From: Lactarius indigo
Lineage: Eukaryota; Basidiomycota; Agaricomycetes; Russulales; Russulaceae
Assembly: GCA_025766275.1 (NCBI GenBank)
Contig: JAFKAC010000027.1
Span: 699,069-763,068, forward strand
DNA: 64,000 nt
Reading direction: 5' to 3'
Shown: positions 1 to 64,000 of the stretch, in pieces
Layout of the letters: each line of letters begins with the position of its first letter
Numbering within the stretch: position 1 is the stretch's first letter
Notes under the pieces: model-generated
Told to the model about the DNA's origin: nothing
Seen by the model: only the letters and a program-made list of their open reading frames with translations
Databases searched by the model: none
Made by a program: the position numbers and the translations under genes

Positions 1-1000
1 CAAAGTTTTTCCCTCTCGACGCTCTTTTACGACCGTCTTCGCAATAGAGATTGAAGGATTCTTCGACATTTGTCATCCATCCTTAAAGCCTGGCAAACTT
101 CAACACGTTTTCATGACGACCTGCCCTCCGTCTCCCGCTCGGCAGAGCGTTCCTAGACCTCACCAGGACAAGCAACGAGCCGCTCGTGTTGCAGGTCTTC
201 CGCACCGATGTCGAGATCACACCACCAGAGAAAGGCGTCCTTGGAGTGTCTCAAAGCTGGGCAACTGTACGTCCTCCGCCTCTTTCTCCGCTTCACTTGT
301 TGACACACTTTGCTCTCCATGCTCTCCATGCAGAGATCACGAATGCAGCTCGTGCACATCCGCCAGCATTCCCCCGTGTCCCAGGCGACAGAGACCCGAT
401 CATCTTCGACTTTGACATTTTCCTCGAGCTTGATCCAGTTATCACTCTTCACGATCCCCCGGATATTCCTTAGTTACATGCTGGATGACTTGCGTACTCT
501 GCGGCATGCACATGCAGACGCGTCTCTGCGACCCAAGTCGAGCGCTGGGTCGACGGACGGCCTTCCCTCCTCCCCTAAACAAATCCTGTTCGTTTCTTCA
601 TCCTGTAAAATGACCCACATTAACACTGTCATTATTAAAGAGCGATCCCGTGCTGACTTGTTAGCGGCCAAGCTCGTGCAGCGTGCACAGACATTGCGTG
701 CGTATTCAGTCCGCAAGAATGAGCGCTCTTGGTTAAGCGCTTTGCGGGGCGGACCTGTTCGATGTGACGTTCCTGCGTGGCGTCGGTGGCGAAGCAATCT
801 GAGAATCATGTGGTGGGAAGTCAATTCCGAATGCATACTGGGATCTCGATGTCGATGGCAGCAGCGCTGTCTCACTCACACTTCCCAATTCTGTTCGGAG
901 TTTACACGTATTTCGCCACCGTATTTTTGTACCGAGTAATAGGACGGTATGTACAAGAAGGGGCTAATAAGAATCATATCCTATCACACGCGCACATCTA
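1..1000 (+). pseudogene. Plus-strand relic of an unidentified spliced gene (copy 1)
   Basis: Decayed coding-like sequence, related to the segments starting at 5915, 12995, 19787 and 22881. Readable pieces change frame: a stretch around 175-240 containing LQVFRTDVEITPPE, one around 400-470 with a D/L-rich helix-like pattern, and one around 650-725 containing ADLLAAKLVQ. No copy gives a single open frame. The family is not recognised. It points away from the minus-strand DUF6535 remnant that follows, so the two form a repeated convergent pair. Confidence 0.45.
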
Positions 1001-1017
1001 AGAGACTATGGGACGCG

Positions 1018-2065
1018 TCAACCCATATCATACCGGCCATGTGAAGTATGCGGAGGGCGATCTCCCGTACGCTCAGCATTTGGTTCCCGGAGTGAAGGTC
1101 CCGCGATAGCTACTTCCGGCCTATTAACTGATCTCAATGGCGGAGATTGCGGATGAGGCTCTAGGTTGTCAGTACTGTTTGCGTGGATTCCGCGATTCAC
1201 TTCAACGAGTTCAAGGGCATCCTTTCCTTGTGCAAACCAGGCTGAGAGCCACCGTCGTCCTTAGCTGCGGCGTCCATGTCAGGTGCGAAGGTTGGCGCTG
1301 GAGAAGCGCCGGGGGCGGTAGTAGCTACTATCAAGCTATAAGGTTCTGGGACTGAAAGCGAGAGGTCAGATTATGTGATGGGTAAGTATGAAGACAGAGA
1401 CGGACCTGTGGGGAGTTTGTTGTCAAGAACTGGATTAGGAGCTGAAGAGGGGAGGTTTGGTGCATCGGAAGGCGTCAGGGGGTTTGCATTGTGCCGGAGG
1501 GCGACGGCGGAGGGTAGAGGAAGGAGGAAGGACGGAGGCCGAAGTTCCGGGAGTGGGGTCGAGGGTTGTTGTACGTGAGGTGACAACGTCCAGTATTGCA
1601 CTAGCGGCGGTTGGATCTGGTAATGTAATAGGAATGCGGAGGCTTTCGGTGGTCGTCTGATGAGCGCGGTGCAAGTTGTCAAGCGGCGGTACATTGAGGA
1701 AGGAGTATATGCCGAAGGTTCAGGGCGGAGAGGGAGAGGGTTTCATGGAGGCATCCGTGCCGCCTTGTATCAGATCCTGAGAAGTGGCAGAAATGTCACT
1801 TTTCATTGGTAGTCTGAAGAGCAGAGTGGGAGTTGTCAAGCGGCAGCACATCAGTGAGGTTTTCGTCGACACGACGTGGGGTGGGTATGGTCGGGGAAGA
1901 TGTATCTGGACTGGTAAGAGAAGCAGGGGCTAGCGCGGCAGTACGAGCAATGGATGTGGGGGCAGAGTCGTCATGAATATGGCCAGCGAAGTTGCGCAAT
2001 GAAAGCAAGGATGGCTTCTCCAAGTTTACCGCCTCGGCCTCAGTTTATGCTATACGTTTATTCAC
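1018..2065 (-). pseudogene. Truncated DUF6535 gene, C-terminal tail only
   Basis: Read on the minus strand, this segment carries the Pro/Ser/Thr-rich tail of the DUF6535 proteins in broken frames. Recognisable pieces are GHIHDDSAPT, then LPLDNSHSALQTT, then a terminal YDMG before TGA at 1018-1020, where intact paralogues end in YDIV. The transmembrane and middle regions are absent. It sits 3' of the full gene at 2767-5552 in tandem orientation and is repeated at 14042-15060. It is a non-functional remnant of an older duplication. Confidence 0.7.
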
Positions 2066-2766
2066 TGCACTCCGTCAGATTCCCCAAGCTATGAATGTCC
2101 TTCCGACCCGTTTAAGAGAGAAGAATGGGAGGGAGGAAAAGGCGAGACGGAGAATACGAGGGGACGAACTAGTTCTGAGTCACGCACCGACAGAGCAACG
2201 TATATCTCTCAATGGGTATTTTATCTGGGACGTGCAATATAGCCCTTCCAGTCATTCTATTCTGCGTTGAAGGTTGAGAAGAGAAGGACTGATACAGGAT
2301 TGTCGATGGGGATGGGAAGAAATCCGGTAATCCCGTGAGCATTGGATCCGAGCGACGGGTTGGGACTGGCCATTTTAATTTCAGCTGGGTCCTCCATCTC
2401 AGAACGGCTCCGCATGGTATCAACACTATAATATAATATTCTCAACGCCGCTCTCAACAAAGTCCCAAGGAGAGACTATTCGCTGACACTACTGGAGCTG
2501 AGGGAATAGAGACGGCTACCTGTTTGCGTGCAGAGGCCTCCGCGTCACTGCCAGATACGCTCACTGGCCCACCTAAGGGGGTTGCTGAAACTCATCCGAG
2601 TCGCTCACAACTCTCTACTCTACCAAGTTTACATATTTCGCCACGGGCCACGGTCAGCACCATATTATAGGACAATATATACGCGAGACGAGGAAAAATG
2701 TTGATCAGGAGATATCCAGAACATATATCCTATAGCGTGTGCGCGTATCAAAGAGACCGGGAAACG
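2066..2766. other. Spacer between DUF6535 remnant and full gene
   Basis: No gene. Around 2480-2560 is a piece of the plus-strand relic family (motif around LNKVPRRDY, related to 20688-20831 where LNKRPKQLVF can be read). From 2620 to 2766 is the 3' flank seen downstream of all DUF6535 copies, with repeated landmarks tttacatatttcgcc, tatatac and atatcc before the stop codon. A 67-codon minus frame at 2257-2460 survives in both duplicates, but it has no recognisable features and may be chance. Confidence 0.5.
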
Positions 2767-5552
2767 TTAAACGATATCATATGAGCAGCGGAAAGGCTGT
2801 GGTGGACGACCTCCTCCCGTACGCTCGGCATTTGGTTCGCGTGTTGAAGGGCCTGTGATAGCTGGGTCCATATCAGTGGCCGATGGTAACGGGGATTGCG
2901 GTGGGGTATCTAAGGTGGCCATAGCGTTTGCGTGGATTGAGCGAATCGCCGATGGAGAACCAAGGGTGTCGTTTTCATTGCGTGGGCCAAGCTTCGGGCC
3001 GCCATCTTCCTCGATAGCGGCATGCAGATCAGGTTCAGAGGCCGGCCCTGTCAAAGCACTGGTAGTAGGCATTATTTCTAAACGATGACATTTTGTGTAA
3101 GAAGGCAAGGGGTCAGATCGAGCCATGGGCAACTGTGAAGACGGCGACAAACCTGTAGGAAGTGTATTGTCGAGAATTGGACAAGAAGCTGAAGGGTGAT
3201 TTGACGGATCAGAAGGCACCAGGAGGTCTGCGTTATGCTGGAGGGTAACAGCAGCCGGTGGTGAGGTAGAGGAACGAAGAGGGGTAGATGTCGAGGTTAC
3301 GGAAGTTAGGTGGGGTATTCTTCCACCAGAGGTGACAAACGCATCAGCGGTCGCTGGATCTGGTGCGGTTGCAGAAAATGAGAGGCTTTCGGTGTTCTTC
3401 TGATGAGTGATCTGGGGGTGGAAGTCGTCAAGCGGTATATCCGTGAGGCTTTCGACGACGTGAGGTGGGGCGGGTGCGGACGAGGGAAGCACATCAGGGC
3501 TGGTAAGGAGAGCAGGGAGCGGTGCATCATTATCGTGCAGGACAGAGTGAGCTGAGGTTGTGGAGGAAGAGTCGTGAATATGGCCAACAACGTCGCACCG
3601 TGGATACGAGCGTGGGTCGAACAGAACTTCAGCATAATAACTGGTGGAGGCGGAGAATTGTGTTGGGGCAGCATCGGTACCTTCATGAAGAGCGATGTAT
3701 ACCTGCCGAATCGGTCTGAGGATACATATTGCCATCCCCCAATTGCTGTCATTCTGCGCTTGGAGAACGATTTGATTCCAGAGTGCACAGAACTCGTGCT
3801 GCAGATCGCGTGACGTATCTTGCACATCGATTACCGAAGCATTCCTTAGAACATCCGAGAGCCAGTAATCTTGCAGGGTCGGTCTCCTGAAGTGGCTAAA
3901 TTGGCGGCGAGTGATGCGAATCAAGCTTGTAAGTGGCAAATCGCAGTCTGTGGCGTAGCGTCGGAGGTCAGCTTTTGGGATTCCCAGTTTATTGGGGGCC
4001 GAAATAAGCCAAGAGTCGTTGCCGCGTTGCGCTCCTGCAATAAGCCAGGTGAACATGGCCTCTCCAAGTAATGCAATTTCTTGGTCTCCACTACTGCACC
4101 AACCTCGCATGACACGGACAAATTCGGCAGTTTGCAATCCCTTATGTCGATCGCCAGAAATGACCCCATGGAGGATTTCCCAGAATGCATAGGGAAATTG
4201 CAGCGGGTCAAGGGCTTTCGCGCAGATCATGGCCCGGCGGTTTTTGACAGGCCCAGGAAGTAAATCGGATGAGAAAGTTCGGTCGAAAAATCCGGTCAAT
4301 GCACTAGAAAGCTTGCCTTTGTCCTCTTCGGTGAGACTGGGCAGAGGATCGTCGACCACCTTGGAGCCGCGGATGCCGGGTAAGCCGGAAAAAAAGCGCT
4401 CCAGTTCGTGATCTTCGTCCAGACAGTCGAACGTCCACATGAAGGCACGGGCGTCTAGTTCTGGTCGGGACCTCAGAGCAGTTTCCTCGGCTGTCCTCTG
4501 AATGCCCTGCACCAGCAAGTCGCCCAAAGGGCTCCCGATTCTCCCAACGACCAGACGACGATATCGAACCGACAAGACGACCCAGAACCGAATGTGATAG
4601 ATGACGTCTGGTATCCCGAAAACAATGAACCACGTGAAGGATGAAAGTGATGAGTAGTACGGGCTATCGTGACGAAAGATTGGCATCAATGTGATCCATC
4701 CGTACACAGCCGTGCAAAGGCCAACCCATGACAACACCAACTTGAAGATCGTGATATAGACGTTGGATAGGAACACGACCAGGCCGGCAAAGAACAGGAA
4801 CAGGGAAATGTGGAGTAGAGCCGGCAACGTTTCGACCACCCATGGGAGGAGACACTTCTCAACCCCCTCGGCAAAGAACGCACGAATTCGTGCTCGCTTT
4901 TCTGGACTGTAACGTGTCTGAGTGACCTTGAGATATCTTCGTGCCCATTGCTGCAGCAACGTCGCGAGCAGGGCACAGGTAAGACTGATGACCAAGCTCA
5001 TGAACCAAAGTGAGTTTACCCAAACTGCGTAGTTTGGTGGAGAGAATGGGGGAGGGGAAGCCGAGGGGGAAGCCGAAATATTGGGGTTGACGGTAGTCTG
5101 GTAGATATTTGCGAGGTAGAAATTGGAGGTGTCCTGTGGGTTCGGTCGAATATCCTGAATGGAGACTGATATCAAGGATGCGACAGCAGCAGAGAATAAA
5201 CCGGTCTACGAGACTTGGGTCAGTACGAAGCACCAGATCGAAAGGCAGAGACGCACAAATATGAGGATACCGTCTGCATCCGCTTTCCAGTTCTCGACCA
5301 TCTTCTTGTCCTCTTCCGTCGCCAGTTCCATGTACATCGAGAATATGGGCCCGGAACCATCGACGAAATTAGATACATCATGCGATGCTTGATTCTGTGC
5401 CGACGGAGGTGGGTACTGATAGTCGCCTATTTTGGCGGCAGTGAGGTGAAAACTTTGGTGAGAACGGTAAGGATAGAGTCATGTGGGAGAACGGTACCTT
5501 CACCAAGTCCTGCAGTGGGGACGTTGTTGGCCTCGTCAGGAGCTCGGGACAT
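2767..5552 (-). CDS. DUF6535 domain membrane protein, array gene 1 (intact)
   Basis: Three exons fit in phase: 5498-5552 (ATG), 5257-5426 and 2767-5205 (TAA), with introns of 71 and 51 bp, giving about 887 residues. Exon 2 holds the family hallmark FVDGSGPIFSMYMELA, and the exon 2/3 junction reads GILIF-TGLFSAAVASL, the first membrane segment (about 70-92). Further membrane segments lie near 136-157, 203-225 and 228-247, with the basic linker QQWARRYLKVTQ between them. The middle contains the family signature LDEDHELERFFSGLPG; the last roughly 300 residues are low-complexity Pro/Ser/Thr-rich. DUF6535 is a fungal membrane-protein family, abundant in Agaricomycetes, without an assigned function. 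This copy has no frameshift and shares its 3' flank with the third array gene and its 5' flank with the fourth. Confidence 0.85.
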
Positions 5553-5914
5553 TACAGCGAAGACTGTGGTGTGTCAATTGTTGTGGATGTAGGGTAAGGT
5601 GTGGTAGCACACTTGTGGAACGGCCATAGCGACTGCCCTTAGCCCGGCATGCAGCACCCATGAGGCAATACTAGTTTGATCGAACCGCAAGCGCCTGGAT
5701 CATCGGTTCGTGGCAGGGCATGTCGTTGCAAAATGGGCTACAGTTCTCGTATTAATGCCTTCATACAATGTTTTGAATTGCGTGGTAGAATCAATGCAAG
5801 GTGAAGACCTCTCCCGCCTGTAAGTAGAGTGTCCTATCAAGAATTGCGGAGGATTATTGATTAGTGCTGAATTCAAACCGATTTACATAACCCTACACCT
5901 AATCTTATCGTACC
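5553..5914. other. 5' flank of DUF6535 gene 1, duplicated at 26430-26773
   Basis: No gene. The sequence upstream of the ATG is nearly identical to that upstream of the fourth array gene, up to about 5891 (cataaccctacacc). It presumably contains the shared promoter, but no specific element can be assigned. After 5891 the two diverge and the plus-strand relic starts. Confidence 0.7.
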
Positions 5915-7010
5915 GAGAGGTTCCAAGAAAGCTCGAGAGTCAAGCTATGGGTTCCACATGTGGCCAGTCTCCTGTCGGCGCCACACCGACGTGACGCGTC
6001 GAGAAGTGGCCGGAAGAGTGGGAGATCACGTGATCACACCCTCAGACGAGAGCACCTTCTTGGGAACACTTTGTGGCGTCTTTTTTCCGAGGCGGGAAGT
6101 CATGCGTCCCTTGCCTCTCTGTCTGCCTCACCTGCTGACATGCTTCGCTCTCCATCCAGACCTGCGCAAGTCCTCTCACTAAATCCACATTGCGCGGATC
6201 ACCACGGCACCATCAGACCCTGACCATCTTCTCAACACTCTCCTTAAACTCGACGCTGTCCTTACTGTGCAAGCGCACTCACTCTTCATGCTCCTCTGTA
6301 CACTCCCAAGTGGTGAGCTGGGCGACCTGAATGCCTGGCAGCGCGTGCACAGAGTCCTAGAATATGGTATGTACATGTTCGGAACCTGAGTAGAGTGCTG
6401 GATGGTCAATGGTAAGTCATCTCACTACCAAATTCTTTCTTTCTTCATTGAAGCTACCAAATAAAAGCAGTCTATGTCGGCTTGTTCAATGACAAGCCTA
6501 TGCAGATGTATTCGGTCCGCTCAAGTGAGTGATGTTGGCCAAGCCGCTCTCAAGTGCCTCGCTGTCACGGTGCTCGTGGGCGCACTCGACATCATCGCCT
6601 CTACCTGGCACTGTAACGGGACAGTCGCGGCGCCAGTAGCGAAGCAGTCTGAGACTCGTATGGTGGGATACACGTCGGTCCCAAATGTGCACAAGGACCT
6701 GTTGTTCTTGTCGTCAACAGCAGGAACATTCTCTCAACCATACACCACATACATGATTACTTGTACTCACCAATCCGCTCGGTAACCTGCTACGAGTGCC
6801 CTGTTAATTTAGCCTCCTGCAACTTCCTTGTTCCCTTGCCTTCAAGTTAGAGTCGCCCAGCCAACGTTGCTCTCAACAAGAGATCCAATCGATTAGTTTT
6901 TACAGACACTATTGGAGCTGAGAAGATAAGCACGGCTACCCAAGTGTACGCAGAGTCTTCTGTATCACTTCCGGGTCCGCCTATCGGCCTGCCGTGGGTC
7001 GGGGGGATTG
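5915..7010 (+). pseudogene. Plus-strand relic of the unidentified spliced gene (copy 2)
   Basis: Related to 19787-20835: both begin with ttccaagaaagctcgagagtc. Coding-like pieces are APSDPDHLLNTLLKLDAVLT (about 6208-6265), a continuation to VLEYG near 6365, and YVGLFNDKPMQMYSVRSS (about 6474-6525). The 3' piece near 6860-7000 corresponds to the LNKRPKQL exon of copy 19787. Stops and frame changes break it. Gene family not recognised. Confidence 0.5.
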
Positions 7011-7185
7011 GGACTTGTCACACATATTGACCCCCGCTGCGTGGATTCACATATTTCGCCATAGTATTCGTACAACGTAATAGGAAATATATACAGAAGA
7101 CGAGGAAAAGTATCAGCGATGTGACGTCGAGAACCCAATAAGAAAATATATCGCACACGCACATCTATGGATCGGGGGATGCGTT

Positions 7186-8175
7186 AAATGATATTATACT
7201 GACCATGTGAAGGGTGAGGGGGATGATTTCCTGTATCCTCTGCACCAAGAAAGTGTCATGGCGGACCTGCAATGGCTACGTCAGTAGCCAAAGATAGTGA
7301 CGGCGACGGTAGTGGAAGATCCAGGGAAGCCATAATATTTTCCCAAATCGCCAAAGGGGGGTCAAGAGCGTCCCTTTCCTTATGCAGTGCAGCTTTCATG
7401 CTGCCCTCCCCTTCAATAACAGCGCCCGGATCAGGTACAGAAGATGGGCATGGATGAAATTGGCCAGGCGAGCGGGAGCCAGCAGCGACGAATGAGATTC
7501 TGGCGAAGAAGAACCACAGCGAGATCCTGTCACGGGAAAGTTTAAAGTCGCCTGTGGGTTTGTAGGTGGTACGTAGTCTAGAACCTGAGTGGGAAAAGGT
7601 AGCGACGGAACGTCTAAACATCCGAGGTGCCGCAGCCAGGGATGTGCTGAATGGTAACAACATCAGGTGGGGAGATCGGGACAGGAGGAGTAGATGCCGA
7701 AAGTTCCGGGGCGGGGAGGAATATCATCGTCGAGGAGGTGTTGCGAGTAGTGACTGTATTCGGTGAAGTAGCAGGAATGCGGAAGTCTACAGTAGATGTC
7801 TGAGCGGGGTGGTACGAACGAGGAAGGTGTATCGGGACTGGCGAGTGAAGCAGGGACCAGCTCGGCGTCATCATGCCGGACAGAACTAGCAAGGACATTG
7901 AAGGCAGAGTGGTTGTGAATATGGCTAGCTATGCCGCACACTGGATACGCAGTTTGATCCCGCAGAATGTTGTCCCCATTGTCAGTAGAGGCGGAGAGTC
8001 GTATTTCGGCTGCCTCGGTCTGGGATGCGTCGCGAACTTGGGCGAAAGCCAGGTGCGAACGCGGCCTTGCACTGCATGTCCAATTGCTCTCTCCCCCGAG
8101 CATCATGGCGATTCGCTCAATAGCATCCATCCGGGTCTCAATGGCAGTCGTAGCATCTCTGTAGGTACACATATT
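7186..8175 (-). pseudogene. Truncated DUF6535 gene, C-terminal tail only (gene 2 type)
   Basis: Minus-strand pieces match the tail of array gene 2 more closely than gene 1: PDPGAVIEGEGSMKAALHKE and DVAIAGPP near 7260-7470, LSASTPPVPI near 7690, SLASPDTPSSFVP near 7810-7860 and SYP/AYPVCG-type residues near 7940. Frames shift repeatedly. The segment from about 8030 to 8175 (residues ATTAIETRMDAIERI) does not match the family and may be foreign. No N-terminal membrane region is present. Confidence 0.65.
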
Positions 8176-8259
8176 TTTCCAGAGCTCATAAGTATGAAGT
8201 TATATACATCAAGGTACCATGCATCGAGGGGACAACAAGAACACGTGTTCTATCATACT

Positions 8260-10974
8260 TCACACGATATCATACTGGTCTTGCGAAGGGCACGAAGGAT
8301 GGTGTCCTGTATGATCGATCCCGAGAGGGCGCCATGAAGGACCTGCGATGGCTGTATCAGTAACTGACGGCGACGGAAGCTGTGGAAGGTCTGTGGTGGT
8401 CGTAACATTTTCCAGAATCGCAGGAAGGTCCCTCTCATTGTGCAATGCGACTTTCGTGCTACCCTCTCCCTCAGTAGCAGCACCCGGAACAGGTGCAGAA
8501 GACGGGCGCGGATGAGATGGGCCGGGAGAAGCGGATGCAAGCAGCGACTGATGAGCTTCTGGCGAAGATGCACGGTCAGATCCGGTCACGGGAGGGTCTA
8601 GAGATGCCTGCGGACCTGTCGGGAGCATATTGTCGAGAACCGGAGCGGGAGAAGGCAGCGATGGAACGTTTAGAACTTCCGGAGACGTGCGGCGGTCTGC
8701 GATGTGCGGAACGACAAAGCCGCCAGGGAAGGTCGGGGCCATTTGGATAAGAGGAGGTGCGGACGCCGAAGGCTCCATGGTGGGGAAGGGGATCGTTGTT
8801 GTGGAGGTGTCAAGACCGCCTTGTATCACACGAACAATGACCGGATCTGGAGAAGCAGCAGGAATGAGGAGAGCCGTCTGATGAACGGTTTCGTCGACAT
8901 GCAGTGGAGTGGGTATAGGCGAGGAAGGCGCATGGGGACTGGCAAGGGAAGTGGGGGCCTGCGCAGCGTCATCACGCAGGACAGTGCGAACAAGGGTCAT
9001 AGAGGCGGAGTCGTGAGTATGGCCATTGACTCCGCACGATGGATACGAGGACGGTCGCTGCAAGACGTCATCTTGATCACCGGTGGCGGCGGAGAATTGT
9101 GTTGGGGCAGAATTTGTATCTTGATGCAGGGTGACGTAGACGTTACGAATTGGTCGCAGGGTATGGGACATCATCCACCGATCGTTCTGAGATTTGAGGA
9201 CGATTTGATTCCAGAGTGTACAAAACTCATGCTGCAGTTCAGGAGACGTATATTGTACATTGAACTTGGAAGCCGCTTGTAGAACGTTCGAGAACTCGTC
9301 CCACGGCCAAGATTGTGTCCGGAGATGTTTAAATTGTTGGCGAGTGATATGAATCAGGACGGCAAGTGACAGGCTGTCCCCCTGCGAGGCGTAGTTTCGT
9401 AGGACGGTTTCCGAGACGCCTAGTGCATTGGAAGCGAGAGAAAACCAAGAGTCGTCGCGTCGTTGTGACCTCGCAGTAATACCGCAAACAGCGGCTTTTA
9501 CAACCATGTTTGTATCTTCACCTCTGTAACCTCCCCAGCCTCTTACAATGTGCGTAGTTTCAGCGATCAGTGGTTGACTATTTTGGCAGTTGGACAAAAT
9601 TTTGTCGAGGATTGTGAACGCCATGGGTGTGTGTGTTGGGTCGATAGCCTTCGCGCATATGATGGCTCGATGACTTTTGGCTGAGTCAGAAAGTAAAGTA
9701 GATGAGAACGTGCGGTCGAGCAGCCCAATCAATGCCGTCGAAAGATTCTCCTTTTGCTCTTCAGTGAGACCGGGGAGAGGATCGTCGACTACGCGGGAGC
9801 TTCGGAAGCCGGGTAAGCCCGAAAAGAAGCGCTCCAGTTCGTGGTCTTCGTCCGAAATGTCAAACGTCCACAGAAATGCGCGAGTGTCGACCGCCGATGG
9901 AGAATTCGGAGCAGTCTCCTCGGCTGTCTTCTGCAGGCCTTGCAAGCGCATCTTGTGAAAGCTTGTCCTCAAGCTGTCAACGCGATTGGATGAAATGACG
10001 TATGGAAGGACCTGAAAGATGACATCTAGTGTTCCAATAATTATGGGCCACACAAATGAGGTAAGCGGGGTATAGTATGGGGTATCGCGGAACAAAAGCG
10101 GCATAATTGTGATACATCCATAGACAGCGGTACAAATGCTGACCAATGACAGCACCACCCTGAAAACCGTGAGATAAACGTTCCAAAGGAACACAAGAAG
10201 GCCGGCAAAGAATAGGAACAAGGAAATATGGAGAAGCGTAGGCAATACTTCGACTGCTTGCGAAAGAAGAAATTTGTCAACACCTTCAGCAAAGAACGCA
10301 CGAATCCGCGCTCGCTTGTGTGGACTGTAACGTGGCTGGGTGACCTTGAGGTATCTTCGTGCCCACTGCTGTAGCAATGTCGCGAGAAGAGCACAGGTAA
10401 GACTGATGACCAAGCTCAAGAACCAAAGCGAGTTCACCCAAACTGCATAGGTAGGTGGGGAGAATGGGGGCGGGGAAGAAGGGAGAGAGGTCGAAATGTT
10501 GGATCGATTTGGATCGGAGACAGTCTGATAAATGTTCGCAAGGTAGAAATTGGAGGTGTCCTGAGAGTTCGGCCGAATGTCTTGAATCGACACCGAGATC
10601 AACGACGCGACAGCAGCAGAGAATAAACCAGTCTAAGGGAGATAAGTCTGTGAAGCGGAACATGGCAGATGCCAGACAATGACGCACAAAGATGAGAATC
10701 CCTTCAGCATCCGCTTTCCACCCTTCGGCCATCTTCTTGTCTTCTTCCGAGGCCATTTCCACGTACATTGAGAAAATAGGCTCGGACCCATCGACAAAGT
10801 TAGACACTCCCGAAGGTGCTTGAGTCAGTGCTGATTGCGGTGGGAGTTGATCGCTATCTTTGAGAGTGAGACGGGTGAGCATGGTGGGGTAGAGCCGAGC
10901 AAGAGCAAAGTACCTGCGCCGGGGTTTATGCCTGTTTCGGTTGCACCGACATCCTCGGGACGAGCTTGCGGCAT
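8260..10974 (-). CDS. DUF6535 domain membrane protein, array gene 2 (intact)
   Basis: Exons 10914-10974 (ATG), 10688-10857 and 8260-10632 (TGA), with introns of 56 and 55 bp, join in phase to about 867 residues. Exon 2 is 170 bp, as in genes 1 and 4. Exon 2 contains FVDGSEPIFSMYVEMA; membrane segments are near 71-94, 142-163, 210-229 and 233-252. The signature is SDEDHELERFFSGLPGFRSS. The C-terminal third is Pro/Ser/Thr-rich and ends in YDIV. It is the most divergent of the four full copies, especially in exon 1, intron 1 and the tail, so it represents an older branch. Function is unknown. Confidence 0.85.
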
Positions 10975-12978
10975 TGAAGACTACGATGCGAATCTATTAT
11001 GAAGCGTACAATCGATAGGGTGCAGAGTGCTAGGAGTGGCCTTCAGTCGAGTTGTAAAGCGCCACGGGGCGATAATGATCAATGGGGGCCGAATCGGATG
11101 ACAAGCGCTCGATCCTCAGCGCCTCTGCGCGCCGTACTCCAAGCCAACAGTTTGTCGTAGCACATAGTACCGTAGCCCCGATTCTCATATTGTGCGCTCA
11201 TTATGCGTTGCGTGGCAGATACAAAGGGTCAACCCGACGCGACGACCCTTCTATGGGTTGTCGAAAAAAATTGTCGGAGTCCCCCGAGCCTGCACCATTT
11301 CCTTTCCTCTCCGGGCCTTGCTCCGGGCAGCAATTGGGCCCTCTCCTGATTTGAACACGGACCAACAGATATAACAATACTCTACCTAGAACCCAGGGAA
11401 CGTGAGCACGACAAACATCTCTTAACGCCGCGCATTGGACGAATAGCTATGATAGGCATTGCGCGTCGCTCGGCGCATGTAAGGAGGCCATGTTGTTTGG
11501 CCCTGTTGTGTCGGGGTTCATTACAGTAGTGTTCATTTCTTCAGTGTCGCGTCCATCGCGCCCAGTTTACCCCTTCGCAAACGCTACAAGAAATAGCGAA
11601 TGCAGACACCCTCGTAATATTTGCGAAGAGCATTTTCGAAGACAAGGTATGTGGGTCCTTGGATGTGCTTTGTGCCTAATTTAGGGAAAAGTACAGATTG
11701 TCGAGCTCGTAGGGCACATCTTGTTAGGGAGACCGGAACCGGAACGCGCACCCTGTCCAACCAATCGATTCAACAGAAGCTCACGGTTGAGATGTTGCGT
11801 GGTGGAGAGATGGCTTTATCGTATTTGAGGGTGCCAAGGTGCCAGGCGAGGGCACAGTACGTGGTCCGTATCAAATTTTTCTCCCTTGACGTTCTCGTCT
11901 CACTACCATTTGCAACAGATATCGAGGGATTCTTCAGCGCTGGATAAGTTCATCTATTAAACCCGCGGCCTATCGGTTTTCCGGAAACAAAAGCATGCGA
12001 CCGGACTGCTGCCTATCAACTGAACTCTGTATGTCCCTCAGTGTGTTGGAGCCAAGAAAACCGATCGACGCCTTGGTCAAGTTTTACGGCTACGATTGTC
12101 TCACTCTCCTTGACGTCATTCCGCTCCCGACTTCCGCCGTTGAATTCCTTCCTCATCCCCTGTCATACAGCGTATATAATGGACCAAAACGTCTCCAACG
12201 AGGTGCTCTACCTCAGTGCGGCGATGCAGTATTTCTGCCTAGAGGATATGGCACCGCATCTTACGAGAAATCGGCGACGCTATGCAGAGGCCGGGCGAGT
12301 TTGTTGGAGCGCTGAGTGGACTTTTTACATCACGGAGCGCGTTCGATGGTTGGATTTAGGTGCGTTTGGGAGTGGTTCAGTCTCTTTCATGCATTATTTG
12401 AAAGCTTATCGATTATCACTTATGCTTGAACAGGGCGAACAGAGCGTCCATGGGACGTGCCAGTCGGTCATTACTATCTGACACCTCAGAAATTCAACGC
12501 CGATGGTGTTCATTTAGCCCGTACATGCTCGTCTCTTACCCCATGTCGCCCTCTGGCCCGCTCCGCATGACTGTATCACATACACATATTTTCCACATAT
12601 GCGCAACTCGCCCTAGGTCCCGCTGCTCACCCATACATCGTTCGCGTCATAAGTGTCATCATCCTACGCACTTTTTCACTGCGCGCACTCAAACGATATG
12701 CCATCGCTACACACAAGTGCAAAGGGGCTCGGGGAGCCTGTGGTAAGGGACAGAGATGGGGGCGGTGATGGGTGAGTCCGTCTCGCGATCGAGCAAGTTT
12801 GATGTCATGACAGACTTTCGACGTGGATCAAGTTCTCGTGTGTTGCTGCCACCTCGAAGTCGGGACTGCATTTCTGGTTCTGTGGTATGGTCAAAACTTG
12901 CCCGCTCGCCGGAAAGTGTTGATGTTGATTTGTGGAGACGATTTCAGGTTGCGGGTATCACGGACTGGCCACAGCGAA
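10975..12978. other. Intergenic region between array gene 2 and the second duplicate
   Basis: No gene that I can support firmly. A stretch around 11868-11946 resembles the start of the window (positions 1-70), including agggattcttc, so it may be another decayed end of the plus-strand relic. Around 11600-11640 a short frame reads ADTLVIFAKSIFEDK before a GT donor, and around 11695-11745 EKVQIVELVGHILLG. These may be exon relics of an unknown gene. Confidence 0.3.
12179..12481 (+). CDS. Hypothetical small ORF, 100 aa
   Basis: An ATG-started frame follows a TATA-like tatataatgg. It encodes a Trp/Tyr/Arg-containing peptide (starts MDQNVSNEVLYLSAAMQYF). No signal peptide, repeat or known motif is visible. 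It lies alone in a gene-poor gap and an overlapping frame is also open, so it could be an exon or chance. Confidence 0.2.
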   Translation: MDQNVSNEVLYLSAAMQYFCLEDMAPHLTRNRRRYAEAGRVCWSAEWTFYITERVRWLDLGAFGSGSVSFMHYLKAYRLSLMLEQGEQSVHGTCQSVITI

Positions 12979-12994
12979 TGCCAAAGTTTCTCGA

Positions 12995-13995
12995 CGCTCT
13001 TTTACGACCGTCTTCGCGATAGAGATTGACGGGTTCTTCGACATTTGTTGTCCACCCTTAAGAGCTTGGCGAACTTCAACACGTTTTCATGACGACCTGC
13101 CCTCCGTCTCCCGCTCAGCAAAGCGTTCCTAGACTTCACAAGCACAAGCAACGAGCCTTTCGTGCTGCAGGTCTTCCGCACCGATGTCGAGATCGCACCA
13201 CCAGAGGAGGAATCCTTGGAATGTCTTGCCGACGTCCTTTCCAAAGCGGGGCAGCCGTACGCCCTCTCCCTCTCACTCCGCTTCACCTGCTGACGCATTT
13301 CGCTTTCCATGCAGAGACTACGAATGCAGCTCGCACATTCGCCATTTTTACCCCGCGTCCCAGGCGACACAGCCTGTCAAGCTCGACCCGATCGTCTTCG
13401 ACTTGAGGTTTCCCTCAAGCCCGATCCGGTCATCGCTCTTCGCGCTCCTCCAAATATTCCTTGGTTACACGCTGGAAGACCTGCGTGCTCTGCTCTGCGA
13501 CATGCGCATGCAGACGCATCTCCGCGACCCAAGTCGAGCGCTAGGTCGACGGATGGCCTTCCCTCCTCCCCTAACCAACTCCTGTTCGTTTCTTTCATCC
13601 TGTAAAATGACCCACATTAACACTGTCATAAATAAAGAGCGATCCCGTGCTGGTTTGTTAGCGGCCAAGCTCGCGCAGCCTGCGCAGACATCGCGTGCGT
13701 ATTCAGTCCGCAAGAATGAGCGCTCTTGGTTAAGCGCTTCGCGGGGCGGACCGCTGTGCCCGTGGGTGTTCTATGTGACGTTGTTCCTGCGTGGCGTCGG
13801 TGGCGAAGCAATCTGAGAATCCTGTGGTCGGAAGTACCTACGTCAATTCCGAATGCATACTGGGATCTCGATGTCGACGGCAGCAGCATTCTCTCACTCA
13901 CGCTTCCCAATTCTGTTGGAGTTTACGCGTATTTCGCCACCGTATTTTTGTACCGAGTAATAGGACAGTATGTATATGAAGAAGGGGCTAATAAG
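12995..13995 (+). pseudogene. Plus-strand relic of the unidentified spliced gene (copy 3)
   Basis: Duplicate of copy 1 and slightly better preserved. One frame near 13100-13300 reads LSKAFLDFTSTSNEPFVLQV and continues through FRTDVEIAPPEEESLECLAD before breaking. Pieces near 13640-13740 contain AGLLAAKLAQPAQTS. There is no continuous gene. Function is not recognised. Confidence 0.45.
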
Positions 13996-14041
13996 AATCA
14001 TATCCTATCACACACGCACATCTAAGAGACTATGGGACGCG

Positions 14042-15060
14042 TCAAACCATATCATACCGGCCATGTGAAGTATGCGGAGGGTGATCTCCCGTACGCTCAG
14101 CGTTTGGTTCCTGGAGTGAAGGTCCCGCGATAACTACTTCCGGCTCATTAACTGATCTCAGTTGCGGAGATTGCGGGGGAGGCTCTAGGTTGTCAGTACT
14201 GTTTGCATGGTTTCCGCGATTCACTTCAAGGAGTTCCAGGGCATCCTTTTCCTTGTGCAAACCAGGCTGAGAGCCACCGTCGTCATTAGCTGCGGCGTCC
14301 ACGTCAGGTGCGAAGGTTGGCACTGGAGAAGCACCGGGGGCGGTAGTAGTTACTATCGAGCTATGAGGTTCTGGGACTGGAAGCGAGAGGTCAGATTATG
14401 TGATGGGTAAGTATGAAGACAGAGGCGGATCTGTGGGGAGTTTATTGTCAAGAACTGGATTAGAAGGAGCTGAAGAGGAGGCTTGGTGCATCGGAAGGCG
14501 TCAGGGGGTCTGCATTGTGCCGGAGGGTGACGGCGGAGGGTAGGGGGGTAAAGGAAAGAAGAAGGACGGAGGCCGAAGTTCCGGGAGTGGGGTCGAGGGT
14601 TGTTGTACGTGAGGTGACAACGTCCAGTATTGCACTAGCGGCAGTTGGATCTGGTGATGTAATAGGAATGCGGAGGCTTTCGGTGGTCGTCTGATGAGCG
14701 TGGTGCAAGTTGTCAAGCGGCGGTACATTGAGGAAGGAGTATATGCCGAAGGTTCGGGGCAGAGAGGGAGAGGGTTTCATTGAGGCGTCCGTGCCGCCTT
14801 GTATCAGATCCTGAGAAGTGGCAGAAATGTCACTTTTCAATGGTAGTTTGAAGAGCAGAGTGGGAGTTGTCAAGCGGCAGAACATCAGTGAGGTTTTCGT
14901 CGACATGACGTGGGACGGGTATGGTCGAGGAAGGTGTATCTGGACTGGTAAGAGAAGCAGGGGCTAGCGCGGCAGTACGAGCAATGGCTGTGAGGGCAGA
15001 GTCATCATGAATATGGCCAGCGAAGTTGCGCAATGAAAGCAAGGATGGCTTCTCCAAGTT
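14042..15060 (-). pseudogene. Truncated DUF6535 gene, C-terminal tail only (duplicate of 1018-2065)
   Basis: Minus-strand Pro/Ser/Thr-rich DUF6535 tail in broken frames: GHIHDDSALTAIARTAALAP near 14950-15010, then LPLDNSHSALQTT, and a terminal YDMV before the stop at 14042. The hydrophobic N-terminal half is missing. Near-identical to the first remnant, so it was carried along in the 13-kb duplication. Confidence 0.7.
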
Positions 15061-15796
15061 TACCGCCTCGGCCTCAGTTTATGCTATACGTTTATTCACT
15101 GCACTCCGTCAGATTCCCCAAGCTATGAATGTCCTTCCGACCCTTTGAAGAGAGAAGAATGGGAAGGAGGAAAAGGCGAGACGGAGAACATGAGGGCACA
15201 AACTAGCTCTGAGTCACGCACCGACAGAGCAACGTATATCTCTCAATGGGTATTTTATCTGGGATGTGCAATATAGCCCTTCCAGTCATTCTATTCTGCG
15301 TTGAAGGTTGAGAAGAGAGGGACTGATACAGGATTGTCGATGGGGATGGGAAGAAATCCGGTAATCCCGTGAGCATTGAATCCGAGCGACGGGTTGGGGC
15401 CGGCCATTTTAATTTCAGCTGGGTCCTCCATCTCAGAACGGCTCCGCATGGTATCAACACTATAATATAATATTCTTAACGCCGCTCTCAACAAAGTCTC
15501 AAGGAGAGACTATTTGCAGACACTACTGGAGCTGACGGAATAGAGACGGCTACCTGTTTGCGTGCAGAGGCCTCCGCGTCACTGCCAGATACGCTCACTG
15601 GCCCACCTAAGGGGGTTGCTGAAACTCATCGCTCACAACTCTCTACTCTACCAAGTTTACATATTTCGCCACGGGCCACGGTATCTGCACCATATTATAG
15701 GACAGTATATACGCGAGACGAGGAAAAATGTTGATCAGGAGATATCCGGAACATATATCCTACAGCGTGTGCGCGTATCAAAGAGGCCGGGAGACG
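15061..15796. other. Spacer, duplicate of 2066-2766
   Basis: No gene. It repeats the spacer of copy 1, including the 67-codon minus frame at 15291-15494, the relic exon near 15500-15600 and the conserved 3' flank of DUF6535 genes from about 15650. Confidence 0.6.
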
Positions 15797-18588
15797 TTAA
15801 ACGATATCATACGAGCAGTGGAAAGGCTGCGGTGGACGACCTTCTCCCGTACCCTCGGCATTTGGTTCACGTGTTGAAGGGCCTGTGATGGCTGGGTCCA
15901 TATCAGTGGCCGATAGTAACGGGGATTGCGGTGGGGTATCTAAGGTGGCCATGGTGTTTGCGTGGATTGAGTGAATCGCCGAGGGGGAACCAAGGGCGTC
16001 GTTTTCATTGCGTGGGCCAAGCTTCAGGCCGCCATCGTCCTCGATAGCAGCATGCAGATCAGGTGCAGAGACTGGCCCTGTCAAAGCACTGGTAGTAGGC
16101 ATTATTTCTAAGCGATGACATTTTGTGTAAGAAGGCGAGGGGTCAGATCGAGCCATGGGCAAGTGTGAAGATAGCGACAAACCTAGAGGAAGTGTATTGT
16201 CGAGAATTGGACAAGAAGCTGAAGGGTGGTTTGACAGATCAGAAGGCGCCAGGAGGTCTGCGTTATGCTGGAGGGTAACAGCAGCCGATGGTGAGGTAGA
16301 GGAACGAAGAGGGGTAGATGTCGAGGTTACGGAAGTAGGGTAGGGTATTATTCCACCAGTGGTGACAAACGCATCAGCGGCCGCTGGATCTGGTGCGGTG
16401 GCAGGAGATGAGAGGCTTTCGGTGTTTGCCTGATGAGTGGTCTGGGGGTGGAAGTCGTCAAGGGGTATATCTGTGAGGCTTTCGACGACGTTTGGTGGGG
16501 CAGGTGCGGACGAGGGAGGCACATCAGGGCTGGTAAGGAGAGCAGGGAGCGGTGCGTCATTATCATGCAGGACGGCCGGAGCTGAGGTTGTGAAGTCAGT
16601 CTCATGGATATGACCAACGATGTTGCACCGTGGATACGAGCTTAGGTTGTATAGAACGTCATCATAATCATCCGTGAAGGCGGAGAATTGTGTTGGGGCA
16701 GCATCGGTACCTTCATGAAGAGCGATGTAGACCTTCCGAATTGGTTTGAGGATCCATGTCACCATCCGCCGATCACCGTCATTCTGCGCTTTGAGAACGA
16801 TTTTATTCCAGAGTGCACAGAACTCGTGCTGCAGATTGGGTGACGTATCTTGCAATCGATTTCAGAAGCTTCCCTTAAAACGGATGAGAACCAGAGACTT
16901 TGCCAGGAAGGTTTCCCGAACTGGCTAAATTGGTGGCGAGTGATGCAAATCAAGCTTGTGAGTGACAAGCTACGGTCTGTGGCGTAGCGTCGGAGGTCAG
17001 CTTCTAAAAATCCCAGTTTATTGGGGGCAGAAGTAAGCCAAGAGTCGTCGCCGCGATGCGCTTCTGCAATAAGACAGGTGAACATGGCCTCTCCAAGTAA
17101 TTCAGCTCGTTGGTCTCGACCACTGCGCCAGCCTCTCATGACACGGATGAATTCGGTGGTTTGCAGTCCCCTAAGTTGATTCGAGGAAATGACTATGCGG
17201 AGGATTTCCCAGAATGCATAGGGAAGTTGCAGTGGATCAAGGGCTTTCACGCAGATCATGGCCCGGTGGTTTTTGACAGGCCCGGGAAGTAAATCGGATG
17301 AGAAAGTGCGGCGAAAGAATCCTATCAATGCATCAGAAAGCTTGTCTTTGTCCTCTTCGGTGAGACTGGGCAGAGGATCGCCGACCACCTTGGAGCTGCG
17401 GATGCCGGGTAAGCCGGAAAAGAAGCGCTCCAGTTCGTGATCTTCGTCCAGACAGTCAAACGTCCACATGAAGGCGCGGGTGTCGAGTTCTGGTCGGGAC
17501 CTCAGAGCACTCTCCTCAGCTTTCCTCTGGACGCCTTTTACGACCAAAAGGTTCCTGATTCCCGGAGCAACCAGACGACCATAGCGAACCCAAAACTTGA
17601 CCGACAAGATGATCCCCCGACAAATCTTAAAGGTGACATTTGGTATCACACAAACAGTGAACCACACAGAGGATGAAAGTGATGTGTAGTATGGGCTATC
17701 GTGACGAAAGATTGGCATCAATGTCATACATCCGTACACAGCCGTGCAAAGGCCGACCCATGACAATACCAACTTGAAGATCGTGATATAGACGTTGGAT
17801 AGGAACACGACCAGGCCGGCGAAGAACAGGAACAGGGAAATGTGGAGTAGAGCCGGCAACGTTTCGACCACCCATGGGAGGAGACACTTCTCAACTCCCT
17901 CGGCAAAAAACGCACGAATTCGTGCTCGCTTGTGTGGACTGTAACGCGTCTGAGTGACCTTGAAATATCTTCGTGCCCATTGCTGCAACAACGTCGCGAG
18001 CAGAGCACAGGTAAGACTGATCACCAAGCTCATGAACCAAAGTAAGTTCACCCAAATTGCGTAGTTTGGTGGAGAGAACGGGGGAGGGGAAGCGGGGAGG
18101 GAAGTCGAGATATTGGGGTTGACGGTAGTCTGGTAGATATTTGCGAGGTAGAAATTGGAGGTGTCCTGTGGGTTCGGTCGAATATCCTGAATGGAGACTG
18201 AGATCAAGGATGCGACAGCAGCGGAGAATAAACCGGTCTATGACAATTGGGTCAATGAAGCACCAGATTAAAAGATAAATAGACGCACAAATATGAGGAT
18301 CCCGTCTGCATCTGCTTTCCAGTTCTCGGCCATCTTCTTGTCCTCTTCTGTCGCCATTTCCATATACATGGAGAAAATAGGCCCGGAGCCATCGACGAAA
18401 TTAGATGCAGCGTGCGATGCTTGATTTTGTCCCGGCTGAGGGTGCTGGTGACCTATGTTGACGACAGGCAGCCAGGCCGCAGGCTAGGTGAGAACGGGGA
18501 AGATAGAGTCAGGCAGAAATTTAGTACCTTCACCAAACCCGGGCCCTGTGCCAGGTATATTAGTAGCCTCATGAGGAACTGGGGGCAT
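15797..18588 (-). pseudogene. DUF6535 domain membrane protein, array gene 3 (single frameshift)
   Basis: Exons 18528-18588 (ATG), 18289-18452 and 15797-18237 are in phase with introns of 75 and 51 bp, and the N-terminal two thirds are open with all four membrane segments and LDEDHELERFFSGLPG. Near 16851-16856 the minus strand has one base fewer than gene 1, between the residues ASEID and QDTS. The frame after it (15797-16855) continues with the normal QHEFCALWN and Pro/Ser/Thr tail to YDIV. Exon 2 is six bases shorter than in the paralogues but in frame. With no other break, this is a very recent pseudogene, or a sequencing error; a truncated protein of about 570 residues would otherwise result. 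Confidence 0.75.
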
Positions 18589-19786
18589 TGAGGACAATGA
18601 CCTGGGTCGATTTTAGAGAGTACAATGAAGTAGGGTAGAACGGATTAGGGCCAGAGCGACGTATCCGGCCGTTGAGCACAGCATCAAGAGCACAGCATCA
18701 CAAGGCGACACTAGGCTCAACCGAACCGCAAGCGCCGGATTCTCTACGCGTGGTTGTTGCGAAATATGCAAGGAAATATACTTCATTTCTCATATTGTGT
18801 GCTTTTGAGTCTCTGAATTTCATGACAACAAAGGGGTCAGCGTTCCGCAAGTAAAGACTAGAGAAGGATTGTCGAAAAATGACGAATAAAATACAGTGTT
18901 TTATTTGGACGGAATATCGATTAGCGCTGAACTCGAACCGAATCTGTGATGTACTATCATTCCCACACCTCTGCAAAAAAATGGTAATCTTTTTTTGTAG
19001 CTTCAACAAAACATCATAGCTACTTCATTCTGTACATAGTAATAGATATGTTTATATCCCACCAGAATCATATTTTTATTTATTTGTTTCTGAATCCATT
19101 CAATGTGGAGCAATGAGTACCACCTCTGCAACTTTTGGTCACACTTTGTCACTGTGGCAGCAGACTAGCAGCAGGCAGAGTGGTCGGCATTTGGCAAAAG
19201 TGGCAATGCGAGTCAGTCCGAGCATGCCATAAAAGTTCCCTGTGCCGAAGGTGCCGTTTTGTGCCTAAAGAGGAGTTCCAATTGCTTGCTGAATTGGGTC
19301 ACGTTTTGTCACCTTTCCATGGTCTTTGGTGAGTTTTTTGTCTCCAGCTTGATCGCCTCCATTTTGACTCTAAACTTTGTAGAGTCACTGTAGTAATGGA
19401 TAGTAACATCACAGTGAGGCGAGGTCCCGTAGGAATGTTGGGATCGGTCAGATCTGGGGGGGTATGGACACTTTTGAGACCACCCCATTACCTTTGTCGA
19501 TTTTTAATGACCACGATTTTTCTCTGATCCTCAGTATACTGTGTGATCTTGTATCTACATATGTTAGAGAATATAGTGTATTTTTTTTGGGGAGAAAGGA
19601 AACCGGGAAAGTACTGATCTACTATGATCTTTCGGAATTTGCAGATATGGGTACATTTGCAGAGGTGTGGGAACGATAGTAGTAACATCTCACCCTTCTC
19701 TCGGTCCGATCATACAGTATCGGACCAATTGAACGCTTCTCGTCTCCAATAACAATTCTGTATACTTGCTATTTCCAAGCGGGTCG
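18589..19786. other. 5' flank of gene 3 and AT-rich spacer
   Basis: Up to about 18945 this is a diverged version of the gene 1 and gene 4 upstream region (shared gaaccgcaagcgc and attagcgctgaa-type words). From about 18960 to 19720 it is AT-rich with short frames on both strands, the longest 71 and 66 codons and overlapping. I see no gene, tRNA or element end here. Confidence 0.5.
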
Positions 19787-20835
19787 TACCGAGATGTTCC
19801 AAGAAAGCTCGAGAGTCAGGCGATGGGTTGGACACATTGCAGGTCTCCAGTGCCGTCGCCGAGAAGCTGCTTGAGGTGTGGGAGATCACACCCTCAGGGA
19901 ATTTTTTTGGGAGCGCTTTGCGACATCTTTTCTGAAGCGGGGGAGCCGTCCTCTGCCTCTCTCTCCACTCCACCTGCTGATGCACCTTGCTTTCCGTGTA
20001 GACCCGTGCAAATACAACTTACAGTATTCGATGCAATCGCCACTGCCCTGTCCGACCCCGACTTGGACCCTCTCCTCAAACTCGAGGTGGTCTCTACGCA
20101 AGTGCACTTGCTCTCCACGCTCCTCCGGATATTTCCGGATGGCGGGCTGGACGACATACAACCGAGAATACAGCACATGTTTGCGACCCGAGCAGAGCGC
20201 TCAGTGCTGGATCACTTATGGTGAGCCTTCTCTCCGCCCCCCACCAAATTCTTTTCCTTCCTTTCTTCATTCACACTACCGAATAAAAAGTAGTTCGCGC
20301 CGGCTTTCTCAACGCCAAGCATCCGCAGGCGAATTTGGTCCGTAGTAGTGAGCACTGTTGGTCATGGGCCTCGTTAGTTAGGCTGTCTGGCTCATGTGTG
20401 TGCTCGTCATCATCGTCTTCTCCCAGCACCGTAACGGGGCAGTCACTGCGTCAGTAGTGAAGCAGTTTGAGACCCTTGTGGTGGAATGTCCACGTCGGTC
20501 TCAAATGTGCACAAAGATCTGTCATTCTTGACGGCGACGGCGGCAGTATTCATCTCGGCCATACACCATGTATACGTCTACTACTCACCGATTTGTCACT
20601 GTAATTCACACACTCTACCGTAATGTCCTTGTCCCCGGTATTGGAATGGCTCCATGGTATCGACTCTGCAAGATGCCCGACGTTTCTCTCAACAAGAGAC
20701 CCAAGCAACTAGTTTTTGCAAACACTCTCGAAGCTGAGAAGAAGATGGAGATGGCTGCCCGGGTGCCCGGAGAGGTTTCCTTGTCACTTCCATCTACGCT
20801 CATCGCCCACAGTGGTCAAGAGGAACCTTAAGACT
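19787..20835 (+). pseudogene. Plus-strand relic of the unidentified spliced gene (copy 4, best preserved)
   Basis: This copy shows the ancestral coding most clearly. A first piece near 19825-19890 reads LDTLQVSSAVAEKLLEVWEI. A second, 20010-20223, is open for about 70 codons and contains IATALSDPDLDPLLKLEVV and LLRIFPDGGLDDIQ, ending VLDHLW before a stop. A third is near 20300 (RAGFLNAKHPQANLV), and a last frame to 20831 contains SLNKRPKQLVFANTLEAEKK. The pieces look alpha-helical and Leu-rich, but I do not recognise the family. It stands convergent to a DUF6535 remnant, as in every unit of the array. Confidence 0.5.
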
Positions 20836-21006
20836 CACTCACATTTCCCGTGCTACTCTGCTTTACATGCATTTTGCCACGGTCCTGTAGGGAATAATAA
20901 ACTGGTATGTACAGAAGTTGAGAACAGGTATTGAATAGTATCGGCGGCGGTATCGAGATCTCAACAGAATATATACCCGATCGCGCACGCACATCTGAGC
21001 GTCACG

Positions 21007-21640
21007 TTAAACCCGTGTGAAGGGTGCAGAAGATGATCGATGATTGCCTGGACACTCCGCACCAAGAAAGCACCACGAAGGACATACGATGGCTACGTTA
21101 GTAATTGACATTGATGACGGAGACTGGTAGAAGATCCGATGCAGCCATACTATTTTCCCGAATCGCTGAAGAAGGTCGAGAGCGTTGTCCATTTCTGCAA
21201 TGCAACCTTCGCATCGCCCTGCAACGGCGCTCGGATCAGGTGCAGAAGACAGCCATGGACGAGATGGGCCGAGAGAAGCGGGAGGCAGCAACGACGAACG
21301 AAATTCTGGTGAAGATGCGTGATCAGACCCAGTCACAGGAGAGTTTAAAGACGGCTGTGGGCTTGTAAAGGACACATCGAATAGGACCTGAATGGGAGAA
21401 GGTAGCGATGGAACGTCTAAATCACCCGAAGAACTGATGCCCAGCGAGAGTAATCTGTAGTAACGGCTCTAGGACGACGATTGCGGACCTAAAAATAGAA
21501 TCATGAACGGACCTGAGTGTAGACGAGCGCTATATCCCAAAGACAATGACCCACACCAGTGATGAAGGCGATGTATAGCATGGGGTATCATGACGAAAGA
21601 TAGGAATGAATGTGATGCATCTGTACAGGGCCGCTGAGGC
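21007..21640 (-). pseudogene. DUF6535 remnant with internal deletion
   Basis: The stretch 21007-21375 matches the tail of the gene 2 type (PVTGSDHASSPE, SAPDPSAVAGRCEG, NVAIVCPSW). From 21469 to about 21640 the sequence jumps to the region of the third and fourth membrane segments, with the nucleotide landmarks tatagcatggggtatc and tgatgcatctgtaca. The roughly 1.2 kb between them in a full gene is missing. The terminal sequence near 21007 is also altered. Confidence 0.55.
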
Positions 21641-21948
21641 ACGACCGTGATGGACAACGACAGGGGTGGGACACCAGGTGACCCTTCAAACAATGCCGCC
21701 TTCCCGCCGCCATGGCATCGTGGCATCGCATTGCTCTGGCTCATTTTGTGCTCTCGCATAGTACGTGGTGCCGAAAGACGGAAATCTATCCCGTTGCCGC
21801 CACTCGATCTCACCTCCCCGTTCGCACCTGCCTGGGAAGGCTTGTATGTCCGCAGTACCTGAGGGCACTCATCAGATGGGCTGTCTAGCAGACCAAGGCA
21901 CTTCTTCTCTGCCTTGGCAAATTTTTCCGTAGTTTCAAAGTTGAACGA
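21641..21948. other. Short spacer
   Basis: Frames open on both strands (about 60-70 codons) overlap each other. No feature can be supported. Confidence 0.4.
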
Positions 21949-22500
21949 CTACCGGTCGTGAATAGCGGTGGGTTGGTAAAGTGGCAAAGCGACGTCGAAA
22001 CGGTATTCGGTGCCGCTGAAAGAGACGAGGAAGTGAGGTTCATGGGTTTGGACTAAGTGGTGTGCCATGTCTAAGCTTAGTCGTAGGTCCTCCGGCGTAG
22101 GCGCCTGCCTGTAGGGGTCGTCACTATGCACCTGGTGAGGAGTGCGCCCACGTACGATCTCTAATTCCCAATCCTCTTGCTGGAAAAGCGTCGGGAAGGT
22201 ACTTCCCTCGTAGTGTCGATATGCGATAGGTTCAGGGACATTGTATTCCCGAATCGCGGGCGGTGAGGTGACAGGGGGGACAGAAACGGACCCCTGATGG
22301 GCACGCGATAGATGCAAGGTCATGTCTACATTGAGGGTACGCTGGCATTCATGAGCGTCAGGGTCTATTGCACTGAAGGGAAGGGAAATAGTTGGGGACC
22401 TTCAAGCTGTGACTTCGGTGTCACTGTCCCGAGATGAACTGCGATATCGTTTTGGGGAGCTGTCACAGCCGCTGTAGATCGACCTTGGGGAGGAGGACAT
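21949..22500 (-). CDS. Hypothetical protein, probably two exons
   Basis: The minus strand is open from about 22360 to TGA/TAG at 21949 and reads as a real protein: VPEPIAYRHYEG, FQQEDWELEIVRG, then a C-terminal SFSGTEYRFDVALPLYQP. An upstream ATG at 22500 begins MSSSPRSIYSGCDSSPKRYR, Ser/Arg-rich, and could join through an intron of about 60 bp ending at AATAG near 22371 with a phase-1 junction, though the donor GTGACA is weak. The total would be about 160 residues. It shows no transmembrane segment and no known domain. Codon usage is smoother than in the surrounding relics. It is unrelated to the DUF6535 array into which it is inserted. Confidence 0.5.
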
Positions 22501-22880
22501 GGGAAAATTATTGGTTGAAGCCGTTAGGACGACAGAGTCGAAAACCTGTTTTTACATGAGAAAGATAACCTCGAAGATAAATCGCTATGCACCAGTGGAT
22601 ACAAATAGAACACCGAGAATAAGAGATGGTTAGAGCATCGACAACAGTCAGATGTGGGCGCAAGATTGAGAAAGATAAAGAAAAGCATTGGTTCTTATGG
22701 AAATAATAGGGAGACTTGGCCCTTGGCGAAGTTCTGTTCCACGAGATTTACCGAATTGAGTTCATAAGAGATGAACGTAAGAACGATATACACTATACAC
22801 TATTCCTGCTTCAAGTTGAACATTCCGACATTGCACGTGACCGCGAGACCACTCATCTACTTGACAAACGTCTCCAATCC
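22501..22880. other. Spacer, possible promoter of the 21949-22500 gene
   Basis: AT-rich, no gene. It lies upstream of the minus-strand hypothetical gene and before the next relic; no defined element was seen. Confidence 0.4.
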
Positions 22881-23640
22881 GCTCCAACGACAACCTGCTG
22901 TCCGTCTTCCGGGTCTACAACGCGCTCCCAGATCTCTCCAGCACAAACGACGGGCTTCACATACTGCGGGTCTTCTGCGCCGATGTCGAGAAGTATCTAA
23001 AGGAATCTGAGTTCATGCCCTCGGAGAAGAGCGCCGCTTGTCCACGCGTTTTCCAAAGTGGGGCAGCAGTACGGTCTCTGCTTCTCTTCATGCTTCACCA
23101 GCTGATGCTTTCTTTCCGTGCAGAGACCTCGCATCGCAACGACACAGCCCGCCGTGATTGATGTGATCACCGCGGCCCTGTCCACCTGACAATCTTCGAC
23201 TTTGTTTTGGTCTTCGAGCTTGAAGCTCGATGTTGTCCCTCGCTGCGCATGGGCACCCATTGTTTGCACATCTCTGGATATTCCTAAGTGGTGGCCTTGA
23301 GGACCTGCACACCTGGCATCGTACACACATAGGCGCTACGTAGGAACATGGTACGTGTCCCTGGAGCCCATCTCTCTTTGACGCCCAGCTCTCCAACGAC
23401 AGCGCATGCGCGCAGAGGCCTCAGCGTCATTTCCTGGTACGCTCACTGGCCCACTTAAGAGGATTATCGAGACTCCTCACAACTCTCCGTTCGACCAAGT
23501 TTACACATTTCGCCACGTATTTTCACCATGTAGTAGGGAGTATATACACAGGATAGGAAAAGTATTGAATAGTATCAGTGATGGTGATATTGGGAGCCTT
23601 ATGGGAATATATACCCTAAATTCCACACAGTCATAAAAGA
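22881..23640 (+). pseudogene. Plus-strand relic of the unidentified spliced gene (copy 5)
   Basis: From about 22868 one frame is open and reads NDNLLSVFRVYNALPDLSST, then DGLHILRVFCADVEKYLKES, corresponding to the FRTDVEI region of the other copies. After about 23040 it decays. From about 23380 it carries the exon seen near 2500 and then the standard 3' flank of DUF6535 genes. This copy suggests that the N-terminal part of the lost protein was helical and charged. Confidence 0.5.
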
Positions 23641-23652
23641 GATCGGGGGACG

Positions 23653-26429
23653 TTAAACAATATCATACGAGCAACGGAAAGGCTGTGGTGGACGACCTCC
23701 TGTACGCTCGGCATTCGGTTCATGTGGTGAAGGGCCAGCAACAGCTGGGTCCATGCCAGTGACTGATGGTGACAGGGATTGAGGTGAGGTATCTACGGTA
23801 GCCACAGCGTTTGCGTGGATTGAGCCAATCGTCGAGGGGGAGTCAAGAGCGTCATTTTCATTGAGTGGAACAAGCGTCGAGCTATCATCATCCTCGGCAG
23901 CAGCATGCAGATCAGGTACAGAGGCCAGCCTGGTCGAAGCGCTGGAAGCAGTATCAACTATTGGCAAGCGATGGAATTCCGGGAAAGATGGGGAGGGGTC
24001 AGATTGAGTCATGGGCGAGTGTGGAGACAATGACAAACCTGTAGGAAGCGTATTGTGGAGAATTGGATGAGAAGCTGAAGATGGGTGGTTTGGTGGACCG
24101 AAAGGTGCCATGAAGTCCGCGTGGTGCGGAAGGGTAACAGCAGCGGGTGGGGAGGTAGAGGAAAGAGGAGGGGTAGATGTCGAAGTTGCAAAAGTAGAGC
24201 GGGATATTATCCTACCAGGGGTGATGAACGTATCAGCGGTCACTGGATCTGGTGAGGTGACAGGACATGAGAGGTTTTCGGTGTTCGTTCGATGAGTGGT
24301 CTGGGGGTGGAAGTCGTCAAGCAGTATATCCGGGAGGCTTTCGAAGACGTGGGGTGGGGCAGGTGCGGACGAGGGAGGCACATCAGGGCTGGTAAGGGGA
24401 GCAGGGAACGGTGCATCATTATCGTGCAAGACAGCCTGAGCCGAGGTAATGGGGGTAGAGTCTTGAATATGGCTAACAACGTCGCACCGTGGATACGAGC
24501 GTGGGTCCCACAGAATGTCATCATAATAGCCGCAGGCGGAGAATTGTGTTGGGGCAGAATCGGTACCTTCATGAAGAGCGATGTAGACCTTCCGAATCGG
24601 TCTGAGGATAACTGCCGCCATCCGCCGATTGCCTTCATTCTGCGCTTTGAGAACGATTTGATTCCAGAGTGCGCAGAACTCGTGCTGCAGATCAGGTGAC
24701 GTATCTTGCGCATTGAATATTGAAGCTTTCTCTAGAACATCTGAGAACCAGTAATATGGCCAGGATGGTTTCCCGAACTGGTTAAATTGGTGGCGAGTGA
24801 TGCAAGTGAAGCTTGTGAGTGACAAGCTGCTGTCTGTGGCGTAGCGTCGGAGGTCAGCTTCTGGGATTCCCAGTTTATTGGGGGCGGAAATAAGCCAAGA
24901 GCGGTCGCGGCGTTGCGCTTCTGCAATAAGAAAGGTGAACATGGCCTCTCCAAGTAATGCAGTTTCTCGGTCTCCACCACTGCACCAACCTCGCATGACA
25001 CGGATAAATTCGGCGGTTTGCAGTCCCTTATGTTGATCCTCAGAAATGACTCCGCCGATGATATTCTGGAATGCATAGGGAAAATACAACGGGTCAAGGG
25101 CTTTCGCGCAGATCATGGCCCGGCGGTTTTTGACAGGCTCGGGAAGCAAATCGGATGAGAAAGTGCGTTCAAAAAATCCTATCAATGCAAAGGAAATCTT
25201 GTCTTTGTCCTCTTTGGTGAGACTGGGCAGAGGATCTTTGACCACCTTGGAGCTGCGGATGCCAGGTAAGCCGGAAAAGAAGCGCTCCAGTTCGTGATCT
25301 TCATCCAGACAGTCGAACGTCCACATAAAGGCGCGCGGGTCTAGTTCTGGTCCGGACCTCAGAGCAGTTTCCTCGGCTATCTCCTGGATGCCTTCTACAA
25401 CCAAAGGGTTCCTGAGTTCCGAAACGACCAGACGGCAATCCCAAACCAACTTGTAGATCCCATAACAAATTTGAAGGGTGACAGTTACTATCACGCAAAA
25501 AATGAACCACGCAGAGGATGAAAGTGATGTGTAGTATGGGCTATCGGAACGAAAGGTTGGCATCAATGTGATGCATCCGTACACAGCCGTGCAAAGGCTG
25601 ACCCATGACAACACCAACTTGAAAATCGTGATATAAACGTTGGATAGAAACACGACCAGGCCGGCGAAGAACAGGAAAAGGGAAATGTGGAGTAGAGCCG
25701 GCAATGTTTCGACCACCCATGGGAGGAGACACTTCTCAACCCCCTCGGCAAAGAACGAACGAATTCGTGCTCGCTTTTCTGGACTGTATCGTGTCTGAGT
25801 GACCTTGAGATATCTTCGTGCCCATTGCTGCACCAACGTCGCGAGTAGGGCACAGGTAAGACTGATGACCAAGCTCATGAACCAAAGTGAGTTCACCCAA
25901 ATTGCGTAGTTTGGTGGAGAGAAAGGGGGAGGGGAAGCGGGGAGGGAAGCCGAGATATTGGGGTTGACAGTGGTCTGGTAGATATTTGCGAGGTAGAAAT
26001 TGGAGGTGTCCTGTGGGTTCGGTCGAATATCCTGAATGGAGACTGATATCAAGGATGCGACAGCAGCAGAGAATAAACCGGTCTATGATATTTGGGTCAG
26101 TATGAAGCACCAGATTAAAAGACAGAGACGCACAAATATGAGGACCCCCTCGGCATCCGCTTTCCAGTTCTCGGCCATCTTCTTGTCCTCTTCTGTCGCC
26201 AGTTCCATGTACATCGAGAATATGGGCCCAGAACTATCGACGAAATTAGATACATCATGCGATGCTTGATTCTGTGCCGATGGAGGTGGGTACTGATAGT
26301 CGCCTATTTTGGCGGAAGTGAGGTAAGAACTTTGGTGAGAACGGTAAGGATAGAGTCATGTGGGAGAACGGTACCTTCACCAAGTCCTGTGTTGGGTACG
26401 TTGTTGGCCTCGTCAGGAGCTCGGGACAT
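23653..26429 (-). CDS. DUF6535 domain membrane protein, array gene 4 (intact)
   Basis: Exons 26375-26429 (ATG), 26134-26303 and 23653-26082 (TAA) with introns of 71 and 51 bp give about 884 residues, the same structure as gene 1. TGLFSAAVASL begins exon 3. Membrane segments, the QQWARRYLKVTQ linker and LDEDHELERFFSGLPGIRSS are all present, and the tail is Pro/Ser/Thr-rich ending in YDIV. The promoter-side sequence to 26773 is almost identical to that of gene 1, so the two are probably expressed alike. Role unknown. Confidence 0.85.
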
Positions 26430-26773
26430 TACAGTGAAGATTGTGGTGTGTCAATTGTTGTGGATGTAGGGTAAGGTGAGGTAGAACACTTGTGGAATGG
26501 TCAGAGCGACTGCCCTTAGCCCGGCATGCAGCACACACGGGGCAATACCAGTTTGATCGAACCGCAAGCGCATGGATCATCGGTTTGTCGCAAGGCATGT
26601 CGTTGAAAAATGGGCTACAGTTCTCGTATTAATGCTTTCATACAATCTTTTGAATTGCGTGGTAGAATAAATGCAAGGCGAAGACCTCTCCCGCCTGTAA
26701 GTAGAGTGTCCTATCAAAAATTGCGGAGGATTATTGATTAGTGCTGAATTCAAACCAATTTACATAACCCTAC
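26430..26773. repeat. Duplicated 5' flank (partner 5553-5891)
   Basis: Nearly identical to the region upstream of array gene 1, ending abruptly at cataaccctacacc (26773). The array homology stops here, so this is the right breakpoint of the tandem array. Confidence 0.8.
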
Positions 26774-27089
26774 ACCCTAACACTGTGGGCATTTTAAGAT
26801 GTTAAGGTGGCTTTCATGCTAATTTAATAGAAAACATATTCCAAAAGTGTTTCAAAAATAAGTGCACAAAACATCATGATTACATTCATAATATAGTCAG
26901 CAATGAGTTTAGGATGAAAGTACTTGATACACACTAATTACATTCACAATGAATCCAATCATATGATTCCCATGTGCCCATCAAAGTAATTGACAATGAG
27001 TATGGATAATCTATCTTAAAGATATTGTGAAAAATATTTTCAATATTATTCAAATATATTCAAGTGCTTCACTGAGAAAATATCCGACA
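26774..27089. other. AT-rich spacer
   Basis: Strongly AT-rich without open frames of interest. No element termini recognised. Confidence 0.6.
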
Positions 27090-28300
27090 CGAGACCCGAT
27101 GTCGTGACATCGTGACTCAATAACATTGAGACTCTCGATATCGAGTCACATGTCCTGTTCAGAAGTCGGAGAGTAGTCGGAGTCTGTCGCCACGGTCCGG
27201 AGGTCGCAGACAATCCGACGAGAGTCGTTTGGCAGTCAGACGACGAACCTGGAGCGGACATGGACACCCAACGCATGCTAGGAGGTCAACGTTCAGTGTC
27301 CAATCGGCTCTTCTGGATGACGCTCGACCGTTGGCACTGACCTCGGGTGATATGTCGGGCTCAACGTTGCGCTCCGGTGTCGAGTCTGTCGACCCCTTAA
27401 CTGTACATCTATTTTCGCGCAAGCCTCCCACCGATCTCCAAGACTCCGTCGACGCTCCTCGACTCGGAGCGATCTCAATTCACCGACCCGGGTTCACCAG
27501 ACATCGATGAGGACGCGTGTCAAAGTTGGGGACATTAAGTTCACGGCAGGTGGTGCCAGCTTGTCGTCCTCGCTAACCAGCTGGCAGGACATCGGCAGTG
27601 TTGTCACTGCCTTCAAACTAGTGGCAGCCACCATCAAGATGTGCCAGGAAGCGTGGTCGATGTGCGCAGATGCAGGCTCTCCGAGGACGACGTCTACTTT
27701 GAAAATGTCTTGAGAATCGCTGGGTCGGCGCTGGTATGTGTTCACACCTTCTCCAGGTTTTAAACACGAAATTTTCTAGAGAACCATTCGTCCTCGTGTC
27801 CCAACAATTCCTACACCCCTTACTATCGCGACTGTTGCCGTCTCCCAAACGGTCTGCCCCTATCACAGACGTTGTCACTGCAAGCAACATATCTGAGGTA
27901 CACGGGAACCGACTCTACCAGCTTTAGTGGCATTAGACGAGGTGAGTCGGCCTTTGATCGTGAACTCCAGTTCACCCATAACCTCTAGGATGCTCGCGCA
28001 GATGCTGCGTCGCTCAGGACTCTTCAAGCCTCGGAGCTCCAGGACTGGATCATTAGCAACAACGGGCTCGCCTTACCAGAGTCAAAGCGCAAGGACGGTA
28101 CGTCGCAAATTCTGGACCCGGAACAATGTTAACGAATACTCATTGCACAGATCTCATTTTCAAGTCCCCCGAGTTCGCGCAAGTCTCCCAATCATCCATC
28201 GACGAAGAGGAGGGCTCTCATTGGACCTGGCTACTGTACAGTTAAGTCACATCCAGCCACTCGCATCACAGATGTGAATCTGCGCCTGCGCCGTTCTCTG
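27090..28300 (+). pseudogene. Decayed, inverted relative of the 34.6-36 kb coding segment
   Basis: Around 27485-27715 the plus strand contains PDIDEDACQSWGH in one frame and VVTAFKLVAATIKMCQEAWS in another. The minus strand at about 34690-34925 has PDIDEDKLDNTYQGWGH and VATTLKLMAATIKICQEARL in a single frame. The plus copy needs frameshifts. A further piece near 27755-27925 (LNTKFSREPFVLVSQQFLHP) follows a CCAG acceptor-like site. Family not recognised. Confidence 0.45.
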
Positions 28301-29568
28301 GTTCTACGATGTACTGGCAACCCTCTGGCGACAACTTGACTACGGAAGCCATCGAAATCGTCAAAAGGGCTTGTGACAAGCGATCGAGATATTGACCCCG
28401 ACACTACGCTTGCCAACATCGACCCCAAAACCCCCGTGGAAAGCAGCAACGCTAAATAAAAAAGGAAGTTCATGTAATTACATTGTGACGTATCATAAAA
28501 CGACTCCGTTAATCGATTACTGTATATCCATTGTCCCCTCGACTTGCCTTTTTCGTTTTCGCTGCATGGACTGCTGCAGCTTACCTCGGCCGCCCTGCTA
28601 CTTGTCTCCCGCCACCTTGTCTCCGTCCTATTACATCGTCGTTCTCTATCTTACCTTTGTCTGCTTGTTGTCTCTTGCCTCCTCGTCTCCGTCTCTTTAT
28701 GTCATTGTTCTCTGTCCTCATTGCCGATCCCATCAACACACTCTGGCACATGCACGAGGCTACTTGATAGCCTTACCTGGGCCCACGCCCTTTCACCGCA
28801 CCACCTATCCCCGCTCCGACCGCCTCTCCGTCCTGCCAAGGATCGCCATTTGTATTATCTGACTTGGACGCGCATCGCATCATACTCATTACCGCCTACG
28901 GAGGTTAGCGCCGTGCGGCATAGTGCCCTGGTTCTTCGCTCGTGACTCGTACGTCCCTACCTTGTCGCCTCCATCGATGTAGACATCTAACTTACCATCC
29001 TTCGTGTCTGCGCCAGTCATCCTATCTTCACTTCCTATGGGTTCGTCCGATGCCCCTTCTATTTGTCCCGTTCAATCCCTCTCGTCACTCCCATTTTCTC
29101 CAACTCAACGTCGTAGATAGAGCGCCCATCAGTTGATCACATGTACCCTACGGGCTGTCTTGCTGCTCCAAAATACAGTGTCATTCCATCCAGTTCCATT
29201 GTGTGTGTAGTAACAGACCCACACCCAAATGGTAGCAAAGTAGATCGAATCGCCATGGCCCTTCTTATCGTCTCCACCGGGCAGCTCGCGATTGATCTAG
29301 TCAAGTACCATTCTGACTGGCGGTGCACGTAAATATAGCAGTGACAATACAATATTATTAACAATTGCGGATATATCCCAATCCTGTTATCTCTAGCCCG
29401 GGCTTCTCGAGAACTGGGGCTGCGTACGCGGAAACGCGAGCCCCCAAGTCGGTTTTGAGCCTGAAACGACGCCAGTGCTCGTTCTCCCCGCGCGGGTCGA
29501 CGCCGGCGCTTGTTTTCCCAGTACACATCGACGCCGGCGCTCGATTGCCGCCTCGCGTCATCATCGTG
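28301..29568. other. Gene-free stretch with a pyrimidine-rich tract
   Basis: From about 28520 to 29120 the plus strand is rich in C and T (repeated tctc, cctc, ttgtctc words), which opens all frames without producing convincing protein. From 29137 to 29568 nothing is recognised. Confidence 0.5.
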
Positions 29569-30150
29569 TTGATAAGTGACCCTTGCGCACTTAGCGGCTC
29601 GTACGGACTGGACTTGCAGCGTGGACTGCTTTAGATTAGATATATAAGGACTTGTAGACTAGATACTGTTTTGATCTGTACAATCTATTACTTATCATTG
29701 CGTCACCTATGACATCATGTGCTATGACATCATACGGACTCCTCTGGACTTGTCATTGTACTACGTCTTTGTTCTTCCTTTAGATATATCTTTATTGTGA
29801 TGTCATTATGATATCATCTTAGTCTGGACTCTTCTTGTTCTGTACACCTTGTTCTCCATATGCACACTCCTTTGTCCTGTTGTAGAACAATGCGCTCCTT
29901 GTATTCTGTGACCTGTAGTTACTTCCCTTGTACTAGTGTCACGCCTCTGTACAGTATAAGTAGACTGCTTGTACGCCCTGGTCCACATCAGTTCTCACTG
30001 CTGTGTGCCAGGTATGTCTTCTCCTCTATAATACCATTATCAGTTCTCACTGCTGTGTGCCAGACACTCTTGCTTTACTCTGCTAGACTCCTGTTGCTGC
30101 TTTCCAGCCACTCAGTATATCTCACCACAGTCCTCTTAGCCCACTGTGAG
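29569..30150 (+). mobile_element. Possible solo LTR or LTR-like remnant
   Basis: The stretch begins TGTTGATAAG and has promoter-like tatataagg near 29640, several gacatcat words, and a TATA-like cagtataagtagac near 29952. This is the layout of fungal Ty1/copia-type LTRs. I could not define the 3' end, a target-site duplication, a primer-binding site or any gag-pol sequence, so the call rests on composition and arrangement only. Confidence 0.3.
29987..30063 (+). repeat. 25-bp direct repeat pair, 52 bp apart
   Basis: The 25-bp word starting atcagttctcactgctgtg occurs exactly at 29987-30011 and again at 30039-30063, inside the LTR-like stretch. It may mark a local tandem duplication around a transcription start. 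Confidence 0.85.
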
Positions 30151-31181
30151 TATGCTACTTCTGTGTGCTGTTCATCACATCGAATTACCCCACCATCCCT
30201 ACTCCTAAACCGATTCCAAATGTGAGTCATCCCTCATATTCTCGCAAACAAACGACTTACGCTATTCAAACTTGCTCGCAAGCTCTTGCGCTCACTCCTC
30301 AAGGCGGTGTGGAGGGGGTTGAAAAGGGCCATTGGGCCGCTTGTAACCAGGGTGAGCACCACCATTTGCGCTTTCAAAACCGCTGACTTACCTTTTCCAC
30401 AGATAATTGGGATGGGATGGCGTATCAGGATGGATCTGAAGGTCCATCTGAACGTCGCGAGTGGATCGGGCGACGTGGTCAATCGGTCATTTGGACCGAT
30501 TCGATTCGAGTTCCCTCGATATCTTTGCCATCTTGCTGGTGGCGCATCCAGACTCAAGCAGAGTAAGACACCACGTGATAACCTGGCATAAGTACGCATA
30601 TCAACAGCTATAGCACGATAATTCCTCTCTAAAAAAATTAAATTAAGTGCCAGTGGGGAACGACAGAGGGAGACCCATTTACAAAAGTCATGACCGAGGC
30701 ACCGCTTCGGAAGTGGCTGCATCTTCTAAAGTCTGGTCCTGCGTGTCGCTTCCTTGGTCGCTTCCACTTGCCGGTTGTCTGGGTTACGCTGACCCCATGT
30801 CTCTGCCAAAGGTACGGTCGACCCTTTTGTTCTACTATACTAATCCTTGCACCTTAGTGCACGCCGACCACCTCGACCTCTCTGTTCCTTATCTCTCTGT
30901 ATCTTTCACCACTCGTCTCGCCACCTCGTACCTTACGCCCTCAATTCCACGTCTCGATCGTCTCCTTGTCCTCTTCCGATTCGTTCTCTCCCGTACCACC
31001 CTCAACTCTACTTATCTGGTAGCTACTAGACTCCCTATATTTAAACTACTGGTTTCTAGATGAATATACTCAGCGCTCCTGTCGCCACTTTCCTCTCGTC
31101 TTTGCGTGTGGTCCCAATTCAAGTCAGGCCCTCGGCACGGGCACTCCTACCTCTGGTCACTGGTGTGAAGTGGCGCAAGCG
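30151..31181. other. Gene-free stretch
   Basis: Long frames on the minus strand (30234-30722) and on the plus strand (30286-30591) overlap and neither reads like a protein family I know. A plus frame with LDIFAILLVAHPDSSR near 30510-30560 could be an exon relic. From about 30790 to 31030 the plus strand is again pyrimidine-rich. Confidence 0.4.
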
Positions 31182-31454
31182 GTTGTGCAGGCCTCCGCGC
31201 CGCGCAAGATTTCATAGGTGTGTCTGCAGCAGTCACGGACGCGTCCATATCAAATCTCTAAGGCCGCGCGCGAGTGTGACGAGGTCGGGAGCGCAAACAA
31301 TGGGCAACACGCTGTAACGGGTGGTCGGGTCGGAAACAGCTGTGCACGCTTCTGCGCCACGCGAAACTTCGCAAGGGTGGCCGCCTTGGTTAAGGACGCG
31401 TCGTGCTCAAGTCTCTAAGGCCGCGTGCGAGTGCGGCACGCTGGGGAACGCAAA
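31182..31454 (+). repeat. Imperfect direct repeat, two copies of about 116 bp
   Basis: Copies at about 31182-31298 and 31339-31454 share the order tgtgca, ctgcgcc-type, ggacgcgtc, tctctaaggccgcg, gagtg and gcaaa, with many substitutions between. GC-rich and non-coding; origin unknown. Confidence 0.65.
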
Positions 31455-31955
31455 GGAGGATCTACACTCTCTGAGGTCTGAAACGTGAGGAGAGAACTTC
31501 ATTCTTTTTCTTTAGTTGTAAATCCATGGAATGTAGTAAGGGGAAAGTCAACCCCCAACGATCAGGCGAATTCCCATCATGAGTTCCATAGGACAAGATA
31601 TATCAGCAAACTATGGTATGAAGTAGAAAGAAATACAGGCGCGAACACTTGCGTGAATATGTAGATTCTGGGAAATAGAGATGGTTCATTCCAGAGAAAT
31701 TTCATTTTCCCAGAGGCCATTGTCCAAACGTGACTCTTCAACCACTGGCAGTCTGAAAATGATTGGCAAGACTAATTTGTCGCCAAACCAACTAGAGGCC
31801 CAATCGGTGTGCGGTACACTGAAGTACCAAAACGATAAGCAGACGGCCACGACGACAATCGCTAATTCGATCCTCTACCAGGTACAAGTTAGCCACTGCG
31901 ATCGAGCCCGCCATAAGCTATCATGCCTTACGTGCGTAGTTAGACTTTCCATCAT
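31455..31955. other. 3' flank of the WD40 gene
   Basis: No gene recognised; short unsupported frames only. Confidence 0.5.
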
Positions 31956-33315
31956 TCAGTCCTTTGCTGCTTTTGGCTTCACTTCTGTCCTCTTCGGGCT
32001 ACGTTGCTGAATCCAGTACCTTAATGTAGTTTCCGATCCCCTTTCGGACACACCGGTTACAATCTGACGACAATCTCCAGTACTTGAGTATGCCTGAAAG
32101 CCAAGGGTAGCATAGCCCTCTGGGCGACTATTCCAAACTGGACGAACCAAAGCTTGTATAATGTCACCCGCTGTTCAACGCTTCTCTTAGAATCGTAGGA
32201 AGCGTACGAGTTCAAGTTATTTGTCACTCACCGTCATGCTGAAGCAACTCCGCAAGGGAGTGATCCTTCAAACTGGTAATTCGAGTGCAGCTGGTAGATG
32301 TGCCTGATAACACCGCAGTGCCATTGTGGACGAACGTCAGGGGAAGAATAACGTTTTCTGAAATCGTATGAGTTGTAGTGTGCTGGAACGATGCGTCCAT
32401 GAAGTGATTGGAGTTGAGAGAGTACCAGTCTATGCCGTCGTAGAGATTTGTTGTGGCAAGGACCTTCTCATTGGGAGACACTGCGGAACAACCTCTGACT
32501 TCTGTTAGAAACGAAAATGAGCGGGATAGCGGGACGTACATCTTGCAGGATCGAGGCCGGATGCGCCAATTAATTTCTAGAGTCTTCAAGTTCCACGCTC
32601 TAAGTTGAGAGTATGATGGCGCCAACGATCAATAAGATAAATGGAGCTCAGTGCAGTGGGGCACTCACACTATACCATGGTCTAAATACGTCACTAAAAG
32701 GGCATCATCGTCGACTCCTAGAAAGTGGAGGGATCGTGCCATTGGTTCCGGCAACTCTCCTTCCAGTTCTGGGAATTTAGGCGGGTCGGGAAGTTGGGCA
32801 ATGACCTCCCAGGTAGCTATCAATCGCTTCCAGAACTGCAAGATAGAAGAGAAAACGATGAACCGATAGTTCCCTGCTTGATTAGCTGTACAACGCTGCC
32901 TGAACTCACGGCCAGTAATGAACCGCTTTGCAAAATGCAGTGGACCGGGCCAGGAACGTTGTTGATGGTATGATAATACTCGTTTTCCTGTGAAAGAGAT
33001 CTAGTATATAGAACTGAAAGTACGGCGATAAGAAGCACTTACACGTCCAGAATCGCTGAGGCATATTGTGTGCACATCGCCGCTCGTGTCACCAGCCATC
33101 AGAGTGTACCCAAAGCGAGATCGCCAAAGCAGCGCTGCTACAGGCGCTTTAACCTGGAACCGATGAAGCTCCCGGCCGCTGCCATGACCCTTGAAGACAA
33201 CAACAAGGCCGTCATCGGCCCCACTCGCAAACAAGGCCCCGTCATGCGAAAAAGCCAGTGCGTTGACGGAATCTCCGTGCTTGACGAGGGTCCTCTTCAA
33301 TAGGTATTGACCCAT
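31956..33315 (-). CDS. WD40-repeat protein, multi-exon
   Basis: Exon 1 (33043-33315) starts ATG and reads VNALAFSHDGALFASGADDG, a clear WD40 strand pattern, then LMAGDTSGDVHTICL. Its donor is GTAAGT. Exon 2 begins at 32987 (ENEYYHTINN) and contains SGSLLAVSSGSVVQL. Later coding blocks are near 32660-32850 (FWKRLIATWE to LVTYLDHGIV), 32540-32610 (AWNLKTLEINWRIRP) and 32230-32500 (CSAVSPNEKVLATTNLYDGI, FVHNGTAVLSGTS). A final exon (about 31956-32150) has QIVTGVSERG and TLRYWI before TGA. At least five short introns are needed; not every junction is fixed. WD40 proteins fold as beta-propellers for protein binding. The pattern resembles Agaricomycete WD40 proteins of unknown role. Confidence 0.7.
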
Positions 33316-33434
33316 CACGGATCTAGAGGGGGCCTGGCAAGCGGGTGTCAGAGTCGCCTTATTACCTGCCGAACCTCGCGGCTGGGATGATGAACCTCAT
33401 TGTATCGCTTGATTCGGACGCACTAGGGCCTAGT

Positions 33435-34125
33435 CGAAGATTTCCCGTCAATGTCGTATGGTGCCATTGTCACGATTTCCCAAAAAAGAAATTTGATCCG
33501 TGCGCGTCGGCGATCAGATACAGTAGCGCAAATAACGTTTGTGCTACTATAGTGTATGCCAGAGATCCTGGTCAAGACGCGCCGCATATTGTAGCCATAA
33601 TTCCGGGACCGAACAATGCTGTAACAGTCACCGCATATGTTGCCACTCGGACCTGGCGCATATATCACAATCAGTTTGTATTGTTTTGGATGCAGTCAAA
33701 CCGTTGATCGATGAGGCGTTGAACGACTAGAAAATGATTTCGCTCGACTCATTCGCTCAAAAACGACAATCGTTTGCAGATGGTCTTCAGGTCTAGACTC
33801 GGAGAATGGCTATATGCAGCGACCCAAAACGACTATGTATTAAGATGACACACGTTCTATGCCATTGTTATGTACAGGCATGATCTCATCAAACCCCATC
33901 ACGACACCACAAATTAGGCGGCCGAAAACAAGAGCAGTGCCGACAAGGGTACAAAAGAGCAGTGCCAACAAGAGTACGAAAGTCGAGATCGATGGAACAA
34001 AGACAGAGGGAGATAGTGGCAGTTGGCAGTTGGCAGAACGTGTAGCGTGCATTTCTTTCTGAATGGCGTTACCAAGTCAGTGAATCACATTTCATTGGAG
34101 GGTAAATAACGTACCTGCAAGTTGC
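33435..34125. repeat. Dispersed repeat, copy 1 (partner 46750-47680)
   Basis: Shared landmarks in the same order in both copies are gatgccattgt or gtgccattgtc, cacgatttcccaaaa, actatagtgta, cgcatattgtagccataattcc, cagactcggagaatgg (tagactcgg here), ttaagatgacacacgttcta, and cacatttcattggagg near the end. Here the minus strand encodes an open frame at 33840-34052 with a hydrophobic run FVLLLALLFCTLVGTALVFG, which is broken in the partner. It may be the last exon of a membrane protein. Confidence 0.75.
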
Positions 34126-34914
34126 CGGACACGCGGCAGCGCAGGGACCAGCACATGCCAAGAAACGATGACTGGGTGAACAAAATGAATCGCCCGATGT
34201 TCACGCTCAAACGATGGGAACCGACGACGACATTTCTTCAAACATCGATCAGCATCGCGGGCGTGTTTGGTCTTGTGTGCAATCCACATCTGCCAAGGTA
34301 CTCCATTTCGTAGTCAAATAGTATTCATCTGGCGGTCATGTCTGGGGAGGTCGCACTCTACGACTACCGACACACCTCGTCTAACCCCACTGACGGTTGG
34401 GTGGGTTCCATGGGCGGCAGGCCGCTGGTTGGTAGCGTCGGTTCCTGTGGGAACCTGGAGTATTGCTTGCGGCGACATTGGTGACAGGAACTGGCCACTG
34501 GATCTTGATCATGGGCCCACGCGGTGGGGGCGACATTGCGACATTGCGATACGAAGGAGTGGTGGGAAGTGGCGGGACACGATTTTGAGAAGTAAGGATG
34601 AATAGGTTGACCAAAAAATCTCAGAACGTTTTGAATACGCACCCCACCAACGCCAACTCAGCAATTCTCGAGACACTCGAGAATTTTTTTTGAGATACAC
34701 GTTGCCGGTGAATCCGCTCGTCTTCGGCGTTCTGGCGTTTGTGCACATCAGCCTTGCTTCCTGACATATCTTGATGGTGGCTGCCATGAGCTTGAGGGTA
34801 GTGGCAACGCTGCCAACCTCCTGCCAACGAGTAAACGAGGACGACGGGCTGATACCACCCACCATGAACTGGTCATGCCCCCAACCTTGGTACGTGTTGT
34901 CCAACTTGTCCTCG
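34126..34914 (-). pseudogene. Coding-like continuation of the inverted-arm segment
   Basis: On the minus strand, 34690-34914 continues the frame of the arm with SFTRWQEVGSVATTLKLMAA and IKICQEARLMCTNAR. Then the frame is lost near 34650. A Pro-rich frame follows at 34381-34614 (MSPPPRGPMIKIQWPVPVT), and another piece near 34113-34289 ends at a GT donor. A long gene may once have run from the arm toward the WD40 gene, but I cannot join the pieces in phase. Family not recognised. Confidence 0.35.
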
Positions 34915-36762
34915 TCGATGTCCGGTGAACATGGGTCCACGAATTGGACGTGATCGAGGAGCGTCGTTACTTGCTCGGACGGTTCACCTTGCTTGAACGA
35001 CGACTGCGCATTCATGGAACGAAGGAGCTGGGGGGTGTTGGTTGGGGAAGGGGATTCAGATGTGAGGATTGCTGTGAAGGACGCAGTCAGTGGAAGTGTG
35101 CACGAAGGGGGGCATTTCGACTTACCAACGAGATCGTCGGTTGGGAATTCGACTTCAGATCAGTATACTGTATGTGAGCAGGTGATACTCAGATGCACCC
35201 GATAATAGATTGGCGTGAAGAAGACGAAGACTTGGTGGCGCGGGTTCCCCATAGACCATCTCGGTGCAGCTAAGAAAGGGTGGTTTTGTATGCTGCAGGT
35301 CTTTGGTTCTCTGTGCATGAGTACTACTCGTCAGCGGGTTTGTACATCGTTCAGTAGAGCACTTATGGTTTAAGAGCCCTCTAGGCGTGGGGGAAGGCGA
35401 GGGTGGCGATGAGTAAGTAATCGGCGGTGACTCGCTCGACTGGCTTTCGTCAATGGTACTCAGCCGGCTTGGTTCCTGAGAAGTGTACGCAGAGGCCGTG
35501 GGTCGCAAGAAAGATGTGCCAAAGGGATAGACTGAGCGATCAAAGGGGATGCTCGTATCATCCGTTTCCGGTGGTCCTCGGATTGAGACCGAGGGGTTGG
35601 AGGGGACCTGGGGGCTTACAGGACGGCGTGATGAAATGGTGCTTGGTGTAGACTCAGTAACTGACGATAATAACGTCGTCGTCTCTGAATGGACCGGGAA
35701 ATGAGGGGGTGTCGCGACGGGCACAGAGACCGGTACCTGGGTCTCCTCCGCAGCGGGTTGAGGATGGAAGACTTCTATGATCTCCTCGGCAGGTTGAGGT
35801 GGAGTGACCCGGACGGCCGGTGGGGGAGAAATTGGGACTGGCTCCTCAACAGGCTCGAGGTCAACGGGCTGTGCGATGGTTGCATGGGTTCCGCGAATGG
35901 CCCCTACGAAGTAGAGTGAGCCTCATCCAACACCGCTTAGTGAGAACCTACCGGTCTCAGGAGTGTTGTCAGAGATGGTGCTCGAAGGGAATGGTCGGAG
36001 GAACGGTCGGTAATAGTGGTGTGGCCGACGCTATCGATGGCCATTTTAAAAAATCGCATCCACCTGACACCGCTAAGCTCGACATCACAAATTGCGTACA
36101 TATTTTTCTCGCAGACATTCTCGATGAAACGAAGTTTGTTGAGCCCCGTCAATACTAATAAAATTGCGCCTGTCTAGTGTTGATGCAATTTGCCTGAAAA
36201 CTACAGAACACCTCCACTTTTACCACACTTCCAACCTCACTGTAAACACAAGCAAGTTTTTCGTCAACAAAGTCGACACCTAGTGGAACATGAGGAACAA
36301 AGCAAGTTAGCGTCCATGTACAAGGGAAAAGGTAAATTCCGATATGCCTCATGAAAAAAAATCTCTTTACGGTAACTATATTGCGGTAAAGAAGGTTCCC
36401 ACCGGATGGAATGAACAAGGACACTGCAGGGAAAACGATGAAACAAAAGGGAGGCCACGCTGTTCGCCGCAAGGCTCTGGAAGGCTTGCGGAGCCGTGGG
36501 CAACCGACCTGGCAAGTCATGTGGTGTCGACGATTGCTGGATGCCATATTTAGCACCCATGCCAAAGTCGTGGCTAGGATAGTCAATTCAGCCCGGCCAT
36601 GATTTTCTACGCTTTCTGTCTTTTCCGCCTTCGTTTGTTGTCTTCGTTACCATCACAGTACTACTACCCGCTAGTGACGCCCGCATATAATACATTGAGG
36701 ATACACTGTCTGACAATGCACGGAGGTTACGCCGCTCAGTTGTCAGGGTTATCCACCCAGGC
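34915..36762 (-). repeat. Left arm of a long inverted repeat (partner 62153-64000)
   Basis: The reverse complement of this stretch matches 62153-64000 almost base for base, with a few indels: one base near 35578, four bases near 36305 and one base near 34995. The inner boundary is sharp at acccaggc/gcctgggt (36762 and 62153). The outer boundary cannot be set, because the right copy is cut by the window end. High identity implies a recent event. Confidence 0.95.
35155..35724 (-). CDS. Pro/Ser/Thr-rich open segment in the left inverted arm
   Basis: One minus-strand frame is open from about 35890 to 35155 and reads VEEPVPISPPPAVRVTPPQP, then TIDESQSSESPPITYSSPPS. After a probable intron it resumes at about 35070-34925 with LTSESPSPTNTPQLLRSMNA. 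In the left arm this frame runs on, while the right arm has a one-base loss near 63915. No catalytic or membrane motif is visible. It looks like a disordered N-terminal region of a larger protein; start codon uncertain. Confidence 0.4.
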   Translation of the reverse strand: MPVATPPHFPVHSETTTLLSSVTESTPSTISSRRPVSPQVPSNPSVSIRGPPETDDTSIPFDRSVYPFGTSFLRPTASAYTSQEPSRLSTIDESQSSESPPITYSSPPSPSPTPRGLLNHKCSTERCTNPLTSSTHAQRTKDLQHTKPPFLSCTEMVYGEPAPPSLRLLHANLLSGASEYHLLTYSILI

Positions 36763-36882
36763 TCAACCACGTCAAGACCACCCTCTAGGCATCAACATAA
36801 ATACACAGGTGCGTTGTTGACATGACATATAAGCGGATGCTCTACTGTCGTAGAACTGATATTTTTCAGTCGTCGTCGATAT

Positions 36883-37140
36883 ATGCGTTCGGGACACGCC
36901 TCCCACGCTGGGGTGTTCCTGACCTGGGGCCGCCGTGTGCCGAGCTCCCCGTTTCCCCTGACCACAGTCTCCCATGTGCAACGCTGCTGGCGGATGTCGA
37001 CATTGCGGTTGCAGGTGCCATCGCACAGACGATCTCCTATCCATTCGAGGTCGTACGCCAGCGCGTGCAAGTAGTTGGGCCAATGGAACCCTGGCAGAGA
37101 TGTGCCGCAAAGTTCCGAAGGGACAATAACGACACTGTGA
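36883..37140 (+). pseudogene. Mitochondrial carrier (SLC25-type) fragment
   Basis: The plus strand reads DIAVAGAIAQTISYPFEVVR near 37000-37055, which contains the carrier signature Px[DE]xx[RK] as PFEVVR, followed by QRVQVV. A second frame just upstream reads HAGVFLTWGRR, as in the even-numbered carrier helices. The two frames do not join and the other carrier repeats are missing, so this is a broken fragment of an inner-membrane transporter. The AQTxSYPFEV form recalls the LEU5/coenzyme A carrier branch, but that assignment is tentative. It begins about 120 bp inside the left inverted arm. Confidence 0.65.
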
Positions 37141-38689
37141 ACTCGCAGCACAAAGACGATAGTCAATCCAACACCCGTCAACTGAAGGTGAATACTTCAA
37201 TATTTGAGTCATGCCGCGTCTTATCATTATCGGATCAGCTTCACGCAGCATAATCACGTAGGTCTTTTTACTCTGCTTGACAAGTTGCCTTAAGTGGACA
37301 ATTATATTGTTATTCGCACATTCGACACAGCATCGCTACGTGGCGTCGTGGACTATGGTGGTACGAGGATTGGTCTCTTTCTTTATATATACTTACACCA
37401 CCTGGCATCGATACGTGTGTATTTTTATGGAATGAAATCGAATCATATTGTTTTTTATATATCCTAAAGCGGGATTGGACATCGGAAATGCATCGATTCC
37501 TAGAACTCTCATAGAACATGTCATTGCCAATCGAAGTAATCCGAAATTTAATCAACGTCATCACCTTGCTTGCCAAGGTCATATGGCAGGTCGATATTCC
37601 GGGTGAATCGTAAACAAAGCCAAAGTGAATCTTGTTACATAACCTTTGACCCATTTTCGGTGAATTCCGCCACCCCACACAGGGAGGAAGTCTGTTATAT
37701 AATCACTTTCTTCGTTCGCTGTATGATTCCACAGATACTCTGGCTTCCGCTCCCTCAGTTGGGCAACCTCCATCAAGAAAACTGTGTTCTGCGTTTCAAC
37801 GGTGCTAGGGGATATGGTAGGGGATTGACTTTAGTCATCATTCTTGGTACATTACGCTGTCTTGGTGACAAGATTGGTCTTGACTCTTGAGACCGTAGAT
37901 GAACGAAGAGGGTGCGTTGAGTGCTTCCAGCACATGCCCATGCTCACCACCACATACGCACAGGGCCGCTGTAGTGATGAGCTGGGCTGGGCTCAAAGCC
38001 CAGGTTGCCTAGCCGTCAAAGTGGCCTCAAAGCCCTCGCCCGTGACTTGCCTTTCTTGCACCTCACGTCGCTGTCCAGCGCGCTCAACCATGCTTATCAT
38101 CTTCCATCATCTTTATATCCCTGGCTCATCAGAGTCGCTTGTCAAATGCATCGGCTGCGCCGCACTGTCGCGCTGCGCCATTGCCTCCTTCGCCGCCACT
38201 ATCCCTTTCAACACTTGTCATGAAGACGCGGACGGGCTCCAGCCCAGTAATCAAGATATGTATATTTTTTGGGTTTCATTTTGTTTCTTACTGAGTCTTG
38301 GACGACCTCTATCTCCCCAGCACTTGCAAGAAGTGCCCCCCATGCCGCACCCCTCAAATCCCCACCGTCACCGCCTCGCCTGCACGCAAACCCGCCGCTA
38401 CCTCTACCCTTCGCCACCGGGAGTCCACCATCACCGCCACCCCGTCACAGCGCCATCACAACACGGCGTGCAAGCCCCTCTTCAAATCCCCACAACACCG
38501 ACAGCGCGCAAACCCCCCTGTGATATCAACTCAACATGGCACACAAGTCCCGCCATGACGCAAGCCGCAAACGACGGAGGCCACTGGCGACGGCAGCAAT
38601 ATGGTGACAACAACAATGCGGCGATGACCGCGACCGTGACGGAACGCCTCGTGCCTCTACACCGCCACCTCATCCGGTGCCTGTGACGT
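37141..38689. other. Gene-poor stretch
   Basis: AT-rich to about 37900, then GC-rich. A long plus frame at 37844-38686 (280 codons) is Pro/His/Arg/Ser-rich, overlaps equally open frames in the other phases, and looks like composition rather than a protein. Confidence 0.45.
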
Positions 38690-39290
38690 CATCCTGCTCG
38701 ACGGTACAAGTATTGGCAACAGTGTCTCTGTTTCTGGTGCCGTTCCCACGAACACGACATCATCGCCGGTAGGTCCTTTTCCTGTCCTCGCCCCCTTCGG
38801 CGTCGGCCACCGCATCTTCATTGCTCATCTTATTGACGGCTCCTCCGCAGACGGCACCTCTTACCACCTCAGGCACTTCCACTACCAGGACATCTAAAGG
38901 TTCAAGCTCATGTTCATCAGATGCCGCCTCGGCCATCCGTCTTGCAGGCAGTGGCGCTCCTGTTGGTTTCGTCACCATCGTAATGGGCGCCGATGGCCCC
39001 ATTAAAGTTTACGGTCCTTCGAGGTTCAGAATCAGCATCCTCTCAAAGTCCATCTTTTACTGCATCTTCAACCTCGTTTCGTCTTGCTGGTGGGCGTCTT
39101 GGTGCTATCGCTACTCGCTTGGAGCGCGCCATCGCTCGCTGGGCGCGTGCAAACTGGGCAGACTCGTCTTCCTCACTAAATTCAGAAACATCATCAGACT
39201 CCGAGCGACCATGTCCGCGACCATGGCAACCCAAGACAACAACACAGGCGGCGTTACGACAACTACGCGCCGACGACTGTAGCAACGGGA
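38690..39290 (+). CDS. Possible spliced Ser/Thr/Gly-rich gene fragment
   Basis: A frame reading ILLDGTSIGNSVSVSGAVPT ends at a GT donor near 38767 (GTAGGTCC). After a CCGCAG acceptor near 38850 it resumes as TAPLTTSGTSTTRTSKGSSS, then SGAPVGFVTIVMGADGPIK. An overlapping downstream frame (SSQSPSFTASSTSFRLAG, RLERAIARWARANW) is also coding-like. Start, end and joining are uncertain and no family is recognised. Confidence 0.3.
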
Positions 39291-39811
39291 GGAGACGGAA
39301 CGTCGTTCCCTTTACTCACTACAGCGTATACTTATGTTGAAAAAGGAATATATTTTGTTGCTCCATTTCTCACATTTCCTTTTTTTTCACCTTTGGCTGT
39401 CGTCTTGCACAGTAACGGTGCTTTCCCACGACCAAGCCCGGGCCCCCTCTACACGGCCAGGCTGATGTTTTGAGCAAGCCCAAAAGGCCCAGTGACGCAG
39501 AGACGTGTTGAAAAACCCTACCAAAATAGATACAGTTTCCATGCAACTGGCTCCCACCAAGCAAGGTCATAGTCGACAAAGTCGACGCCTAGTATACTAT
39601 ATGGCGGGAAAAGTCGTGACTGGATAGAGATCAAGCGAACGCAATCAACTGGAAACGATGGACTTCCCACAGGTACTCATACAGTATGTGAAACAACTCG
39701 GCTTGTGTCAGCGCTCAAATCGTTCAAGCTCAAGTGTCAAGACTCAATAGTCTGTAAGTAAGAGCGATTGAAATTAGAAATATTTAGCATCTCGACTGTT
39801 TAGTTTGAGAC
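39291..39811. other. Spacer
   Basis: No gene recognised. Confidence 0.5.
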
Positions 39812-41771
39812 TTACGCGATCACGTCGGAAGAATGGGCGAACGAATATTTCTCCATTTTCGGACACAACACGTGTTTTACATAGAGTGCTTCTCGACCTT
39901 CAAGCCATCTGGGGTCGTAGGCATTGATCGGAAGGCCTGTCGGCACATGCACCTTCTTATGAACTTTCTGGGACCCGATACGGATGTGAGGAAACGCACC
40001 GCGCTTGTCAAGAGACCAGCTATTGATATGGTTTCGGTGATGCAGCTGGTCAAAGACCTTGAGCCAGTTGTGTAGGTCGGGGTGTCGCCAATCGGGTTTG
40101 ACAACTGTGTATGCGATCCGCTTCGAGTTGCAGTCGACATCAGATTCATCTGAGGACATCCCATTGGATCCCAATGCATCTAATATATCGAGGTGCCTTT
40201 TGAGTGGATCAAAGAGCTTGGCGATACCACGGCGGCGTTGAAACAACTACGTTGTACATGAGCAATTGGTTGCAATAAGGATAAGAGACCCACTCACTTG
40301 GTATTTGCGCTGTTGCCTGCTATGCTTAGACCTCTCAGAGGCCCTATCCGCTCGCGAGAGCGCTTCACGTTTGTGGCGAGACCTAAAACTCCTGATCCGA
40401 TTGGTGAATGCTCTTTCTATCGCCTGGCGCATCTCCTGTGTATCATCGTACTCCATCTTCTGGACAAAATGATCGACGATAACATGCCCAGCAGAGATAT
40501 TCCAAGGTGACCTTGGTTCCCCCGCTATGTCGATCATGAACTCAGCAGTTGTGGCGTCACAAGCCTTTGCGCCATGACCTGTGTGCTCCCACTCGGTTGA
40601 AAACCTGGAAACCCGAGAAGGTTCAGGCGTGCGGCCATAGGGTGGGTTCTCCTTAAGGAGGCAGTCGAGTTCACTTCGGACCAGTTTCTGGACCAGATAA
40701 AGTTAGCACAGAAATGTGTCGCAGGGTTGATGTTGGGCGTAAACTGACGGCCAGCACATTTTTTCTAACCCCTCGGCGCCTTGGACTTTGTCCACGTCGG
40801 CTTTGTCTCTTCCAACCGCCGCTGGAACCACCCCCCTGGTACAATGAAAACCCTTATCAATCTGGACGGACATGGTGACGGTAGTATGACTTTCCTGCTG
40901 GTGACGTTCGGCGTCCTGGGAATTGGAGGGGGGCCCACGGTCAGCTCTCGGGGACCCACGCACATAGTGGCCACTCGATGGGACAGCCCGATGTTGGCTC
41001 AATCTGCCATGGCCGCTGGGTATAGGTAGCGCTGGGGAAACCGTTGATGGCCTCGATGGTCGAGGTGACAAAGGCTGCAAGGGTTGCCTAGGCGGTGTGA
41101 AGGGCTGAGGCAACTGCTGAGAATCCTTCGCACTAATTAGTACTGAATGTATAAGCCAAATGAGAGAAAAGCGTAGGGCGTACCGCAAGACTGCTACTTT
41201 GGTATCCATTTTGAACCGCTGTATCGTTACCTATGTCGAATTCCTCGGCTGATCTATATAGTTCCTGGTCCGAGTCAAAATCAAAGGGAACCGGGGAATC
41301 AGAAGCGTAGAAGTCTCGTGGGTCCCAGACATGCTCGTCCGGTGGTAGGATTTGCTCTACTTCAACCGAGCTTCTGTCGAAAGTGTCAATGACACTTGCC
41401 GGATGCAGTGCAGACTTCGGCCCCACCTTCCATGAGGACTCTGATTTGTCCTCCCCTTGCCTCTACCTGGGTGCAATAACGCTGCTCGTGGAGTGGCTGT
41501 TAACTCGTCGAATTGCTAGTAATGTGATTGCCTCCGAGTCAGTATTAACACGTCCTAGCGGGGATCAAATATGGCACACCTCGGAGCCATGACTTCTATC
41601 TCCAATTCCTGTGGAAGAACCCGATCGGTGTCGCTTCTTTCTTTGTGCTTGAAGCAAATTGAACTGAGCTTTCCGCGACTCAAAGTAAAAAGTACTTACG
41701 CGTGTCATGTTCCAAGCCAGGTTCCGAGTCTGCAGCCTGAAGTTAAATCGTGGCACATCTAGCCTAGGCAC
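39812..41771 (-). CDS. Unidentified multi-exon gene, probably decaying
   Basis: The 3' half is well defined. Exon 40298-40687 reads LVRSELDCLLKENPPYGRTP, ends in KHSRQQRKYQ and splices in phase 0 over 51 bp to exon 39812-40246 (FQRRRGIAKLFDPLKRHLDI, GMSSDESDVD, WRHPDLHNWLKVFDQLHHRN). Upstream blocks are near 40750-41105 (Pro/Ser-rich, TVTMSVQIDKGFHC) and 41145-41450 (PPDEHVWDPRDFYASDSPVP). The 5' block at 41700-41753 (PRFNFRLQTRNLAWN) has GTG where an ATG would be expected, and the next block near 41590-41640 changes frame. No domain known to me; acidic and basic clusters suggest a nuclear or disordered protein. Confidence 0.5.
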
Positions 41772-41783
41772 GACGATGGGATA

Positions 41784-42074
41784 TTACCATCGCCAGGACT
41801 GAGAATTGTGCCGCTTTGCGTGTCTCTGACGGGATATGTTATGGGCATCAGACTCGTCATCAGCATCAACAGCTAGACATGTCTTCGTCCTCAGATGGGC
41901 TTGAGTCACGTGCGTAACTGTTGTTTTCATGATCCTGGCGGGTACTAGTAGCCGCCCCCGCACTGATAGACTCTGGTTCGGAGGTAGTCAAAGTCAAACA
42001 AATATTTGATTTTACATGCAATAGTACTCACTGAAAATACCAGGCCCCTTGTGACTGACGGTGGCTCTTGCCAT
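41784..42074 (-). pseudogene. Small acidic-protein gene with one frameshift
   Basis: Exon 42032-42074 (ATG, MARATVSHKGPGIF) joins in phase 1 to exon 41784-41972 across a 59-bp intron. Exon 2 reads SISAGAATSTRQDHENNSYA, then SPSEDEDMS; the frame then slips by one base near 41878 and continues ADDESDAHNISRQRHAKRHN to a stop. Immediately upstream of the 39812-41771 gene on the same strand, it may be its lost 5' part or a separate small gene. Family not recognised. Confidence 0.4.
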
Positions 42075-42823
42075 GTCTAAGTAGGTCGAAGCGTAGTAAC
42101 AGTAGGTATACCTTGCGTATGTTTGCAGAGGCACTCAAAACGGGTACTTTGCGTTTCTGGCGTCCGCATTACACCCATATATTATAATACACATTTCACC
42201 AAGAGTAAGGATCTGCATTGTACTCCTTAAAAGGTCTCGGGCACCTACCATTGAGATGAAACGCTTAACGCACTCATTGTTACCCATTTCTAGTAAGAAA
42301 GCCGTCTGTTGCACCTCTGGATCTCCCCATCTCCGCATCTATTGTCTTACTTCTCTGGACTAGTTTCTCTGACTCAACGTCGAGTCAACGACCCTCCAAG
42401 CGACCCTCGTTCGAGTGCCCGCGCTCTATGTGATTGTTATATTTGATTGATCAACTCGGCCAAGAACTCGGCCCGGCACAGTGCTAATACGTTGAATATG
42501 TGAACTGACACTCGAGCACCGTAAGTTCGTAACCAAATTCTTTTGTTTGTTGCCTTTGGGCACCCACATGTTCCATCCGTGTTTGCAAAAACTGATTGGA
42601 AAAAACATGTTCTATTCGCACCAAAATAGCGCTTTCATCGGATATGAGTGCCTTGAGTGTCTAACTCGGTTGGCCCTACCGCTCTGCGTCTATAGACTCG
42701 GATTTCCTCCTTTCTTAGCCATCTCTGGGCTACTTGCTCATGACGCCGTGATATATAATGTCCTGTGTCAGTCGCTCATTCACCGCCATACTGTCTCCCA
42801 GCCCAATCCTGTCAGTTCAAATC
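42075..42823. other. Spacer between divergent gene pieces
   Basis: No gene supported. It separates minus-strand coding (ending at 42074) from plus-strand coding (from 42824) and could hold a bidirectional promoter. Confidence 0.4.
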
Positions 42824-43654
42824 ATGACGACGAAAGTTCTGCATTATATGCCCGACCATGCTCTCTTGGCAGAGGACACTGAGAGGTTTGTACTTCTCGT
42901 GCTAGACCTTCCATCTTGAGAGTGTGACTCATCGGAACTGGTTCAAGCTGCAGGCCCACTGTCAGTATCGCTCCGGAGTCCCACATTTAGCATCGGCATG
43001 TCTGATTATCCTGTCATGCAGATATCAGAAAATACAAGCCCTTCATCGATGCACGTATCCACTAGATCTCCACAAATTGATGACGCCAACGAGGTACGAA
43101 ACCTGCAACGCCGCAACGCGATGTACCATTCTAACGACGTGCCAAGGATCTAACTCCCAGGCTCGGGACACCATTTGTGAAATCCGAGAAACCAGGCAAG
43201 AGACCAGGTGCCGAATTCGATACCCAAATAGATGGGACGAACGCTCTCAGTGTCGTAAATGGTCTGTGTCTACTCTATTTCATACGCCTCAGCTTAAATC
43301 TTCCAAAATGAAGCTCTCGGCGAGGGTAGTACAGCTTCTCAGTTCCACGTCAGCCACGACACTGCGCTTGACACTGCGATTCCAATTCAGCAGCCTAAGT
43401 CAGAGCTAACGCGCGAGGACCTTTATGCGTTGCGTCAAGAAGTTCACACAGCTCTTCGGCGCATAATTGAGGTAGAAAGGCGTACGGGTATTGTGCGGAG
43501 TGATAGATCTCTCCGCCGCGAGCAGCATCCAACTAGGTTTGGAAATTGCTGTAGCAGACAACCGGGTGAGAGCACGCGGACTTCCTTTCTTGATAATCAT
43601 TCTCGCCATAATTACTACGATAGTTCTAAATGCCTACAAGTACGCGTTCTCTAG
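42824..43654 (+). CDS. Unidentified spliced gene with C-terminal coiled coil
   Basis: Coding blocks on the plus strand are: 42824-42885 (ATG, MTTKVLHYMPDHALLAEDTE), about 42920-43095 (SSELVQAAGPLSVSLRSPTF and on to PQIDDANE), 43150-43259 after a 54-bp intron with CTAAC branch (DLTPRLGTPFVKSEKPGKRP), and about 43313-43654 (FHVSHDTALDTAIPIQQPKS, then ELTREDLYALRQEVHTALRR, a heptad-like helix). The last three join in phase; the first junction does not clearly fit. Family not known to me. Confidence 0.4.
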
Positions 43655-45464
43655 TTGACTCAGTAGGTATGCACAATTTTAATTAAGATCTTCGGGCCTT
43701 CCGACTAGCTGTAATTCAATTCCATACTCGGAAGCCGAAGGATGACGATAAAGGAGCAAGCGCGTTCGTTTCTTATTGTAGTTTGTAGTGTTCAGCAATA
43801 TATATATAAGACGAAAGTTTGACACGGTGAACATGCTCGAGAGCAGGTGCGTGAAGGGTTAAGGGATTAGCAACCACGAGCAGAACCGAAAGAACCGAGG
43901 TCGACGAGACACGAGAGAGAAAGTCGGACACGTCGAAGAACAAGTGAAGAGGCGGAAAACTTAGGAAGGAAAGGAGAATAAGTCGAGGAAAGAGGAAGCC
44001 GTGAACGAGTTGCGAGGGTAGTACGACGCGCAAAGTCGAACAAGACAAGGAGGAAGCAAGTCGAGCGAAGAGACTCCTCATGTCAGCCTGAAACAACTAA
44101 CACAAATAAAATGACCTAGAAAGAAGGGAGAAATGAGTAGTCAGTAGTACAAAATTCGAGTTTAGAGGGAGAGGGTCGATCTTAAGGGGCGAGGAGAAAC
44201 GTTGCACGAAGGAGGCAGCAAGTCAGGTGTCAGGTGTGGTGTCTTCGAACTTTAACCTGACTCGGAAGGTGGCTTGATCACATAGAAGGACGCGAAGAGG
44301 AAATGGAGGAAAATGACTCAGGATTGAAAGCGAATCAGAGGCATATACAAGCGGTCTGTATCTAACGTCGAACGCGATCCGAGAATGTCGAAGTCGAGAA
44401 GTAAGAAAAGTAAAATGTAGGATGGTGAAAAGGTGAACAAAGAGTCAAGCAAAGAGTCTGTGGTGTAAATGCAGTCAACGAATAAAAACACGCGGTCAAC
44501 GCGAAAAACACGAGTGGTAGGTAAAAGTAGGGGAGTCGGTGATCAGAGGTGCATAGCCGAACGACAGTGCTGAAGATGACGACAATGTGCACCGATAGTA
44601 CAAGAGAGTGTCGCAAAATCCAAAGAATATGGGCGCAGCTTATGCCCGAGACAAAGAGCGCAACCCTAAGATGATCCGACGAGAAAAGGTGGCTCGAAAG
44701 GGGACGACACGGGCGGCGCGATAGAACCGAGATGGAGAATAAAAGAGTGGATGACTGGAAACATGGCAGGCTTGAAGCCGTGCCGTCGGCGTCACAGTTG
44801 GAGGGCTTCGGAACAAGGTTATCCCAAGGTGTGGGTGATCGAGAAGCGTCCGACGATGACGGAAGACTGGATTTCGACGGGGCAAGGAACGGCAGGTTCG
44901 AGGGCAGGATGAGAGAGAAGAGCGTTTGCGATACAGTAGTTGGTCGGACCTGTAAAGGGTCACCAGTCCCAGTCCCAGACCGACCATTTTTACGGCATCG
45001 TCAGACCAAGGGTGCGGGAAAGGGCGGAACTGCCTAGACTCGTAACCAGCCGTTCGAATGAGAGGATTTTTGAGGGTGTCGCAGCGACTGGAGGATCCTC
45101 GATTCTCCAGCGGTCCTTGCGCAGCCGGCACCCCCATAGAGCGAGCGGTCACCGGTCTAGGAACTGCCTTCCCTCACCTCAGCACTGATCAGAGTTTCAA
45201 GCAGGGCATCTGTGCCACGTTCCGACAGGTGCGGCTCGGTTGCAGACAATCATTCTAACTTACTTTGCAGCGATATCGATCGCTGATCAAACGGGTTGTA
45301 ACTTAGCCCGAACGTTCTGATGAGCGCCGGAATTGTCTATACATTCTTTTGGATGCCGATCATAGCTGGCGTTCAACGTTCAGATTCCAGATATAGAGGA
45401 CAATACCGCAAGAAAGCCTCTTTGAAACTGGAAGGTCGCTCACCTACCGTCCCCACCCCGTCAC
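43655..45464. other. Gene-free, purine-biased stretch
   Basis: From about 43850 to 44720 the plus strand is rich in A and G (gaga, gaag, ggag words), opening long but featureless frames on the minus strand. From 44730 to 45200 frames on both strands overlap. No gene, tRNA or element end supported. Confidence 0.5.
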
Positions 45465-46576
45465 ATGCCTCTACCGTCCAGTGCCAGTAATGATGACGAC
45501 GATTGTTTTTCTGTTCAACTCGATAGTAGCGAGATGTCTCCTAAGGCTCCAAAAGTGAGCTTTACCTTCTGCTTCAACAAGGGTACTGAGTCTACGCAGA
45601 CGATCCTTCGGCAGAGATTCGCCATGAGACGGTATCATCTGGGGCAAGACGGCAGATTAACGAATCTGGCAAGGGCGATGGAGTAAGCCGTATAAACTTG
45701 ATCATGACGGGACGTTCATCGCAGTGGACTGCCCCGTCACTAGCCAGCCTGTAGACAATTCAAGCTATACTACTCACGCGGCTGCTTCTGGCTCTAGGTA
45801 GCCTTTTTCTCCTCGCTATGCTATCTGCCTTGTCTGACCCACGCAATGTTTTGCTTTGAACAGTGCCGACGCGATAATGCATTCGATTGCAGCTATTCTG
45901 CAACCACACACATCCTCCCCTTCCGTACTCATTATCGCCCGCGCCATGGCCAACTTGATGGCAGCAACATTTAGTGGAAATGACCTTGACCAGGTGCTGA
46001 ATGCTCACCTCGACTCCTTGGCCATTTCCCCTCAGGTGAAGCAAGCGATCTTTCCCGCGCTACTTGGAATCGCAAAGTTCACAGAAGTACATGCGCAAAA
46101 GTGCGTGTACCGTCATTCCTACCCACGTGTTCTTATTATATCATCTCTGCTCCAGTGTTACCCAGCCGCAGGTGGTAATCGGGCCTCTAGGTCCTAACTC
46201 AGGAGCTGCGGTCCCTAATGGCGCTCATACTAGTTATCAAGTGCACCAGCGACCATTTGGCTCCAGCTCTGGGAGCGGCTACACCATTTGGTGTTCTTCC
46301 AAGTCCAGCTCAAGTATTCAGTCGCCGCCTATTGTCCCGCAAGCCAAGACAGGACATCTATATGTCCATTTTGACACATCTACCAATACCCATCAACATT
46401 GGATGCTCGGCGTCGGTGGACAGTGGGAAAGCGTCTCGAAAAATGCGCAATATCCCCTCAATCCTGACCGGGTCCTATCCTTTCGCAACAATGGTGAGCC
46501 AAGCTGGGTTATGCGGGCAACAACGAACACAACGGAGACAAGACGGGAAAAGCGAGCAAGGTCAGTGGCTGGGTGA
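45465..46576 (+). CDS. Orphan three-exon protein, 291 aa, apparently intact
   Basis: Exons 45465-45682, 45864-46100 and 46156-46576 (stop) join with both junctions in phase 2 and standard GT...AG sites, total 876 nt. Exon 1 is acidic at its start (SASNDDDDCFSV) and then reads KVSFTFCFNKGTESTQTILR. Exon 2 is helical (DAIMHSIAAILQPH, VLNAHLDSLAISPQVKQAIF). Exon 3 contains a Gly/Ser linker and WMLGVGGQWESVSKNAQYPL, then EPSWVMRATTNTTETRREKR with a basic C-terminus. No signal peptide, membrane segment or domain I can name. It lies inside the inverted-repeat-bounded segment and is one of its few undamaged genes. Confidence 0.7.
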
Positions 46577-46749
46577 TTGATTACCCGCAGTAGTAGGCTT
46601 GGTAGTAGGTTTGTATCTACATAAATGAATCGGCGTGCCGTTGGTCGACTGGTGTTGTGCATTGTCCACCTTACGTGGCTCTATAGTTAGGTGTTATCAT
46701 CTGTCTCTCTGCGACCTCGTGCGTGTACTAGTATCTCAAGAACTTAATA
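46577..46749. other. 3' flank of the orphan gene
   Basis: No feature seen. Confidence 0.5.
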
Positions 46750-47680
46750 TCGTTATCCTATGATGCCATTGTCCTCTTCGACACGATTTCCCAAAACTTA
46801 ATCCGCGCGCATTGACCACGATCAGTTAGTGCGGATACGTTTGTGATGGCCCCACTATAGTGTAGGCCAGTGCCGTCTCTTGATACGGCCAAGGATACGG
46901 CATCACTTGAGCTTAAGATCTTAAGCTCTCATGATCGTTAGTCCTCATTCTTTCATCACTGCGCCTGAGCGCCGTCAAGAGCGCCGGCGCATATTGTAGC
47001 CATAATTCCTTATGTGGCCGAACAATGGGCACGTTGATTGCATATGCCCCCATGGGGCCTGGCGAGCGTCTTGCATATCTCACAGTGGATCAATTTGTAT
47101 TGTTTCGATGCAGTCAAACAGTCAAACCGAATCGCTTGATCGACGATGAGGCCTCGATGAGGCATTGAACTGATTTCGCTCCACTCCAAGCGAAAGATTC
47201 GCTCAAAAATGACAATCGTCTTCAGGTCCAGACTCGGAGAATGGTTATATGCGACCCAAAACGACTGTATTAAGATGACACACGTTCTATGCCATTGTTA
47301 TGTACAGGTGTGATGTCTACCATCGACCTCATCAAGCCTCGTCTCAACACCACGAATTAGGCGGCCGAACACAAGAGCATGCCGACAGGAGTACGAAAGT
47401 CGGGACCGATTCCGACGATGGAACAAAGACAGAGGGAAATAGTGTCGATTGATTCGGCAGTTAGCAGATCGCTGGCCTGTTTGTGGTCGCCTTCCCTCTG
47501 GTAAGGTGGGGCTAATTCATCGGCGCGAGTCTCCCGAGTCTTGCAGGAACCGCCGCTCCACGTGTAGCGCGCGTTTCTTTCTGAACGGCTTGGATCGAGT
47601 CTCCGTCGATGAATTACATTTCATTGGAGGATAAATAACGTACCTGCGAGTTGCCGCCGGCTAGGCAGGGGCAGTAACAC
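46750..47680. repeat. Dispersed repeat, copy 2 (partner 33435-34125)
   Basis: Direct-orientation copy of the repeat upstream of the WD40 gene, longer by several insertions. One insertion of about 100 bp (about 46871-46975) contains a perfect palindrome; another lies near 47440-47560. The membrane-like frame of copy 1 is broken here. Confidence 0.75.
46909..46928. repeat. Perfect 20-bp palindrome
   Basis: gagcttaagatcttaagctc equals its own reverse complement. It lies within the sequence that is absent from the other copy of this repeat. Confidence 0.9.
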
Positions 47681-48741
47681 GGGTTCGCGCGACGCAGAGT
47701 AACCCCTGTTACTCGGGGCCAGTATCCGTGGTCACGAGCACCCGCGCGTACGGGTACGGGTGCTGGAAGGTTTGATGGGTACCCGTACGATGGTCCGCGG
47801 CGGTCGTTGTCGCTGTCACGGTTGTGATCGCCCAGTTGCTGCGGTCGCTGTCGCCCGTTTCCGCCATGCTATTCGTGTCACGAGTCAAGTCGCCCCGCCA
47901 TCGCGGTTGTGCATACCTCGTCGTTGCCCGTCACCTCTATCGTCGTAATCGCCTCGTAGTTATTGTCATTACGTCGTCATCTTGAGGTAAGGACCAGTGG
48001 GGGTCATGTGCAGATAAAAGGCCAGACGGGGTCCAGCGGCTTGTCGAGCAGTCAGGGTCCTATGTCAATAAACAGGTATGCGACGAGGTCAGCAGAAACG
48101 TGGTGAACTCAAAAAAAAAAAAAAAACACTTAGCGGGATAATTGAAGAAAGAGAAAAGGCTTTCGCGTCTGTGCGGGGAGGACTGGTGACGAGGTTTGGA
48201 ATGATTGTGAGGAAGGCCCAATGTCGTAGCAGTAGTAGTGGTTGCGTTGTATTGAAGTCTCGAGTGCAATCCACGACAGTTGAGCCAACGAGTCCAATGG
48301 CGATGTGGAATGAATGTGGGGACGTGTGACCGGTCTACGAGTGCCCTAGGAACGCGGCGGCCGTTTATGAGGCGAAACTGGTAGTCGGAGTCGTTGATGC
48401 CATTCGATGCGATGTGAGGGGGAGCGGCAAACAAGCGACGAAAGAGAGGTGTTTATGTGTGGATGGCTGGACGGAAAGATGGGATGAGGGAAGCCTGAGC
48501 GCGAGAGAATCGATGGCGATGCGGTGCGACGTCATGGGATTGGGTTCGATATGGCAGCTAAGCCATACGGATGATACGATGCGGCCCAAACATCGTCGCA
48601 GTCGAAAGGTGGGTCTAAAGTAAACTTGGACCGAGTCGTCGTAAGTGGACAAATTGTCAGTCGTACCCGCGGGTACCCGTGCCACGGGTTCAGAATCGCT
48701 ACCCTGAGCGGTACCCGTACCCTGTGGTGAGGTGAACCCTA
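47681..48741. repeat. Segment flanked by gggtacccgtac-type words
   Basis: Clusters of gtacgggtacggg and gggtacccgtac near 47750-47795 and of gcgggtacccgtg and cggtacccgtaccc near 48665-48722 face each other as loose inverted repeats around about 870 bp. The interior has a 16-A run near 48111 and no convincing gene. It may be a small non-autonomous element. Confidence 0.35.
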
Positions 48742-48995
48742 GCACAGAGACCAGCCCCCCTGAGCTTTAAGTGGGCTGGAGGGACTCGCGACTCATGGGT
48801 CCAGAACGACGTTGGGCGGAAGTGTCTGACAAAGGGAAAAGCAGAGTGGGCAGAGGGGGCAGTCCCTATAACACGGGTACACACGGCGCAGAGACCGGCT
48901 CCCCTGAGCTTTTAGTGGCCGGAGGGGGCTCACAGGCTCAGAGGCCCATGGGCCCAGAGGCCAGAGAGGGACGTTGAACGGAGAAGTCGGCGGTA
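48742..48995 (+). repeat. Imperfect tandem repeat, about 145-bp period
   Basis: Copies starting near 48742 and 48890 share cagagacc, cccctgagctttaagtgg (or tttagtgg), ggagg, ctcatggg or cccatgggccc, and gacgttg, in order. A shorter relative is at 47675-47715 (taacacggg, gacgcagag). Non-coding. Confidence 0.6.
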
Positions 48996-51687
48996 GATGA
49001 GGCGTGGTCACGCCTGGTCACAGTCCCGTTTTGAAAGGTTTGGGACTCCGCTTGACTGTTAGTGGCTCCTGCTCCATTCCGTTTTCAGAAAGCAGTCAGC
49101 CACCCAAATCAAGCCAAGACCGCCGGAAGCGGATGCCAAAAAAAAAAAAAAGGTCAGAGATGAGGTCAAGGTCATATTGGCAATATTAATTGAGATAGAA
49201 ACGTGTTGTACAGCCCGGAAGGTACAGTACCACCACTTAACTAATTTTATCTCAAATTTTACTCAGTCTCGGGTGGTGCCGGCTGGCTTTACCGCCGATG
49301 TCCAACCGCAGCCTCGGTCTTCGTTCCCCCCCAAAAAAAAAGAGACGAGGGAGAGGAGAAATATTGACAAACCCCAGCCGCAGGTTGGTGGGTACGCAGG
49401 TCGTATTCTCTCCTTTGTTTTTGTTGTTTTCTGCCGGGCAACGAGGCGATTCGGATGAAGTGTGACGTGCGACGTGTGGCCACAAAACCGACATGTAAAA
49501 TGTCGTCGTCGTCTGCTGTCTGCCGTAAAATGGGTGTAGGTCTCGACATAGCGATGCACTACAGTACCCCTTGGTGATAATCGACCTGCGGGAGAGCGAC
49601 AGTTTTGGCACGTGCGGGATTGGGCGAGAAACGTGTGAGAACCCGTGGGGAATGGCGCAGCACAGCATCTTGCAGCGAGGTAAGTTGCTGGCGCCAGGTG
49701 CAGTCCGGGTCGGAAGGTACGGTCCCTCCTACTGTACTGTAATACAACACAAAAGGGGTTCGCGGCCTAAGAAGGGCAAGGCACACGACGCCTCAGGCGT
49801 ACCTTGTCTGTTCCTGAACATCGCAGAAGGTGTGGTGGGTGATGACATATTAATTTGGCACGCACAGTGGTACCAGCGCGGTGGGGGTGTAACTTATTTG
49901 CATACATAGCGACTGCGTGCCTGAGGGGGAGGTGACGCGAAGGGCGCAGGGGTCGGGGCCGCTATTCGTCCGTGCGCAAGCCCAACAAGGAGCTGTATAT
50001 ACTATACTTCCGTGTGGACCTCGAGCCGGACGGCCTCACTAGTGAGCGGTACCCCCCGGCGGTCGGCCGCGCGAAGGATCAGTTCCCAAACACAGAAATT
50101 GTCGATTGAGCTCTGGAAACATGAGAGTAAACCGCAACAGGAAGATAGGAGCGGCGCTTGCCGCGAACGATCCCACTGGGAGGGATCTGGAGGATTGCTT
50201 GTAAGAGTGTCCCGAGCCGGTGCTGAGAAAGAAGTGCAGAGGAAAAATGCGTACATCATCCTGTCATTGTGGGTGTCACGAGGCGAGGCGAACGACGAAT
50301 TATGCGCGCATGTATATGCATACATCCCCACGTAAACCGTCCACGGCAGGGATACAAGTAGAATAATGATACCTCTCTCCTGCGAATTCGCAATTATTGT
50401 GTCAAACTGGTTCATGCTTACGTTCTCTGTCTCGCATCAATGTTTCATCGAATTTCGTCATTCGACTCCTTGAGTCGCGACATGGTCGGAATACTTGAAG
50501 GTGGAAGGTCAACTGATACAGGATTCAAATCCGCGGACACTTTCGCCGTTTTGAAAGTCAGTTCAGGGCACCAATCCTGAAGCTCTGGAAACTCATCCCA
50601 GGCTTCTCTTTGGCCCTGACAGGATCGGGAGTTACCATGCATTCTTATACAATGTTCTCTCTTTTCCACGAGTGCACCTGCTGCCGAAGATTCAGATACC
50701 GCTGATGGGATTGATTACAGCCCCCCTCAACTCACTCTGAGCCATCCAACTATGAACCCACATGTTCGTTCGCTTGCTTAGATACACCCAATCCGCTCAT
50801 ACTACTTCGTACTATCCGTACAGTAAATATCAGTAATGGAGTCCGCTACGAGGAAATTCCTATCGTTGTGGATTTTGCCGTAAACATTAAAAAAACAAAC
50901 AAACTCCGTTCTGACGTTCCATGTTCGATCAGAGCACTGTTTTGGAATAGGTAAATGATGAAGGAATGTAGTCTAGTCCGAATGCTAAGGGCGCCCAACC
51001 CCGTTCGCAACTCAGTTGAAGTAAGAGAAGCGCTGCATCTAAGTTTTGTTATGGGTTGCTGTTCAGTGCCATATATGGATACGAATACGATGTCTGGACC
51101 ATATATTTACAAGGGTCAAATACTGTAGAGATTTATGGAGGCGGGCAGCCGGATAGGTGAGCAACGCTTGGAGCAACGCGTGAGCGTTGGAGGTCCGGAT
51201 GCATCTCAATATTATTATTATTCATAGATAACCGTTTAACTACGCTAATATTACGATTATCTAATATGTCGGTCTCAGTTTGCCGGACTGTGTCCGTTCC
51301 GGGCTGTATGCAAGGCATGTATGAGCCTGTATCAACGAATACAGATGCTAATGAGAGCATATTCAACCTCGGTCTGGCGTATTCTGGCATGTCTTATTGT
51401 ACTGCTAGCTGTCGTGCATATCTAGACCTGGCACCATTATGAGGTTTGACATCTCATGAGATAACGAAATTTCTTGGAAATTTCCTTGGAAATTTCATGG
51501 TCGGAGTGCATATCCAGATTAGAAGAAGGACTACTCCCGCAGATGAGTTCGGATTGTTCCCAAGACAGTGGGGCTTGTGATAAGAGAACAATGGCTCTTA
51601 GAATAAGTTATAAGTACTGTAGGTTGTACTGTAGGTTAACCGAACCAATTGACGCCACCCTCCCTTTCTATTCATTCAGTCGTAACG
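48996..51687. other. Gene-poor stretch with A runs
   Basis: A runs occur at about 49138-49152 and 49331-49340. A minus-strand frame at 50445-50740 (ALVEKREHCIRMHGNSRSCQ, then EFPELQDWCPELTFKTAKVS) is coding-like and could be an exon of an unidentified gene. Nothing else is supported; 50700-51687 is AT-rich with no open frames of note. Confidence 0.4.
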
Positions 51688-54649
51688 ATGAAGCGTTCTT
51701 CCGATCGGATAACTCCGCCAAACCCACCGCCATCAAAGCAGGCTAGGCAAGAGCATCCTTCCCGCCAGGATGAGGTTCGGTCCCCCTCCCGTTCACTCAC
51801 AGTTTCCGAGGAGACCATCAAGTCTTTGCGTTCTGCTCTCCAAAACGTATCTGTATCCACACCCGACTGGAAAGAAGAAATCTATTTCACCGTTCAGGAG
51901 CGATTGAGACAAACTGTGCCCAAGGGATCAGAGGGCAAGTGGGTTCCTAAAGCTAGGTTCCTCAAGAACCTTCGACACCAAGAACATGAATTTCTTGCGG
52001 TGCTCGAAAGGGCAAGAGCTGACAATGCAAGTCTGGAAGAATCATGGGCTCTAGCGACTCACGGTGAGTACTTTTTCTGCCCCACAAACAAGTCGTCATA
52101 ACTAGCTCTCAGATGCATTTTGGGTCGTCTCACCTTCCGTGTCTATGTCTCAACGTAAGGCCCCAAACCTGGCTATTCCCAGAACTTGTCTGATGGCACA
52201 CACCCCAAGCTGTACTGAGTAGAACTAACCCAGAGTCGCAGGAGAAGGGTGAGTCCGATCCATTTAGCATGTTAGTCGTGCTCGTTAATGGTACCCTTAG
52301 CTGTTGAGCTCTCTTGGAGCGCAGAATTTATCGGACATCTTCCACTGGTGGCCCTCGAAACGCACGTCCGTGACCAAATGAAGTTGGTAGAAATGTACGC
52401 CCGCTACTGTTCTATTGTTCAGTCGTCCGGAATGGGCAAGTCTCGCTTGTTGGACGAGTTCTCAAAGAAACATTTCATGATCCCAATCAATTTGCGCCCA
52501 GAAGATGCCCAAGGTGTGTCACATCCATTTCACTTTCGTGGTTCTCAAACCTGGTCTGTTAGGTTTCCCCCCTGCCGATGATGTCAGTTCGTGATTTCCT
52601 CACCCACGTCGACAAGAAAAACAAGAGCATGCACGTGTTGTCCCTCTCCCGAGCAAATCATTTCTTCCACGCATTGTTTCTCAACACCGCTGAGGTCGTT
52701 GCCGACTTCCACGTTCGAAGCAGAGCTGAGCGGATACAACATTTCCGGGCGTTCATGTCAGAAGGTCAGAGTATGAGCTCCTCCGGGCCCAAGCGGTCTC
52801 GATTTTACAAGGACGTTATTACTAAGGCAACTAAGGTACGCCGTACCGTTCTGGAGTCCCTCCATTTCTTTCTAAAATGCCAGCTTCTGAAGGGTTTGGC
52901 CGGTGCTGATCCGAGCAACGCAGATTTGAAAGCTGCGCTTGAGCAACTCCGAAAATGCATCAATGACGGGGACTCTGTAAAGACGGACGAAGGACTCCCA
53001 GACATTTTTGTCGCGTTCGACGAAGCCCATCTGTTGACGATACCCTTCGACGAAAGTGATCGGTCTAATTTGTTGAGCTCCGACAGGCACTTCAGATGTT
53101 TTCGACAGCACCGTTGTTTACGTTTTTCCTTTCTACCACCGGGAAGGTCTCGCAATTTACCCCACCCCGCGGTTACGACAACTCGAATCGCATGAACGAC
53201 GGCAGACTCAAAATACCTCATCCTTTCATTTACTTGGGCTTTGACCAGCTCATGATCAGTCGCAAAATTTTGGACACGTACAAAACCCTTCTGGATGTCA
53301 CTTCGTTGGATTGTATAGCCCACATGGGACGGCCTTTGTAAGCGGTGTCGTGCTACGCCTCTTCGGATTTTCTCATATTTTGTCAGGTGGGGTACATGTT
53401 ACGACTTCGGCGATGATCAAGTACGTGATGGACTATTCCACTTCGCGATACAGAAGTTGCTCTGCAGATTGCCAATGCCGGATGAGGCCCTCTCAGAGGC
53501 CCAGAAGTGTGCTGTTTTATCACAACGGTTGGCGCTGGATATCAACAGCACGCTGTATGTCACAGCTCCGCTCAACTATCAGGAAGCGGAAAAGTTACAT
53601 AACCAAATATCCAATCACATGCGCATATGTGAGGTGATCGGGGAGGATATCGGAACTATACGCGGTGCTGCCGCATCCGAACCTCTCCTTTCGGAGGCAG
53701 CTTCCTGTATCATGAGAGGCGGCTACGGCTTCAGCCTACCTGATGCTCTCATTGAGGTTCTTAGCGGGTTTTGCATCAATCCCGGCGATCGTGCAGAATT
53801 GTTGGTCGCCGCTTTCTTCACACGCGCTCGTGATATAGCGGTCCTCGGGAAATCCCTTCCCCAAGGAGCGATATCTTCTTGTTTTTCGGTCACTGATCTA
53901 CTCTTGTCCCTCTTTTGCGAATCAGTTTACAAAGTTGTCTCGAACGCCGTCCCATCACTCTGCCACTCAGAGACTACACAACCAACGCTTGGGGAGGTTT
54001 TCAATAGCGCAATGATGCACTTCAATCACTTCATCAAGCCACAAGAACAAAAGCTCTTGGCCCGGCCTTATCTTCTCGCGTTTATGTCACACGGCGCGGC
54101 CGCTTTGGGTGCTAATTGTCAGCCAGGTGTCGACGCTGTCTACCCGTATTTGTATGGCGGCACCGACCTCGACGTCAAGAAAATCGGTTTCATCCTGGTC
54201 CAGGTGAAGAAGAACGACTCCAGCAGTGACGAAGCTCAGGCCAAGATCTTCCTGAAAATGGATCCCTTTGATTGTGGCCTGGTTACCGGACCTGATTCCT
54301 ATTTTCCTATCCCGATCATCCGCTTCGTCTTCGCTCTCGGTGGCAAGGAGTCGGGAGTCACCCGGAAGATGTATACATCACCATCCGATGGTGCCTTGTC
54401 CATTGATAGAGGTGGACGGCCGCGCTTCACATAATACGACTTCTGGTGCTCCGGAATCTATCCAAACATTTTCCAGGCTGTCGAAGAAGCACCCGAGAGG
54501 TGGAGAGCATTATTAGACGACGTGGATCCATGGAGGACATTTTACAATGGTGCACAGTTTCCTGACGTCCTACGCTCACAGTTTCCAGCTTGTGGGAGTA
54601 ACGAAGCCCACTTTAGCTCTTGGTATGCAGATGTCCCTAGTACGTAGTA
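51688..54649 (+). pseudogene. Crinkler-like P-loop NTPase / PD-(D/E)xK nuclease gene, broken
   Basis: Starts MKRSSDRITPPNPPPSKQAR in exon 51688-52063; small exons follow near 52119-52154 and 52235-52249, then 52301-52513. Walker A is seen in QSSGMGKSRLLDEFSKK (about 52421-52470) and a Walker B-like element in IFVAFDEAHLLT (about 53006-53042). The C-terminal part has QPGVDAVYPYLYGG and ILVQVKKN (about 54121-54215), a D...QxK pattern like the restriction-endonuclease fold fused to NTPases in Crinkler (CRN) proteins. Breaks: frameshifts near 52583 and 53070 and an in-frame TAA at 54432, after which the same frame stays coding-like to 54649. An intron at 53338-53387 is phase-consistent. CRN-type proteins are DNA-targeting effectors linked by comparative studies to transposons. 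Family assignment is by motif only. Confidence 0.6.
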
Positions 54650-56144
54650 CAACTGTAATCCTGAGGCTGGCGGACTCGGACTTTGAACGCTGTTTCCAAT
54701 CTCTTTTTTTGTACGCCTCTTGCTTACCATGACTCCCCTTTTTTTCACACTCTTATTAGCACACTCTTATTGGGATTTAGCGAATATATGTACACGGGTG
54801 GAGACTCCCCTCACCTCAGTGCATTTGCCAGCCACATCGTCGTAAATGCGTTGTCAAAGCGGGGATTCAAATACCCACGGATAGTTTCCATTTCATATTC
54901 TACTATCACCTCACCCTGGTTCCTCCTACGCGACGGTGGCGGCCACGACACGCATTCGGCAACGTCTTTCTTCCTTCTCACTTTTAACTGCTGACACTTG
55001 CATTTTGCAGTGCATTTGAGTTTATGTGGGAACTCGCGTCCAGAAACATTTCAGGACGCTGGTTGTGTGCTTTCTTCTTTTGCGGCTCAGTGAGGGGTAA
55101 AGCATAGTACGTGACAGTGGACATTACTGTAAGTCGCTTGGCGCTTTCGCTTCTGTCTGCCTTCTTGTCCTTGGCTCTTCACCGGTCACTCCACATTCAT
55201 CTTTTCCATCTCTGCGAACTTCTCTCGTTCTGAGCATCCCATCCACCTGCACGGTGTCAGTATCTGCATCGATAGATGTTGTCTTTTTGCATGTTCATGC
55301 CGCACCTACTGGCGTGCGTTCCACGTAGTCCATAGCGTGAACAGCACGTCTTGCAACTTCCTCAACCCCGTCATGCGACTTTGTAAACATTGGCACCGCC
55401 TTGGATGGTCAGGTCACCATCCTATTCTTCACCGACAATCCTGACCCGTAGTCCCATATCGACTGGCATTTTAATGCGTATGTCCTCTTCAGTTTTATTG
55501 TGTTCTGTTGCTGACGCTGATCACTTCTGCACGTAGTTTTGCTTCTTTTTCCCGCTGAACATGTTCCTGACGCGCCGTCCGAGGACACCCACATCAGTGC
55601 GTATACACTTTTTGTGAGCGTGCAACGCCTAAACAATATCACTGCAGCAGCATGGGATTCTTCCCACGCCGTGTGTCGGAACAAAACGATGACGACACCG
55701 TTCTTTATGAGGTTGCCTTCCCTCGCAGGATGTAATACACAAGAACAATAACGACACTCTTCTTCATAAGGACGCACCCTGACCTTCCCTGCCTGTCCTC
55801 TTCGGAGAATATTGTGAGCGCTCTTTCAAAATCCCATGTCACTGTCGTCGCTGTGTTTTCGTTCTCGGCAGAACCAACCGCACCCCCCCGTATTCGTCTG
55901 TCCCGTATCTCTCCTGTCTCCGGGTCCCATAGCAAAATCAGATAAACGAAGTACAGCAAGATACACAGAGCGATCGTGAGCCATCTCACGATATGCATCC
56001 AGCCAAATGTTCAAACGCTCAAAGTCCGCTCTTATTCGTCAGACTATGTCTCAGCTCTCCTAGGCACGTCCACCTTCCATTGTATAAATCGTATTGATGA
56101 CTACCGTAAGTACAATTCGGCAACACGCTCAAATGCTGATGACC
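54650..56144. other. Gene-poor stretch
   Basis: Only overlapping short frames on both strands. A minus frame near 55810-55998 starts with a hydrophobic run (LTIALCILLYFVYLILLW) followed by DPETGEIRDRRI, possibly a membrane-protein relic; it is not joined to anything. Confidence 0.35.
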
Positions 56145-56894
56145 TCAAATCTTCTTATACAGTACAGTGACTTGAAGGCCGCGATTTCTTTGCGAGAGCT
56201 TCACACATAGATTTTTCGTACTAATAATATACCAACACTGCGTCCTCACTTGAGCCGGGCCCTCCACTGGGAATGGCAAATGAACCAGAGGTCGAAACAT
56301 AAAGGTGAATAACAACCTCTTTATATGAGTCGGAAATGAGGCTCCGAGCTCTACACAAGCAACGCACTCCCCCATGTACCTTATGACGAAAGTTAGGTGG
56401 TCTAAGTTCTAAGAAACAGTAAACGAAACTCACTGAGCAATGGCAGAGCGAACGACCAAGTCAGGTGGCGCTCGTCTTACAAATGGCTTCCTTTTTCCGA
56501 CAAACAACACAGCGATCTCCCCACACCAGGGAATATGAGGGAAGTCGCGCTTCAAGTTAGGGTTGGGGCCAAGGCGTGTGTCGAAATAGGAAGAAACCAA
56601 GAGAGTGTGGCCGGCAACTCGTATCAGAGTGTCGAAGACCTCTGGTTGGGAAGCACTTGGTAAGAAGAATGCACCCTTGACGTCTACGTAGGGAGGGTTA
56701 ATAATGCACCCGCCGTGTACTGGCAACTCTGCATTAAAGCGGTACGTGATAGTTTGGCGCGGCCATCTCCCCCATAGATAGCCATTCACGGTGTCAATCC
56801 TGGTCTGAAGTGTTGAGTTAGAAATTCGGTCGTTTACATCGTGAGCAAAGGCACTCACGGGAACATTAAGGTATGAGCGACGATGAATAACCAT
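56145..56894 (-). CDS. Orphan three-exon protein, about 213 aa, apparently intact
   Basis: Exons 56859-56894 (ATG), 56434-56804 and 56145-56379 join in phase across two 54-bp introns, the second with a CTAAC branch site. The protein starts MVIHRRSYLNVP and reads GYLWGRWPRQTITYRFNAEL, PPYVDVKGAFFLPSASQPEV, HIPWCGEIAVLFVGKRKPFV and then YMGECVACVELGASFP. The end after about residue 177 may be changed by a further intron (GTGAGG donor near 56245). No signal peptide or named domain. The even codon pattern and clean splicing argue for a real gene; I cannot give a function. Lies inside the inverted-repeat-bounded segment. Confidence 0.6.
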
Positions 56895-57607
56895 TATTGA
56901 TGTTCAGTACTTCAGTGGACGTGTCAGACACTAGACAAGAGCCACATCTCGAGCCGGTATGCCTACGTCTTAAATACGGCGTCCATTGGAAGTTTACTAA
57001 ATCGTTACTCGCCAGTGGAGTCCAGGGTATTCCCATAGCCCGGATCATAATCGCAAGCTGTGATAGGCTGGAGTGCCAGTAAGCGCATAGAGCTTGCGAC
57101 GACATAAGATCGCCCTGCCAGTCGAGAACTAATTCTGACCATGTGATGCTAGAGACAATCGACCCTCCCTGCATCATTGTACTACCGAAAAGGCCTTGGG
57201 CCGTCACTTACTGGCTAGATGGACACCAAATAACACGATTGTGACTCATTTCTAGGCGAGAGACCTATTGTCTGCGCTCTTTCTGGGTCTACGCAAGGGT
57301 CTATGTGTGCATTATTACCTGTTTCTGGGTCCCGTATTTAATCATGTCCATTGTCGTACTCTTCTAGACTAGTTTCCTCCGACCACCCCGCGGTGACTTG
57401 TGATGGACACCTCACCTACTAGCTATAGGGTGGTAACGGATACGAACATATTTAAACCGCTAGCTGAATTTCTAAATGTTTGAAATGAAGCTATATGCGA
57501 CGATCCTGGGCGCCCCATATATGTTGTGGTATTTGAATTCAGAATGTTCCCAGAGGTACGGTGACGCCTGCGGTATTCAAGCACCCGTGGCAGTCATATG
57601 GCGCTAA
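56895..57607. other. Upstream region of the 56145-56894 gene and spacer
   Basis: A minus frame at 56866-57207 (SELVLDWQGDLMSSQALCAY) overlaps the gene start in another phase and could be part of an upstream exon or chance. The rest shows no feature. Confidence 0.35.
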
Positions 57608-57887
57608 CCCCGACTTCGGACTCCCCCCCGACTTCGGTCACTCAAAAATTCTTACTCATTTATTCTCCAATCTCACCCAAATTTATATATACTATCCAGT
57701 ACTATTTATGAACAATCCCCAACCGTTTTTTTAATAGAAATCTTGTTGTGTCGCAAAAAACGAGAATTGGGTGGTTTGTCACGCTTGTCGACTGATGGTC
57801 GGGGTTTTATTGAGTAAGCTGAGCGCCTTCCAGAAGCGGCCCAGAAAGTGGCGGCCAATTCGGCACTCGGACTGCCCGAAGTCGGGG
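57608..57887. repeat. 280-bp segment bounded by inverted ccccgacttcgg words
   Basis: ccccgacttcgg occurs at 57608-57619 and again at 57626-57637, and its reverse complement ccgaagtcgggg at 57876-57887. The interior is AT-rich with tatatata near 57686. Lying 270 bp before the transposase start, it could be the subterminal repeat zone of that transposon, or a small inverted-repeat element. Confidence 0.6.
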
Positions 57888-58155
57888 TCCAACACAAGGA
57901 AATGATATACCTCATTCGCTCTTGGCATCACCGAGGTTTTCGTGTAATTTTTGTTCTTAATTTGATTTGGAGCTTGTCATGCCTATTGTCCTATTGTCCG
58001 CAGATCTCTGTGTTATACTAGCAAGACTCAATGGATGCTCAGCGCTCAATACTCAGATCTACGAACGGTGGTTTTTACGCCCATTGACAAGCCATCTCTA
58101 ACTGTGCCTCAAAGCCTTTTGGTTCCCCACATATCGTCTTTTCGACCTGGCACAT

Positions 58156-61100
58156 ATGCCTGATGCAGAGCCTGCGGACTCGGAGCTTCTCTCTTCCCTG
58201 GATGCGGAGCTTTCGGCGCGCTCTACTTGGATGCCAAACGTCGACACTCTAGACTTCGTCAACGACCCTATCAAGAATGGACCCTACACACGTCAAACAC
58301 CTGACCAGCTCAGGCAGCCTAACGTTGGCCTGTATGCGCTGCAACCGACACGCAGGAATCACATTATCTTGGAACATGAGAACAGACTTTGCGACATCCT
58401 AATCGCTTTGGAATCGATCGAGACTACCGAGGCGGTGGAGGGCGTAGAAGACCGAGTTTTCCAGGAACTTGTCAGGATAAATCGATTGAAGGAGGCCGAG
58501 TGGTCGGGTCAGCGGAGTAGGCATGGTATCAACGGCGCTATCGTGAATACAGGTATGCTTTCATCGCATGCCAGTGCTGCCGTCGCAGCTGACGATTCCT
58601 CAGAAATCCACTTCCTTAGGAAACACCCGAAGAATACAACTACCCTTGCTATATATATCACAACATTGGTGATGTATATTTTATATCGCCTCCCACGCCG
58701 TGGCGCGGCCGTTCTGCTGGCGGGCATGAGAAGTATCTTGATGAGCCAAGCGGCACTTCTCCCGTTGGCGAGTGAAGTCCCGAAAGATCCACGGCGGCTT
58801 CTCACACTATACAATCTCGATCCTGTCACCCACAGTTACGTCTGCTGTCCCGCTTGCTATTTTTTATATCCACATTCGGTTGGGACGACCAAAAAGAGGA
58901 AGGCATCTGCTCTTTCCAGCGGGTTTCCCAATCCTGTGGGAAATGGCAATGACGACATCATCGATGTCCCGCTAGTTTCGTCTGCCCCAGCTCATTGTAC
59001 ACACCGTCGTGTTCGTTCAGGTTCTGCTTGCGGCGAGCCCTTATTCGACAACACCACGATCAATGGCAACGTTTATGTCGTTCCCCGGTTCAAGTACGAG
59101 GCACAAGATCTGAAGGAATGGCTCGGGTGGCTACTCTCGAGGCCTGCCATCGATGAGGAGGTATTCAAAGCCTTTCGAAAACCCCGCAAAGAGCGCATGG
59201 AGGATATGTGGGATGGAAAACATTTGTGCAGGATTCTTCTAAAAAAAGGCGAACGGTTCCTCCCAGGACCTGTAGACGAGACGCGTCTTGCATTTTCATT
59301 CTCGATGGACAGTTTTAACCCTTATCACATGAAAGAAGCTAAGCAAACTGTCTCGTCAACAGCCATCTGGCTTACTTTGCTTAACCTACCCCTCCACCTG
59401 CGAAACCGCCCCGAGAATATGTTTCTTGCTGGCGTCATCCCTGGGCCAAGGAAACCCTCACTCTCCGATGTAAACCACACAATCAAACTTCTCGTTGACA
59501 TTTTACTAGAGTTCTTTGACCCTGGCGTCTGGTATTCCAGAACAGCGGGGCATAGGCAAGGTTGTCGGGTTCGGGCTATCTTGGTACCCGTTGTCTCGGA
59601 TATGCTCGCCGCACGGCAAGCTGGTGGCTTCGCGAGTCCGACGGCGGCATCTTTCTGCACACTCTGCAGCCTGAAGATTCAAGACATCGAAAACCTTGAT
59701 AGATCTACTTGGCCAGAGCGAGACGTTGGAGCATCTCCGGCATGCAAGGAAATGGAGGGACGCGCAAACGATTGACGAACAGGAGACCCTCTTCAAAAAT
59801 CACGGAATACGATGGTCCGCTCTTCTCGATCTACCTTATTGGAACCCCGTTCTTTTTACCGCCATAGAGCCTATGCATGTTTTTGACGCTGGGCTCTTCC
59901 AGACTCACCTTCGGCAGATCTGGGGTATCGACACTACTGCTCCAAGTGGTGACGGGATTGCGTCGCAAGCTGTCAGGGAAATTGCTAGGCCATCAGCTTC
60001 CGAAATGGAGAAGTGGTACGACATCATACGCACTGCAAAGAGTACAGGAGTACTTCGAGAACAGCTTACTGGAAGACATTGTGCCCGATACCCTATGGCA
60101 CATCTGTGAGGACAACGATCTACGTCGTGCAGGTAATAAGGGACAACTAGCCGATGCTATTATAGAATGGGTAGGTCGTCGAACGAGACAAAATAACAAT
60201 AATCACGGTGGATATACTCACGTCGAGACCAGCGTCAGAAAGTCTCACCCGACATGATCCGACTTCCGGTCGTCCGTTCAAGTTCAACAGAACTTACACA
60301 ACCGGCCGCCGTAGTTCGTAGCGCCAGTGACGCAGAGTCCCGGAGCATCCGTGAGGGGAGCGTCGCTACAGATGACACCGTGAGTGGTCCGTGCTATCCG
60401 ACAGTTACTTGGCTTGACTGATTGATTCCTGTTAGTTGGCATCAAGGTGTACTGGTAGTCTGAGCAAAGAAAGACAGCCCTCAGAGGAGGAACAAAAGGC
60501 CATTGGCAAATGCATCGAGCAACTCATTCACCGAGCTGCCCAAAATACTGTGTTGCGGGCAAAAAGGATTATTCTTCAATTTGTCTGTCGCGATTACTGT
60601 CACATGACACAGGAGAAGCTGAATGAACTTCGCACCAAAGACGAGCTATACGCCGCCGCCGCTGCATGGGTACGTGCGCGACACACCAGTAGAAACTTCA
60701 TTCAATATTCAGACAGGTGGAAGAAAACGCCATTTCGCCAGGGGATTCTGTGCAGGAGGGAAAGACCCGTTCTATTACTGGAGCCGTCCTTGGGAAGGAC
60801 ATTATGGAGGCCGTTTGGGCAGACATGGCCCTCACTGAGCTTCCCTCCTGGGTGACGGACGTGCCTCGTAACTGGGGTACTGCGACGCGTGGAAAACTAA
60901 GTGCAAACAACTGGAGGGTTATCTGCACCGTCCACCTACCCATCACTCTAATAGGGCTTTGGGGAGGGGATGATGCACCGGAAGACCGGCAACACAAACT
61001 CCAGAATTTCATGGACTTAGTTTCTGCCGTCCAGATTGCTAATCTACGATCGGTCTCCAAGCAGGACATTGAGCGATATGAGCATTACATTCAACGCTAC

Positions 61101-62085
61101 TTGGTTAGTCTCAAATCACTATACAAGCTCACGAAGGTGAAGCCTATCCACCACGCGGCCCTGCACTACGGCGAGACCCTTAGGAGTTTCGGGCTGGCAC
61201 ACACTCACGGAGCTGCCTTTTACGAACGATATATCCACTCCATGCAGACCCAAAATCACAATATGAAGCTCGGTTTGTGATTCATTTGCTGTGAGATATC
61301 GTGCACCAGGCACTCACCACATTCTCAATCAGGCAGCCTCGAATCGACATTCATGCATAGCTCCGCAAGAGAGGCAAAGTTGCAAGCCTTGCTCTCTGAC
61401 CACAGTGAAGTGCGTGAACGTGTTGGCGAACTTGTGAAAACATATGAAACATTCCTTGCTGAGGATGTCCGGGGAACGCGCTTGGCCCATATGGTCGGTA
61501 CAACGAAGCTGACGCAGCAGCCGGATATTGCCTTTGATGAGACACGTCTACGTGACTCGGACCTCACTGATGCCATGCTCCTTCTGCTAGTGCAATTTTT
61601 AAACCGAAAGCACCGGACAACCGCATATCATACCGACGGTTCTCTAGGCGACATGGTCTCACCAAGGGCTAAGCTCTTAGACAAGTTTTCCCTTCGAGGG
61701 GTTCAGTATTCAACCGCGGGAAGTCGAACGCGCAATAGTCACATCCTCTTCAGACTTCCACAAATAGACGCATCCGAGTTATTGGCTCATCCAGAACCGG
61801 GGCAGATCACCGATATTTTTCTCCATTCTCAAGTCGGGTCACACCATCCGCCCATCTATCTGTGCATTCGACCTTATGAACCCCTCCGATTGGAGCTTAG
61901 CGACGTCGACAAATCTTATAGGCAATTCGGCTTTTCGGGAGGCTTTTTATGTGAACGAGCGCTTGGAGCCTATTGTTGTTGACCATTCCAACGTCATCTC
62001 CCACATAGCAGTGACCCCGCTGGAAATACGGGGGTGCGAAGTTCTCCACGTCCTCCCTATGGATAGGGTTGGTTTCCATTTGTAA
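58156..62085 (+). pseudogene. tnp2-like (CACTA/EnSpm) transposase, frameshifted
   Basis: The first open block (58156-59727, ATG) has a Cys cluster (YVCCPACYFLYP, CTHRR, SACGEPLF) and the core typical of fungal tnp2 proteins: FSMDSFNPYHMKEAKQTVSS, RNRPENMFLAGVIPGPRKPS, LLEFFDPGVWYSR and QAGGFASPTAASFCTLC. After a frameshift near 59727 it continues with NHGIRWSALLDLPYWNPVLF and AIEPMHVFDAGLFQTHLRQI. Another shift near 60040 leads to LWHICEDNDLRRAGNKGQLA. Introns occur near 60165, 60380, 60670 and 61278. The C-terminal part has PRNWGTATRGKLSANNWRVI and THGAAFYERYIHSMQ. A third shift near 61930 precedes the last frame ending at 62085. Such transposases cut and paste DNA with short CACTA-type termini. 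Not functional here. Confidence 0.8.
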
Positions 62086-62152
62086 TAGAGGGAAAAATCT
62101 GACGGCTCGAAACTAGTTGCGAATGTCATCCACGCGCGCTGAGGATGCTGGG

Positions 62153-64000
62153 GCCTGGGTGGATAACCCTGACAACTGAGCGGCGTAACCTCCGTGCATT
62201 GTCAGACAGCGTATCCTCAATGTATTATATGCGGGCGTCACTAGCGGGTAGTAGTACTGTGATGGTAACGAAGACAACAAACGAAGGCGAAAAGACAGAA
62301 AGCGTAGAAAATCATGGCCGGGCTGAATCGACTATCCTAGCCACGACTTCGGCATGGGTGCTAAATATGGCATCCAGCAATCGTCGACACCACATGACTT
62401 GCCAGGTCGGTTGCCCACGGCTCCGCAAGCCTTCCAGAGCCTTGCGGCGAACAGCGTGGCCTCCCTTTTGTTTCATCGTTTTCCCTGCAGTGTCCTTGTT
62501 CATTCCATCCGGTGGGAACCTTCTTTACCGCAATATAGTTACCGTAAAGAGATTTTTTTTCATGAGGCATATCGGAATTTACCTTTTCCCTTGTACATGG
62601 ACGCTAACTGCTTTGCTTTGTTCCTCATGTTCCACTAGGTGTCGACTTCGTCGACGAAAAACTTGCTTGTGTTTACAGTGAGGTTGGAAGTGTGGTAAAA
62701 GTGGAGGTGTTCTGTAGTTTTCAGGCAAATTGCATCGACACTAGACAGGCGCAATTTTATTAGTATTGACGGGGCTCAACAAACTTCGTTTCATCGAGAA
62801 TGTCTGCGAAAAAATATGTACGCAATTTGTGATGTCGAGCTTAGCGGTGTCAGGTGGATGCGATTTTTTAAAATGGCCATCGATAGCGTCGGCCACACCA
62901 CTATTACCGACCGTTCCTCCGACCATTCCCTTCGAGCACCATCTCTGACAACACTCCTGAGACCGGTAGGTTCTCACTAAGCGGTGTTGGATGAGGCTCA
63001 CTCTACTTCGTAGGGGCCATTCGCGGAACCCATGCAACCATCGCACAGCCCGTTGACCTCGAGCCTGTTGAGGAGCCAGTCCCAATTTCTCCCCCACCGG
63101 CCGTCCGGGTCACTCCACCTCAACCTGCCGAGGAGATCATAGAAGTCTTCCATCCTCAACCCGCTGCGGAGGAGACCCAGGTACCGGTCTCTGTGCCCGT
63201 CGCGACACCCCCTCATTTCCCGGTCCGTTCAGAGACGACGACGTTATTATCGTCAGTTACTGAGTCTACACCAAGCACCATTTCATCACGCCGTCCTGTA
63301 AGCCCCCAGGTCCCCTCCAACCCCTCGGTCTCAATCCGAGGACCACCGAAACGGATGATACGAGCATCCCCTTTGATCGCTCAGTCTATCCCTTTGGCAC
63401 ATCTTTCTTGCGACCCACGGCCTCTGCGTACACTTCTCAGGAACCAAGCCGGCTGAGTACCATTGACGAAAGCCAGTCGAGCGAGTCACCGCCGATTACT
63501 TACTCATCGCCACCCTCGCCTTCCCCCACGCCTAGAGGGCTCTTAAACCATAAGTGCTCTACTGAACGATGTACAAACCCGCTGACGAGTAGTACTCATG
63601 CACAGAGAACCAAAGACCTGCAGCATACAAAACCACCCTTTCTTAGCTGCACCGAGATGGTCTATGGGGAACCCGCGCCACCAAGTCTTCGTCTTCTTCA
63701 CGCCGATCTATTATCGGGTGCATCTGAGTATCACCTGCTCACATACAGTATACTGATCTGAAATCGAATTCCCAACCGACGATCTCGTTGGTAAGTCGAA
63801 ATGCCCCCCTTCGTGCACACTTCCACTGACTGCGTCCTTCACAGCGATCCTCACATCTGAATCCCCTTCCCCAACCAACACCCCCCAGCTCCTTCGTTCC
63901 ATGAATGCGCAGTCTCGTTCAAGCAAGGTGAACCGTCCGAGCAAGTAACGACGCTCCTCGATCACGTCCAATTCGTGGACCCATGTTCACCGGACATCGA
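62153..64000 (+). repeat. Right arm of the long inverted repeat (partner 34915-36762)
   Basis: Inverted near-identical copy of the left arm, starting 68 bp after the transposase stop and cut by the window end, where 64000 pairs with 34915. It carries the same coding-like segments in the opposite direction. A 178-codon frame at 62145-62681 is open here but interrupted in the left arm. Confidence 0.95.
63193..63761 (+). pseudogene. Pro/Ser/Thr-rich segment in the right inverted arm, frameshifted
   Basis: Same protein-like segment as in the left arm (35155-35724). Here one base is missing near 63353, which shifts the frame after SNPSVSIRGPP, and another near 63915 after MNAQS; the left arm keeps these frames open. 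The right arm is therefore the more decayed copy. Confidence 0.5.

Follow-up and report, generated by a model that had tools for sequence, protein, structure and literature searches.

Transposons of the CACTA/EnSpm type have CAC...GTG ends, classically CACTA, and terminal inverted repeats (TIRs) that usually measure tens of bp, a short length that is usual but not defining. The fungal EnSpm elements are described with CAC..GTG ends, 3-bp target-site duplications and a transposase of the Transposase_21/CMC kind (PMC12730594); the element of Lactarius indigo that is presented here resembles them in its ends, its duplications and the kind of its transposase, but departs from the account given in that source in its ~9.4-kb TIRs, its size of 45-63 kb and its WD40 and nuclease-like genes. 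The enlarged En/Spm elements of Chondrus crispus (16-20 kb, 4-5 ORFs) are, like our element, enlarged CACTA elements with extra genes, but they are two to four times smaller, and the section that describes them makes no mention of long TIRs (PMC6431247). SmTRC1 and the other TRC elements share Transposase_21 and terminal inverted repeats with our element, but are smaller (about 5-9 kb) and are reported with short TIRs (10-54 bp) and 2-bp duplications (PMC1636069). Among giant mobile elements of other kinds, Teratorn consists of a piggyBac transposase joined to a herpesvirus, with 18-bp TIRs (PMC6431247), and Starships are present in a basidiomycete (PMC13066641). Among the matches listed in our search of open-licence PMC papers, judged by title and the start of the abstract, no paper was found that describes the present element.

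The window, i.e. the whole stretch of 64,000 bp that was analysed, corresponds to C190:699069-763068 of the L. indigo assembly (90.3 Mb in 291 contigs, referred to here by our contig numbers), and at its position 64000 contig C190 (763,068 bp) comes to an end. We have found that its element is a giant CACTA/EnSpm DNA transposon of ~44.7 kb, which measures 63.3 kb, with nested insertions, on contig C278; this assignment follows from the CACTG/CAGTG ends, the 3-bp duplications and the Transposase_21 domain, while the size, the arms and the gene set make the element a new variant within CACTA/EnSpm. The preliminary description had proposed a large transposon, as these same features confirm, and had judged its arms too long for a standard CACTA element: the size is indeed exceptional, with measured arms of 9,367-9,982 bp in the window's family, which exceed the usual length of CACTA end repeats by a factor of hundreds, but the ends, the duplications and the transposase keep the element within CACTA. 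The element shows that, alongside the recombinase-driven Starships, mobile elements of 45-63 kb can arise in a mushroom by a DDE/CACTA route.

The inverted copies that were noted previously, 34915-36762 and, in the opposite direction, 64000-62153, are real: they align at 99.03% over 1852 columns, with 10 substitutions and 8 gap columns, a likeness far above chance, and their inner ends are sharp (36762 and 62153), enclosing an interior of 25,390 bp (36763-62152, forward strand). They are the inner parts of ~9.4-kb TIRs. The arm size of at least 1.85 kb that had been attached to them does not stand, since position 64000 is the end of the contig and the figure measures only the point where the assembly stops: the right arm as assembled (62153-64000, reverse strand) is an inner part cut by the contig end, while the left arm reaches out to 26781. 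A search for the outer ends and their target-site duplication, and for further copies with the same arm/interior junction, had been suggested; the tnp2-side junction occurs at the same base in nine of nine copies, the left end lies at 26781 next to a TAA, and the right end is located on C246.

The outer end of the left arm is defined by the other copies, which match leftward beyond 34915 and stop at 26780/26781, where the sequence begins CACTGTGGGC; the left arm (26781-36762, forward strand) measures 9,982 bp, including a nested insertion of ~608 bp. The same CACTGTGGGC starts 11 of the 11 outer ends that were read in the window's transposon family, the outer termini being CACTG...CAGTG. The trinucleotide TAA at 26778-26780 (forward strand) is the left side of the target-site duplication, with the right side on C246. 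A complete copy in a single contig, C278:95374-158717 (63,344 bp, with nested insertions), has arms of 9,955 bp each and is flanked by AGA on both sides, and two elements of a related family lie between TGA/TGA (C248, ~61.5 kb) and TAT/TAT (C113, ~61.3 kb), so that 3-bp duplications are found in all three elements that have both ends in one contig. In the C113/C248 family, the TIR measures at least about 343 bp, and the 1.5-kb stretch directly after the transposase has no inverted repeat of itself in either contig. The window also contains a paralogous unoccupied site, a control outside the element (5004-6470, forward strand, in a tandem copy): the left flank, which ends with TAA, and the reversed C246 flank, which starts with TAA, when joined with one TAA, align to it at 87.6% over 1510 columns with an unbroken junction, the nearest gap being a single base about six bases left of the junction.

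The right flank and the complete right arm of the window insertion read as lying on C246, with the partner arm at C246:330170-339536 (9,367 bp); by coordinates, the element measures 27,417 + 17,330 = 44,747 bp across C190 and C246. At 49792-50192 and 53797-54197, C246 equals the window in 802 of 802 bases, while C80, C236 and C278 differ there. Against this pairing, the window and C246 differ at six places in 56995-57753, C246 is closer to C80 than to the window near its own end, and the two ends of the insertion are on different contigs; the alternative that C246 belongs to another insertion, raised by the differences near 57 kb, is outweighed by the flanks, the arms and the identical bases at 49.8-54.2 kb. 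Over its last ~6 kb (57763-64000), up to the contig end, the window looks like a collapsed consensus of the repeat. This reading is drawn from the near-identity to two other contigs from ~57.7 kb onwards, with 0-2 substitutions per kb and extra indels against C80 and, in part, 0-11 substitutions per kb against C236, while the three sequences differ by about 3-19 per kb to the left of that point, and from the inner arm, where the three contig-end arms are within 1-2 substitutions of one another and show the bases found in most copies. In our reading, contig ends inside this repeat fall into a consensus, and giant elements of this kind break assemblies, as in the window. The window's own right arm, which at face value differs from the left arm by 10 substitutions and 8 indels, was therefore rejected as the arm of the window insertion, the C246 arm being the sister.

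At least 11 outer ends, at 97-100%, correspond to at least about seven insertions (C190/C246, C80/C74, C41/C236, C278, C219, C4 and C281), of which the three that span two contigs were paired by their compatible duplications together with their sister arms; the counts from our homologue and genome searches are lower bounds, and the homologue searches scored the ~8,000 candidates with the most shared words. In the region 33416-36762, the arms within one insertion differ at 3/3347 positions (C190-C246), 2/3347 (C80-C74), 13/3345 (C41-C236) and 14/3344 (C278), while arms from different insertions show 33-98 differences; ten of the 13 arms enter this comparison, the three contig-end arms being left out. 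Opposite arms are sisters in four of four paired insertions, which are also duplication-compatible, while the pairs C219-C246 and C4-C278 are duplication-compatible yet non-sister. Long arms are not confined to the window's family: in a diverged family, the 3' end of the transposase and the next ~0.6 kb recur inverted ~36-44 kb away on C226, C277, C224 and C79, pointing to inverted arms at the kilobase scale. Two more probes likewise occur in inverted orientation on either side on C226, but at unequal spacing, so that its arms differ by indels. As a separate observation, C277/C224 and C157/C281 carry their matches in near-mirror sets, which suggests that some regions are held twice in the assembly, perhaps as two haplotypes.

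The origin of the likeness between the arms can be weighed against the full-length comparison of C190 and C246, where 23 substitutions fall in the outer 2.8 kb (26781-29566) and three in the inner 6.6 kb (30175-36762), the border between the two patches being an insertion that is present in the left arm only (29567-30174, ~608 bp, with an imperfect ~9-bp duplication, absent from C246). On C278, both arms carry a ~600-bp insertion at the identical site, which the arms of the window, C246, C80 and C236 lack. Gene conversion between the arms is favoured by this patchiness, seen in one insertion, as the source of the likeness within each copy: conversion tracts that are halted by large heterology would explain the sister arms, the patches and the shared C278 insertion together. 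The sister arms in all four paired insertions would, taken by themselves, fit equally well a process in which the same transposon has its arms made identical at each insertion by fold-back or copying, as in LTRs, and not by later conversion. If whole arms were copied, they should diverge evenly along their length, so the patchy C190/C246 arms, which are the one insertion with a full-arm comparison, count against it, and we consider it unlikely. With gene conversion as the preferred process, sister arms that diverge patchily allow arm-to-arm conversion to be tested in a DNA transposon, one copy at a time. The 26 substitutions that separate the two arms (26781-36762 versus C246:330170-339536) are without exception transitions, as expected from cytosine deamination or a RIP-like process. 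Relatives of the ~608-bp insertion (78-94%) occur at other sites, in C80, in the arms and interior of C278, and within or next to the tnp2 of C112 and C266; it is Mutator-like by the length of its duplication only.

The remaining alternatives concern the nature of the unit itself. Long inverted arms on both sides of a gene-bearing interior could be produced by a composite of two complete smaller elements, inverted, that carry the DNA between them, as the preliminary description had suggested, but such a structure is very unlikely here: the inner end of the arm (36762) has no CACTG/CAGTG terminus, leaving the composite without support, and the 13 full-length inner-arm matches listed include no recognisable free-standing arm, nine of them adjoining the tnp2 side while the others adjoin, or read on into, the opposite side of the interior. 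Its second proposal, an inverted duplication that trapped a transposon, is likewise unsupported, since about seven different sites show these outer ends together with this inner junction. The position of the window's right arm at a contig end, together with its collapsed appearance, would be compatible with a misjoin that created the inverted pair; an artefact of this sort is highly improbable, as C278 has both arms, the interior, both flanks and the 3-bp duplication in one contig, nine copies have a common junction, and the right flank is supplied by C246. Extremely improbable, lastly, is a virus-like or other giant element of the Starship, Maverick or Teratorn kind in place of CACTA: the large size is shared, and Teratorn, likewise a giant DNA transposon, also has long inverted repeats (PMC6431247), but the tnp2 transposase, the CACTG ends and the 3-bp duplications belong to the CACTA side, and no viral genes are recognised in our element; polymerase, capsid and DUF3435 (Starship captain) do not occur among the Pfam families shown (25 of 26), which cover 100 of the 162 window frames.

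The transposase gene, tnp2 (58102-62085, forward strand, exon limits approximate), is supported by a Pfam match to Transposase_21 (PF02992, 58102-59775, E = 6e-8), by the codon-position pattern and by pieces that are conserved in a relative (58201-60172, 60478-61225 and 61871-62076); the last of these ends 76 bp from the right arm, in agreement with the earlier report of a tnp2-like transposase near that arm. The transposase alignment has the two D columns in 41 of 44 sequences and C(2)C in 40 of 44, the remainder being gaps. For Plavaka (PF18759), P0001, a close relative, matches weakly and below the cut-off (E = 0.098), while the window ORF matched Transposase_21.

A WD40-repeat gene is located within the arm (32227-33396, reverse strand, lower limit approximate), with a Pfam match (PF00400, E = 1.7e-8) in the exon 33004-33396 and no match to PF00400 in the two frames downstream of it; our strict WD40 pattern found no gene, and a looser one recovered it. 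Another gene (51640-54431, forward strand, exons approximate) is situated 3.7-4.4 kb upstream of tnp2; its product is probably a P-loop NTPase fused to a PD-(D/E)XK nuclease, as judged from its P-loop-like and DEAH motifs, followed by a PD-(D/E)XK-like domain (53769-54431). We take these Walker and PD-(D/E)XK motifs to be present as follows: QSSGMGKS, which is without the usual first G of Walker A and was missed by a strict pattern, FDEAH, and a conserved GxDxVYP...VQVK, where the expected PD-(D/E)XK site is D...QxK. The frame 53319-54431 has 371 residues in the window and 442 in C281, C219, C80 and C41. The Pfam search of this gene gave no NTPase match, Foldseek gave no match to its protein at E <= 0.001, and with neither query protein did profile searches against solved structures reach an E below 0.3. 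The fold comparisons with PD-(D/E)XK proteins are weak, with McrC as the best (Z 5.0, rmsd 4.1, 115 aligned) and, for the domain alone, Cdn1 (Z 4.1, rmsd 3.6, 100 aligned), the PDB matches being grouped by what we presume to be their folds. Proteins of the CR/CRN type (Zhang et al. 2016, as cited in PMC5289972) combine a P-loop NTPase with an REase-superfamily domain, the pairing that is suspected for our gene, and such pairs are linked with prokaryotic transposable elements; our gene differs in its place upstream of tnp2.

Relatives of the WD40 gene sit beside other tnp2 families, and diverged tnp2 families share it, several of them also with the second gene; owing to this recurrence, the WD40 and nuclease-like genes look like genes of the element, and one may ask whether elements of this kind bring helper genes of their own. 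The proposal that the transposon captures host genes is weakly supported, its clearest case being a mitochondrial-carrier-like fragment (frame 36801-37250, forward strand) that lies below the Pfam cut-off (PF00153, 21.2 versus 22.3 bits), with host matches of up to 58% over ~53 residues and 65% over 40.

The locus as a whole is very probably explained by a CACTA/EnSpm transposon that is moved by tnp2 and has ~9.4-kb TIRs kept alike by conversion. The predicted tnp2 transposase would recognise the CACTGTGGGC ends and mobilise the element in its entirety by cut-and-paste, its copy number rising through repair or through the timing of replication; the arms may derive from one old inverted duplication, after which arm-to-arm gene conversion would keep them alike inside each copy, and the WD40 and second genes might aid mobility, repair or persistence. 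It is also conceivable, although we advance it tentatively and with somewhat less than even confidence, that these elements form a distinct giant-CACTA lineage of the Russulaceae, in which tnp2, WD40 and the NTPase-nuclease would be a conserved set for mobility or maintenance and the converted kilobase-scale TIRs a working repair template and not an accident.

In the surroundings of the element, a long host gene unit is repeated in tandem at positions 1-26780, in three to four copies; the frame 2770-5205 belongs to the DUF6535 family (PF20153), which is common in Lactarius, and a DUF6535 protein recorded from L. indigo is related (69%) to one in the window. Two pieces of the arm, 34915-35384 and 27450-27690, have further matches of 72-79% on many contigs where the remaining arm is missing, and are found adjacent and in opposite orientation at C215:2962412-2963061 and C1:932223-932847.
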